Assembly (NCBI GenBank): GCA_025526935.1
Contig: JAHLKD010000120.1
Location: forward strand, 1-64,000
Direction of reading: 5' to 3'
From: Cladochytrium replicatum
Lineage: Eukaryota; Chytridiomycota; Chytridiomycetes; Cladochytriales; Cladochytriaceae
DNA: 64,000 nucleotides
Shown one piece after another: positions 1 through 64,000 of this stretch (positions within the stretch are counted from its first letter, which is position 1; every line of letters begins with the position of its first letter). The notes beneath the pieces are model-generated. The model saw only the letters and a list, made by a program, of their open reading frames with translations. It ran no database searches and was not told the DNA's origin. The translations under genes were made by a program, and so were the position numbers.

Positions 1-1624
1 AAACAAGTCGGATCGGCACGAGTTGCCTCGAAAAGGAAGGTGATCTTGCACACGGAACCAAGGACGTATGAGGAAGCCATGGCGAGCCTGGAGAAGGACG
101 ACTGGACAGCTGCCATGCAAGAGGAGATCCTTGCGCATCGCGAGAACTCAACTGGCGACTTGTACCGAGGCCTGTCAGGGCAAAACATCATCAAGTCAGG
201 CTGGGTATATCGCTACAAGACGAACGCCGAGGGGAAGATGGTTCGGCACAAGGCGCGGTTCATTGCGAAAGGATATTCGCAACGCGAGGGAGAGGACTTT
301 GATGAGACGTTTTCTCCGGTGGCTCGAAAACAAACTGTTCGAGTTGTGTTGGCGCTCGTGGTGCAGGAACGGATGGTGATGCGCCAGTACGACATCAAAA
401 CAGCGTTCCTGAATGCGCGCATCATCGACCGCGAACTCTACTACGAGCAGCCAGAGGGATTCATTGAACCGGGCAAGGAAGATTGGGTCTGCTTAGCTAT
501 TCGTGCGCTTTATGGCCTCAAGCAGCCGCCTCGCGAGTGGAATAGTCTCTTCGACGATTTCCTAGTGACCGTCATCAAGCTGAAACGTTCCGATAGCGAT
601 GTCTGCCTCTACTACCGTCGAGAGGGATCGTCGCTCACGATTGTCGTCATCTACGTGGACGATATTTCTGGTGGCGTCAACCGATGAGGACGAGGTGAAT
701 CGAATCGAGGAGTTGATGAAGCGACGATTTGAGGTCAGCGAGGCAGGATCCCCGAAGTATTATCTCGGCTGGGAAATTGACTACGATAAGGACGGCGGCA
801 AGCTCACCATCTCTCAAGCGCAGTACATCAGAATGTCGGCGAAGAAATGTAAGATCAGATTCGAGCGGAAAACACCAGTTGAAGCTGGCGTTACAATCTT
901 CAAGGATATGGGAGAGGAGATCGAGGTCGAGCGAAATGAGATTAGCTATCGCACAATCGTCGGTCAGCTCCTATACGCCGCGACGAGCACACGACCCGAT
1001 ATCTCGTTTGCCACTGGCACCGTTGCGCGTTATCAAAACGCACCTCAGTACACTCATTGGTGCGCGGCGGAACGGGTGCTCGCCTACCTGCTGCACACTC
1101 CCTCAATTGGAATCCGCTATGGACGACGAGATCGCCTTGAGATTGTATGCTATGCGGACGCGGATCACGCCGGAGATCCTGACAACAAAAGGTCGACTAC
1201 GGGATATGCTATCTTGATCAATGGGGGAGCTGTTGCCTGGGGGAGCAAGCTTCAAACATCAGCGGCGAGTTCGACAGCAGAAGCGGAGTACGTTGCACTA
1301 TCCACAGCTAGCGACGAACTCGTTTGGGTAAAGCACATGCTTGAAGAACTTGGATATTCCTTTGCTGCTCCGCCTGTAGTCCACTGCGACAATACCGCTG
1401 CAATTGCTGGTGCCCGCAATCCCGGATTCAAGTCCCGGCATATCGCTTTGCGATATCACATTGTCCGTGGCCGCATTCGATCTGGGGACATTGACGTGCA
1501 GTATATCCCCACAGAGGATCAGGTGGCAGACATCTTCACCAAGGGTCTCGCACGACGTCGACATGAGAAACTGATGGGTCTACTTGGGATGGTAGATGCA
1601 ATGAAAGAGATGAGAGAAAATTAG
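1..1624 (+). pseudogene. Ty1/copia family C pol fragment (RT and RNase H)
   Basis: This is the 3' part of a copia polyprotein, cut by the left window edge. The frame is open from base 1 with no start, and it holds the copia reverse transcriptase core: RARFIAKGYSQ-like region, YDIKTAFLNA and IYVDDI. The frame breaks at about position 668, where one T seems to be missing after the YVDDI codons. RNase H then continues in another frame to 1624, with YADADHAGD, SSTAEAEYVALS, VHCDNTAAI and VADIFTKGLA. Only this single break is visible, so the copy decayed fairly recently but should not make an intact Pol. The protein is clearly different from families A and B further right (YVDD instead of HVDD, different RNase H). 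A polypurine stretch (acggggga) and an LTR follow, as expected for the 3' end of an element. Confidence 0.9.
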
Positions 1625-1745
1625 GTTTTGTTTCTTGAAGGACACACCAATTATGTTTGCATTCCTTCTGGCTTCTATGTTTGTTTTTCAATTGTTATTT
1701 CTTTTCAACTTTCAAAGGAAGAACTTTTGTTCAGAAACGGGGGAG

Positions 1746-2179
1746 TGTTGAGTGTTGTTTCGTTCATAAAAGTTTTCCTTCTTTGTTTTTACTTTCAAAG
1801 AAAGAAAAAGTTCGACTGAGGATAACAACAGGATTATTGTTGATCCTCAGAATCGAACTTGCGACATGATGTTGAATGGCTTGTGGTTTAACCCTAGCTT
1901 TGTTGTTTTCCAAAATTTTTATTTCTGTTTCTATTTCGGCTTCATGTTCTTCGACGAAAACTTCAAAAGCCAGCGTTCCAGAAAATTCCGGATCACCAGC
2001 AAACTTGAAGGGGACTTACCAAAGGAGGAAGGAGAGCGCCGCTGCTGACGTGGCAAGGACAAATTAAGGGAGGCTTTGTTGGGAATGGGAGAACCTATAA
2101 AAGGTGTGAGTCTTAAGCTTCCAATACATCGAACAAGTACCTCTTATCTGATCTTACCTGCCTACGACGAAATTCTACA
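1746..2179 (+). repeat. LTR of copia family C (3' LTR of the fragment at 1-1624)
   Basis: A 434-bp LTR starting TGTTGAGTG and ending ATTCTACA, directly after the polypurine tract that follows the family C pol. Its boundaries are set by comparison with the inverted copy at 2283-2720. It contains a good TATA box (TATAAAAGG, 2096-2104) and, about 50 bp before it, a CRE-like TGACGTGG, so U3/R promoter signals are present. It is followed by the unrelated bases cttag; the matching left target-site copy lies outside the window. Confidence 0.88.
2096..2104 (+). promoter_or_regulatory. TATA box in LTR C
   Basis: TATAAAAGG inside the LTR, about 75 bp before its 3' end. The inverted solo LTR keeps the same motif (reverse complement cctttta near 2355). 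It is probably the promoter of the element's genomic RNA. This is inferred from motif and position only. Confidence 0.5.
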
Positions 2180-2208
2180 CTTAGAAAAGGAAGAAGAGGG
2201 TCAGAAGA

Positions 2209-2248
2209 ATTGTGGTGCAAGAGAGAATATTGTGGTGCAAGAGAGAAT
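2209..2248 (+). repeat. 20-bp perfect tandem duplication between two inverted LTRs
   Basis: The 20-bp unit attgtggtgcaagagagaat occurs twice in direct succession in the 103-bp spacer between LTR C (1746-2179) and the inverted solo LTR (2283-2720). It has no coding sense. It is probably ordinary replication slippage in flanking DNA. Confidence 0.8.
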
Positions 2249-2282
2249 AATAGTCACGGAATGCTGAACGAGCCTTACTACG

Positions 2283-2720
2283 TGTAGAATTTCGTCGTAG
2301 GCAGGTAAGATCAGATAAGAGGTACTTGTTCAATATATTGGAAGCTTAAGACTCACACCTTTTATAGGTTCTCCCATTCCCAACAAAGCCTCCCTTAATT
2401 TGTCCTTGCCACGTCAGCAGCGGCGCTCTCCTTCCTCCTTTGGTAAGTCCCCTTCAAGTTTGCTGGTGATCCAGAATTTTCTGGAACGCTGGCTTTTGAA
2501 GTTTTCGTTGAAGCACATGAAGCCGAAATAGAAACAGGAATGAAAATTTTGGATAACAACAAAGCTAGTGTCGTGGGTTAAACCACAAGCCATTCAACAT
2601 CATGTCGCAAGTTCGATTCCGAGGATCAACAGTAATCCTGTTGTTATCCTCAGCAGAACTTTTTCTTTTGAAAGTAAAAACAAAGAAGGAAAACTTTTAT
2701 GAACGAAACAACACTCAACA
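2283..2720 (-). repeat. Solo LTR of copia family C with 5-bp target duplication
   Basis: A 438-bp inverted copy of the family C LTR (plus-strand ends TGTAGAAT and ACTCAACA). It is flanked on both sides by CTACG (2278-2282 and 2721-2725), a 5-bp target-site duplication typical of copia integration. No internal sequence lies between, so this is a solo LTR left by recombination between the two LTRs of a full element. With the LTR at 1746-2179 it forms a roughly 975-bp imperfect palindrome with a 103-bp loop. Confidence 0.9.
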
Positions 2721-2725
2721 CTACG

Positions 2726-3539
2726 CAACAAAGCAAGCTCAGGGGCAGAGGGGAGGTCGCTGGTGCTCTTCGACGAGGTGTTGGTGGTCCCAATGTCATG
2801 ACTGCTGCTGCCTCAATAAAATCAACTGTATCTTGAATGCAGAATCAATTGCTCCCTGGGCCACTGCACGAGAAAGAGAAGTCCCACAGGGACCTGAAGT
2901 GGTGCCAATGCTCTTAGCGCCTCTGATGTTGGAGGAAGCAGAATCTTAGCAGTTTCTCTGTAAGACATACAAATAACTTCATCCTTTAATAGGCAGAGAT
3001 TCCAAGAAGGCAGAGGAGGAGGCACAGTGGCCTGAGGATCTGGGCCAGCTAAAGAAAATGAACAAGTCACTACAAATGGTCTGAAGGATGGGGAGCCATA
3101 GACTGGGGTTGATCATGCACTAAACAAGAAGAAGCTGTCACATAAGTAGAAGCAAAAACAAATCAATAATAGAACTCCTTAAGTGAGAACGAAATGTTGG
3201 GCAACGAGCTGAAGTAGCTTGAACAACCAATGAAATTGAGTGAGCTGTAAAAAAGGAAGGAGTTCTCTGGCACTGGCATTGGTAACACTATCACCAGTGC
3301 TCTGAGTTTTAAAATTGAAGTCACCCATCAAAACTACTGGAGTATCCAAAATCGCAACAAATTGAGGAAAATTAGATAATGCACCCAAACAATCTTCTGC
3401 AGTCCAACTTGGAGGAAAATAAAATCCACCAATCACAACCTGAAGAAACCACAAACCAAATGAGGAACTGATGCAATCAACCTAAATTGAAAAAGTACTG
3501 CAACGATGAGGGATAATAAGAATAGCAAAACGAGATGCC
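2726..3539 (-). pseudogene. Decayed non-LTR (LINE) endonuclease-domain fragment
   Basis: On the minus strand a short open stretch (3454-3179) reads IGGFYFPPS followed some 30 residues later by VVLMGDFNF. This is the central signature of apurinic-type endonucleases of LINE retrotransposons (exonuclease-endonuclease-phosphatase fold, GDFN motif). Reading frames on both sides are interrupted by stops. Towards 2822 the minus strand still has protein-like composition without a motif I can name. No reverse transcriptase follows. The left boundary is the target duplication of the solo LTR at 2721-2725. The right boundary is a junction with family A sequence at about 3540. Confidence 0.6.
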
Positions 3540-3616
3540 AAAGGAGCGTCTGGTGTAACTCCTGATGCTTCTGTTCAACTTGGAGATTCACAAATCTCTC
3601 GCAAACGTCCATGTGT

Positions 3617-4209
3617 TGTTGAACAAAGCTGGTCTGGATCCTCAGGTTGTGTGTGTGTTGATTCACGGGTTAATGTTGGTAAGAGATGAATAAAGAAGAT
3701 TGCGGGTCACAAGTGCTAGCGCAAGAGAATGCTCCTTGTGTGTATCGCCACACGCTCCTTAAATAAAGTGTACTGTTGTTTTGGCTTTTCCTTCTGAAAG
3801 ATCTGGATCGCAGCGATAAGGTTTGACTCTTCTTCTCACAGGCGTAGCTAAGCATAATCATGCTAAGCTGTGCGTGAGATCTAGCTCTCCTCAACAGAAT
3901 TGTTCTCACATGATTCCCACAAACACGTTAATCATATGCAAACCTTTGCTCTGATCTGATCCAGGCTTCACTTCTACAAGTGGATGATAGAAAGTGGTGA
4001 CAGTTTACTATACCTATGGCTGCAATAATTATAACCCATGAAGAAATAACCGGAGGTATCCAAACTCGTAATAGATCATCATCTATATGCTTTAGTTCAA
4101 AAGTTAGAAATGTTGCTCGGTGAAGAGTGACATTTCTGTATATCTGGCGTTTGTGTTTTGTACTTTCAATGACTGGATTGGCCAAGTCCATCAATCGAAA
4201 TACTTAACA
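3617..4209 (-). repeat. Solo LTR of copia family A with target duplication TGTGT
   Basis: A 593-bp LTR, orientation as in the minus-strand full element (plus-strand ends TGTTGAAC and CTTAACA). It is flanked by TGTGT at 3612-3616 and 4210-4214. Those flanks join into continuous family A RNase H sequence (ccatgtgtttggtcc in the intact copy), so the element inserted into an older copy of its own family and later collapsed to one LTR. It is somewhat diverged from the LTRs of the intact element. Confidence 0.93.
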
Positions 4210-4222
4210 TGTGTTTGGTCCA

Positions 4223-4432
4223 ATCCTGCTTTGAATTTATGGACTTGCTATTCATGTATTTATTTCCATGTTTGGCAGGTTCTGTGTGCCAGTGAGCATT
4301 CCACTCAGTGGATGAACTTGATAGAGTTCATGTGACCAGCATGTTTGACCACAGGTATCCCCACACACACTGCACACTTGAATACAGGAGTTGATGTGAC
4401 CAATGTCTTTGACTACAGCTTCTCCCTGGTGC
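4223..4432. other. About 210 bp of foreign sequence inside a copia A relic
   Basis: Comparison with the intact family A element shows that about ten bases of RNase H (after tttggtcc) are replaced here by roughly 210 bp of unrelated DNA, after which homology resumes at tgaacagattg. The insert holds two diverged copies of a short motif (gttcatgtgaccag... and gttgatgtgaccaa...), about 60 bp apart. No coding capacity or target duplication is seen. It may be filler DNA from break repair or a very decayed small element. Confidence 0.55.
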
Positions 4433-5733
4433 TTGAACAGATTGTTTGCGATAGATTCGGTGGATTGAGTGTCTTGCCATAAATGGAGCGGATTGAACGA
4501 CGTAATCCCGATACCCGTCCTAAGATTTTTCATCCACTTCATCTCACGCGATAGTTTGTTCAATGCATACAGTTCGGCTTCCGACAACGAGGCTGCAATA
4601 GTAGTCTGTTGTCGAATTGACTGCCAACTGATTGCCGCATTAGCGAACATTACCACGTAACCGGTTTGTGAGTATCTATCTGCATCGCCCGCCCAGTCTG
4701 CATCAGCATAACCTTGTGGGTTGTTAGCCGAATCAAACGTGTAGAGACTGTTGGGTCTTAGCATTGGAGATGTGATACTAGTCCGTGTATAGTGTAAACC
4801 GTAATCCCAAGTACCGAGCAAATATTGTTGTAATCGATAGAGAGCCCTTGCTTCTGACTGTCAAGGATCAATCTGATGTTGTGCCAAACATTGACTGCGT
4901 ATGAAATATCCGGTCATGTTAGTCACCACGTACGATATCTTCATAAGCATTGATCGAAATTGTGTTGCCTCGGCATCAGACAGTGCTGGTGTGGTCTCAT
5001 CAAAGATGTATGATTTCGACATTGGTGTTTTTGGTCGGTTTGATGTTGGTACCGCATAAATTCGTTTCTTTGAGAATCTTCTTTACGTACAATGCATTGC
5101 TAAGGAAATATCCTTCCGTTGTCTGCAGTAACTCCATCTTCAGAATCCATTTCGCCTTCGAAGTACTGCCTACCGTGAACGAAGTCTCCAAATCAGTCTG
5201 AAACCGATGATATGCATTTGGATCTGTGGAAAAATGTAGTATGTCATCGACATGAATGGTGTGTTTGCCGGTATTATTTGTTGGATTGTATTGCCAGAAA
5301 TGACAGATATCTGCAATATTCCGCACAAAGCCGACACTAAGATATTGTTTCCAAAGAGTTCTGTACCATTCTCGAGCTGCCTGGTGTAGACTGTACAGAC
5401 TTTTGATAAGCTGCAGACGATGGGTCAATTCCGGAAATTGGTCCGAGACGTCCGAGACCATGTGGGAGTTCGACGTAGTTCTGTTCTTCCAGGATATGCA
5501 CCCTTGATATCAAACTGGAATATGATCATGGCGACTAATGCTTCTAATGCAATCAGAAAACGGATCGTGGACGTTTTCCTAACCGGAGAATAGGTTTCAT
5601 CAAGATCCAATCCTTCAATCTGTGAAAATCCTCGTACAACCCAACGTGCTTGGAATCGAGTAATGTTGCCATGTTCTTCAAGCTTGTATGTAAAAACCCA
5701 TTTTCCCGATAATAAATTCTGTCCATCAGGTAA

Positions 5734-6332
5734 TGTTAAGTATTTCGATTGATGGACTTGGCCAATCCAGTCATTGATAGTACAAAAACACAAACGCCCA
5801 ATATACAGAAATGCCACTCTTCACTGAGCAACATTTCTAACTATTGAACTAAAGCATATAGATGATGATCTATTACGAGTTTGGATACCTCCGGGTATTT
5901 CTTCATGGGTTATATTTATTGCGGCCATAGGTATAGTAAACTGTCATTACTTTTCTATCATCCACTTGTAGAAGTGAAGCCCGGATCAGATCACAGCAAA
6001 GGTTTACATATGATTAACGCGTTCATGGGAATCATGTGTGAGAACAATCCTGTTCAGGAGAGCTAGATCTCACGCACAGCTTAGCATGATTATGCTTCGC
6101 TACGCCTGTGAGAAGAAGAGTCAAACCTTATTGCTTCGATCCAGATCTTCCGGAAGGAAAAGCCAAAACGACAGTACACTTATTTAAGGAGCCTGTGGCG
6201 ATACACACAAGGAGCATTCTCTTGCGCTAGTACTTGTGACTCGCAATCTTCTTTATTCATCTCTTAGAAACATTAACCCGTGAATTAGCAACACACACAA
6301 CCTGAGGATCCAGACCACAGCTTTGTTCAACA
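5734..6332 (+). repeat. LTR of copia family A (isolated)
   Basis: A 599-bp LTR (TGTTAAGTATTTCG to GTTCAACA), plus orientation, very close to the LTRs of the intact element. The left flank (ggtaa) is family A RT sequence on the minus strand; the right flank (gtttc) is the coiled-coil gene fragment. The unequal flanks mean this is not a simple solo LTR. It more likely marks a recombination between two elements. Confidence 0.9.
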
Positions 6333-6719
6333 GTTTCAGAGCAGCAAGCTCTCCTTCCAGGGCAGTCACATGTGATTCCCATTGTGAAATCTCCTGGGAA
6401 ATTGCCTGCTTCTCCCTTTCCATTGCAGCGGTGATCTCCCTGAATCTTGCTTGCTCTTCGTGCTCGCTGTGCTGAATCAATGCACCCGCCCTGCCCAATT
6501 CATCAATGAGAGCCTTCTCTCGTTCATTGCCTTCTCTTCAAGATCTTTTGTCATGTTCAACAGTCGTTCTGACTGTTTGAGGACCTGTTTTGTCCTTTCA
6601 TGGTCCTCATCTGCTCGTTTGATGGTCGCTTGGAACTCGTCAACCTTTGCAGTGACAGGCATTCCTCTGTAAATGCCGTACTTGTGTCCCTGCCGCATGT
6701 AAAAGTCCAGAAATGTTGT
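6333..6719 (-). pseudogene. Fragment of the unrecognised coiled-coil gene, between two LTRs
   Basis: The minus strand matches about 390 bp of the gene at 26099-27782, from TTFLDFY to the GELAALK region (LDFYMRQGHKYG, MPVTAKVDEFQ, KQSERLLNMTKDLEE). It is trapped between LTR A copies at 5734-6332 and 6720-7312. It carries CGA (Arg) where the longer copy has a TGA stop (26769-26771), so it preserves the older codon. A small deletion after NERR shifts the frame. The right junction lies within the LDFY region, where an LTR A element entered the gene. Confidence 0.85.
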
Positions 6720-7312
6720 TGTTAAGTATTTCGATTGATGGACTTGGCCAATCCAGTCATTGATAGTACAAAAACACAAACGCGAGATATACAGAAATGT
6801 CACTCTTCACCGAGCAACATTTCTAACTATTGAACTAAAGCATATAGATGATGATCTATTACGAGTTTGGATACCTCCAGTTATTTCTTCATGGGTTATA
6901 TTTATTGCGGCCATAGTAAACTGTCATTACTTTTCTATCATCCAATTGTAGAAGTGAAGCCCGGATCAGATCAGAGCAAAGGTTTACATATGATTAACAC
7001 ATTTGTGGGAATCATGTGTGAGACCAATCCTGTTGAGGAGAGCTAGATCTCACGCACAGCTTAGCATGATTATGCTTCGCTACGCCTGTGAGAGGAAGAG
7101 TCAAACCTTATCGCTGCGATCCAGATCTTCCGGAAGGAAAAGCCAAAACAACAGTACACTTATTTAAGGAGCCTGTGGCGATACACACAAGGAGCATTCT
7201 CTTGCGCTAGCACTTGTGACCCGCAATCTTCTTTATTCATCTCTTAACAACATTAACCCGTGAATTAACAACACACACAACCTAAGGATCCAGACCACAG
7301 CTTTGTTCAACA
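6720..7312 (+). repeat. 5' LTR of a decayed plus-strand copia A element
   Basis: A 593-bp LTR directly followed by the family A leader (caatagttacgaatcg...) and its gag, so it is the 5' LTR of the copy at 7313-9756. Compared with other A LTRs it lacks a few bases and has several substitutions. A TATA-like TATTTAAG lies about 130 bp before its 3' end. The left flank (gttgt) is the coiled-coil gene fragment. Confidence 0.9.
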
Positions 7313-9756
7313 CAATAGTTACGAATCGTTGCTTAACACATTTCTTTGAACAACAATGACAAGATGGGTTCAGGATCAAACGACGCCACATCTTCGCGGC
7401 TGAAGCCATTCACCGGTAAAACGCTGCAGGATTTCGATCTGTACATGGAACAAGTGCAGACTTACGCAAACTTACGTGGCGGCACTGGCACTATGCTTCT
7501 CCAAGAACCAATGGCTCTTCCTGATAGTCCGAATTACGAAGCAGAAGGAAATCGCCCACAGCGTCCGATAGTCATCGCTGGAGCTGCTGGCGGAGCTGCT
7601 AACGAAGCATGAGCACAATGGGAAGCAGAACTACGTGAACATTTGGCGATCGTCACACACAACAGTCGCTTACGTACGCAATATCGTGCTGAGATGTAAG
7701 ATTACCGTGCACAACAAGCGGACAATAATGTCGCGGTTGGAATTCTATACGAATGTTTCCCAAAATGCGACATGAATCGAGTCAGAGCTTATGCGTCAGC
7801 AAAGAGCAAAGTCGATGGACTTCGCCAAATTTTCAGTGCTGGCGGTCAAGCTCCGATCGAATCGTCTATGTGGGAGCAACGGCTAGTAGATGTGAAATGT
7901 ACGAACAGTCAGTCGGCAGAAAGCGTTCAGCAGTTTGTGACCGACCTCACTGAGTTGTTCAAACTCAAACTGAACTCTTTACCTGACCGGCGTTAATACA
8001 AGATCCAATTGATGCTGCAAATCCGAATGCTCCGCGACCATTCCACCAAAAGCCAACGCATTACTTCGAAACAGTGTCAAATATCTTGACTGACCTCAAC
8101 CAATTGGTCCAACTCAACGTCACCATGGATGCCGGTGGGCCTAATGGGACAAAGAAGGATATGAAGGCAAAGGCAAAGAAAGCGAAGGCAAAAGCGAAAG
8201 CCAAGGTTGCGAAGTCGGAGGATATTTGTACCTTGCATCCGAACTCGTCTCACACCAATGCTCAATGCCGTAAGCAGTGTGCCTCTGGTGGCTCAGGCAG
8301 TAGCGGTGGGAGTAGCAGTTCCACTCGGACCAGGCAGTCGCAGGACTCCAGGTTGTCCACATCTTCTTCTGCAAAGAAGACAGATCTCACATGCAATTTC
8401 TGTGGCAAACGAGGACACAAGCAGTCGGCGTGTAAACGCTATCTCACTGCAAAGAGTCTTTGTTTAGACACGGATTTTCGTGCGTTCATTGCCAGCCGTG
8501 GCGATGCAGGCGATGATTCGTCGGAGGAAGAGTCTACCGCCAAACCGGTGTTGACCAAGAAGGTAATCTTTGACCTTACCCAACCTACTTCATGCTGACA
8601 TATACATCGGAAATATGTTTTCGATAGTGAACGCACACTCGGCACAGAAGGTTGTCCGTGTACATGTTCAAGCAAAGGATCAAGTGGGTTTGCTTGATAC
8701 AGGCGCAACTGTTTGGATGACACCTAATCGTCATGCCTTTAGTTCACTGACGTATACGAATGACGAGGACGTGGTGGAACTAGCGGATAGTCATACAATT
8801 CCAGTTTGTGGTTTTGGAGATGTATCTGTAGTTTTACCCAATGGGCGAATTAAGATAATACACAACGCACTTTATGTTCCTGATCTCGAAGACACACTTG
8901 CATCAGTGTGTAGTATCATTGGAGACTCCGGGGACATTGTGAGTTTCACCAAAGACAAGGTTATCCTCACGCATGGTGATACGGATGAAGACGTTATTAT
9001 TGGGCGACGGGAAAGAGATTTGTACTATCTCTATGCTGATGTTAGTACCGTCAGAACTCACCAACCGCGGCATGTGATTGCTCAACAAGCTAAAGCAGTA
9101 GCGGCATCTGCAGAAGATCTCGATCAGTCGAGGGACTTTACGTCTGGTGTACGATCTTCTTACGCGATGGGTCTCGATGTAATGTCAGACAACAGCATTC
9201 GTCAAACGAACGATGATGAATGTCAACGAGCATCTCAAGATACAGTTGGAGTGAGCACCAACTTATCGCCAGTGACAGTACACAAACTTGCAAAGTTACA
9301 CCAGCAGGTCACATCCACTTACGGACGATCTTTCGAACGGCAGAGAAGCTCAACATCAAAATGCCCAAGATTGAACCGGATGCATTCAATCTTGTCAACA
9401 AATCAATTATGCAGAATTGTTTGGTCTGTAGTCACACGAAGCTGAAGCAGAAGCCGATTTATTCTACAATAAGTCGAGCTCCGAGGAAACTTTTCTGTCT
9501 ATTTTCCGATGTCGCACGTTTAGTCTGCGACGGACAGAAAAAGAGATATTGGCAGATCATTGTCGACGAACAACCTCGTTTCATCACAATCTACTTCCTG
9601 AATCGAAAGAGTGATGCGGTGGATAGTATGATTTGACATATTGCTGATGTGGAAAATCGAAATCACCCATTACACGTTGCTGAACTACGTTCCGATTCAG
9701 GAGAATTGATTACGAAACGGTTGATCCAATGGTGCAATACCAAGATTCCTCGCATC
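7313..9756 (+). pseudogene. Copia family A copy: leader, gag, protease, part of integrase (decayed)
   Basis: This collinear copy of the intact element starts with the leader and the gag start at about 7355. Gag is broken by CGA to TGA (near 7610) and CAA to TAA (near 7697). A deletion of about 145 bp near 7990 removes the end of the gag core. The CCHC knuckle (CNFCGKRGHKQSAC) and the protease motif (DTGATVWMTPN) remain, followed by the start of integrase. Another CGA to TGA stop lies at about 9635, shared with the copies at 20999 and 29539. Homology ends abruptly at 9756, where an LTR of family B begins inside integrase. Confidence 0.92.
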
Positions 9757-10363
9757 TGTTGATGCATGCACATATATGGAACTAGCTACTCCAGTCTTCA
9801 TCCGCTACCGACACTGAGGGGAAATAGCCTTACCAGAGACGTCTGGGACAAGTTCATGCGTAATCATACATTACATGAAAGAACTGGCATTTCTAACTAT
9901 TGGTCATGAAGACATCCTCCTTTACTCATTGGAATCTAGTAGAGTTCTCAGAGTGATCACGCGTTTGAGAAAGAATGTGATGCTAATCAGTTTGCTGCTG
10001 ACAGTTATATCATACTCGAGTACATCTCGTATGATACTAATGTAAGGTACTACATATTTATTTCTCATAGAGAACATGTCATTGTAGACAAGATTATAGC
10101 TAATCTCCATGTTCTGCTCACAATGGTTATTGTGAACGATCACTGGGATCTATATCTCTCTATTCGAGAGAATAATGTTTATATTAGATATTTCCATAAA
10201 TCTATAGCCACAGGTTAATTATAAAAGCCGAAACGACAGTATATTTGAATTGTTTGCACAATTCAAAGAGCCTCTGGCGATATGAGATTTCGGGTGGCTG
10301 TTGCGCAAGAGCGTGATTGGAGAAACACGAAACTCTGCACACTCACAGATCAACCTGAGGACT
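9757..10363 (+). repeat. LTR of copia family B, 3' truncated
   Basis: Starts TGTTGATGCATGC, as does the complete family B LTR at 19632. It is cut at 10363 (after cctgaggact) by the LTR of the full family A element. It holds a TATA box (TATAAAA, about 10220-10226). Its left side joins family A integrase sequence. Confidence 0.88.
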
Positions 10364-10962
10364 TGTTGAACAAAGCTGTGGTCTGGATCCTCAGGTTGTG
10401 TGTGTTGCTAATTCACGGGTTAATGTTTCTAAGAGATGAATAAAGAAGTTTGCGAGTCACAAGTGCTAGCGCAAGAGAATGCTCCTTGTGTGTATCGCCA
10501 CAGGCTCCTTAAATAAGTGTACTGTCGTTTTGGCTTTTCCTTCCGGAAGATCTGGATCGAAGCGATAAGGTTTGACTCTTCTTCTCACAGGCGTAGCGAA
10601 GCATAATCATGCTAAGCTGTGCGTGAGATCTAGCTCTCCTCAACAGGATTGTTCTCACACATGATTCCCACGAACGCGTTAATCATATGTAAACCTTTGC
10701 TGTGATCTGATCCGGGCTTCACTTCTACAAGTGGATGATAGAAAAGTAATGACAGTTTACTATACCTATGGCCGCAATAAATATAACCCATGAAGAAATA
10801 ACTGGAGGTATCCAAACTCGTAATAGATCATCATCTATATGCTTTAGTTCAATAGTTAGAAATGTTGCTCAGTGAAGAGTGACATTTCTGTATATCGGGC
10901 GTTTGTGTTTTTGTACTATCAATGACTGGATTGGCCAAGTCCATCAATCGAAATACTTAACA
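10364..10962 (-). repeat. 3' LTR of the full family A element
   Basis: 599 bp, plus-strand ends TGTTGAAC and CTTAACA. It lies next to the polypurine tract (caccccctca on the plus strand at 10961 onward) that primes second-strand synthesis. It differs from the partner LTR at five positions. Confidence 0.94.
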
Positions 10963-11089
10963 CACCCCCTCAGTCATTAGATAGGTATAACCGAGAGTAT
11001 CACTCAACCGATCATAACTTTCTGTAAATGCTGAAGTTGATATTCTATTGAAATAAAGGTGAGTTGTATGGACATCGCCAGCCGGTCGT

Positions 11090-14000
11090 TCAAGATAGTA
11101 TATTAAGTGAAGACTGACTGACTAGCCCCAACGAGCCCCTGTGTTTAAGGTATAATTTACTTCCAAGAGGTTTAGTTAAGATGTCCGCGATCATATCAGA
11201 AGTATCCATATGGTGTAACTCCTGATGTTTCTGTTCAACTTGGAGATTCACAAATCTCTCGCGAACGTCCATGTGTTTGGTCCGTTTGTTGTTGAACAGA
11301 TTGTTTGCGATAGACTCGGTGGATTGATTGTCTTGCCATAAACGGAGCGGATTGAACGACGTAATTCCGATACCCGTCATAAGATTTTTCATCCACTTCA
11401 TCTCACGCGATAGTTCGTTCAGCGCATACAGTTCGGCTTCCGACGACGAGGCTGCAATAGTCTGTTGTCGAATCGACTGCCAACTGATTGCCGCATTAGC
11501 GAACATTACCACGTAACCGGTTCGTGAGTATCTATCTGCATCGCCTGCCCAGTCTGCATCGGCATAACCTTGTGGGTTGTTAGCCGAATCAAACATGTAG
11601 AGACCGTCGGGTCTTAGCATCGGAGACGTGATACCAGTCCGTGTATAGTGTAAACCGTAATCCCAAGTACCGAGTAAATATCGTTGTAATCGATAGAGAG
11701 CCTTTGATTCTGACTGTCGAGGATCAATCTGATGTTGTGCCAAAATATTGACTGCGTATGAAATATCCGGTCGTGTCTTAGTCGCCACGTACGATATCTT
11801 CATTAACATTGATCGAAATTGTGTTGCCTCGGCATCGGACAGTGTTGGTGTGGTCTCATCAAAGATATATGATTTTGACATCGGTGTTTTGGTCGGTTTG
11901 ATGTTGGTACCCCATAAATTCGCTTCTTCGAGAATCTTCTTTACGTACAATGCATTGCTAAGGAAATATCCTTCCGTTGTCTGCAATAACTCCATTTTCA
12001 GAATCCATTTCGCCTTCGAAGTACTGCCTACTGTGAACGAAGTTTCCAAATCGGTCTGAAACCGATGATATGCGTTTGGATCTGTGGAAAAATGTAGTAT
12101 ATCATCGACATGAACGGTAGTGTGTTCGCGGGTATTATTTGTTGGATTGTATCGCCAGAAATGACAGATGTCTGCAATATTCCGCACGAAACCAACACTG
12201 AGATATTGTTTCCAAAGAGTTTTGTACCATTCTCGAGCTGCCTGGTGTAGACCGTACAGACTTTTGATAAGTCTGCAGACGATGGGTCGATTCTGGAAAT
12301 CTACTCGTCCGAAACCATGAGGGAGTTCGACGTAGTTCTCTTCTTCCAGTATCGCATTGAGATATGCACCCTTGATATCAAACTGGAATATGATCATGCC
12401 GACTAATGCTGCTAATGCAATCAGAAAACGGATCGTGGACGTTTTCGTAACTGGAGAATAGGTTTCATCGAAATCCAATCCTTCAATCTGTGAAAATCCT
12501 CGTACGACCCAACGTGCTTTGAATCGAGTAATATTGCCATGTTCGTCAAGCTTATATGTGAAAACCCATTTGCCCGATAATAAATTCCGTCCATCAGGTA
12601 AAAACGTTTCGGCCCAAGTATTGTTGCCGACTAGTTGTGTAACTTCCTCCTTCATCGCCGCTAACCAGAATGGAGCCTCATCGGATCGTGATAAAGCCTC
12701 ACGAAGAGTCTTTGGTGCAGTCCGTATATTTCCATTCGCAATTGGTTGTGTTGGATATGAGGAATCGGCCTTCAGGGTCCAATCGATATTAGGAACGGAC
12801 CGGGTAAACAAGGAATTTTGTTTCCTTTTGGCGTTCGACAAATTTGCACTTGCTTGACGTTTTCGTTTTCTTGCTGCATACGCTTCGTTGACATCTTCTC
12901 CAATGAATTGAAGATCACTTTCGAGTTGTGCATCATATTCCTCTACAGGAGATACGGAAGACAAATTCGGAGATTCTTCAGTAATGGATTGTGGAGTCGA
13001 TAAATCAGCATTTGGATCATAATCAGCATCGTCTGGGTCATCATCGTCTAGTCCATGTAAATGTTCAACAACATGCATGTCACCGGCTTCTTCTAAGCGG
13101 TAATATATGGGGTCGTCGTTTATATCCTCATCGATTTCTTCGTCTGCAACGGTAGAAATCGGGAAATTGTCTGAGACAAACTCAACAGTCCTCTCTTGCA
13201 CCCCCTGATCCCCGGTTGGTATTTGATCAACATCGAAATATGTCCCGGCCTTCAGTGGATATTGTACCGTAAGATCGTCGAGTAACTGTCGGGTAGGATT
13301 ATAACCAACAAAAACTCCCTCGTGGAACGTAACATGGAAGTATTCGCCTATTGTGTTTGTCCGAAAATTGAGTGCTATGACGATCTTCAGGTCTTCACCC
13401 TTGTATCCGAGAAACAGACCTAGTTCAGACTTGTCTCGGATTCTGCGCGCCAACCTTTGTTCGTGTGAGATCCACAAACTAACGAGTGTTCCAAAGGCGT
13501 GGATAGTTGCCAAATCTATCCGCTTGTCAAGGTAAGCACAGTACGGAATCGCATTCACAGCTGAATGGAAAGTAGCGTTCTTGACGACCGCAGCGTATAG
13601 GATGGAGAGTTGCACGAATTGAAGTGTTCGTGGTAGTCCAGCTTGTAGCAGCATCGCGTCCGACATATACTTGATCGATTGTATATTCCGCTCTGATAGA
13701 CCATCGAGTTCCTTTACTGACGGAGGAGCTGGGTGGACGTGGATGCGAGGAATCTTGGTATTGCACCATTGGATCAACCGTTTAGTAATCAATTCTCCTG
13801 AATCGGAACGTAGTTCAGCAACATGTAATGGGTGATTGCGATTTTCCACATCAGCGATATGTCGAATCATACTATCCACCGCATCACTCTTTCGATTCAG
13901 GAAGTAGATTGTGATGAAACGAGGTTGTTCGTCGACAATGATCTGCCAATATCTCTTCTTCTGTCCGTCGTAGATTAAACGTACGACATCGGAAAACAGA

Positions 14001-16291
14001 CGGAAAAGTTTCCTCGGAGCTCGACTTATTGTAGAATAAATCGGCTTCTGCTTCAGCTTCGTGCGACTACAGACCAAACAATTCTGCATAATTGATTTGT
14101 TGACAAGATTGAATGCATCCGGTTCAACCTTGGGCATTTTGATGTTGAGCTTCTCTGCCGTTCGAACGATTGTCCGTAAGTGGATGTGACCAAACTGCTG
14201 GTGTAACTTTGCAAGTTCGTGTACTGTCACTGGCGATAAGTTGGTGCTCACTCCAACTGTATCTTGAGATGCTCGTTGACATTCATCATCGTTCGTTTGA
14301 CGAATGTTGTTGTCTGACATTACATCGAGACCCATCGCGTGAGAAGATCGTACACCGGACGTAAAGTCCATCGACTGATCGAGACCTTCTGCGGATACCG
14401 CTACTGCTTTAGCTCGTTGAGCAATCGCATGCCGCGGTTGGTGAGTTCCGACGGTACTAACATCAGCATAGAGATAGTACAAATCTCTTTCCCGTCGCCC
14501 AATAATAACGTGTTCATCCGTATCACCATGCGTGAGGATAACCTTGTCTTTGGTGAAACTCACAATGTCCCCGGAGTCTCCAATGATACTACACACTGAT
14601 GCAAGTGTGTCTTCGAGATCAGGAACATAAAGTGCGTTGTGTATTATCTTAATTCGCCCATTGGGTAAAACTACAGATACATCTCCAAAACCACAAACTG
14701 GAATTGTATGACTATCCGCTAGTTCCACCACGTCCTCGTCATTCGTATACGTCAGCGAACTAAAGGCATGACGATTAGGTGTCATCCAAACAGTTGCGCC
14801 TGTATCAAGCAAACCCACACGATCCTTTGCTTGAACATGTACACGGACAACCTTCTGTGCCGAGTGTGCGTTCACTATCGAAAACATATTTCCGATGTAT
14901 GTGTCAGCATCTTTATCAACAGAAGTAGGTTGGGTAAGGTCAAAGATTACCTTCTTGGTCAACACCGGTTTGGCGGTAGATTCGTCCTCCGACGAATCAT
15001 CACCTGCATCGCCACGGCTGGCAATGAATGCACGAAAATCCGTGTCTAAACAAAGACTCTTTGCAGTGAGATAGCGTTTACACGCCGACTGCTTGTGTCC
15101 TCGTTTGCCACAGAAATTGCATGTGAGATCTGTCTTCTTTGCAGAAGAAGATGTGGACGACCTGGAGTCCTGCGACTGCCTGGTCCGAGTGGAACTGCTA
15201 CTCCCACCGCTACTGCCTGAGCCACCCGAGGCACCCTGCTTACGGCATTGAGCATTGGTGTGAGATGAGTTCGGATGCAAGGTACAAATATCCTCCGACT
15301 TCGCAACCTTGGCTTTCGCTTTCGCCTTCGCTTTCTTCGCCTTTGCCTTCATGGCCTTCTTTGTCCCATTCGGCCCACCGGCATCCATGGTGACGTTGAG
15401 TTGGACCAATTGGTTGAGGTCGGTCAAGATATTTGACACTGTTTCGAAGTAATGCGTTGGCTTTTGGTGGAATGGTCGCGGAGCATTCGGGTTTGCAGCA
15501 TCAATTGGATCTTGTATTAACGCCGGTTCCCATTCGGCATACGCAGAAGTGATCATTTTTCCGAGAAAAGGTACGAGGGTCCGTAGTTCAATTGTCTGCA
15601 TCGTGATTTTTGCGACTAACCGGTTTAGTAGATCCTTGATTACGAGTTCGTCCGGTAAAGAGTTCAGTTTGAGTTCGAATAACTCAGTGAGGTCGGTCAC
15701 AAACTGCTGAACGCTTTCTGCCGACTGACCGTTCGTACATTTCAGATCTACCAGCCGTTGCTCCCACATAGACGATTCGATCGGAGCTTGACCGCCAGCA
15801 CTGAAAATTCGGCGAAGTCCATCGACTTTGCCTTTTGCTGACGCATAAGCTCTGACTCGATTCATGTCGCGTTTTGGGAAACATTCGCATAGAATTCCAA
15901 CTGCGACGTTATTGTCCGCTTGTTGTGCACGGTAATCTTGCATCTCAGCACGATATTGCGTACGTAAGTGACTGTTGTGTGTGACGATCGCCAAATGTTC
16001 ACGTAGTTCTGCTTCCCATTGTGCTCGTGCTTCGTTAGCAGCTCCGCCAGCAGCTCCGGCGATGACTATCGGACGCTGTGGGCGATTTCCTTCCGCCTCG
16101 TAATTCGGATTATCAGGAAGAGCCATTGGTTCTTGGAGAAGCATAGTGCCAGCGCCGCCACGTAAGTTTGCGTAAGTCTGCACTTGTTCCATGTACAGAT
16201 CGAAATCCTGCAGCGTTTTACCGGTGAATGGCTTCGGCCGCGAAGATGTGGTGTCATTCGATCCTGAACCCATCTTGTCGTTGTTGTCCAA
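11090..16291 (-). CDS. Copia gag-pol polyprotein, family A (intact)
   Basis: The frame has 1733 codons without a frameshift between gag and pol. Rough residue positions: gag 1-380; lysine-rich linker; CCHC knuckle CNFCGKRGHKQSAC at about 390; aspartic protease DTGATVW at about 495; integrase zinc domain with HQQFGHIH (about 700) and CLVC (about 740), then the RNase H-like core with RSDSGE (about 830); reverse transcriptase with FDIKGAYLNA and the catalytic HVDDI (about 1395, HVDD in place of the common YVDD); RNase H with DADWAGDADRYSRTGY (about 1585) and EAELYALNE. The product should form cytoplasmic virus-like particles, copy the genomic RNA and integrate the cDNA. Start at 16291 is the first Met 33 bp inside the LTR boundary. 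Gag and Pol share one frame, so their ratio must be set after translation or by splicing. Confidence 0.95.
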   Translation of the reverse strand: MDNNDKMGSGSNDTTSSRPKPFTGKTLQDFDLYMEQVQTYANLRGGAGTMLLQEPMALPDNPNYEAEGNRPQRPIVIAGAAGGAANEARAQWEAELREHLAIVTHNSHLRTQYRAEMQDYRAQQADNNVAVGILCECFPKRDMNRVRAYASAKGKVDGLRRIFSAGGQAPIESSMWEQRLVDLKCTNGQSAESVQQFVTDLTELFELKLNSLPDELVIKDLLNRLVAKITMQTIELRTLVPFLGKMITSAYAEWEPALIQDPIDAANPNAPRPFHQKPTHYFETVSNILTDLNQLVQLNVTMDAGGPNGTKKAMKAKAKKAKAKAKAKVAKSEDICTLHPNSSHTNAQCRKQGASGGSGSSGGSSSSTRTRQSQDSRSSTSSSAKKTDLTCNFCGKRGHKQSACKRYLTAKSLCLDTDFRAFIASRGDAGDDSSEDESTAKPVLTKKVIFDLTQPTSVDKDADTYIGNMFSIVNAHSAQKVVRVHVQAKDRVGLLDTGATVWMTPNRHAFSSLTYTNDEDVVELADSHTIPVCGFGDVSVVLPNGRIKIIHNALYVPDLEDTLASVCSIIGDSGDIVSFTKDKVILTHGDTDEHVIIGRRERDLYYLYADVSTVGTHQPRHAIAQRAKAVAVSAEGLDQSMDFTSGVRSSHAMGLDVMSDNNIRQTNDDECQRASQDTVGVSTNLSPVTVHELAKLHQQFGHIHLRTIVRTAEKLNIKMPKVEPDAFNLVNKSIMQNCLVCSRTKLKQKPIYSTISRAPRKLFRLFSDVVRLIYDGQKKRYWQIIVDEQPRFITIYFLNRKSDAVDSMIRHIADVENRNHPLHVAELRSDSGELITKRLIQWCNTKIPRIHVHPAPPSVKELDGLSERNIQSIKYMSDAMLLQAGLPRTLQFVQLSILYAAVVKNATFHSAVNAIPYCAYLDKRIDLATIHAFGTLVSLWISHEQRLARRIRDKSELGLFLGYKGEDLKIVIALNFRTNTIGEYFHVTFHEGVFVGYNPTRQLLDDLTVQYPLKAGTYFDVDQIPTGDQGVQERTVEFVSDNFPISTVADEEIDEDINDDPIYYRLEEAGDMHVVEHLHGLDDDDPDDADYDPNADLSTPQSITEESPNLSSVSPVEEYDAQLESDLQFIGEDVNEAYAARKRKRQASANLSNAKRKQNSLFTRSVPNIDWTLKADSSYPTQPIANGNIRTAPKTLREALSRSDEAPFWLAAMKEEVTQLVGNNTWAETFLPDGRNLLSGKWVFTYKLDEHGNITRFKARWVVRGFSQIEGLDFDETYSPVTKTSTIRFLIALAALVGMIIFQFDIKGAYLNAILEEENYVELPHGFGRVDFQNRPIVCRLIKSLYGLHQAAREWYKTLWKQYLSVGFVRNIADICHFWRYNPTNNTREHTTVHVDDILHFSTDPNAYHRFQTDLETSFTVGSTSKAKWILKMELLQTTEGYFLSNALYVKKILEEANLWGTNIKPTKTPMSKSYIFDETTPTLSDAEATQFRSMLMKISYVATKTRPDISYAVNILAQHQIDPRQSESKALYRLQRYLLGTWDYGLHYTRTGITSPMLRPDGLYMFDSANNPQGYADADWAGDADRYSRTGYVVMFANAAISWQSIRQQTIAASSSEAELYALNELSREMKWMKNLMTGIGITSFNPLRLWQDNQSTESIANNLFNNKRTKHMDVRERFVNLQVEQKHQELHHMDTSDMIADILTKPLGSKLYLKHRGSLGLVSQSSLNILS

Positions 16292-16324
16292 AGAAATGTG
16301 TTAAGCAACGATTCGTAACTATTG

Positions 16325-16923
16325 TGTTGAACAAAGCTGTGGTCTGGATCCTCAGGTTGTGTGTGTTGCTAATTCACGGGTTAATGTTTCTAAGAGATGA
16401 ATAAAGAAGATTGCGAGTCACAAGTACTAGCGCAAGAGAATGCTCCTTGTGTGTATCGCCACAGGCTCCTTAAATAAGTGTACTGTCGTTTTGGCTTTTC
16501 CTTCCGGAAGATCTGGATTGAAGCGATAAGGTTTGACTCTTCTTCTCACAGGCGTAGCGAAGCATAATCATGCTAAGCTGTGCGTGAGATCTAGCTCTCC
16601 TCAACAGGATTGTTCTCACACATGATTCCCACGAACGCGTTAATCATATGTAAACCTTTGCTGTGATCTGATCCGGGCTTCACTTCTACAAGTGGATGAT
16701 AGAAAAGTAATGACAGTTTACTATACCTATGGCTGCAATAAATATAACCCATGAAGAAATAACCGGAGGTATCCAAACTCGTAATAGATCATCATCTATA
16801 TGCTTTAGTTCAATAGTTAGAAATGTTGCTCAGTGAAGAGTGACATTTCTGTATATCGGGCGTTTGTGTTTTTGTACTATCAATGACTGGATTGGCCAAG
16901 TCCATCAATCGAAATACTTAACA
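16325..16923 (-). repeat. 5' LTR of the full family A element
   Basis: 599 bp, partner of 10364-10962. A TATA-like TATTTAAGG (minus strand, near 16475) lies about 150 bp upstream of the leader side and is the likely promoter of the gag-pol RNA. Plus-strand sequence immediately to the right is family B integrase. Confidence 0.93.
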
Positions 16924-19546
16924 AATGAAAGAGATGTACAAGTCTATGCTGAAAACAGCTGGTCTTCCACAGACTTTACAGTTCATCAAATTTGCCATCC
17001 TTTATGCTGCGACTGTCAAAAATTGTGTTTACCATTCTAGAACTAAGAATGTACCACATGCTGTTTACTTTGACAAGCTGATTGATCCGGCAATCATTCA
17101 CACCTTTGGTACCCTGGTTAGTCTCTGGATCTCTCCAGAACAAAGGTCTAGTCGCAAAGTATCAGAGAAGTCAGAGCTAGGACTATTTCTGGGTTATAAG
17201 GGTGAAGCTATGAAAATCATTCATGCTTTGAATCTTAGTACCAAACGCATAAGCGAATATTTTCATTTTACTTTTCATGAGGGAGTATTTGTTGCTTAAA
17301 CCCAACATCACAAACATCAAATGACCTCACCAAACACTATCCTATTCCTCAGGGTCAACATTATGATATTTCAAAGTTACCTGATATGAATAGCGATAAT
17401 GACAATACTACAGACTCAGATTCTGATGATAGCGCTAACACCTCATCTGATGAGGAGTTGGATCCCAATCGATGATTTTATCATCGAATGGATATCTCAC
17501 AAATGCATGTTCTACTCCAATGTCCCAACATGATTCAAATGTTGATGACGAGCACGATACCACCAACGACTATAACCATACGTTAAACATGAACGATGAC
17601 ACTTATGTACCACTTTCTGTACAACACGTACAAGAACAAAATGAAGATGATTCCCAAAGTGATTTGGAAGATTTACAGTGGATTGGTGAAGATGATGACA
17701 ACGATTATGGATTTGTTGCACACAAAGCCAAACGTCGCAAACTTAAAGGCAAACAACCTATGGCTACTCCAACAAACAGATTTCATCCCCAGCGAAGACA
17801 TCCCTTGTTGAGACGTAATATCCCCAATGTCAATGTAAATGAGAAAGCAAAATCGAGTACACCCGACGTTCCTATACCTCAAGGACACTTGAGAAGTATT
17901 CCCAAAACAGTCCAGCAAGCTATGTCGCAACCTGATGAATGGCCATACTGGCTTGCAGCCATGTGTGAAGAAAATCAACAACTTATCAATTTGGGAACAT
18001 GGAACAAATGCATCTTGCCAAATGGGAACAACCTTCTCACTGGCAAATGGGTATATTCATACAAACTTGATGAAGATGGCAACATCATCCGATTCAAGGC
18101 ACGATGGGTAGTTAGTGGGTTCTCCCAGATACAGGGAATGGATTTCGACAAAACCTATTCTCCTGTGGCAAAAACCACTACAATTCGATTACTAGTTGCT
18201 CTTGCTGCAATCGTAAATTACACATCTATCAATTTGACATTACAGGAGCATATCTCAATGCATCACTTGAGGAAGATGTTTATGTTGAAATGCCTCATGG
18301 ATTTACAGAGACTGACGAATCTGGCAATCCATTAGTTTGTAATCTTGTCAAAAGCTTATATGGTTTACATCAAGCTGCTAGAGAATGGTATAAATGCCTC
18401 TGGGCGAAATATGAAGACATGGGATACATCCGTGATCTTTCAGATGCTTGTCATTTCTGGCAAATGAAACCATCTACTCACAGTTCCAATGTGAAAATAC
18501 GTGAACACACTACAGTTCATGTAGATGATATTCTTCATTTCTCTCCAGACCCAAATGGCTACCAAGACTTCATGGATAGCTTGAATTCCTCATTCAAGGT
18601 TGGAAGTCACTCTACAGCCAAATGGATTCTGAAAATGCAATTGATCAAAACTACTCACGGTTATTTCATAACCAATGCTCAATATGCAAAGGAAATATTG
18701 CAGAGATTGAAATTATGGAAATCCAATCTTAAACCAGCCAAAACACCTATTTCTTCTCACTACAAACATGACACAAGCTTGCCTATTTTATCCAAAAATG
18801 ATGCAACTATTTTTCGCTTGGAACTCATGAAAATCTCGTACCTAGCTACAAAGACCAGACCTGATTTATCTTATGCTGTCAATGTCTTGGCACAGCATCA
18901 GGTTCAACCACGAGTTTGCGAACAAAAGGCACTAGCTCGCCTGCATCGTTACTTATTGGGAACATGGGACTATGGTTTGCATTCCACATGCAACAACATA
19001 CCCACTCCCAACGTACGCTCTGATGGTGTATATGAGTTTGCATCAAATGAACACATCCCTATGGGATATGCTGATGCAGACTGGGCAAATGATCCTGCTC
19101 GCTATTCCAGGACAGGATATGTTGTAATGTTTGCCAATGCAGCTGTTTGCTGGCAGTCTACAAAGCAACAGGTTATAACTTGCTCTTCCACTGAAGCAGA
19201 GTTATATGCATTGAATGAATTATCACGTGAGATGAAGTGGATGAAAAACCTCATGGCAACCATTGGTATTTCATCCAAAAGTAAGCCCATGATCCTCTGG
19301 CAAGATAATACCTCTACGCAGTCTATTGCCAATGACCTGCTTAATGATCACAGAACTAAACACATGGATGTTCGAGAAAAGTTTGTGAATCTTCAAATTG
19401 AGCAGAAGCAGCAGGAACTCAGAGATATTGATACTGAGAACCAAATTGCTGATATTTTTACAAAACCCTTGACATTCAAATTATTTTCAAAATTCACACG
19501 CGCACTTGGTCTTACACGTCAATCTGATTTGACCCTTGTTGACTAA
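16924..19546 (+). pseudogene. Copia family B copy: integrase end, RT and RNase H (frameshifted)
   Basis: A polyprotein related to family A but clearly diverged (for example FDITGAYLNASLEED and TTVHVDDILHFSPDPNGY in RT; YADADWANDPARYSRTGYV and CSSTEAELYALNELS in RNase H). It enters mid-integrase at 16924 because the family A element interrupts it. Frames change at about 17300, 17470 and 18250, so at least three lesions break the reading frame. Stretches between them are long and open (418 codons at 18290-19546), so decay is limited. A polypurine tract (gcaggggtg) and a complete LTR B follow, so 19546 is the natural 3' end of pol. Confidence 0.92.
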
Positions 19547-19631
19547 TACATACATTACCAACAAACAGACGTGCGGCTCAACGCTCATACCAATATCCTC
19601 ATTGTCTACCGCAGCTTTGACTGCAGGGGTG

Positions 19632-20312
19632 TGTTGATGCATGCACATATATGGAACTAGCTACTCCAGTCTTCATCCACTACCGACACTGAGGGGAAAT
19701 AGCCTTACCAGAGACGTCTGGGACAAGTTCATGTGTAATCATACATTACATGAAAGAACTGGCATTTCTAACTATTGGTCATGAAGACATCCTCCTTTAC
19801 TCATTGGAATCTAGTAGAGTTCTGAGAGTGGTCACGCGTTTGAGAAAGAATGTGATGCTAATCAGTTTGCTGCTGACAGTTATATCATACTCGAGTACAT
19901 CTCGTATGATACTAATGTAAGGTACTACATATTTATTTCTCATAGAGAACATGTCATTGTAGACAAGATTATAGCTAATCTTCATGTTCTGCTCACAATA
20001 ATTATTGTGAACGATCACTGGGATCTATATCTCTCTATTCGAGAGAATAATCTTTATATTAGATATTTCCATAGATCTATAGCCACCGGTTAATTATAAA
20101 AGCCAAAACGACAGTATATTTGAATTGTTTGCAAAATTCAAAGAGCCTGTGGCGATATGAGATTTCGGGTGGCTGTGGCGCAAGAGCGTGATTGGAGAAA
20201 CACGAAACTCTGCACATACACAGATCAACCTGAGGACTATCTCTAGCGCAAGTCCCAGATCAGCAGCACTTAAACTGATCAAATCACATCGCCCTCAAAC
20301 CAAACTTCGACA
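19632..20312 (+). repeat. LTR of copia family B (3' LTR, complete)
   Basis: About 681 bp, starting TGTTGATGC directly after the polypurine tract of the family B pol and ending near CTTCGACA. The 3' end is set by where homology with family A resumes (caaagacaagg, protease region). A TATA box TATAAAAG lies near 20095. The right neighbour is a family A protease region, not unique DNA. Confidence 0.85.
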
Positions 20313-22661
20313 AAGACAAGGTTATCCTCACGCATGGTGATACAGATGAACACGTTATTATTGGGCGACGGGAAAGAGATTTGTACTATCTCTATGCTGA
20401 TGTTAGTACCGTCGGAACTCACCAACCGCGGCATGTGATTGCTCAACGAGCTAAAGCAGTAGCGGTATCCTCAGAAGATCTTGATCAGTCGATGGACTTT
20501 ACGTCCGGTGTACGATCTTCTTACGCGATGGGTCTCGATGTAATGTCAGACAACAGCATTCGTCAAACGAACGATGATGAATGTCAACGAGCATCTCAAG
20601 ATACAGTTGGAGTGAGCACCAACTTATCGCCAGTGACAGTACACAAACTTGCAAAGTTACACCAGCAGTTTGGTCACATCCACTTACGGACGATCTTTCG
20701 AACGGCAGAGAAGCTCAACATCAAAATGCCCAAGGTTGAACCGGATGCATTCAATCTTGTCAACAAATCAATTATGCAGAATTGTTTGGTCTGTAGTCGC
20801 ACGAAGCTGAAGCAGAAGCCGATTTATTCTACAATAAGTCGAGCTCCGAGGAAACTTTTCCGTCTATTTTCCGATGTCGCACGTTTAGTCTGCGACGGAC
20901 AGAAAAAGAGATATTGGCAGATCATTGTCGACGAACAACCTCGTTTCATCACAATCTACTTCGTGAATCGAAAGAGTGATGCGGTGGATAGTATGATTTG
21001 ACATATTGCTGATGTGGAAAATCGCAATCACCCATTACACGTTGCTGAACTACGTTCCGATTCAGGAGAATTGATTACGAAACGGTTGATCCAATGGTGC
21101 AATACTAATATTCCTCACATCCGCGTCCACCCAGCTCCTCCGTCAGTAAAGGAACTCGATGGTCTATCAGAGCGGAATATACAATCGATCAAGTATATGT
21201 CGGACGCGATGCTGCTACAAGCTGGACTACCACGAACACTTCAATTCGTGCAACTCTCCATCCTAAACGCTGCAGTCGTCAAGAACGCTACTTTCCATTC
21301 AGCTGTGAATGCGATTCCGTAGTGTGCTTACCTCGACAAGCGGATAGATTTGGCAACTATCCACGCCTTTGGAACACTCATTAGTTTGTGGATCTCACAC
21401 GAACAAAGGTTGGTGGGCAGAATCCGAGACAAGTCTGAACTAGGTCTGTTTCTCGGATACAAGGGTGAAGACCTGAAGATCGTCATAGCACTCAATTTTC
21501 GGACAAACACAGTAGGCGAATACTTCCATGTTACGTTCCACGAGGGAGTTTTTGTTGGTTATAATCCTACCCAACAGTTACTCAACGATCTTACGGTGGA
21601 ATATCCACTGAAGGCCGGGACATATTTCGATGTTGATCAAATACCAACCGGGGATCAGGGGGTGCAAGAGACGACTGTTGAGTTTGTCTCGGACAATTTC
21701 CCGATTTCTACCGTTGCAGACGAAGAAATCGATGAGGATACGAACGATGACCCCATATATTACCGCTTAGAAGAAGCCGGTGACAGAACATTTACATGGA
21801 CTAGACGATGATGACCCAGACGATGCTGATTACGATCCAAATGCTGATTTATCGACTCCACAATCCATTACTGAAGAATCTCCGAATTTGTCTTCTGTAT
21901 CTCCTGTAGAGGAATATGATGCACAACTCGAAAGTGATCTTCAATTCATTGGAGAAGATGTCGATGAAGCGTATGCAGCAAGAAAACGAAAATGCCAAGC
22001 AAGTGCACATTTGTCGAACGCCAAAAAGAAACGTAATTCCTTGTTTACCTGATCCGTTCCTAATATCGATTGGACCCTGAAGGCCGATTCCTCATATCCA
22101 ACACAACCAATTGCGAATGGAAATTTACGGACTGCATCAAAGACTCTTCGTGAGGCTTTATCACGATCCAATGAGGCTCCATTCTGGTTAGTGGCGATGA
22201 AGGAGGAAGTCACACAACTAGTCGGCAACAATACTTGGGCCGAAACGTTTTTAGGAATTTATTATCGGGCAAATGGGTTTTCACATATAGCTTGACGAAC
22301 ATGGCAATATTACTCGATTCAAAGCACGTTGGGTCGTACGAGGATTTTCGCAGATTGAAGGATTGGATTTCGATGAAACCTATTCTCCAGTTACGAAAAC
22401 GTCCACGATCCGTTTTCTGATTGCATTAGCAGCATTAGTTGGCATGATCATATTCCAGTTTGATATCAAGGGTGCATATCTCAATGCGATACTGGAAGAA
22501 GAGAACTACATCGAACTCCCTCATGGTTTCGGACGAGTAGATTTCCGAAATTGACCCATCGTCTGCAGACTTATCAAAAGTCTGTACGGTCTACACCAGG
22601 CAGCTCGAGAATGGTACAAAACTCTTTGGAAACAATATCTCAGTGTTGGTTTTGTGAGGAA
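20313..22661 (+). pseudogene. Copia family A copy: protease end to RT start (decayed)
   Basis: Collinear with the intact element from the protease-integrase boundary to the early RT domain. Stops include CGA to TGA at 20999 and 22552, a TGA near 22050 where the copy at 30.6 kb has CGA, and TAC to TAG at 21322. A short deletion with frame change occurs near 22250. The FDIKGAYLNAILEEENY block is intact. Homology ends at about 22661, where the hAT element begins inside RT. Most premature stops are C to T at CpG. Confidence 0.92.
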
Positions 22662-22756
22662 TAGGATTCTGTCCACCAGGGCACTTTCTCAACTCATTGA
22701 CGTACTTCAGTTATCTCTACCCAGTACAACTAACCTCTATCAATGTTACTAGCAAT
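22662..22756 (+). repeat. Left terminal inverted repeat of the hAT element
   Basis: About 95 bp: taggattctgtccacc, then cactttctcaactcattgac, then gtacttcag and cctctatcaatgttactagc. It is the inverted counterpart of each unit in the array at 25359-25827. It is followed by a weak second start (aatacgattctgt), possibly a remnant of a further unit. Confidence 0.85.
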
Positions 22757-22890
22757 ACGATTCTGTTTCCAAGAAGTCACAACGGAAGTTCTGTAACAAA
22801 CAATTTCTACCACGACAGACCTCGAGAGCTGTGCTGTCTGTGCACCTGGACACTTAGAGTCGGTAATGTTCCAGCCACACCACAGCAAAA

Positions 22891-25326
22891 ATGGACGCCG
22901 CCTTTGTTAAACCAAAGCGTAAGGCAGCGTCCGACGCAAGCCAAAGACTGGTGGACAGTCATCCGCTTGACACACGGAAGCGAAGTCTGCCAGCCCCCCA
23001 AATTTCAGAGGCGTCCAGCAAGGGGAACAGCATGCAGGACAAACGCAGGCGTGTATCCGGACACGGTGGCAACAACAGCGCTCGAGAGCCGAGCTCCACA
23101 TCTTCTTCCAATGACTCCAGCGAGTTGGGCCCGGCTTCTCAGCATGCACCAGAGCTTCCTGCCGACGTTAGTTTTGCTAACTCTTCAGTGCGACAGGAGC
23201 CTGCAGCTGGATCAGTTCAACCATCAATGCTTTCATCAGACGCAGATGTTGATAGCATGTCGGACTGTAGAGGTAGTCAAGGCGGCATAGCAAAGGATTA
23301 CTATAAGGTTGATAATGGTCTGAGAACATGTTTGGTTGCGAAATGCAAGTGGAGCCAGAAGGTCGATAAGACGGGATCAACAAAAAACTTCCTCCTGCAT
23401 CTGAAAAACCACCATGGAAGTATTGCCAGGTCGCTTGGACTGTTGGACATCGTCCCCAAGGGACAACAGACATTGAATTTCGGCTCGCAGGAGAAGGAGC
23501 AAAACTTTGTGTTCAATCCAGACGTAGCGTGGCGGTCGATTTTGGACTGGATTGCTGCAGACAATCAGGCTTTTACTGTTGTGGAGAACGAGTTCTTTGT
23601 CAGCATGCTGAAGACTTTTCAGCCAAACTATACACCAAAGACGGCAAAAGCAGTGAAGCAAAAGGAGATGGATCTTTACGATAGGCAGAAGGAGCTCGTT
23701 AAAGGTCTGATTGTTGGTTCGCCTTCAAAAGTATCAATAACAGCTGACTGTTGGACATCGAAGAACCAGATTTCTTTTCTTGGAATTACTGCCCACTTCA
23801 TCATGAAAGAATGGGAGCCGCAGGACTTGCTGCTGCAGATGATTCTGATGGTTGGAAAGCATGAAGGCGTCGCCATGGCTAGTCAGCTTGTCAAGTGTCT
23901 GGATGAATTTGGCATGCTATCGGGTGAACGCTTATTGTGCATTACAACCAACAACGGTTCAAACAACTTTACCATGAGTGCTAAGCTGGAGACGCTCTTG
24001 GAAGATAGGGATATTGTGTGGTCTGCAGAAACTCAACACATGCGGTGTATGGCACACATTATCAATCTTGCAGCAAAGGATTTTATCGATACATTCGCGC
24101 CCGCAGGGGACACAGTCGCAAATGACGATAACTCCGGCGTTAATGTCATAAACCTTCGTCGACGGCTAGTCAGAGGAATCTGGTCTTCCCCAAAACGACG
24201 AAGCTCATTTATTGATTCGTGCCGATTTGTGAAACTGGTTCCTCTATTACCAATTATCGATGTGACAACTCGCTGGAATAGCACGTTCTATATGGTCAAA
24301 CGAGCCTTACAGCTACGAGAGGCAATGGACAAAATATGCTGGATTGAAGATTCTTTGAAAGATTGGTCAATAAATCCAAAGCAATGGGAGGTCCTACAGA
24401 AGATCCGGGATGGTTTGAGTGTTTTCGAGGTTATATCAAAGGCAATCGAGGGGTCTAGATATCCAACACTTCCGCTTGTTATTCCATTTTACAACGATCT
24501 TATCGATCAACTGGAGGACCTAGAGGAGGCAGAATTGGATGAAACTTTCACCAAAGCATTTCGAAATGCACTAGATAAGCTGAGAATATATTACTCAATC
24601 GCTAAGAGCCCGTGTTTAGCAGTTGCTACAGTACTCGATCCTCGTTTTAAGGATCAATATTATCAATTTTCAAAGGCTTGGGAGAAAGATGTAGGAAGGG
24701 ATCAGGTCACCCTAGTGCGGAAAGTCTGGGAGGAATCGTATAAGTCACAGAAAATCAAGAACAGTGGTGCCGATGTTTTTGGAAACACGCCAGAACGTCG
24801 ACACGATTCGAGCAGAGCTTCCGGTGATAGACAGAAAAAAACGGACGCTGAACGCTTGAGAGCCATTAGATCCGTTTTCATCTGGCAAGAAGAGATTCCT
24901 GAGGAAAAAGATGAGCTGGATCGCTATCTTGGCGATCAGGTACTCCGCGGTATTGATTCTGATGGGAAGCCAATCAATATTATGGACTGGTGGAAGACCG
25001 TTGGAAGTGTGAACTTTCCAGCCCTAAGCCAGATGGCAATGGACTATTTAGGAATACCAGCAACAAGCGCTCCAGTCGAACGAAAGTTTTCAGCCGGGGT
25101 TGATTTGGTACCTGCAACTCGCAACCGCCTTGCTCCGAGAACAATAAATGCGTTGATGTGCCGTCATGACTGGTTGCATCAATTGAGTGCTGAAGAACCG
25201 TTCAAAAATGATTCCCTAGATTCAAAAAGTGATGTTAGTGAGGATTTTGTAAAGGTGCATAATTTTGGCGAGGATTTTGATGTGGTATTAGAGTTGGAAG
25301 CAACTGATGATAACCCACTCTTTTAA
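22891..25326 (+). CDS. hAT transposase (BED finger, RNase H-like core, C-terminal dimerisation)
   Basis: 811 codons in one frame. A basic, serine-rich N terminus is followed by a BED-type zinc finger (CLVAKCKW... with HLKNHH about 28 residues later, near residues 147-180) that should bind the terminal repeats. The catalytic core has ITADCWTS (first Asp, about 287). At the usual TTDN motif with the second catalytic Asp, this protein reads TTNN (about 352-355). The C-terminal dimerisation block has PATSAPVERKFS (catalytic Glu, about 735) and RNRLAPRTINALMCRHDWL. Length and domain order fit Ac/hobo/Tam3-type transposases, which cut and paste DNA in the nucleus. The Asp to Asn change would predict loss of catalysis unless alignment places the Asp elsewhere. 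The reading frame is otherwise undamaged, unlike its copia neighbours. Confidence 0.9.
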   Translation: MDAAFVKPKRKAASDASQRLVDSHPLDTRKRSLPAPQISEASSKGNSMQDKRRRVSGHGGNNSAREPSSTSSSNDSSELGPASQHAPELPADVSFANSSVRQEPAAGSVQPSMLSSDADVDSMSDCRGSQGGIAKDYYKVDNGLRTCLVAKCKWSQKVDKTGSTKNFLLHLKNHHGSIARSLGLLDIVPKGQQTLNFGSQEKEQNFVFNPDVAWRSILDWIAADNQAFTVVENEFFVSMLKTFQPNYTPKTAKAVKQKEMDLYDRQKELVKGLIVGSPSKVSITADCWTSKNQISFLGITAHFIMKEWEPQDLLLQMILMVGKHEGVAMASQLVKCLDEFGMLSGERLLCITTNNGSNNFTMSAKLETLLEDRDIVWSAETQHMRCMAHIINLAAKDFIDTFAPAGDTVANDDNSGVNVINLRRRLVRGIWSSPKRRSSFIDSCRFVKLVPLLPIIDVTTRWNSTFYMVKRALQLREAMDKICWIEDSLKDWSINPKQWEVLQKIRDGLSVFEVISKAIEGSRYPTLPLVIPFYNDLIDQLEDLEEAELDETFTKAFRNALDKLRIYYSIAKSPCLAVATVLDPRFKDQYYQFSKAWEKDVGRDQVTLVRKVWEESYKSQKIKNSGADVFGNTPERRHDSSRASGDRQKKTDAERLRAIRSVFIWQEEIPEEKDELDRYLGDQVLRGIDSDGKPINIMDWWKTVGSVNFPALSQMAMDYLGIPATSAPVERKFSAGVDLVPATRNRLAPRTINALMCRHDWLHQLSAEEPFKNDSLDSKSDVSEDFVKVHNFGEDFDVVLELEATDDNPLF

Positions 25327-25358
25327 ATATAAATTGTTGTTTAGACTGTTCATCTGGT

Positions 25359-25827
25359 GAAGTACCGTCCAGGAGTTGAGAAAGCGACCGCCTGGACAGA
25401 ATCCTATTGCGAGTAGTATTTGTAGAGAGGTTGGTTGTACTTGATCGAGATTAGTGAAGTATAAGTGAAGTACCGTCAATGAGTTGAGAAAGTGTCCGGG
25501 TGGACAGAATCTTATTGCTAGTAACATTATTAGAGAGGTTAGCTGTACTTGATAGATATCACTTAAGTACCGTCAATGAGTTGAGAAAGTGTCCGGGTGG
25601 ACAGAATCCTATTGCTAGTAGTATTTGTAGAGAGGTTAGCTGTACCTGATAGAGATTACTGAAGTACCGTCAATGAGTTGAGAAAGTGTCCGGGTGGACA
25701 GAATCCTATTGCTAGTAACATTGATAGAGAGGTTAGCTGTACTTGATAGAGAGGTTAGCTGTACTTGATAGAGATCACTGAAGTACCGTCAATGAGTTGA
25801 GAAAGTGTCTGGGGGGACAGAATCCTA
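25359..25827 (+). repeat. Five tandem copies of the hAT terminal unit (right end)
   Basis: Units start with (g)aagtaccgtc at about 25359, 25467, 25563, 25661 and 25780, spacing 96-119 bp. Each contains gagttgagaaagtg, gacagaatcctatt and gttagctgtacttgatagag. The first unit is the most diverged; the penultimate one carries an internal duplication of agaggttagctgtacttgat. Together they form the right end of the hAT element, probably repeated transposase-binding sites. Confidence 0.88.
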
Positions 25828-25868
25828 TTCTACCCAGACAGACACAGTGACACTCAGTCTCCCAGATT

Positions 25869-25957
25869 TCTGTCCACCCGGACACTTTCTCAACTCATTG
25901 ACGGTACTTCAGTGATCTCTATCAAGTACAGCTAACCTCTCTATCAATGTTACTAGC
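25869..25957 (+). repeat. Extra hAT-type terminal repeat in left-end orientation
   Basis: tctgtccacccggacacttt through tcaatgttactagc: the same orientation as the left end at 22662, but closer in sequence to the right-end array. It sits 42 bp beyond the hAT right end and faces the array, so the two form a short-loop inverted pair. It immediately precedes the coiled-coil gene at 26099, so it could be the left end of a second, non-autonomous element carrying that gene. Confidence 0.75.
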
Positions 25958-26098
25958 CAGTTTCTTCCCTAGCTTATTATTATTTTCAGATCAGGTAGAA
26001 AACTATAGTGTCAGGGAAGTATTATAGAATACATTCCTGTAAAATTCCGGCTAAGAACACCGGGCCAGTATCTTCCCACGACAAACAGTACAAACACC

Positions 26099-27782
26099 AT
26101 GCCTCAAACTACAAAGAAGCAAGCGTTAAAACAATCCAGACCATCATCTGAAAGAGAATCAAGTGCAGAACCTGTGACTGCACCTGAAACATCTCTGGGA
26201 TCAGGTTCTGAAGTGGAAGAAGCAGAAGTTGGCCTTGATGTCCAATCGACAGATGTCAAATCGACAGCTCCTTCAAAGAAACCGGCGCGACGTGGTACTA
26301 AAGGGGATGCTGACTATTTGCTCATCAATGGACTCTGTCCTGCTTCAGACATACGACTTTGGTATCGAAAATTCAAAGCAAGCGGCCACAGCTACGACTC
26401 GGAGGACTTCATCAGCAACTGTCAAACAAAATCGTGATGAATGCGGCCCAAGATTTGTTCTTCAAAGGTTGATCGACCGACTTAACTCTGACAGCAAGCT
26501 AGTTCGTCAAGCCCTGAAGGGAATCCACGATAAATGCAGTGGACGAACGGAGTTCATAACAGCAGCAAACGCCTATCGTATGGAGTGCTTGAAAAGCTCT
26601 TCCTTTCAGAAGGAAACAACATTTCTGGACTTTTACAGGCGGCAGGGACACAAGTACGGCATTTACAGAGGAATGCCTGTCACTGCAAAGGTTGACGAGT
26701 TCCAAGCGACCATCAAACGAGCAGATGAGGACCGTGAAAGGACAAAACAGGTCCTCAAACAGTCAGAATGACTGTTGAACATGACAAAAGATCTTGAAGA
26801 GACTGCAATGAACGAGAGAAGGACCCGCATCGCAGCAGAAGTGCGAGAGAAGGCTCTCATTGATGAATTGGGCAGGGCGGGTGCATTGATTCAGCACGGC
26901 GAGCACAAAGAGCCAGCAAGATTCAGGGAGATCACTGCTGCAATGGAAAGGGAGAAGCAGGCAACTTCCCAGGAGATTTCACAATGGAAATCACGTGTGA
27001 CCGCCCTGGAGGGAGAGCTTGCTGCTCTGAAACGACAGGCTGGTCATTCAGAAGCTGCAGCACCTGCGGCGCCAACATCAACAGGCGGCCTAATAAGCAT
27101 ATTGTCGGCTATCAAGGGGATTGGTAGAATTCTGAAGGTACATCGAACCAGTTCTCCAACGAGTTCCCTTGCATTGCTTAGCCTGCAGCAGCACTGTCGT
27201 ACGGCTATCCTTTTGGTGAAAGAGGTCATCCAGGGTATCTGCTTCCAGATGCATAAGATCAATGAGGTTATTTATGACCTTAAACTGCCGTCTCTTCCAC
27301 CATCAATCAAGTACATCAACGTAAACTACGAAGTCCTCTCCCGAAATGAGTTTTTACGGCCCATATTTGTTGAATCAGACGACCGCTCAAGCCGAATATC
27401 AACTTCAAGTAGCAGTTCTCGGAGCAGCCTTACTCTTCTTAGGGTGCACATTTTGCTCGGAAACTGGATACGGCACAATAATTCGCCAAGTACGTCTGCC
27501 ACTATCTATCGCATGTTCAGGGCATTAGTGGATGCTTATCCTTCTGAGTGGCTAAGGTTCTGGACGTTATACATCGGGCATCTTTTGTCCATAACGCTCC
27601 CTGAGGTGGATTGGAAACCTTGGAAGACAGGTTTAGCCAAGGATTTCATGCTTTCAAATGACGACATTGATCGGTTCATCAGGACTGGGTTGGCGAAGGA
27701 CGTAACCAGTGGTGGATGGGACTCTGACAATATGAACCAGATACAGAAGCTGATTTGGGCTGTTCCACCTATCAACTTGTGA
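26099..27782 (+). pseudogene. Unrecognised repetitive coiled-coil gene (one frameshift, one stop)
   Basis: It codes for a protein of about 560 residues that I do not recognise. The first part (26099 to about 26430) is Ser/Glu-rich and basic. The frame then shifts by one near 26425. A helical section of about 150 residues with heptad-like Glu/Lys/Arg spacing follows (VDEFQATIKRADEDRE, then NMTKDLEETAMNERR). The C-terminal 230 residues are more hydrophobic (IKGIGRILKV, FWTLYIGHLLSITLPE). The TGA at 26769-26771 replaces CGA kept in the fragment at 6333-6719, so the stop is a CpG transition. At least two copies exist in the window, both inside the transposon nest, so it is probably mobile or element-borne. 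It has no zinc, RT, integrase or transposase motif. A hAT-type terminal repeat stands 142 bp upstream. Confidence 0.6.
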
Positions 27783-27899
27783 TTGGAGTTTTGTTTCTTT
27801 TTACGATAGTGTTTCTAAAATACACACTGTCCACACAGACACAAAGTGTTCATGTTAATATCCGTGGTCTAACTCAAAATTCAATCAATCCTCTCCTGG

Positions 27900-28078
27900 G
27901 CAGCAAAAACCCGGCGGGTCAGGGTCGGGTACGGGTTTCAACCACTTCGGGTCCGGGTATTCCCTTTGTACCTGTCAGTGACCAGGCGGGTCCCCAGATA
28001 AACACGACCCGACCCAAAGGATTTGGTGCGGGTCACCACTGAAGCCCGGACCCGACCCGGACCCGCCGAACCTTATCT
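27900..28078. other. GGGTC/GACCC-rich palindromic segment, possible hAT-like MITE end
   Basis: About 180 bp where gggtc/gggta motifs on the left half (cggcgggtcagggtcgggta) are mirrored by gaccc motifs on the right half (acccgacccggacccgcc). The base composition is far more GC-rich than the surroundings. Subterminal arrays of this kind are common in hAT elements and derived MITEs. It separates the coiled-coil gene from an LTR B remnant. No coding sense is seen, and assignment to an element is inference. Confidence 0.45.
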
Positions 28079-28087
28079 GCGAGTGAA

Positions 28088-28567
28088 CAGGCGTTTGAGA
28101 AAGAATGTGATGCTAATCAGTTTGCTGCTGACAGTTATATCATACTCGAGTACATCTCGTATGATATTAATGCAAGGTACTACATATTTATTTCTCATAG
28201 AGAACATGTCATTGTAGACAAGATTATAGCTAATCTCCATGTTCTGCTCACAATGGTTATTGTGAACGATCACTGGGATCTATATCTCTCTATTCGAGAG
28301 AATAATGTTTATATTAGATATTTCCATAAATCTATAGCCACAGGTTAATTATAAAAGCCGAAACGATAGTATATTTGAATTGTTTGCACAATTCAAAGAG
28401 CCTCTGGCGATATGAGATTTCAGGTGGCTGTGGCGCAAGAGCGTGATTGGAGAAACATGAAACTCTGCAATTACACAGATCAACCTGAGGACTATCTCTA
28501 GCGCAAATCCCAGATCAGCAGCACTTAAAGTGATCAAATCACATCACCCTCAAACCAAACTTTGACA
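28088..28567 (+). repeat. LTR of copia family B, 5' truncated
   Basis: Matches the last two thirds of the LTR at 19632-20312, starting at gcgtttgagaaagaatg and ending CTTTGACA, with the TATAAAAG box near 28350. It joins family A protease sequence (aaggatcatgtggg) at its 3' end, another A/B junction. Confidence 0.87.
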
Positions 28568-31500
28568 AAGGATCATGTGGGTTTGCTTGAAACAGGCGCA
28601 ACTGTTTGGATGACACCTAATCGTCATGCCTTTAGTTCACTGACGTATACGAATGACGAGGACGTGGTGGAACTAGCAGATAGTCATACAATTCCAGTTT
28701 GTGGTTTTGGAGATGTATCTGTAGTTTTACCCAATGGGCGAATTAAGATAATACACAACGCACTTTATGTTCCTGATCTCGAAGACACACTTGCATACTT
28801 GCATCAGTGTGAAGTATCATTGGAGACTCCGGGGACATTGTGAGTTTCACCAAAGACAAGGTTATCCTCACGAATGGTGATACGGGTGAACACGTTATTA
28901 TTGGGCGACGGGAAAGAGATTTGTACTATCTCTATGCTGATGTTAGTACCGTCGGAACTCACCAACCGCCGCATGTGATTGCTCAACAAGCTAAGGCAGT
29001 AGCGGTATCCGCAGAAGATCTCGATCAGTCGATGGACTTTACGTCCGGTGTACGATCTTCCTACGCAATGGGTCTCGATGTAATGTCAGACAACAGCATT
29101 CGTCAAACGAACGATGATGAATGTCAACGAGCATCTCAAGATACAGTTGGAGTGAGCACCAACTTATCGCCAGTGACAGTACACAAACTTGCAAAGTTAC
29201 ACCAGCAGTTTGGTCACATCCACTTACGGACGATCTTTCGAACAGCAGAGAAGCTCAACATCAAAATGCCCAAGATTGAACCGGATGCATTCAATCTTGT
29301 CAACAAATCAATTATGCAGAATTGTTTGGTCTGTAGTCGCACTAAGCTGAAGCAGAAGCCGATTTATTCTACGACAAGTCGAGCTCCGAGGAAACTTTTC
29401 CGTCTGTTTTCCAATGTCGTACGTTTAGTCTACGATGGACAGAAGAAGAGATATTGGCAGATCATTGTCGACGAACAACCTCGTTTCATCACAATCTACT
29501 TCCTGAATCAAAAGAGTGATGCGGTGGATAGTATGATTTGACATATCGCTGATGTGGAAAATCGCAATCACCCATTACACGTTGCTGAACTACGTTCCGA
29601 TTCAGGAGAATTGATTACTAAACGGTTGATCCAATGGTGCAATACCAATATTCCTCGCATCCGCGTCCACCCAGCTCCTCTGTCAGTAAAGGAACGCGGT
29701 GGTCTATCAGAGCGGAATATACAATCGATCAAGTATATGTCGGACGCGATGCTGCTACAAGCTGGACTACCACGAACACTTTAATTCGTGCAACTCTCCA
29801 TCCTATACGCTGCAGTCGTCAAGAACACTACTTTCCATTCAGCTGTGAATGCGATTCCGTACTGTGCTTACCTTGACAAGCGGATAGATCTGGCAACTAT
29901 CCACGCCTTTGGAACACTCGTTAGTTTGTGGATCTCACACGAACAAAGGTTGGCGCGCAGAATCCGAGATAAGTCTGAATTAGGTCTGTTTCTCGGATAC
30001 AAGGGTGAAGACCTGAAGATCGTCATAGCACTCAATTTTCGGACAAACACAATAGGTGAATACTTTCATGTTACGTTCCACGAGGGAGTTTTTGTTGGTT
30101 ATAGTCCTACCGGACAGTTACTCGACAATCTTACGGTACAATATCCACTGAAGACCGGGACATATTTCGATGTTGATCAAATACCATCTGGGGATCAGGG
30201 GGTGCAAGAGACAACTGTTGAGTTTGTCTCAGACAATTTCCCGATTTCTACCGTTGCAGACGAAGAAATCGATGAGGATACGAATGACGACCCCATATAT
30301 TACCGCTTAGAAGAAGCCGGTGACAGAACATTTACATGGACTAGACGATGATGACCCAGACGATGCTGATTACGATCCAAATGCTGATTTATCGACTCCA
30401 CAATCCATTACTGAAGAATCATCTCCGAATTTGTCTTCCGTATCTCCTGTAGAGGAATATGATGCACAACTTGAAAGTGATCTTCAATTCATTGGAGAAG
30501 ATGTCGACGAAGCGTATGCAGGAAGAATACAAAAACGCCAAGCAAGTGCAAATTTGTCAACCGCCAAAGAAACGTAATTCCTTATTTACCCGATCCGTTC
30601 CTAATATCGATTGGGCCCTGAAGGCCGATTCCTCATATCCAACACAACCAATTGCGAATGGAAATTTACGCACTGCACCAAAGACTCTTCGTGAGGCTTT
30701 ATCACGATCCGATGAGGCTCCATTCTGGTTAGCGGCGATAAAGGAGGAAGTCACACAACTAGTCAGCAACAATACTTGGGCCGAAACGTTTTTAGGAATT
30801 TATTATCAGGCAAATGGGTTTTCACATATAAGCTTGACGAACATGGCAATATTACTCGATTCAAAGCACGCTGGGTCGTACGAGGATTTTCACAGATTGA
30901 AGGATTGGATTTCGATGAGACCTATTCTCCGGTTACGAAAACGTCCACGATCCGTTTTCTGATTGCATTAGAAGCATTAGTCGGCATGATCATATTCCAG
31001 TTTGATATCAAGGGTGCATATCTCAATGCAATACTGGAAGAAGAGAACTACGTCGAACTCCCTCGTGGTTTCGGACGAGTAGGTTTCCGGAATTGACCCA
31101 TCGTCTGCAGACTTATCAAAAGTCTGTGTGGTCTTCTACACCAGGCAGCTCGAGAATTGTACAAAACTCTTTGGAAACAATATCTTAGTGTTGGCTTTCC
31201 GGAATTGACCCATCGTCTGCAGACTTATCAAAAGTCTGTGTGGTCTTCTACACCAGGCAGCTCGAGAATTGTACAAAACTCTTTGGAAACAATATCTTAA
31301 TGTTGGCTTCGTGCGGAATATTGCAGACATTTGTCATTTCTGGCGATACAATCCAACAAATAATGCCTGCGAACACACTACCGTTCATGTCGATGACATA
31401 CTACATTTTTCCACAGATCCAAACGCACATCATTGGTTTCAGACTGATTTGGAGAATTCGTTCACAGTGGGCAGTACTTCGAAGGCGAAATGGATTCTGA

Positions 31501-31862
31501 AGATGGAGTTATTGCAGATAACGGGAGGATATTTCCTTAGCAATGCATTGTACTTAAAGAAGATTCTTAAAGAAGCAAGTTTATGGGGTACCAACATCAA
31601 ACCGACCAAAACTCCGATGTCGAAATCATATATCTTTGATGAGACCACACCAGCACTGTCTGATACCAAGGCAACACAATTTTGATCAATGCTAATGAAG
31701 ATATCGTACGTGGTGACTAAGACACGACTAGATATTTCATACGCAGTCAATATTTTGGCACAACATCAGATTGATCCTTGACAGTCAGAAGCAAAAGCTC
31801 TCTATCGATTACAGCAATATTTACTCGGTACTTGGGATCAGGGTTTACACTATACACGGACT
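28568..31862 (+). pseudogene. Copia family A copy: protease to early RNase H (decayed)
   Basis: Collinear with the intact element from the protease motif (GATVWMTPN) through integrase and RT (FDIKGAYLNAILEEENYVE, HVDDILHFS) to the RNase H entry (YLLGTWD-equivalent). Lesions include a small duplication near 28797, CGA to TGA stops at 29539, 31095, 31683 and 31783, CAA to TAA at 29782, a small deletion near 30790 and a 112-bp tandem duplication at 31084-31307. At 31862 it changes without a gap into family B gag sequence. Confidence 0.92.
31084..31307 (+). repeat. 112-bp direct duplication inside copia A RT
   Basis: Positions 31084-31195 and 31196-31307 are the same RT segment repeated head to tail with about one base difference (cttag versus cttaa). 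The intact element has it once. Near identity means the duplication is younger than most other lesions in this copy, or possibly an assembly artefact. Confidence 0.85.
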
Positions 31863-32720
31863 GGAGCAAAGACCAAAAGGCTACATGAGGTTTGTGTTTT
31901 ACATCCCAACTCTTCTCATTCTTCTGCAGAGTGTAAACAACTCAAATTTTTGATTGAGAAACATGCTTCCTCACATAAAGGAAATGCCAACAGTAAGACT
32001 GCAAAATATCATGCCGCATTAAAATCAAAGGATGCGAAGAACAACAAATTCTCTTGCGATTTCTGTGGCAAATCTGGCCACACGCAGAATTTCTGCAGGA
32101 AACGCAAACTAGCCAAAAGTTTGAATGATGAGGAATGGAAACAGATAAAAGCATCTCATGCTTCCTCCTCTACATTCCAGAACATGGATATCGATTCTCA
32201 GGAATCAGAACCTTCCAGCAAGGTACAATCAATCAAATGCTTCTCTTCAATCTTCAAAGCTAACAATATTGTGGATTTTACACATCCCTCTATTGTCACA
32301 GCTTTGAAGAGTACCACACTGCAATCTACACGTAAATGCCAAACCTCTCAGTTTGATTGACTCTGGTGCTACTGCTTGGATGACTCCAGACAGACTTGCA
32401 TTCAAGAATTTATTTTACGTCAATGATGCAGGAGATGTTTACTTGGCAGACAATCATCCCATTCCTATCAAAGGCTATGGAGATATTGCACTTATTTTGT
32501 CAAATGGCTCAAAAAAAACATATTCAAAACGCACTTTTTGTCCCTGATTTAGAGGATACACTTATATCTGTCTATAGCATCTAGGGGATGAAGGTGATAT
32601 AGTTAGTTTTACCAAAGACAGTCTATTTGCCAAACAAAGGAACTGAACAATGTGTTACCATTGGTTTAAGACAACGGAGGTTTATTTTATCTTCATGGAA
32701 GTTTGGATACTACTAATCTA
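31863..32720 (+). pseudogene. Copia family B fragment: gag end and protease
   Basis: Frame pieces show a gag C terminus with LHPNSSHSSAECK, a CCHC knuckle (CDFCGKSGHTQNFC) and then the protease motif DSGATAWMTPD (about 32355) with LADNHPIPIKGYGDI. Homology to family A is clear but divergence is large, fitting the family B pol at 16924-19546. Two frame breaks (near 32345 and 32500) and a stop at 32581 kill it. The last recognisable block, related to IGRRERDLYYLY of family A, ends near 32720, which is also the right limit of the transposon nest. Confidence 0.85.
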
Positions 32721-33245
32721 TTACTTGGTGGAACAGGGATATGTATGGAGCCATGAATATCCGACTGATATTCATATACTCCAACCAGCCCGGGGGGATA
32801 GGCTGTAGATGCTCAGGAGGGTGATTGTTTGTGATTTTTGGTTCAATCTGTTTGCTGTGAAAGTCCGAAATTCGGGTGATTCGTCGAGCAACTCACATTA
32901 TAATAAATAATATAAGACTGAATTACATATCACAGCCAAGAAGAGAGCTCGCAAGAAAATGAAAGATTAATCATCTTTCTATGTTAACAAAACTTTTTAT
33001 ATTATGTTAACGATGTAACGACGCTTTCAATGATCTTAAGTCAGCATATCGTCGCCAAGAAGAGAGCTTTTCTTTTTCTCTCTTTGGTGCACGATGATGG
33101 ATGCACGTTTTAGGTGTATTTTGATTGTTCTCACATCCTTGCTCACGTGACATTTCAACCCAGCAGCAGAAAAGAGTCTTTGCTGGTGCAGAGATCCCCA
33201 CAGAACTCATCCGAAAACACCCCCTGCACAGCATAGAACTTGACA
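32721..33245. other. Intergenic region upstream of CCT2
   Basis: 525 bp without a convincing gene. It is AT-rich from 32890 to 33050 (several aataatat and ttatattatgttaa runs). It contains a repeated 15-mer gccaagaagagagct (about 32935 and 33053). The segment next to the start codon is presumably the CCT2 promoter and 5' leader; I see no clear TATA box at a fixed distance. Confidence 0.5.
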
Positions 33246-35400
33246 ATGGTAATAATACCTGCGCATCGTGCCTTGGTCACGTCGCTGGCGCTGACTTGCG
33301 CTGATCACCTCATCTTTGCATGTGCTGACCAGTTTCCGTTTTCACAGTCGGGTCTCGCCCCAGTCCAGATCTTCCAGGAGAATGCAACAGAAGAACGTGC
33401 CGAGAATGCCCGTCTGGTAATACACCGTCGTCTCACTAGCTCAGTGCTCCCACTTACCTGTTTATCTTCCAGTCCTCTTTCGTCGGTGCCATCGCCGTCG
33501 GCGACCTCGTAAAATCCACTCTCGGCCCTCAAGGAATGGTAAAATTATCCCTCCTCTCCACCTCAACTCCTTTCCTTTCCAAATAGACTAACTTTTCATT
33601 TCTCAAGGACAAGATCCTGCAGTCGATGACCACAGGCGACGTCGTCGTGACCAATGACGGCGCGACTATTCTCAAATCGATCGCCCTTGACAACGCCGCC
33701 GCCAAAGTCCTCGTCAACATCTCGAAAGTCCAAGACGACGAGGTTGGGGACGGCACGACGTCGGTGTGCGTGCTTGCTGCGGAGTTGTTGCGCGAGGGCG
33801 AGAGGCTTGTACATCAGAAGGTGCACCCGCAGACCATTATTGATGGGTACAGGATCGCGAGCAGGGTTGCGCACGAGGCTTTGACCGCTTCGGCTTTGAA
33901 TCATAGGTAGGAGGAACGACGGGATGTTGGTTTGAGAGATTGCTGATTGTTGGGGGTCGCGTTTGTAGTAAGGATGCGGAGGCGTTTAAGGAGGACTTGA
34001 TCAATATTGCGAGGACGACGTTGAGTTCGAAGGTGCTTTCGCAGGATAAGGAGTACTTTGCGCGATTGGCGGTGGACGCTGTGCTTCGGCTCAAGGTTTG
34101 CTGGGAGCAAAGGCGGGCTATGTAACAGTTTAATTATCGGGGTCTTGTTTGCAGGGCAGCACAAATCTGGACAACATCCAGATTATTAAAAAGTCGGGGG
34201 GCAAGTTGACCGACTCGTACTTGGATGAAGGTGAGGGGAGATTCGAGCAGGAAACGAAATTTAGCCTTACAGTTCAATTCTCAGGATTCATCCTGGACAA
34301 ACGAATTGGTGTGAACCAACCCAAGAGGATCGAGAATGCGAAGATTCTGGTCGCCAACACCCGTAATGACATGCCATTAATTGTTGAATGTTAAAATGCT
34401 AATCTGTCGCTCAAGCAATGGACACGGACAAGGTGAAGATCTTTGGAGCGCGTGTGCGTGTCGAAGCGACCGGCCAGCTCGCGGAACTCGAGCGAGCAGA
34501 GCGGGACAAAATGAAGGCGAAAGTGGAGAAGATCAAAGCTCACGGGATCAACTGCTTTGTGAACCGGCAGTTGATCTACAACTGGCCCGAGCAGCTGTTT
34601 GCGGATTCTGGGATCATGGCGATCGAGCACGCTGATTTCGATGGAATTGAGAGGTTGGCTCTTGTGACTGGAGGAGAGATTACGTCGACGTTCGACCACC
34701 CCGACTTGGTTCAGCTGGGACACTGTGACTTGATCGAGGAGATTATGATTGGCGAGGACAGGGTAGGATACACCCCGATGAATATGAGAGGCAGCGAACT
34801 GATGTTCAGGTGAGTGTAGTTGATCAAGTTCTCAGGAGTTGCGGCTGGAGAGGCATGCACGATTGTGCTTCGTGGAGCTACGACGCAGTTGCTCGATGAA
34901 GCGGAGAGATCGCTCCACGACGCACTGTGTGTGCTTTCGCAGACCGTTCAGGAACCGCGTATTGTGTTGGGCGGAGGATGTTCGGAGTGTTTGATGGCAA
35001 AGGCAGTCGATGAGACCGCAGCAGTGACAGCAGGTAAGAAAGCACTGGCCATCGAGAGCTTTGCGAAGGCGCTACGACAGGTAACAAACGAGGGGTCTTT
35101 GTAATAAGAATAATATTGCTAAACTGCCTCTGAATTCAGCTCCCGACGATTATTGCAGACAATGGAGGGTACGACTCGTCAGATCTTGTCGCACAGCTGA
35201 GGGCAGCGCACAACGAAGGGCGGAGTACGGCAGGGTTGGACATGCGGCAGGGGACGGTTGGGGACATGCGCAAGCTGGGGATCACAGAGAGTTTCAAGCT
35301 GAAGCGACAGGTGTTGCTTTCTGCGAGCGAGGCGGCAGAGATGATTCTCCGGGTTGATGATATCCTGCGATGCGCACCGCGACAACGCACGCGCGAGTGA
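33246..35400 (+). CDS. CCT2: T-complex protein 1 subunit beta (chaperonin CCT2)
   Basis: One of eight subunits of the cytosolic TRiC/CCT ring that folds actin, tubulin and other proteins with ATP. Ten exons by splice signals and phase: 33246-33248, 33348-33416, 33473-33538, 33608-33906, 33969-34095, 34155-34230, 34285-34362, 34416-34762, 34820-35080, 35140-35400. The 528-residue product matches the family length (yeast 527). Visible family blocks are [20 protein letters not shown], the ATP-site GDGTTSV (about 92), [46 protein letters not shown] and [20 protein letters not shown]. The first coding exon is just ATG, with the intron starting at the next base; splicing gives M-S-G-L-A-P-V-Q, as in other CCT2 proteins. 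All phases agree and there are no in-frame stops. YAK1 follows on the same strand 291 bp later. Confidence 0.96.
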
Positions 35401-35691
35401 AGAGGCAGTAAGTAGTGTTGAGTATGATGAAGAAGATCAATGTATGATGAAGAAGATCAATACAACACAGGCATTAGCACACACAGTAGCAGTAGGCGCG
35501 GCTGTAGTCTGAAACTATTTGATTGGCCAACATTAATTCATTAAAATCATCACTGTGTGGCTGTGCGACTGGCAGTCACGAGCAACGATCAGTCGACATA
35601 CCGGGCAGCGCGGGTCGTGTGGATTTCGGCGATTCTGCAATTCATCTTATCACTCGTATGTCGATCATCCTTGACTATACCACCGCTAGCT

Positions 35692-41114
<5,423 letters not shown>

Positions 41115-41285
41115 AACGGGAAATGAATTGCTGCTCTCGATACGGTCGATATTATTGCATGATATACAGGTTACTGCCGGTGTGTGTCTCGTGTTTGAGA
41201 TTATAATTATTGCTGCCTTGTCTTGTCTGCCTGTCGCGTGTTGTTGACGCGTTGTTTCGTTTCTTTCTGTCGGTGTCTCTCTCCC

Positions 41286-42851
41286 ATGCACCACAACCAC
41301 CACCACCACCACTTCCACTCAACCCCCTCGGACTCGTCTTCCTCGCTCAATCCGCTGGCTCACTTCCCGTCCTACTCGTCTGCCCCTTCCACCTTGTTCG
41401 ACCCGCAACCTGCCCTGCCCCTCCCCTTCAAGTTGCCCAACACCCCTCCTCCCCCACAACTCGACTACTTCGCCTACTCGAACAATAGACCCTCGTCCGC
41501 TCCCTCCCTCGCCCGCTCGGACTCGTCTGCCACCGTTGCTGCCCAGGATGACTTTTTCAGCTATTCATCCGCTCACCACCATCTGATGAACGACTCCAAA
41601 CTATCCACGGACCATCTCGACACCCAGGTCAACCTGCTCGCTTCTGACCTGGGCCAACTGCGCGACCGCTTCCAGGCAGGCTCTGCGACGCCAGCGCGCA
41701 TCTCAACTCCATCCACTTACTCAAACTCTCATCCCCCTGTCCCGCCCCACGACTACAACTCCCCTGCGTCGTCCCTTCCCTCCTCCGTCCTCTCGCTCGA
41801 CCGCGCAAATCCTGCTTCTTCGCCAGACCGCTCCTTCGACCGCATTTCCGCTCCTCCAGGTCCCCGCTCAAGTCCATTCCAGTCCTCTCTCTCGCCCACT
41901 GAAAATACTCAGTTTTCCGAAAACTCTCTCCGTCGCTGGTCGTCCGCACTCAATGCTCCCAAAGTTACTTGGAACGAACTGTACCCACATTATGCCTCCC
42001 CCGCCCGCACCCCCAACGAGGCTAAACTGTACTGGAAAGTCATCCACCGCCGCCTGCAGGTCAACCACTACCTCAAGCCCAAGTCCGAAACCGCCACAGC
42101 GCAGGAAGCCGCGGCCGAGCGGGCGTGCAAGCGCTGCAGATTGAAGCAGGAGGAAACCATCGAGCATGCGCTCTTTGACTGCCCGAGCTCCAGACATTTC
42201 TGGGCGAACCTGAGCGCGTTCCTGCCGATCATGTTCCCAGGTTTTGGCGGCGAAGGCTACAGAATCACGCTTGCGGATGCGGTGTTCTTTTTCCCAAACC
42301 TCCGTACGCGGATGAACAGAAACGACCTGCACGCGCTCACGGTGATCCATTCCGTTGCGCTGTGGGCGCTCTGGGGCTCCCGTGGTGCTGGCACGGGCGG
42401 CGCGTCACCGGTCAACATGGCATGGACGTTTTTCCTGTCCAGGATCCAGGCGCGAATATCGCTCGAGTTTGAGGCAGCGCTGAGCGCGCAGAACCCGTCC
42501 CCCCTACCGAACAACGGACGCACGCCGTCGCTTGCGCGGAGCTCGAGTCTGAGCGGCTCCACGCTCGCGGCGGACGAGTTTGGCGATTCGGGCGGGAACG
42601 CGATGGACAATTTCGTGGCGCGGTGGTGTGGAGGCGGGATCGTGGGCGTCGTACAGCCGCAGCAGATGATGGGGGGTGTTGAGGGACTGCAGAACTTGCT
42701 GCCGATGCTGGGACAGAGGCCGAGTGTGCGCTTTGGGTTCTCAGAGCTTGCGCAGGGGTTGGCGGAGGTCCCCGAGGGAGTGGAGATTGGAGACGGGGCC
42801 ATGGCGGGTGAGATGCCGACGCTGGCGAGGTTGGCGGATGAGAGGAGGTAA
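41286..42851 (+). CDS. Protein with LINE-type CCHC (RT-associated zinc) domain; possibly domesticated
   Basis: A single-exon frame of 521 residues from the Met at 41286 (a Met at 41223 would add 21). Residues 1-220 are low-complexity: a His-rich start (MHHNHHHHHF), then Ser/Pro/Leu-rich and probably disordered. Residues about 225-400 look like the C-terminal module of LINE polyproteins: WNELYPHYASP, YWKVIHRRLQVNHYL, then CKRC-x7-H-x4-C with EETIEHALFDCP, FWANLSAFLP, and VIHSVALWALWGS. No RT or endonuclease precedes it and the frame is undamaged over 1.5 kb, with GC-rich codons like YAK1 next door. It could therefore be a host gene that captured a LINE module, or a protein family sharing this fold. 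A decayed LINE tail lies 0.8 kb downstream on the same strand. Function is unknown. Confidence 0.7.
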   Translation: MHHNHHHHHFHSTPSDSSSSLNPLAHFPSYSSAPSTLFDPQPALPLPFKLPNTPPPPQLDYFAYSNNRPSSAPSLARSDSSATVAAQDDFFSYSSAHHHLMNDSKLSTDHLDTQVNLLASDLGQLRDRFQAGSATPARISTPSTYSNSHPPVPPHDYNSPASSLPSSVLSLDRANPASSPDRSFDRISAPPGPRSSPFQSSLSPTENTQFSENSLRRWSSALNAPKVTWNELYPHYASPARTPNEAKLYWKVIHRRLQVNHYLKPKSETATAQEAAAERACKRCRLKQEETIEHALFDCPSSRHFWANLSAFLPIMFPGFGGEGYRITLADAVFFFPNLRTRMNRNDLHALTVIHSVALWALWGSRGAGTGGASPVNMAWTFFLSRIQARISLEFEAALSAQNPSPLPNNGRTPSLARSSSLSGSTLAADEFGDSGGNAMDNFVARWCGGGIVGVVQPQQMMGGVEGLQNLLPMLGQRPSVRFGFSELAQGLAEVPEGVEIGDGAMAGEMPTLARLADERR

Positions 42852-43639
42852 AATCGACGAGGGCACCGAGGGGACAGTACGGATGATTGATTTGGAGGTG
42901 GAGATGGATCGCGCGGTGATGTGAATGCGTTGAACGACAAGGCTTTCTTTGTTTCGCTTTTGGTTTTTCTTGGCCGCACACAAAATACAGCTGTACCTCC
43001 CTGTTTGTTTTTGCATACACTTTGGTTTTAGCTTTTTTATTCCCCCTGAATCTATTCACAAGTAGATTTTTTATAATGTAGTGGAAAAAAGAACGGAAGA
43101 GGAGAGTTTCTGCTGGGTATTTTACTTTTTTTGGGGTGGTTTTATGGCATCTATTATAAGTTGCTCCTTGATGACGTTCTTCTCAGAACGACACTCGATT
43201 TGCTTCATTCGCTATACATGCACCCGTGCACCTCATTGTGTGTTGTGAATCAGGTTTGCAAGTGTATTTCTCGTGGCCCGAATGAGTTACCATTCTGTCT
43301 TGAGCCGCGTCGCTGAAGTAGAGGTACTGAACTTGGCATCACCGATCATCTTGTCTGCACGAATCAAATGGCTTCGTGCAAAGTCCAACCGCAATGACCG
43401 CAATGGGAAAGGTGGCCCTCTCGGGGTCGGTCGATCCCAGTGCTGTCACAGTTGCCTCTATCAAAGGAATTTTCATCCGTGATATATTTCTCATTTTTAA
43501 GATTTCTGCCAAAAGAATGCACACAAAGCATTCTTCGGATCACCGTGGGGAGGTTGGTCCGAAATCGCTGCCCTGTCACCATGGAAACCGATTCTTCTCC
43601 ACCAACAAACAATGCAGTAAAACGTACTCGAGCAAGCAG
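42852..43639. other. Intergenic region, no gene seen
   Basis: The 3' flank of the zinc-domain gene is AT/T-rich from 42940 to 43140. Short open stretches beyond 43130 overlap in several frames and show no family motif. Part of 43270-43640 may already belong to the LINE relic to the right. Confidence 0.4.
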
Positions 43640-44660
43640 ATGATGCTGGTGAAGTGGCGCTTAAATTACTGCCTGGCACACCCCAATTTAGTCAACTTCC
43701 TTCTTGTGGTTGGTCTGGGCTGTCGCTAGCTGACGACAACAAAATCATGTGGAATAACCCTCGGCAGTCCATTGGGCAAATGTGGAAACTTTTCAGGTGT
43801 AAATCATGGAGTGTCATGGCTCAGTGCAGGATACCTTCAGGGATGCAAATGTATGTATCTGGGATATGGTGGGTGATGAGTGGACAAAGAAGCACCGAAG
43901 CTGCTAGGGGATTGAACGACTCCCACCACAGAGCCACTCGAATGAAAGTTCTACATGACCTTGCACCTACAATGAGCCAACTCAACCGGAGCAGGACAGA
44001 TGTGTATCCTGAACAATAGTGTGCTCTGTGTAGTAGGGCAATTGAGGACATTGATCATATCTTCTGCTGCACATGGCAAAGTCTCATTGGAGTGGGATTA
44101 TGGAGATGCACAAAACTATGCCCGCAGAGAGCTAGCAAAGGCCGGAATTGAAGCAGTTCCTCAATCCAGAGTCCATGAGTCCATGAAGTGATTAAACATG
44201 TGCTGGACCCCCAGTGGTGGGATGGAGAATACTTCATAGCCATTTTGAGGGGTATTGTTCCAGCCAGTTTCGCCTGGACAGTCACAGCACACATCACACA
44301 ACAGGAGCTTACAGAACCCTCCGTAGATGCTGACCAGCAACAACAGCTTCACCGCCAGCCCCAGGATAAGCTATGCAGAGCCTGCTGGCGGATTGTGTGG
44401 AGGACCTCTGAGCTTGCTCGAGTGATAATCTGGAATCAGAGATGTGACAAAGTGGTGACTTGGGAGCAAGAAAAAGGCACCACACCCCTACGAAAGTAAA
44501 CAAAGCAAAGGAAGGAGCAGCACAAAATGGCCTGGTGCAACGACAACGCAGGACCAAACAATCCAAACAATACCAATGTTTTGATTGCAATCGACAACAT
44601 GCAATAGGAGGTGAATGTCCTGTTGAAGCAAAAGAATGGTTTGATGCAAAGATGGTGTGA
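43640..44660 (+). pseudogene. Decayed LINE 3' region (RT C-terminal zinc module)
   Basis: Protein-like stretches in shifting frames. A block with WNNPRQSIGQMWKLF and MKVLHDLAPTMSQLN runs into a stop near 44018, directly followed in the same frame by CALCSRAIEDIDHIFCC, the C-x2-C...H...C zinc module that closes many LINE polyproteins. Downstream are VIKHVLDPQWWDGEYF and, near the end, a C-x2-C...H pattern (CFDCNRQHAIGGEC). At least three frame breaks or stops make it non-functional. No RT catalytic region remains in the window. Confidence 0.6.
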
Positions 44661-46199
44661 TTTGCAGGTTTATATGGGAATCAAGAGGCAGAAGCTGGTG
44701 GCTGGGAGGAGCGGAAGCTGGTGGCTGCGAGGAGCAGACACCAAAGAGTTGGTGGAAGGGGGTCGGGCAGCTATCAGAGTCCGTGTCATTTGAAGCAAAT
44801 TTTCGTTGTTCAGGGGTTTGGTTACGTCTGTCACTTCCCAGGCATCACCACAAGACATCAATATTCTGATCTTCTTCCACTCCGTGGGCACTGATTGAAG
44901 ATAAGCTCACTGGATTTGAATGTCAGCTTGTGAATATGAAACTTCCGCCTTCGATTCACAGGTGACGAGTTCTTTGATCGATTCTGTGTTCATCTTCTAG
45001 TTCTATTTTCACCATTGAACTCATTATACTTATGTTGCACTGCACACAGCCGGGCCTCACCAACTGAATAACAAGAACAAATTAAGCCACTCAAATGTGG
45101 GCAATATGCTCAAACATGTTTCTTATAAATTCAAGAGAGGAAACACAAACATAACCCATGATGACTTGACTTGCTGGTTGGTGTTTTGCAAATGCGCACA
45201 CCAACCTAAATAACAATAAATATAATCAGACATGGATAGATCAGCACAAATCGCAGTGCAGTGCCTAGCCAATAGAGAAGTTGAAATGACACTCTCTTGA
45301 CACCATCGAAGACAGTGAAAAGAACTCATGACACCGGCTAGCCAGGATCTCAACACAAGATATCTTTGAAAAAGCGGTGAGCAAAAGAACAATGATCCAA
45401 CTAAGACCAAGAAGACTTACCATAGTCCACATTGCAAACAATACAAAGGTGAGCAATATCCTGAAGTTGCGGGGAAATAATGGGGTGAAAGTTGTTTCGT
45501 GTCAGGAACAGTAGTGATCTGGGATTGAGAAAGGACAAATTCTCTCAGAAATAATATAGCCAACCCAAACCTCATTCTTCCAACATCACTCACATTGTCC
45601 CAACAGCAGCAGCTCCAGCCTCAGCCAAAACATGTTTCCAGAACACAGGCTGTCAACCGAGCTGTTCCACCACCACAGTGGACAGCGTGCGTTGCGACAG
45701 AGGCTGCAGCGGGAGAAGGGTGTGCATGTCCCCCACCACGAACGCTCTTGAGAAAATCCACCAGATTCATGTTGCTTGGACATCCAGGGTGAACTGAGCT
45801 ATGAGCGGATTCTGCTGTTGCACAAAGCATGGAAATTTGCGGCTTCCATTAGATGCGGAGGGAGTACCTTTTACTTTTTTATTTCCTTTTTTTGTAGTGC
45901 CCCAGTGAGGCCTCGAGTTCGTGTTCTACTAACATAATGAATACAACATTGCAGTCAATGACACAGATCCCATACCCAACCAGGCCCTTTCTACAGAAGT
46001 CTCATCTCGTGAAACCCCCAAGGTAGCCTGCTACCAACTATAAAAGGAAATTCCAACACCCCCTTACTTAGGCTTCCACTTAACCATTCCCCACTATGCC
46101 CTGTTCTGTGTCATCAGGAGTGACTCCACAACTGCCTTTAAAGGCTAACGAGACTCAAATGACCACCAACACAAACCACTGAGGACAGACAATCTTTTC
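44661..46199. other. Gene-poor stretch
   Basis: About 1.5 kb in which I find no coding sequence with a recognisable motif or consistent frame, no LTR and no RNA gene. Scattered open stretches of 60-95 codons exist on both strands, but they overlap each other and lack protein-like composition. Confidence 0.4.
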
Positions 46200-46850
46200 G
46201 AATCAAAGATTCCAACGACTCAGCTGATGAATCTTTGACCTTTCTCATCATCTTTCACTTGCCTGCATCGAATGAAGACCACATCAAATTGACCCTATAT
46301 CAGAAAAATGGATAGTGACATATTCATGGATGCAAATTCAAGGAATATCAGAGACCAACAAGTGACCAAAATTAACAACGAAACCTCTGAAAACGCACTT
46401 TCTTTGGAGACAACTCAGCTTGCGATGAGTCCTTGATCCTTTTTTCAACATGCACTAGTGTTCAAATGAAGACCTTTGTCGATCGACGTGTGGCCTGTTG
46501 AATAACTTCAGACCTTTCATCCAAACAAATGGCAGAACGTAATATGTAAGCTCCATCCAAGGTCCAGGACCTCCCTGAAGTTGTATCAAAATCCGATCAT
46601 TGATCGAGTAGGCCATAGAGCAATGATGCTGATCCGACGACTTCTCTTGCATTGACAAATTCTGGATGCAGTCATATCAATCAAATTGGTTTGGCCTGTT
46701 GAATCTGTCCAGACTTTTTCATCCAGACATGTCGCAAAGAAAACACATTGAATGAACAGATATGTCACCAGGCTCAAGTTGGGTCGAATCTCCCCTTGGT
46801 GGGACTTGTACTCATGACACTGGGATGACAGCTTCTCTTGCATTGGAACT
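46200..46850. repeat. Diverged tandem-like repeats, about 200-bp period
   Basis: Several phrases recur: ggcctgttgaat...ccagac/cagacc...catcca (46492 and 46697), ttctcttgcattg (46641 and 46833), and aatgaagacc (about 46270 and 46466). Spacing is about 190-205 bp. The copies are strongly diverged, and I can only follow them as short matches. The block ends just before a telomere-like CTAACCC tract. Confidence 0.5.
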
Positions 46851-47034
46851 AACCCTAACGGAGTAAACCATACTCCGACTACGACGATTCACCACAACAT
46901 TCTACAATAGCAATCTGAGCTATTAAAGGAATATGCAAAATCAATTTGCAGACCAGGAAGTTGCCAGGATGAAATTTATCCTATTTGTAATTTTGTGTTC
47001 TCAATATTCTGGTAGAGAAAGTGGAGGGTACAGA

Positions 47035-47089
47035 TTAACTAACCCTAACTAACCCATAACTAACCCTAGCACTAACCCTAACTAACCCT
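47035..47089 (+). repeat. Interstitial telomere-like tract (CTAACCC motifs)
   Basis: Five taaccct/taaccca motifs within 55 bp, mostly spaced 10-12 bp (aactaaccct repeated); a single further aactaaccctaac lies at 46846-46858. The units resemble TTAGGG telomere repeats on the complementary strand but are irregular, roughly a 10-mer TTAGTTAGGG. Dense genes continue on both sides, so it is internal, not a chromosome end in this assembly. Confidence 0.65.
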
Positions 47090-47459
47090 CGGGTTCGGGA
47101 AAGAAGGACAAGAGCTTGACGACTCGATAACTGAAAGCTCGTTGCTTGAGGAATCGGGTAATCCGCTTTCGAAGTCATATTGATCCAGCTCAGCTTCGAG
47201 CTCATTATCGCAAACATGATCTTTCTCTTCGGGACCTTGGTCATCGTCCAGAGCATGATCACTGGACTCAAATCCTTCTTCTTCTTAATCTCTATCTATC
47301 TCCTCGACGTCATCCTCGTGGCAAATCTCCAGATCAGCATTTCCCTGAAATTTTCGTGCTGCGCTGTCACGTGCCAACCAAAGCACAGCAGGAAAGGGAC
47401 CGCTTGGCCTAAAGAAATCCAGAGGCAATCCTGACCATGTATGCGATAAGTAGCCAGTC

Positions 47460-50093
47460 GAAGAAAATAGATCCAGAACCGAGCCGGAGGATCTAGCGGC
47501 ACTTCCACCAGTACCTGCTGCCACAGTAACTCAAAGCCAAAACTCGTCCACTTCTGCACCTCCAGCACAAAACTCTAATCCCGATGTGTCGGGTGCATGG
47601 GATGAAGAATAGGAGGAAGTGATTCAGATGGGGTCGCCGCCTTCGCATGCGCAGTCAAAGATTGATGACGACATTGCGAAGGCGAGTCGTTTGTCAAGGG
47701 AACTACAGCAGTGCGACGGCAAAGAAAATACTGTTCCAGTAATCCTTGGGAGAGTGTGAGACTGAGCGACTGAAAATGTTGTTTCGGAGACGCTGAAGCG
47801 GTGTGGAGGGATTGAGTGGATGAGTAAGTTAGGGTTGTCGCATTCGCTTTTCAGTTAACCACGTTGGTTCGCTTATTTGACTCGAAACCGTCATTGTTTA
47901 CAACACAAGTGGTGAAAAATTGAGCTTAAACTGCAAAAGGGTTGATTCCCACAAAAACTGAACCGATTTCTATGGTTAGATTGGTTGGAGAGTGACATAG
48001 AGGAGTACGCAGAATCAGTTCAGCCTTCGTCCCTGGACAAGCTTAACGTTATCCTGGCTACACTCGAGCGATTGGGATTCACCAGAGCAGATTGTGAAGA
48101 GGGATGATGCAAACGTGTTCTCAAATATCGCGACAGTGATCGAATTGGTAGGCTGTATCTTGGGATATTGATAGCCATTTCACCTTTCCCAAAAAGCTTT
48201 GCCTCAATCTTCCAACGCAAGGACTGCCTCTGAGAATATCATGCATCTAAACGAAAGAGCTGAAGTCGCGGGAACGCAAAGCGGATCGCACTTTATCCAA
48301 GAGTGTGAAAGCCGATACCGATACCGTTTATCAGTATGTGCGGGTCGAAGACGTTGCAAATTTGTCGACGGCCGAAGTTGATCCAAAAATATCAACAGCC
48401 CAAGCTACAGATGAGTTTGACCCCAAATGGGATTCTACGACGAACTCAATGGGAGAGCGACGAAGACGAGTGTATCAACGAGGACAGACCACCAACAGCA
48501 ACAAACACGTTCCCATGTGATTGATCTTGCTTTTCATTTTTAACAGAAAACTGCTCCGGTCGATGCATCATTATCGTTTGCGCAGCGACATGCTTTGTTG
48601 AGGATGGAGCACGATGAACTGAGATCCGATCGACTGCAGATAACCGCGGCAAAGGTGTTTCCAACGCGGCTAAAACGAATGGCATTGGTGGCTTCAATGT
48701 TGATGCACAAATAAAAGAAGTTCTCACCGACATTCCTTCTCTTGAATGTCGCGTTTAGTTCAATCAAATGGAAGCCAGGGAAGAATTACGTCACTTGAAA
48801 GCACTAGCAAAGAGTAAATCGACAAAAAAAGGAGCAGAAGCTCCACAGGTGGAGAATGATGAAGCACACACTCCTGAGAACCAGGGTGCAGATTCAAAAC
48901 CCGAAGATGCGACGGTTATCGTGTGGAATGATTGAGCCGACGCAGATGGAGAAATGGACGGGCTTTCAGTGATTTTCACCGAACCCGATGACCCCGTGTC
49001 TTCAGATGGCACCGTCGTTTCGAACTGGATTGCATTATGCCGACTTCTTGGACAGGGAAGACGCCAAGGCAGACGCTCCAAGAGTAGCTGACGAAGATTT
49101 CAATTGGAGCGGCACATCCATTCTGCATAGATCTGCATCATCCTCAGCAGGTCCACTCGCTTCTGAAGGGCCTTCTATCCACACCTCGGCGCGGTTCACA
49201 GTTCCCAGCCCTTCGTTTCTCGCTTTATGGTGCCACGTGCGGCAACCTGCTCGCTTTGAGAGGATAGGTCCGCGTTTGGCTTGGCTCGAGGATCTCCATC
49301 TCAGTGCCACAGTCAGACATTTTCAGGCGGATGCGGGACGCGGAGGAGTATGCCGCTGTGCGTGCTCTCATTTTAATTTTCTCGAGCATGCTGCTGTATC
49401 GATACCTTCCAGGGCCGCATTACTGGCTGGCGATGCCAGCTGAGGAGGTAAACAATTTTCGGTTTCGTTCCAGAAAAACGCTGAAGAAATTGATTAGAAA
49501 CGTGTTGAAGATGCGTTAAAGCGTGAAGAGGATCGCAAACGTGCAAAGTTCTTGCTTGAACTTATGGAGACGCGAGTCATTAAGTATGTTTTGGAACAGG
49601 GTTTTGTGTTTTGACATGCTTTGCTTCGTCAGGATCTCAAACGCCGGAAAAGTTAGTTGGCCCTGCTGAACAAGAGAAGAGGTTGGAAATAAACTGCGGG
49701 ACTATTGGACACTGACAGTGGGTTAGATCTCGATTGAAAAAAGAGAAAGAACCGCACTACCAGAAATATTGGCTAGCATACATTCTTGGGCACAATTCCC
49801 AGTCTGCTTTCTGTTAAGTTTAACGGGCAGAGAGGAAGTGTCTTCCGATATATGCTATGCGCGACGAACTTCTACATGCATTGCGTGATCATCAAGTCGT
49901 CGTGATTTCCGACGAGAAAGGAAGCGTCTCTGCTTCATTCGCCCGAGTTCACGACGGCTTCTATGCGGACAATCATAACAAGCGGGAGCGAAGGCGTATC
50001 GGTACACCACAGATCTCTCATCGCGTTATCTCCTGGGTATCCAAGACGGCTGGATGGTTCGTATCAAACAATGATGCATGGAAGATTTCTTGA
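47460..50093 (+). pseudogene. Decayed DExH-box RNA helicase (DHX29/DHX57-like)
   Basis: Protein-like stretches run left to right in changing frames. They are a Ser/Pro/Gln-rich start (47463-47640), DWLESDIEEYAESVQ (47978), EFDPKWDSTTNS (48412), a Lys/Glu-rich part (48770-48900), EDAEEYAAV-like RDAEEYAAVRALIL (49330), REEDRKRAKFLLELME (49527), and finally LPIYAMRDELLHALRDHQVVVIS (49840-49910). The last is the block that directly precedes Walker A in DEAH-type helicases. The expected G-E-T-G-x-G-K-S/T then reads as a broken form (DEKGSVS). No later helicase motifs follow. Order of pieces fits the long N-terminal extension of DHX29/YLR419W-type helicases. Multiple stops, frame changes and the missing ATPase core make it a pseudogene. 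The subfamily is a tentative call. Confidence 0.5.
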
Positions 50094-50462
50094 TGTAGTT
50101 TCGAGAAGCGATGGAAGGAATTTGCGATCCGGTCATTAGAACGTCCAAGGTGTGGATGCAAACCATGAAATTAAGAGGTTGGTAATAGGAACCATTGTCC
50201 ACATCTGGAATCTCGACAATTTGAAGGGAAGAAAGCAGTCAAACAGCAAAAAAAAAGAATATATGAGGCAAAGCGAACTTCGGTAACAAAATGGTGGACA
50301 CAGACCACCACTTCCCTTCGAAAATATCTACGCGTTGGTGTATTTGAGATAAAAAAAGAGCAAAAAAGATCGTGCAAAATGAGGAAAGTTTTGCAACGAA
50401 AACTCCATTCAAGGCAACTATTCGTTTTGGCCAAGGTGACATCCACGGGGAGATGTTGCCAA

Positions 50463-52489
50463 CTAATCGAAGTTGAACTTGAATTGGAACTGCTGACCAC
50501 CTCCGGATCCGAAGGGGAATGGTTGGCCACCTCTGAAGAACTGGCCTCCACCTGGGAAGCCGCCCGGGAATGGCTGGGCACCTTGCTGCTCCTGTAGTAT
50601 ACATGGTTTTAGTGAACGCAGATTCTCAGTTTATGTTAAGCAGTTACATTTGGATCATCACCGTTGTCGAATCGTTGTCGGAGTTCTGCAGGCAGAGCGG
50701 TTCATATCTATACCATTACACATAGAATGTTCAACATACCATCATCAGATAGCACTTCGTATGCCTCATTGATCTCGCTCATCTTCTTCACGACGGCTTC
50801 CTCTGGAAGGTCGCCCTGGTACTTGTCTGGGTGCCACTCCTGAGCAAGTTTTCGGAAAGCTTTTTTAATCTCCCTCTTGCTCGCCGATCGTGGGACTCCT
50901 AAGACTTTGTAGTAGTCTCTGCGGCCTGCTTGACGCTTAAGCCTTTCTGCTTTGTGGTACCCTTCAGATGCCTACAACAATAGGAATACTTTAGGAACAA
51001 AGGAACAATTGAAACCATTGCACTAACCCTGGCGTCCTGACGGTTTAACTCGTGAGCTTTCTGGAAATCGTGCATGGCTAACAATACGCTTTAGCGATGA
51101 TAATAACAGCAAAATTAAGGCTGCTTGCGCACCTGCATCGTATTCTTCTGTGGCAACCTTGGCTTCCGCACGGTACAAGTAAGCATCGAAGCTCTGGTCG
51201 TTCAGTTCGAGGGTCTTTGTACACCAATTCATAGATTCTGGTTTCTTCAACTGAAAAAGGTATAAGCATCTTCCAAATTCCAAATCTGGCTCTATTCTAT
51301 CGGCAACTCACCTCTCCGAATGCTTTACAAGCCGCACCGAACATACGAAGGTTGAGCTGTGAGCTGTTGATCTTGTTCGCTTCCCCCATAAGTCCTTCCT
51401 CCTGCGACGGCTTAAGGAGCAACTTGACAGCCTCTGCCCACCTTCCTGAACTCAAGTGCTCCTCCATCTTCGTGATCGCCTTGTCAAGCTTCTTTACTAA
51501 TCGGAATGCCACTTTGCAAGCCTTATGCTCAGGGTCCTGCTTCAAGCAGTCCTTCGCGGCTTCAAGGGATTCTGAAACTTCGCCGAGACCGAGATGGAGT
51601 GTGGAGAGTTGTTGAAGAGCTTCCAGGCTGTCTGGCTGGAGTTTTTGGATTCGCCTGGTTGCACACGAACATTCAGTCCATTACTATTGAACCATTAACA
51701 ATGGACTCACTTGAAGTCACCGATGGCCATCTCTTTGTCGCCGACATCGAGGTAAAGTTGGGCTCGACGCATACGGATATCCACGGCATGGGGGCAAGTG
51801 TTGAGTGCGTCACCGTAGAGCTCAATTGCGCGTGCTTTGTCTCCAGAGGCAGCTGCATCAGCAGCATGTGTAAGAGCGTCCCGGGTCTGGTACAATTCTT
51901 GCACCTGCATGAAAAACGACGGTGAGCAGTGGTGAGACAATTCATTGCTGTTTCCTGCTACCAGCTCCGCAACACTTGTGTCACTTGGCTTTCTCTGGAG
52001 GAAAGCGTTGAGATCATGAATGGCTGAATTGATCGTACACTCTTTCGCGAAAAGCTTTCCGCGTTGAAGAAGGGCCTGGATCGTATCATTGTCAAAACTG
52101 GCATTCGCCTCCCGGTCTAATGAATGTAATGCTTACCTGGTCAAACTCTGGCTTCAGTTCGAGAACCTTTGTGAAGTCAGATAATGCAGACGAAGTCTTT
52201 CCAAGATTCAATAGCATGGCCGCACGACGGAAGTATGTCAGGTAGTTCGAGGCATCAGTTGCTGAGAAATGAAAAATGCTCTTAACACTTTGATAGTCGT
52301 AAGGAGGTGACCATGCATACCGATTGCGTCCTCGTAAGCCCTAAGAGCGTCGTTGAAACGACCAGCGAGAGAAAGTGCTTTGGCTTCATCCAGCAGGGTT
52401 TGCAGCGACTTTGCCGAGGCCGAGTCGTTCGCCGCGACTACCTGCAGTACAGCCAGAGCTACGGCGCCAATCCACGAGCCGAGCCGCAT
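50463..52489 (-). CDS. DNAJC3/P58IPK-type co-chaperone (signal peptide, TPRs, J domain)
   Basis: A co-chaperone that in animals works in the ER lumen with BiP, binding unfolded proteins through TPRs and delivering them via its J domain. Ten exons (high to low): 52489-52321, 52261-52137, 52075-51962, 51904-51711, 51654-51312, 51250-51133, 51077-51028, 50971-50740, 50685-50648, 50591-50463. The product has 503 residues, against 504 in human P58IPK. The start is supported by an N-terminal signal peptide ([20 protein letters not shown]). TPR helices fill residues 25-385 (for example [40 protein letters not shown]). The J domain starts at about 392 (DYYKVLGV) with HPD at about 418-420. The Gly/Phe-rich tail ends QFQFKFNFD, as in relatives. 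No KDEL-type signal is seen. All phases agree. Confidence 0.94.
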
Positions 52490-52641
52490 GATTCGGTGAT
52501 TTGGGGATCACGAAAGAAAGTCTCCGTTGGCAAGTGTGCGAACCGCCAGGTGGCTGGACGAGGTGGCAGTTGGCGATTGGACGGAGAGAACTTTGTAAAA
52601 GATATTTCTAGTTTGTATTAATACACAACAAACACAATATA

Positions 52642-53234
52642 TCACCGCTGCATCCATAGCAAATTAGCGACAGGAACTGTAATCTCGCTCGTCAAAGCAA
52701 CGATTTGGTTTACGCCAGAATTTTGTGCTGCCTCTCCAGAGCGGGTCCGAGTAAACAAGATAGTGAATCCAGCTGGACTATGCTCCCTTCCTCGCACAGC
52801 AAAGAGCCACACATCGTAAATTGTAACAGCGGGGTAGACTCCCAACCCACGGTCTCCTTCAGGCGGATCTGGAGTGAATAGATCACCATTGAAAGCGTCC
52901 GTGAGTGCACAGGCCGAATCGCAGGAATCGAAACCAAAAGCGCTGCAAGGGTCGATGGGAGTTTCTTCGCAACGTTGAGGATATCGGAGCTTTTGAGTAT
53001 CAGCGCTGCAATATCGGCAGTGAAAGGGTTCGACGGATCAAAGGGTCACCAACTACGTGTAGTGCGATGAAAAGAGAGAGCGGGGCAAGGAAATCAGGCT
53101 TCTTGAGAAACTCCCATACGTATTCCACAGTACTCCATAGTGGACGGCTAATTGGTCGACGCTGACCTCTCTTTGGCAATAAGGTCTGCCGATCCGTTCT
53201 CTGCAGCAGCCTGCTGTTGGCCCTGCAAGCTCAT
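52642..53234 (-). CDS. Possible small minus-strand gene, exon structure uncertain
   Basis: A plausible start (53234) gives MSLQGQQQAAAENGSADLIAKE. Downstream, a block ending at a TGA (52642-52644) reads as a soluble, cysteine-containing protein (ACALTDAFNGDLF, VTIYDVWLFAVRG, VALTSEITVPVANLL). Between them, two other frames carry hydrophobic, protein-like stretches (EFLKKPDFLAPLSLF; ALILKSSDILNVAKKL). One solution uses a 65-bp intron from 53166 and a 51-bp intron ending before 53004, but I could not make every piece fit. I do not recognise a family. The divergent DNAJC3-type gene starts 150 bp to the left on the same strand. Confidence 0.35.
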
Positions 53235-53548
53235 CGTGGTGGTGGATGTCTGATCAAAAGGGATGTCGGAAGTTTAAAAGTGAGGAACAAGTCTGCGAAA
53301 GAACAGACTGGTAATACCACCAGAGCAAGCGTATTGAATCTGCTTTCAACGATAACATGATGCAGAAAACAATTGGTGATAATGGATGTCAAAATATGCC
53401 TGTTGTATTAATTTGGTATTCTGAGAGTTTTCGAACAATTCAGACAGTGAAAAAGTCAAGAAAAGTCTTCGAGTGATATTCCAGGAGGATGAAGCGAGTT
53501 TGGTATTTCAGAGGCCATTCATGATGCCTGTAGTGCCCCTCTTGGAGT
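53235..53548. other. Intergenic, nothing recognised
   Basis: 314 bp between two minus-strand genes. No coding, repeat or RNA signal that I can support. Confidence 0.4.
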
Positions 53549-54113
53549 TCATTTCTGATGCCAGCTCTTGGGAATAACTTCGGTATTCTGTAAAGAGCTT
53601 GGTAGGATCCATTGCTCATATGGATATTCGGGATGACCGTCCAGTTGTTTCACCTGTGGAGCGGCGGCTACAATCATGCGAGCAACTGCGTTGTTGAACC
53701 CCGAAGGTGTATTCTTTGATGAACAGACGATTTCGATACTCAGGCTCATGTTTAGAAGGGACAGAAAAATGATCACGATAAATTCAGCGCCTACTTTCCC
53801 GAAAATGAGGTATGGATCACAATGATTAGTTTGAAACTGGAAAGGTGATCGTTTCTCGTCAAGCTGCAGGAATCAAGCATTGTTTGGGCAATCTCAGGTT
53901 GAATCGTTGATTGATCGAATAATCTTTGATAAGGCTGGTTAGTTTCAACAATGGAGAGTTTCCATTGAGCTATTTGTTTACCGAACGAACTGCCATTTCA
54001 TTCATCTCTGACGCCAGCCACACCTTCCGTACTGGGTTATTTTGTGCTTCAATAAGTGTGAAATCAATATTGTTGAATGCTGCGTCGTCTGTCGCGGATA
54101 CGGATACACTCAT
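53549..54113 (-). CDS. Small two-exon protein of unknown function (148 aa)
   Basis: Exon 1 at 54113-53982 (MSVSVSATDDAAFNNIDFTL... to NEMAVRS), a 118-bp GT-AG intron (53981-53864), exon 2 at 53863-53549 ending PKSWHQK-stop. Both exons are phase 0. Codon use and composition look protein-like, with an acidic start, a hydrophobic central stretch (EFIVIIFLSLLNMSLSIE) and VARMIVAAAPQVKQL. Part of exon 2 could instead be a 50- or 56-bp intron (gtaggcgc... ctaaacatgag), which would replace the hydrophobic stretch and the C terminus, so the exact protein is uncertain. I do not recognise the family. It starts 116 bp from ILS1, head to head. Confidence 0.5.
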
Positions 54114-54229
54114 CTCGATTTGTCATCAGAAACACTTCTGCTCCCGTCGCGGCACAACAGGAAGTCACACACCAGCAATCACCTATATTGTCACACCTGG
54201 GCGGAAGATCGAAACAGTTGCGATCCATC
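54114..54229. promoter_or_regulatory. Short divergent promoter region between the 148-aa gene and ILS1
   Basis: Only 116 bp separate the two proposed start codons on opposite strands. Both genes must draw on this region, or have promoters reaching into each other's first exons and introns. No TATA box is evident. Confidence 0.45.
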
Positions 54230-57200
54230 ATGTCTTCCAACACAAACGGTTCGGCTGCATCGACCGGAATTCCAGACAGTGAGTGGTTGCATGCCATGCT
54301 CGTCTGTGTATATAACATGAAACGTTACTTTAACAGTTCCGGCGAACATCTCCTTTCCACGGGAAGAGGAGAAGATACTCAAGTTTTGGAAGGAGATCGA
54401 CGCCTTCAAAACCTCTGTAAAGCTTTCGGAAGGCCGACCAGTATACTCATTCTACGACGGCCCTCCTTTCGCAACTGGGAAACCCCACTATGGCCACATC
54501 TTGGCCGGTACCATCAAGGTAAGATTATGCTTTATATTGTTGCCTTCGCATTCTTATTTCTTGAAATAGGATGTGGTCACTCGTTTTGCTCATAACACCG
54601 GCCACTATGTCGAAAGGCGATTTGGATGGGATTGCCACGGGTTGCCCATCGAATACGAAATCGACAAAAAGCTTGGAATCAAAGCACCAGAAGACGTTGC
54701 AAAAATGGGCATCGCAGCGTACAACGAAGAATGTCGCTCCATTGTCATGACGTACGCCTCTGAGTGGGAGGAGACGGTCACCAGATGTGGACGGTGGATT
54801 GATTTTAAAAACGACTACAAAACCATGAATGTGACCTTTATGGAGTCGGTGTGGTGGGTGTTCAAGCAGATTTTTGACAAGGGCCAGGTTTACCGAGGAT
54901 TCCGCGTAAGTTGGATCCAGTTATTGATTATCCATGCTGAAAATTAACATGGACGTTGTCGAATTTATAGATCATGCCTTATTCGACGGCATGTGCCACC
55001 CCTCTATCTAACTTCGAAGCTGGATCGAACTACAAAGATGTCATCGATCCTGCTGGTACGTCAATAGCTATGTTCAATCATTCGCAACCTGACGTTGACT
55101 ATGAACAGTGGTCGTGTCTTTCCCGATGGTTGATGATCCCAAAACGGCTTTCCTTGCATGGACAACCACTCCATGGACCTTACCCAGCAACCTGGCACTC
55201 TGCGTCCACCCCGAGTTTGAGTACTGGAAAATTCATGGTATGCGTATTCATGTAGGTGATTCCTTGTGCTGACGCGTATTAACAGACCAAGAGTCGGACT
55301 CTAATTTCGTCCTTCTCGGATCGCGAGTGGAGTCGTTCTACAAAGAGTACAAGAAGGAACCTAAGTACAAAGTGCTTGAGAAATTGAAAGGTTCATCGCT
55401 TGTTGGCACGAAGTACACGCCCATCTTCCCATTCTTCAAAGAGGTACTTGTTGTGCACCAGTGTGTAATGTTTGCTTACTGGCTAATTTCCAGAATTCGC
55501 GTGCTTTCGTCGTTGTTGCTGATACGTACGTCACTGATGACAGCGGAACCGGAATTGTCCACAACGCACCAGGATTCGGTGAGGATGACTTGCGGGTTTG
55601 TTTGGCCCACAATATTGTCACTGGCGAGGGCGACGTCCCATGCCCTGTCGATGCTGCTGGGCGGTATACCTCTGAAGTTTCCACATATTCGGGAGTGTAT
55701 GTCAAGGTAATAACCTTAGAATAAGCTTTGAACAGCTTTGCTTAACACTGCTCCGCAGGATGCCGACAAAGCTATCCAAAAGGACCTCAAGGCATCCGGA
55801 AGACTCATCCGCCAGTCACAGATTTCTCACCAGTACCCTTTCTGCTGGAGGTAATTGGCCCCGACTTTATTACTTTGTCTGCAGGCTAAATCCTTCCAAT
55901 AGATCCGATACACCTCTCATCTACAAAGCTATCCCATGCTGGTTCATTCGTGTCACAACCATCACTGACAAGCTTGTAAAGAACAACAACCAAACATACT
56001 GGTGAGCTCTTTCCTCTGTTCAACCGGAAGAGTAGCTCTGACGTGCTCCTAGGGTCCCGGACTTTGTGAAGGAGAAGCGATTTGGAAACTGGCTCGAGGG
56101 TGCCCGCGATTGGAACATCTCTCGAAACCGATACTGGGGAACTCCGATCCCACTGTGGGCAAGTGACGATTTTGAAGAGGTAAGATATGTTACAATTGGC
56201 TTTGTGTGCACCGCACCTTAAAACTGTTGAACGTAGATCGTTGCGGTCGGATCTATCGAAGAATTGATGAAGCTGTCTGGATGCGAAAGGCTCGAGGACA
56301 TCCACCGACACCAGTATGAAACGTTGTTATACTTAATATTTTCATGAAATAACTTGCTTGTTCAGCATCGATCACATTACCATTCCATCGAAAACAGGTA
56401 AAGGCGTCCTTCGACGTGTGCCAGAGGTTTTCGACTGCTGGTTCGAGAGTGGGAGGTGAGGGTGATAGAATACTCTCTTTTTGACATCAGCGTCTGAAAT
56501 TTCCGTTTCTCCAGCATGCCTTACGCGCAGAAGCACTATCCGTTTGAAGGAAAGGAAGAATTTGAGAAGTCTTTCCCGGCTCAGTTTATCGCTGAAGGGC
56601 TCGACCAAACGCGTGGATGGTTCTACACATTAATGGTCTTGTCCACACATCTCTTCGATAAGCCCCCGTTCCAAAATGTGATTGTGAATGGAATGGTGCT
56701 CGCAAGGTAGGCATGTTATTATTTCTGCTTGCTGAGTATCTAATTGTTTCTACCATCGTATTGCAGTGACGGCAAGAAAATGAGCAAGCGTCTCAAGAAC
56801 TACCCCGACCCAGTCGATGTGATGAATAACCATGGTGCCGACGTTCTGCGGTGAGAATTTCTGTATGAATTAACGAAATAGGTACTCATGCATGATTCGT
56901 TTCAGATTGTACTTGATCACTTCACCTGCCGTGCGTGCCGATACATTGCGATTCAGCGAACCGGGCATTAAGCAGCTCACGGCGAAGGCGTTCTTACCAT
57001 GGTACAATGCGTACCGTTTCTTCTTCTCCCAGCTCACCGTTTTGAAGAAGGTTTGTCGAGAAATATTTCGGAGCCTTTCGTTGATTTACCATTGAATGTA
57101 GGACTACGACATCGATTTTGTATACAACCCCTACGCACCAACTCCAGAAAACGTTATGGACCGATGGATCCTCGCATCCACCCAATCGTTGGTTCAGTTT

Positions 57201-58632
57201 GTGCGCACCGAGATGGAAGGTATTTGTTGTAAACATCCACCCGCTATTTTTATTCTTACACTCCTTCCAGGTTACCGTTTGTACACGGTGACTCCGAGGT
57301 TGGTTGCATTCGTTGATCAGCTGACGAACTGGTACGTGCGATTCAACCGCCGTCGTCTGAAGGGTGAATACGGTGTCGAGGAATCTGTTACTGCGAACCA
57401 GACGCTGTTCGAAGTCCTGTTTACGCTGACCAAAGTCATGGTAAGAGATAAACTTAAAATTGTTACCAAAAGTGTCAATGTGCTAATTTCGTTTAAACCA
57501 GGCACCGTTCACTCCATTCATTGCGGAGCTCATGTATCAGAACCTCAAGACATGTCTCCCTGCAAACTGGGATCAAGGTCCGGATGACCGTAGTGTGCAC
57601 TTCCTTCTCTTCCCGGAGGTGAAGTCACAGTACTTCAACGAGGACATTGAGCGTTCGGTATCACGTCTCCAGGCTGTCATCGAACTTGGCCGTGCGATTC
57701 GCGAGAAGAAGAACCTCTCACTGAAGGTTTGTACTCCCACCCCGCACTCGTGAAAATTATATCTAAAAATTTTGGTGTTCGTAGACCCCACTCCGTGAAC
57801 TTATTGTCATCCACCCAAGCGACCAATTCCACTCCGACATTCGATCGCTCGAATCCTACATTGTCGAGGAGCTCAACGTTCGCACCATTACGCTCACTAA
57901 GGACGAGTCGCAATTTGGCATTTCGTACAAGCTTCTCCCAGACCACAAAGCGTTGGGTCAGAAGCTTCAAAAGGCATACGATCCTGTGCGGAAGGCTTTC
58001 GCGAAACTAGACAAAGCGACTGTTGAGGAATATGTCAAGACAAAGAAGTTGACGCTTGTGGGCTACGAGTTCCAGGAAGAAGATTTGCTGGTAAGTGTTT
58101 ACAATTTTGAATGTTGAAGAATGTTGTAAATGAATCACTTGTAGGTTGTTCGTGAGTTCAAAGACTCCCCAAACTATGAAGCGCAATCATCCAAGGATGT
58201 TTTGGTCATTCTCGACATTGTTCAGGACGAGACATTGGTTCAAGAAGGTCTTGCTCGCGAAATCATCAACCGTGTTCAGCGTCTTAGAAAGAAGGTAGAT
58301 TGTGGTATTTCAGCACAGTTATGGTAATATACTGACATGTCAAATTCACCAGGCTGGACTCCAGATTACAGATGACGTTGCATACTTTTATCAGATGGAA
58401 GTTGACCCTAAGGATGAGCTTGCCAATGTTTTGGTGTCGCAGAAAGACTTTTTGTTGAAGCAGCTTAAGGTTCCTTTGAGGTTGTTGTCAGAGTTGTCTG
58501 AATCTGGACTTTCTGAAGTTGCACGAGAAGTTCAAGAGGTAAGTTCTTTTACTATGCAACGACTTGTGGTTTATCAATACATAACAGGTTGAGAGTTCAA
58601 AGTTCATGCTGTTGCTGGCAAGAGATAAATGA
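54230..58632 (+). CDS. ILS1: Isoleucyl-tRNA synthetase, cytoplasmic
   Basis: Class I synthetase that charges tRNA-Ile in the cytosol. There are 22 exons with GT-AG introns of about 48-70 bp: 54230-54278, 54337-54518, 54570-54905, 54971-55055, 55109-55237, 55286-55443, 55494-55706, 55759-55850, 55903-56001, 56053-56179, 56237-56313, 56366-56455, 56515-56706, 56767-56850, 56906-57050, 57102-57219, 57271-57440, 57502-57726, 57785-58090, 58145-58294, 58353-58538, 58588-58632. This gives 1085 residues (yeast 1072), phase-consistent throughout. HIGH motif HYGH at about 67-70, KMSKR at 614-618, editing-domain blocks [12 protein letters not shown] and [16 protein letters not shown], tRNA-binding part with MDRWILAS and [13 protein letters not shown]. 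There is no mitochondrial presequence, consistent with the cytosolic eukaryotic type. Start at 54230 gives [16 protein letters not shown]. Confidence 0.97.
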
Positions 58633-60105
58633 GTATTGCACATAGATTTTGTTTTACATTGAAATAGACTAATGAATTTCAATTGTACAATTTAAAATTC
58701 AAAAGGTTGCTTATGCTGGAGATAAATATATGATTTTGGTACAATTGCAGTTGCTGAGTAAGAAAAAGAGTCCACGTCCGAAATTTTCAGAACACTTGCA
58801 GTCTTGGCTTGAGATTCAGGGATTTCTACAGGGTCATGTTCACTTCTCAGGTTCACCTTATAGTTCCCTCCCTGAATATTCTTTCCACTCATGATTCCAT
58901 TACTCTTTGTTGGCCCATTCAATGTACATAGAACTGAGTAACACTTGTGCTTGACACTAAGTCAGAAACTCTATAGTCTCGAATTGATCCTTTTGCCTGA
59001 TTAGTTGCTTTCACCTCTTTGACAGTACTTACAATTGAAAATGCTTGATACTTCTCTGGATCACGATCAGATCCCGAGTGGGTCAACACGACAACCCACT
59101 GCATCCCCGCGGCAGGGCGGTCGGTGGACACTGCGACGTCGCGAGCAGGGGCAGGGTGGGGGCAGGAGACATTTAAGTAATCTCACCTGATCGCGTCTAG
59201 AAGAGCAACCACGAACAGGGTGAAGGACCTGAAACGATCGCGAGCGCAACGAGCCCTTGATGCCATGGCGCGCTGTGTGCATCGAAGAGATCCTTCGATT
59301 TGAAGCACGGGAAGGACACTTTTGCTTCAATGAGTGGCCGCCAGAGTGGTTGGCAGTCGTCTTCGGTGTACCGTCCGTCTCATCCTACATCCAAAACAAA
59401 AGAAAGTGTCATAAAAGTGTTGAAAAGAGCCATAATTGACCACATACCGGTCACAACTGATACAAGCTGTGATGAAACCGGGATTCCCGTCCCAGGACAA
59501 CGGTTGTCGAGACATTTCATGTGCTGAATGATGCGCGGCTTTGTCGAATCGCGGATGTCGTCGATCTCTTTGGTATACACCCCCACGGTCAACAATATTG
59601 GTAGTGGAGTTGTACCAGCTTTCGCGTAGATTGTGTGCCTGCTGGTCGTAGTTGGCGCCCCAGTACTGGCCGTAATCCCATGTGTTAAACTGAGGACGCC
59701 TTCGTTTGCCGATGCCAAGTCATCGAGGTCGAAATCTTCAAATGCGTGGGCGAAAACAGATGGATCGTGGAAGACAACTCCATTATTCCGGTGCGAAGGC
59801 GAAGGAGTCACCGAGCAGAACGCTCGTGAAGCACAAGGGTCCTTGCCAAATTGTCGTTAGCGTTTATTTCTTGAAAAATAGGGATTGAATTTGGTTATAC
59901 GAGCAGTTCAAGTCAGGACTTTATGTATGATATCTGATTTGGTACAAGCGAGTCATGGCTCGCAAGTCATGTCAACCAAAACGCTTTGGGGTTAACCTTC
60001 CAATTTTGCCTTTCTCCCCTCCTCTTTGATGTTGACCATGATATGTAATCGTGAGGAACAATGAAAACAACATGTACAAGGTGACACCAGAAATAGAAAC
60101 AAGTA
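58633..60105. other. Intergenic region with doubtful minus-strand coding pieces
   Basis: About 1.47 kb. Minus-strand open stretches at 59811-59380 (143 codons, starts MTPSPSHRNNGVVFHDPSVF), 59131-58919 and 58922-58692 have moderately protein-like composition. I could not connect them by splice signals and recognise no domain. They may be exons of one uncharacterised gene or chance frames. The left end includes the 3' flank of ILS1. Confidence 0.3.
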
Positions 60106-60558
60106 TCAAGTCGACGGTGCTGCATCAGGAGTTTTCGATTCCGATGATTTTTCAGTTTCCTTATTCTCTTCTTTATCTACAGAAGAAGACGACGGCGAAT
60201 CAGACGGAGCAGTCACCGAAGGACCACGAGACAACGGCGGCGGACGAAAGTTGAAACCACTAGATTCTCCAGCCGCACCAAAAATTGAAGGGCCATCGGG
60301 GGTTGTTGAAGAAGAATGGGGCGATTGGTGTGTTGAACGGTGAATTTTAGATGAATGGTGAGTTCTGGGAGGCGAGCTAAACTTGTTGTTGGTTGAAGGA
60401 GCGGCAAAGATGGAGGGATCATCGATGTGTGGCAAGTCGAGGGGAGGAGGAGGCTCGCTCCAAGTTACGGCAGCGGCAGTACTGGCATGGTTGGCAGTGG
60501 TAGGCCCAGCAGTGGTGCGGAACACCCGCTTCCTGCGGTCTTCGTCCCCGCCGTGCAT
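60106..60558 (-). CDS. Small disordered Ser/Pro-rich protein (150 aa)
   Basis: Single frame from ATG at 60558 (MHGGDEDRRKRVFRTTAGP) to 60106. It is rich in Ser, Pro and Thr, with short repeats of the type DDPSIF/GPSIF and an acidic, Glu/Lys-rich end (VDKEENKETEKSSESK). No domain is recognised; it is probably a disordered nuclear or cytosolic protein. It is head-to-head with COX6, 179 bp between starts. The frame is open on this strand only; the opposite frames lack protein-like composition. Confidence 0.5.
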   Translation of the reverse strand: MHGGDEDRRKRVFRTTAGPTTANHASTAAAVTWSEPPPPLDLPHIDDPSIFAAPSTNNKFSSPPRTHHSSKIHRSTHQSPHSSSTTPDGPSIFGAAGESSGFNFRPPPLSRGPSVTAPSDSPSSSSVDKEENKETEKSSESKTPDAAPST

Positions 60559-60612
60559 TGCTAACGCGAACCACCTTACCCTCGTGATGAGTGAGCTACT
60601 TACTCACATTGC

Positions 60613-60648
60613 CACTCACTAACTCACTCACTCACTCACTCACTCACC
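60613..60648. repeat. ACTC tetranucleotide microsatellite
   Basis: About eight near-perfect ACTC units (cactcactaactcactcact...) in the intergenic space between the disordered-protein gene and COX6. It may form part of the COX6 5' leader. Confidence 0.85.
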
Positions 60649-60737
60649 AATGACCCGTTCACTAGCGCTATCCCATCAAGAGTCACATCCTGCACTGCCT
60701 CCATACCGTTTTCGTACCCGTTCGTTTCTCCCCAAAA

Positions 60738-61309
60738 ATGATCTTCCGAACGGCTCTTTGTACTGCTTCACGATCGCTGCCCGCTGCTGCTGGTTAGTAC
60801 CTACTACTCTTGGAAACTTCGTTTTGTTTATAATTTTTCTAATCTAAATCTTTTTCATCGAAGCCTCTACCACGCTATTGCGTCTCGCTCGTCCCGCCGC
60901 AGTCTCTGCCTTCCAGCTCTCGGCTCGCCGCTCCTACGCTTCCCACGAGCTTGACCCCGCTGACTCAAAGGACTACGCAAAGTACGTCGACAAATGGGTC
61001 TCCCACTTCCGTACCGTCGAGGATGACTTTGAGTTTGAGCGCGGCCTCAACCACATCTTCTCTGCTGACTGGGTCCCCGCCACCGCTGTCATCGAGGAGG
61101 CTGTCAAGGCCTCCCGACGCTTGAACGATTTCGCCACCGCTGTCCGTGTCATTGAGGCTTTGGAGGAGAAATGCCAGAGCGAGAAGGTGTTCCAGCAGTA
61201 CATTGCTGAGCTCAGGCCGCTCCTCGAGGAGCTCGGTGTGCCGGAGAGGAAGAAACTGGGTGATTTCAAGGTCGCTAGGGATGACAAGAGCTGGAGGGCG
61301 GACTTCTAA
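60738..61309 (+). CDS. COX6: Cytochrome c oxidase subunit 6 (fungal Cox6, mammalian COX5A)
   Basis: Nuclear-encoded subunit of respiratory complex IV on the matrix side of the inner mitochondrial membrane. Exons 60738-60792 and 60864-61309 are joined across a 71-bp intron; 166 residues. The N terminus is a typical import presequence, rich in Arg/Ser/Ala (MIFRTALCTASRSL, LARPAAVSAFQLSARRSYA). The mature part has the family signatures: DPADSKDYAKYVDKWVSHF, DFEFERGLNHIFSADWVP, the helical-repeat region (ASRRLNDFATAVRVIEALEEK) and a C-terminal ELRPLLEELGVPERKKL. Length matches yeast Cox6 precursor (about 148) plus a longer presequence. Confidence 0.95.
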
Positions 61310-61625
61310 AGGATTACTCCGAGTTATCTTGCTTGGTGCACTTGAATCAAATGGGGGGTTTGCCATTTTGGATCCACGTTCGACTCCACATTTGCATTTA
61401 GGTGCATGTCTCAACATATAATGCGCACATAAATCGCAGTGTTCATACCTTGACAGCACAGTGCGGAGTGTTGGACTGGTCAAATCGCAGGTCACAAATA
61501 GCCATGTTACATTTCCAAAACGAACTAAGCCAAGTCTGGGAATTTGGCAGGGAGACTGATAAGCGCAGCATGTATGTCCCTTCAAAGCTGATCTGATATG
61601 TACAGAAGTAAAAAATGCGCAGCGA
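61310..61625. other. Convergent 3' region between COX6 and the hydrolase gene
   Basis: 316 bp shared by two convergent gene ends. No gene is seen; it presumably holds both polyadenylation regions. Confidence 0.5.
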
Positions 61626-62591
61626 TTAAGCAAGCGTTCTTTTAAGAACGCCCAGCATCCCGCCATCCCAGTCTTTACGAAGACTCGATTTGTTATCCAG
61701 CCATGCATCGAATGCATGAAATGCACCTGGAACTACCATCAACTCCACCTTAACACCCGCATCCTTCAACCGCCTTGCATATTCGACATCCTCCTGGTGG
61801 AAAAGGTCCTCGGTCCCAACACCGATCCAGGCTTCAGCGAGTCCACTCAAATCCACCCGACGTCCCGGAATCGCATACGGCGGAGCCGATGCCGGGTCCT
61901 TCACGTGCTCTTCGCCGAGATACGAACTCCAACCCAAAATGTTGTTCTTTCTATGCCATATCTTGACACCAGCCGGCTCGGGATACTCCTCCGCATTAAA
62001 CGCCGAGCGATCATCCAGCATCGGATACATCAGAATCTGCGACCGGATAGCCACACGCGTGTCTTTCGCCATCTGCACGACCGCGGCCGCGAGACCCCCA
62101 CCCGCGCTCTCCCCGCCGACCGCCAATACACTGCCATCCACGCGCCCGTCCGCGCCGTTCTTGAGCCAATCCAGAACGGCGTAGCAGTCGTCCACGGCCG
62201 CGGGGGCCCTGTGATCCGGCGCGAGGCGGTAATCTGGCAACGCGAAGACCGCGTTGAGTTCCAGTGCGAATAGGCAGCAGCGCGGCACGGAGATCTCGGG
62301 CGTGCCGAGGATGAGACCGCCGCCGTGGATCCAGAGGACCGCTGGTGGGAGGCGGTCTTGGGGGAGGTTTTTGGGCACGATCAGGAGCGTGCGCACCGGT
62401 TTGCAGCCTGGTGGGCCGGGAACGTGGACGGTGGAGAGGGTGACTCCCACCAATGGGATTGCAGGGACAAAACCGGACAAGAACCGCATGAGCCAAAGTG
62501 GGATGTTTGAGGTCGCGAAGTCGACCCGTTTCGCTGCACCCATCGATTTCATCAGGTCGGGATGCACATCGGGGTTGTTTGACGAAGACAT
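61626..62591 (-). CDS. Alpha/beta hydrolase, hormone-sensitive-lipase (esterase) type
   Basis: Intronless, 321 residues from the Met at 62591 (MSSSNNPDVHPDLMKSMG). An upstream in-frame Met at 62732 would add 47 residues that look like leader. Oxyanion-hole motif HGGG (WIHGGGLILG, about 115), nucleophile elbow GESAGGG (about 190), the catalytic Asp in GTEDLFHQED (about 270) and His in GAFHAFD (about 300) all fit the HSL/arylacetamide-deacetylase family, which hydrolyses carboxyl esters. The substrate cannot be told from sequence. It converges on COX6 with 316 bp between stops. Confidence 0.9.
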   Translation of the reverse strand: MSSSNNPDVHPDLMKSMGAAKRVDFATSNIPLWLMRFLSGFVPAIPLVGVTLSTVHVPGPPGCKPVRTLLIVPKNLPQDRLPPAVLWIHGGGLILGTPEISVPRCCLFALELNAVFALPDYRLAPDHRAPAAVDDCYAVLDWLKNGADGRVDGSVLAVGGESAGGGLAAAVVQMAKDTRVAIRSQILMYPMLDDRSAFNAEEYPEPAGVKIWHRKNNILGWSSYLGEEHVKDPASAPPYAIPGRRVDLSGLAEAWIGVGTEDLFHQEDVEYARRLKDAGVKVELMVVPGAFHAFDAWLDNKSSLRKDWDGGMLGVLKRTLA

Positions 62592-62769
62592 GGACGATCG
62601 AAAATTGATCCTGAGTCTGGGGATAGTTGGGATATATGGACAACTGGGCAACCCTGCGAGCTTAAATAACGAGTCTAATTCATCCGTGATCGGTGACGTG
62701 GGGCAGACAGGTTTCGACCAATTGCAGTTCATCCACTTGTGTGCTGTGTGCTGCGCCGTCCATAATTAG

Positions 62770-64000
62770 CCTAAATCTTTTATAAATTATTATTATTAAT
62801 ATTAATCAATAATGGTGGCTTTGTTAATTTTTGCCAAAAGTGCCGCGCCATCGTTAGTTAGCGGATCATGGACAGAATCCTTCACAACCGTTACAACAAG
62901 ATTCGAAATTTTCTTCCACCAACAAAAGATCTGGACCCATTTCCCAAAACAAAAAAGTTGAAACCACCGGTGTCCGTTGCAATCACAGACCTCACTTTAC
63001 AATAACCATGATCGCAGACTTCTGGTCGCTGGTCGGAAGATTTGGAGAGGATGGAAACGTTACTTGGACAGGCAACTTTTCTCTGGCTCAAGCATCTACT
63101 TCTTCAGTCTGTATGTTTCTTTTATTGAATTTTTGTTGAGGAAAGTTTACTGGGATTCCAAATCCATGCAGGAACAAACCCTCACCATGGAAGTCCTTCG
63201 AAAACTCTTGTGTACAGAAGTCAAGCTTCTCAAAGACCCGATTGTACAAGCACGAGCTGGATTTCAGTAGCTCCTTTTTGATATATCTAGAACAACTTGA
63301 ATGAACCCAGGAGCAGGCTCGGAGGAGAAGAGTTTCCACCTGTGGTTTCATTAGAAGATTTTTACCAAGTTCATGAATGTGCACTATCTGACAGGGTCAA
63401 GACTGCTCGCTGCCGGCACCAAGGTAAGGCAAACAAACTTGATAATCGGTGCATATTAACTTGATGACAATTTAAAAGGCCGATGAGGAGGACTCTTGCA
63501 AAATCATGGGGCTGCAATTGTACATGGAGAAGGTCATCGCCACAGAATACTGACATCGATGTGACAAACACCATGGAGTACATCCAGGTTAGTTGCAACG
63601 TTGCGACACCATCTTCCACAAACAGTCGCTGGAACAAGGTGGTCGTGGACCAGCACATAGGGAAGCGCGCAAGTCAGAGGGCAAAGCGAAATAGAAATCA
63701 GTGATCTTAAAACTCATTCCTGTGACAACCCCTCAGGGTCTGCTCAGGTGTGATTGGGGATTTTTTTTTTGAACTTCATAATATGTAGTTATTGTCCAAC
63801 CAATACATATCACCCGCTGGTGCAAAATCCAAATACAAGTGTAAAAATACACGTAAATTGGCAGCACATGGGGAGCCGTACGAGCCATAGGAAAAGTTAA
63901 ATGTTTCAAAACACTAAGGCATATCCAAATCAACAAAAGCAGACAGGATAGAATCAGGAGCGGGAGACAAAACTAGGTCATAACCAAGACAGTTTGACCA
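62770..64000. other. Right end of the window, no convincing gene
   Basis: After an AT-rich stretch (62770-62830), open pieces such as MIADFWSLVGRFGEDGNVTWTG (63008) and GSRLLAAGTK followed by ADEEDSCKIMGLQLYMEKV (63390-63545, joinable over a 54-bp GT-AG gap) hint at an exon-rich or decayed gene on the plus strand. Frames do not connect consistently and I recognise no family. Confidence 0.3.

Follow-up and report, generated by a model that had tools for sequence, protein, structure and literature searches.

Copia retrotransposons in several states of decay share a 64,000-nucleotide window of the Cladochytrium replicatum genome, the whole stretch analyzed here, with one intact relative (copia A), and their reading frames are broken by premature stops. 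The question raised by this locus is whether the stops record slow chemical damage or an active mutation defense. According to the original prediction, they are almost all CGA-to-TGA changes, arising either from deamination of methylated repeats or from a CpG-targeting process resembling repeat-induced point mutation (RIP), as described in some basidiomycetes.

Premature stops in the copia A copies

In the first 24 copia A alignments, 18 premature stops were found, of which 13 are CGA-to-TGA changes (7 of 12 distinct codon sites), two are CAA to TAA, one is CGG to TGA, and two are transversions. A majority of CGA-to-TGA changes therefore stands, and the appropriate wording is "mostly" rather than "almost all." This preponderance exceeds chance, as 7 of 32 CGA codons were turned to stops versus 2 of 81 CAA and CAG codons (Fisher P = 0.002), with none of 22 TGG codons affected. 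The stops fall mostly at CGA because this is the codon where a single CpG transition yields a stop, and counts of all transitions by context are stronger evidence than stop counts.

All nine CGA-to-TGA stops listed beforehand are present (4861, 7610, 9634, 20999, 22552, 29539, 31094, 31683, and 31779, the last given as 31783), as are the CAA-to-TAA stops at 7697 and 29782 and the transversion stop at 21320 (given as 21322). Three further CGA-to-TGA stops (4914, 5425, and 31206) and one further transversion stop (28810) were found. At the TGA at 22050, a sister copy indeed has CGA and the open-frame element has CGG, while the TGA at 26769, in the coiled-coil repeat, corresponds to CGA in all three aligned copies covering the site.

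Common descent of some stop sites, also part of the original prediction, agrees with shared non-CpG changes: five among the three copies carrying the codon-810 stop, seven in the pair with stops at 4861 and 31779, and 11 between the copies containing 22552 and 31094. This support does not cover every carrier of the codon-1335 stop; two CpG changes are all that the copies at 4433–5733 and 20311–22663 have in common, so independent recurrent hits are possible there. The alignments holding the stops at 31094 and 31206 cover overlapping parts of the element, so that these two are probably a single event.

Table 1. Repeats and control region of the window, with C-to-T changes relative to the intact copia A element and CpG observed/expected ratios
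Feature	Position	Strand	Identity, frame, or stops	C to T at CpG	C to T elsewhere	CpG observed/expected
Copia A LTR, decayed	3617–4209	−	94.3% to LTR of intact element	5/38 (aligned to 5′ LTR)	3/204	
Copia A internal part, decayed	4433–5733	−	92.1%; CGA-to-TGA stops 4861, 4914, 5425	29/170	7/397	
Copia A LTR	5734–6332	+	98.7%	3/38	0/206	
Copia A copy, decayed, LTR and internal	6720–9756	+	95.8% and 96.6% (two alignments); stops 7610, 7697, 9634	17/149 and 16/220		
Intact copia A element (comparison sequence)	10364–16923	−	Uninterrupted 1,733-codon frame, 11090–16291			1.15 (whole), 1.22 (frame)
LTRs of intact element	10364–10962 and 16325–16923					
Element B, older	16924–20310		66% to copia A across 18042–19416			0.48 (16924–19546)
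Copia A copy, decayed	20311–22663	+	96.3%; stops 20999, 21320, 22050, 22552	23/297	9/760	
Repeat carrying coiled-coil frame (26775–27782)	26417–28075					
Copia A copy, decayed	28566–31864	+	Overlapping alignments 28566–31205 (95.2%) and 31196–31864 (93.0%); stops 28810, 29539, 29782, 31094, 31206, 31683, 31779	27/321 and 16/76		
Old repeat	44001–46000		Dozens of hits spread over many contigs, mostly 73–89%			0.40
Gene-bearing control	47101–58000		Isoleucyl-tRNA synthetase, exon 54570–54947 tested			0.97

Sequence context of C-to-T changes in repeats and genes

Transitions were counted by dinucleotide context in a sample of 46 copia A alignments. Copies were picked as the best hits to a 1-kb piece of the element or to DNA flanking copies, a choice that favors young copies, and another sample was drawn from the starts of 20 odd-numbered contigs. 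Alignments shorter than 250 bp, below 86% identity, or overlapping a longer alignment by more than half were excluded, as were sites covered by fewer than four copies or at which the other copies disagreed; rows L001 (the window itself), L009 to L014, and L035 to L036 were not counted. As anticipated, C-to-T rates are unequal. Singleton changes occurred at 28 of 8,357 CpG sites versus 9 of 27,994 CpA, CpC, and CpT sites in young copies (10-fold) and at 90 of 1,412 versus 43 of 4,786 in older copies (7-fold). The rate at CpA is about the same as at CpC and CpT, without the CpA preference of RID/Masc1-type RIP, and the two strands are balanced at CpG in the older copies (42 C-to-T versus 50 G-to-A changes in the element's sense).

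CpG changes build up in proportion to copy age. Their ratio to transversions is 28:18 in young and 90:67 in older copies (Fisher P = 0.74), and they follow transversions over an approximately twenty-fold range of transversions per site.

The same CpG effect was found in a hAT transposase region and in further repeats. After 219 of 259 repeat pairs were discarded for overlap, the 40 retained pairs gave, at ≥97% identity, a difference rate of 0.077 at CpG and 0.012 to 0.017 in other contexts. The excess had been expected to be limited to repeats; it is stronger there but is also found in genes, with a ratio of 3.27 in repeats (80 to 90% identity) versus 1.59 in genes (83 to 84% identity; z = 4.1). 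Gene paralogues differ more at CpG both at third codon positions (29/104 versus 52/286 at other sites, ratio 1.5) and beyond the listed exons (80/366 versus 162/1,255, ratio 1.7), and part of the effect is therefore not repeat specific. The CpG observed/expected ratio is 0.40 to 0.48 in four old repeat stretches and 0.97 to 1.03 in three gene-bearing stretches. The control stretch, which includes a tetratricopeptide repeat (TPR) gene near 51 to 52 kb that we take to be DNAJC3-like, has a partly collinear paralogue on contig C81 (69 to 84% identity). In the window, single-copy sequence lying beyond the long frames, a small sample of 1,630 bp, gave ratios of 0.95, 0.86, and 0.63 (204, 1,170, and 256 bp, respectively).

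Within repeats, YpCpG changes at roughly double the rate of RpCpG (odds ratio 1.99, P = 1e-8), and this preference was found in each of five sets, synonymous and non-frame sites included. Five pairs below 80% identity were left out of the pooled test and point in the same direction (12/26 versus 5/15). No similar effect was detected in genes (repeat versus gene z = 3.3) or at CpH. CCG and TCG behave alike, as do ACG and GCG; the rate at CCG is no lower than at TCG (odds ratio 1.23, P = 0.15), and hence TCG is not preferred over other NCG.

Methyltransferase genes and the origin of CpG loss

By sequence similarity, two candidate CpG maintenance methyltransferases are encoded in the genome: a putative DNMT5, similar along 621 residues to the Cryptococcus enzyme 7r76 (E = 6e-170), and a predicted DNMT1-family catalytic domain on contig C119 (E = 2e-10). 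A genome-wide search for an RFD domain gave nothing above its cut-off, and BAH was not matched at the C119 gene, which is therefore left unclassified within the DNMT1 family; the exon upstream of its catalytic part had no match in solved structures. Motif VI reads NV in all four PF00145 genes found by an exon-wise search, which a much-split gene could escape, and none of these four has the QT or ET motif VI that the cited passages of a chytrid survey (PMC6572847) give for RID/Masc1. The same passages record no RID among 37 chytrid enzymes.

Methylation of repeats at CpG followed by gradual deamination very probably explains the CpG loss, and we infer both the methylated state and the enzyme responsible. 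This part of the original prediction gains indirect support from a CpG excess that is larger in repeats, scales with age, and falls evenly on both strands, and from the DNMT5 and DNMT1-family candidates. The repeats would be kept methylated, most likely by DNMT5 aided by the DNMT1-family enzyme; 5-methylcytosine would turn to T faster than cytosine deaminates, or would be less well repaired, and each inserted copy would thus steadily lose CpG to TpG or CpA at a roughly constant rate, about 7 to 10 times that of C-to-T changes elsewhere. The CpG loss of the dead copies looks more like slow chemical decay than like an active mutation defense.

Such a defense, in which repeats are recognized by homology and undergo a burst of enzymatic C-to-T mutation at CpG during the sexual cycle, would also concentrate changes in repeats and at CpG, and two young copies do appear burst-like: L008, with six CpG changes and no others (binomial P = 0.006, taken for this single copy among the 35 young alignments), and L004, with five and one. 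Slight heterogeneity among young copies was seen in the first 24 alignments (P = 0.016 and 0.037), but this hint was not upheld with 46, where homogeneity among copies is not rejected (permutation P = 0.13 for young and 0.11 for older copies). The tracking of transversions, the NV motif in the four methyltransferases identified, and a stretch of genes that retains a CpG observed/expected ratio of 0.86 to 1.05 despite the one paralogue found for it (83 to 84% identity) all speak against the RIP-like alternative, which we consider highly improbable. The comparison with basidiomycetes fits poorly as well, as the preference is for YpCpG and not TpCpG, and the genome has a radial-spoke gene and fungal chitin synthases, which point to a zoosporic (flagellated) fungus rather than a basidiomycete.

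Ordinary CpG hypermutability throughout the genome, seen mainly in dead copies since selection masks it in genes, would account for the gene excess of 1.5 to 1.7, which includes third codon positions and DNA beyond the listed exons. However, at comparable identity the excess in repeats is roughly double that in genes, gene-bearing stretches keep CpG ratios near 1 while old repeats do not, and the YpCpG preference is missing from genes; the probability of this explanation is accordingly very slight. Cytidine deaminase editing of cDNA during reverse transcription can give C-to-T and G-to-A changes in retrotransposons, but the strands are balanced here, the effect extends to the hAT transposase region and to further repeats, and CpG is, to our knowledge, not the context of the known cDNA editors, so that we regard editing as close to negligible.

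Methyl-CpG decay, the preferred reading, may also carry a lineage-specific signature. A tentative suggestion, somewhat short of even, is a process specific for YpCpG, whose preference would come from the flanking bases favored by DNMT5, by the DNMT1-family enzyme, or by both, or else from light damage where 5-methylcytosine sits in a dipyrimidine; the two-fold bias itself may stem from enzyme flank preference, repair, or dipyrimidine photochemistry. Light is the weaker form of this suggestion, as CC/TT doubles in other repeats give no clear CC-to-TT excess (8 observed versus ~4 expected); in copia A, CC to TT is absent among the 15 commonest doubles, with 0.2 expected. The suggestion, if correct, would make YpCpG a methyl-CpG signature in fungi that differs from the TpCpG seen in Microbotryum. 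No fungal study of such a preference was recognized by title among the matches listed, although one may have been published.

Comparison with known systems

The chytrid survey, which searched for RIP through base composition, with RIPCal, and by way of the RID gene, reports none (PMC6572847). Context counts with transversions as a clock show that in a fungus of this kind repeats nonetheless decay quickly, and at CpG, and offer a way of separating slow methylation damage from active mutation defense by sequence only; the YpCpG preference is a feature of this lineage's methylation machinery that can be tested.

As in classical RIP of Neurospora, C-to-T changes in repeats produce stops, but here they fall at CpG and not CpA and are proportional to age, and RID-type motif VI was not found in the four genes. 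Retrotransposons of Microbotryum (Pucciniomycotina) are described, in the portion cited, as undergoing RIP-like hypermutation with a CpG-containing target (PMC5381629), the TpCpG pattern being that of Horns et al. 2012, as cited in PMC5381629, PMC4352252, and PMC4014442. A CpG-containing target in retrotransposons is common to both, whereas here CCG changes at least as often as TCG, the fungus appears to be flagellated, and no burst is demonstrated. The closest likeness is with the chytrid Spizellomyces, where the cited text restricts 5-methylcytosine to transposons (PMC12695648), and with three basidiomycete genomes having Masc2-type DNMT1 and described there as lacking RID, whose transposon C-to-T signatures are CpG only (PMC4352252). 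The present case differs in its YpCpG preference, in a DNMT1-family gene without a detected RFD, and in that methylation is deduced from the DNA; it has in common with them the CpG signature in transposons, here alongside a predicted DNMT5.

Transitions by dinucleotide context in copia A

The window (G000:C120:1-64000) belongs to a genome of 50.5 Mb in 198 contigs, in which at least 40 places, the window's own counted, match 1 kb of the copia A retrotransposon at 100% (rounded). When window copies (>86% identity, ≥250 bp) were counted against the open-frame element, C>T changes were found at 7-21% of CpG sites and 0-5% of sites elsewhere. Changes were polarised at sites where every other copy agreed, across 46 alignments (35 young, ≥99% identical; 11 older). 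The predicted CpG bias was borne out by this count, with CpG changes at 28/8,357 sites in young and 90/1,412 in older copies, against 9/27,994 and 43/4,786 at CpH (CpA, CpC or CpT). Transversions numbered 18 and 67, and the CpG:transversion ratio did not differ between young and older copies (p 0.74). Within a 24-alignment set, CpG changes in older copies affected the two strands alike (42 and 50) and were interleaved. Young copies looked uneven in these first 24 alignments (p 0.016 and 0.037); in the larger set of 46, rejection of evenness was not reached (p 0.13). One young copy (L008, on contig C113), with six CpG singletons and no other changes, is odd taken alone (binomial 0.006) and is one among 35 young alignments.

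Features of the window and of other contigs
Feature	Location	Remarks
copia A element	10364-16923	LTRs 599 bp; open frame 11090-16291
copia A inside or directly against older element B	9757-20310	B-A-B order, junctions 10363/10364 and 16923/16924; similar placement in L019, L022 and L031 (stretches of other contigs)
Open frame, 811 codons	22891-25326	hAT transposase dimerisation domain
Telomere-like interstitial array	about 47036-47089	short, degenerate
Gene block	47001-58000	paralogue at G000:C81:211858-251493, 69-84% identity, partly collinear, partly rearranged
L008, young copia A copy	G000:C113:2328-6328	
DNMT2-like gene	G000:C25:340831-342025	one of two in one genome
DNMT2-like gene	C10:367063-367200	one of two in one genome

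The placement of A relative to B points to insertion, either nested or targeted, or else to a shared duplication.

Premature stops

The original prediction that premature stops are almost all CGA>TGA holds as an excess, less so as a proportion of separate sites. The 17 stops in the window (copia A frame) comprise 12 CGA>TGA, one CGG>TGA, two CAA>TAA and two transversions; over 24 alignments, further fetched copies included, CGA>TGA makes up 13/18 stops and 7/12 distinct codon sites. Because the frame holds 32 CGA, 47 CAA, 34 CAG and 22 TGG codons, the excess is not down to opportunity (p 0.002). Descent had been proposed for shared stops, and the codon-810 trio, the 4861/31779 pair and the copies with 22552 and 31094 do have non-CpG changes in common; independent events are therefore fewer than stops. 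At codon 1335, two carriers have only CpG changes in common, and recurrent independent mutation is thus possible in some carriers.

Other repeats, genes and the flanking base

In a wider sample, made up of the window and 200 kb from the starts of 20 contigs, CpG observed/expected was 1.13 in copia A (47 kb), 0.67 in other repeats (80 kb) and 0.90 in DNA unrepeated within the sample (137 kb), a weak proxy for single copy. Within the window, it was 0.40-0.48 in four old repeat stretches and 0.97-1.03 in three gene-bearing ones, where the DNA outside long frames gave 0.63-0.95 over 1,630 bp, too short to judge. For repeats, compared as 40 non-overlapping pairs, differences at CpG stood at 71/917 vs 88/6,351 in other contexts at ≥97% identity (5.6-fold), and at 3.3-fold for 80-90% identity. 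Window positions 50-58 kb served as a gene control; set against two segments of the C81 paralogue (83-84% identity), they gave 118/614 at CpG and 242/2,006 elsewhere (ratio 1.59). Since the difference also appeared at third codon positions (29/104 vs 52/286) and outside listed exons (80/366 vs 162/1,255), genes are not free of the CpG effect, which is present there at about half its strength in repeats. The paralogue itself looks as if an ancient duplication of the genome, or a hybridisation, had produced it. A telomere-like repeat with a 10-base unit, (CCCTAACTAA)n, also written (TTAGTTAGGG)n, is present in six of the 20 contig starts sampled (L020, L025, L026, L028, L033 and L034).

The base before the CpG also mattered. 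Older copia A rates were 28/275 at CCG, 34/494 at TCG, 18/405 at ACG and 10/238 at GCG. When five strata were combined (young and older A copies, and other repeats at ≥97%, 90-97% and 80-90%), pyrimidine-preceded YCG exceeded purine-preceded RCG with an odds ratio of 1.99 and p 1.4e-8, a somewhat generous value because sites rather than lineages were counted and both A strata use one element; no heterogeneity was found among the five (p 0.95). The YCG vs RCG counts were 8/1,639 vs 1/1,144 (young) and 26/246 vs 10/186 (older) at synonymous sites, 8/2,696 vs 4/2,156 and 27/420 vs 11/321 at non-synonymous sites, and 5/120 vs 1/204 and 8/72 vs 5/97 in the LTR and other sequence outside the frame. 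At the small number of CpG sites where a change makes a stop, the direction was the opposite (0/161 vs 1/237; 1/31 vs 2/39). No effect of a 5' pyrimidine was seen at CpH (young 5/14,514 vs 4/13,480; older 23/2,426 vs 20/2,360), nor any YCG preference in genes (55/306 vs 52/261, odds ratio 0.88), which differ from repeats with z 3.3. UV deamination at methylated dipyrimidines, known chemistry (PMC4245940), is one possible source of the YpCpG preference. The kind of process is already known; the YpCpG context deserves a second look.

Predicted methylation enzymes and probable origin of the signature

The two readings originally offered did not fare equally. Methylation with deamination fits the observations, because the changes are CpG-specific, proportional to age, balanced between strands and stronger in repeats, and because a CpG maintenance enzyme is predicted; a homology-triggered, RIP-like mutation burst fits them poorly. 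PF00145 has six matches in the genome, read as four genes, all four with NV at motif VI. By sequence comparison, the C140 gene is close to Cryptococcus DNMT5; DNMT1 structures are closest to the C119 PCQ exon (E 2e-10), and DNMT2-type structures to the exons tested of the C25 and C10 genes. A whole-genome search for RFD gave nothing above cut-off, and BAH was unmatched at C119. A flagellated fungus is indicated, as judged from sequence, by an encoded radial-spoke protein (E 3e-47) and by the fungal chitin-synthase N-domain, which has seven matches.

In basidiomycetes, CG methylation accompanies DNMT1 with RFD and DNMT5, according to PMC7862722, and in the chytrid Spizellomyces, transposons are the sole location reported for 5mC in PMC12695648. 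Methylation with deamination also has a counterpart in the RID-less genomes of PMC4352252, where CpG-only signatures comparable to that of copia A here are ascribed to methylation by a Masc2-type enzyme.
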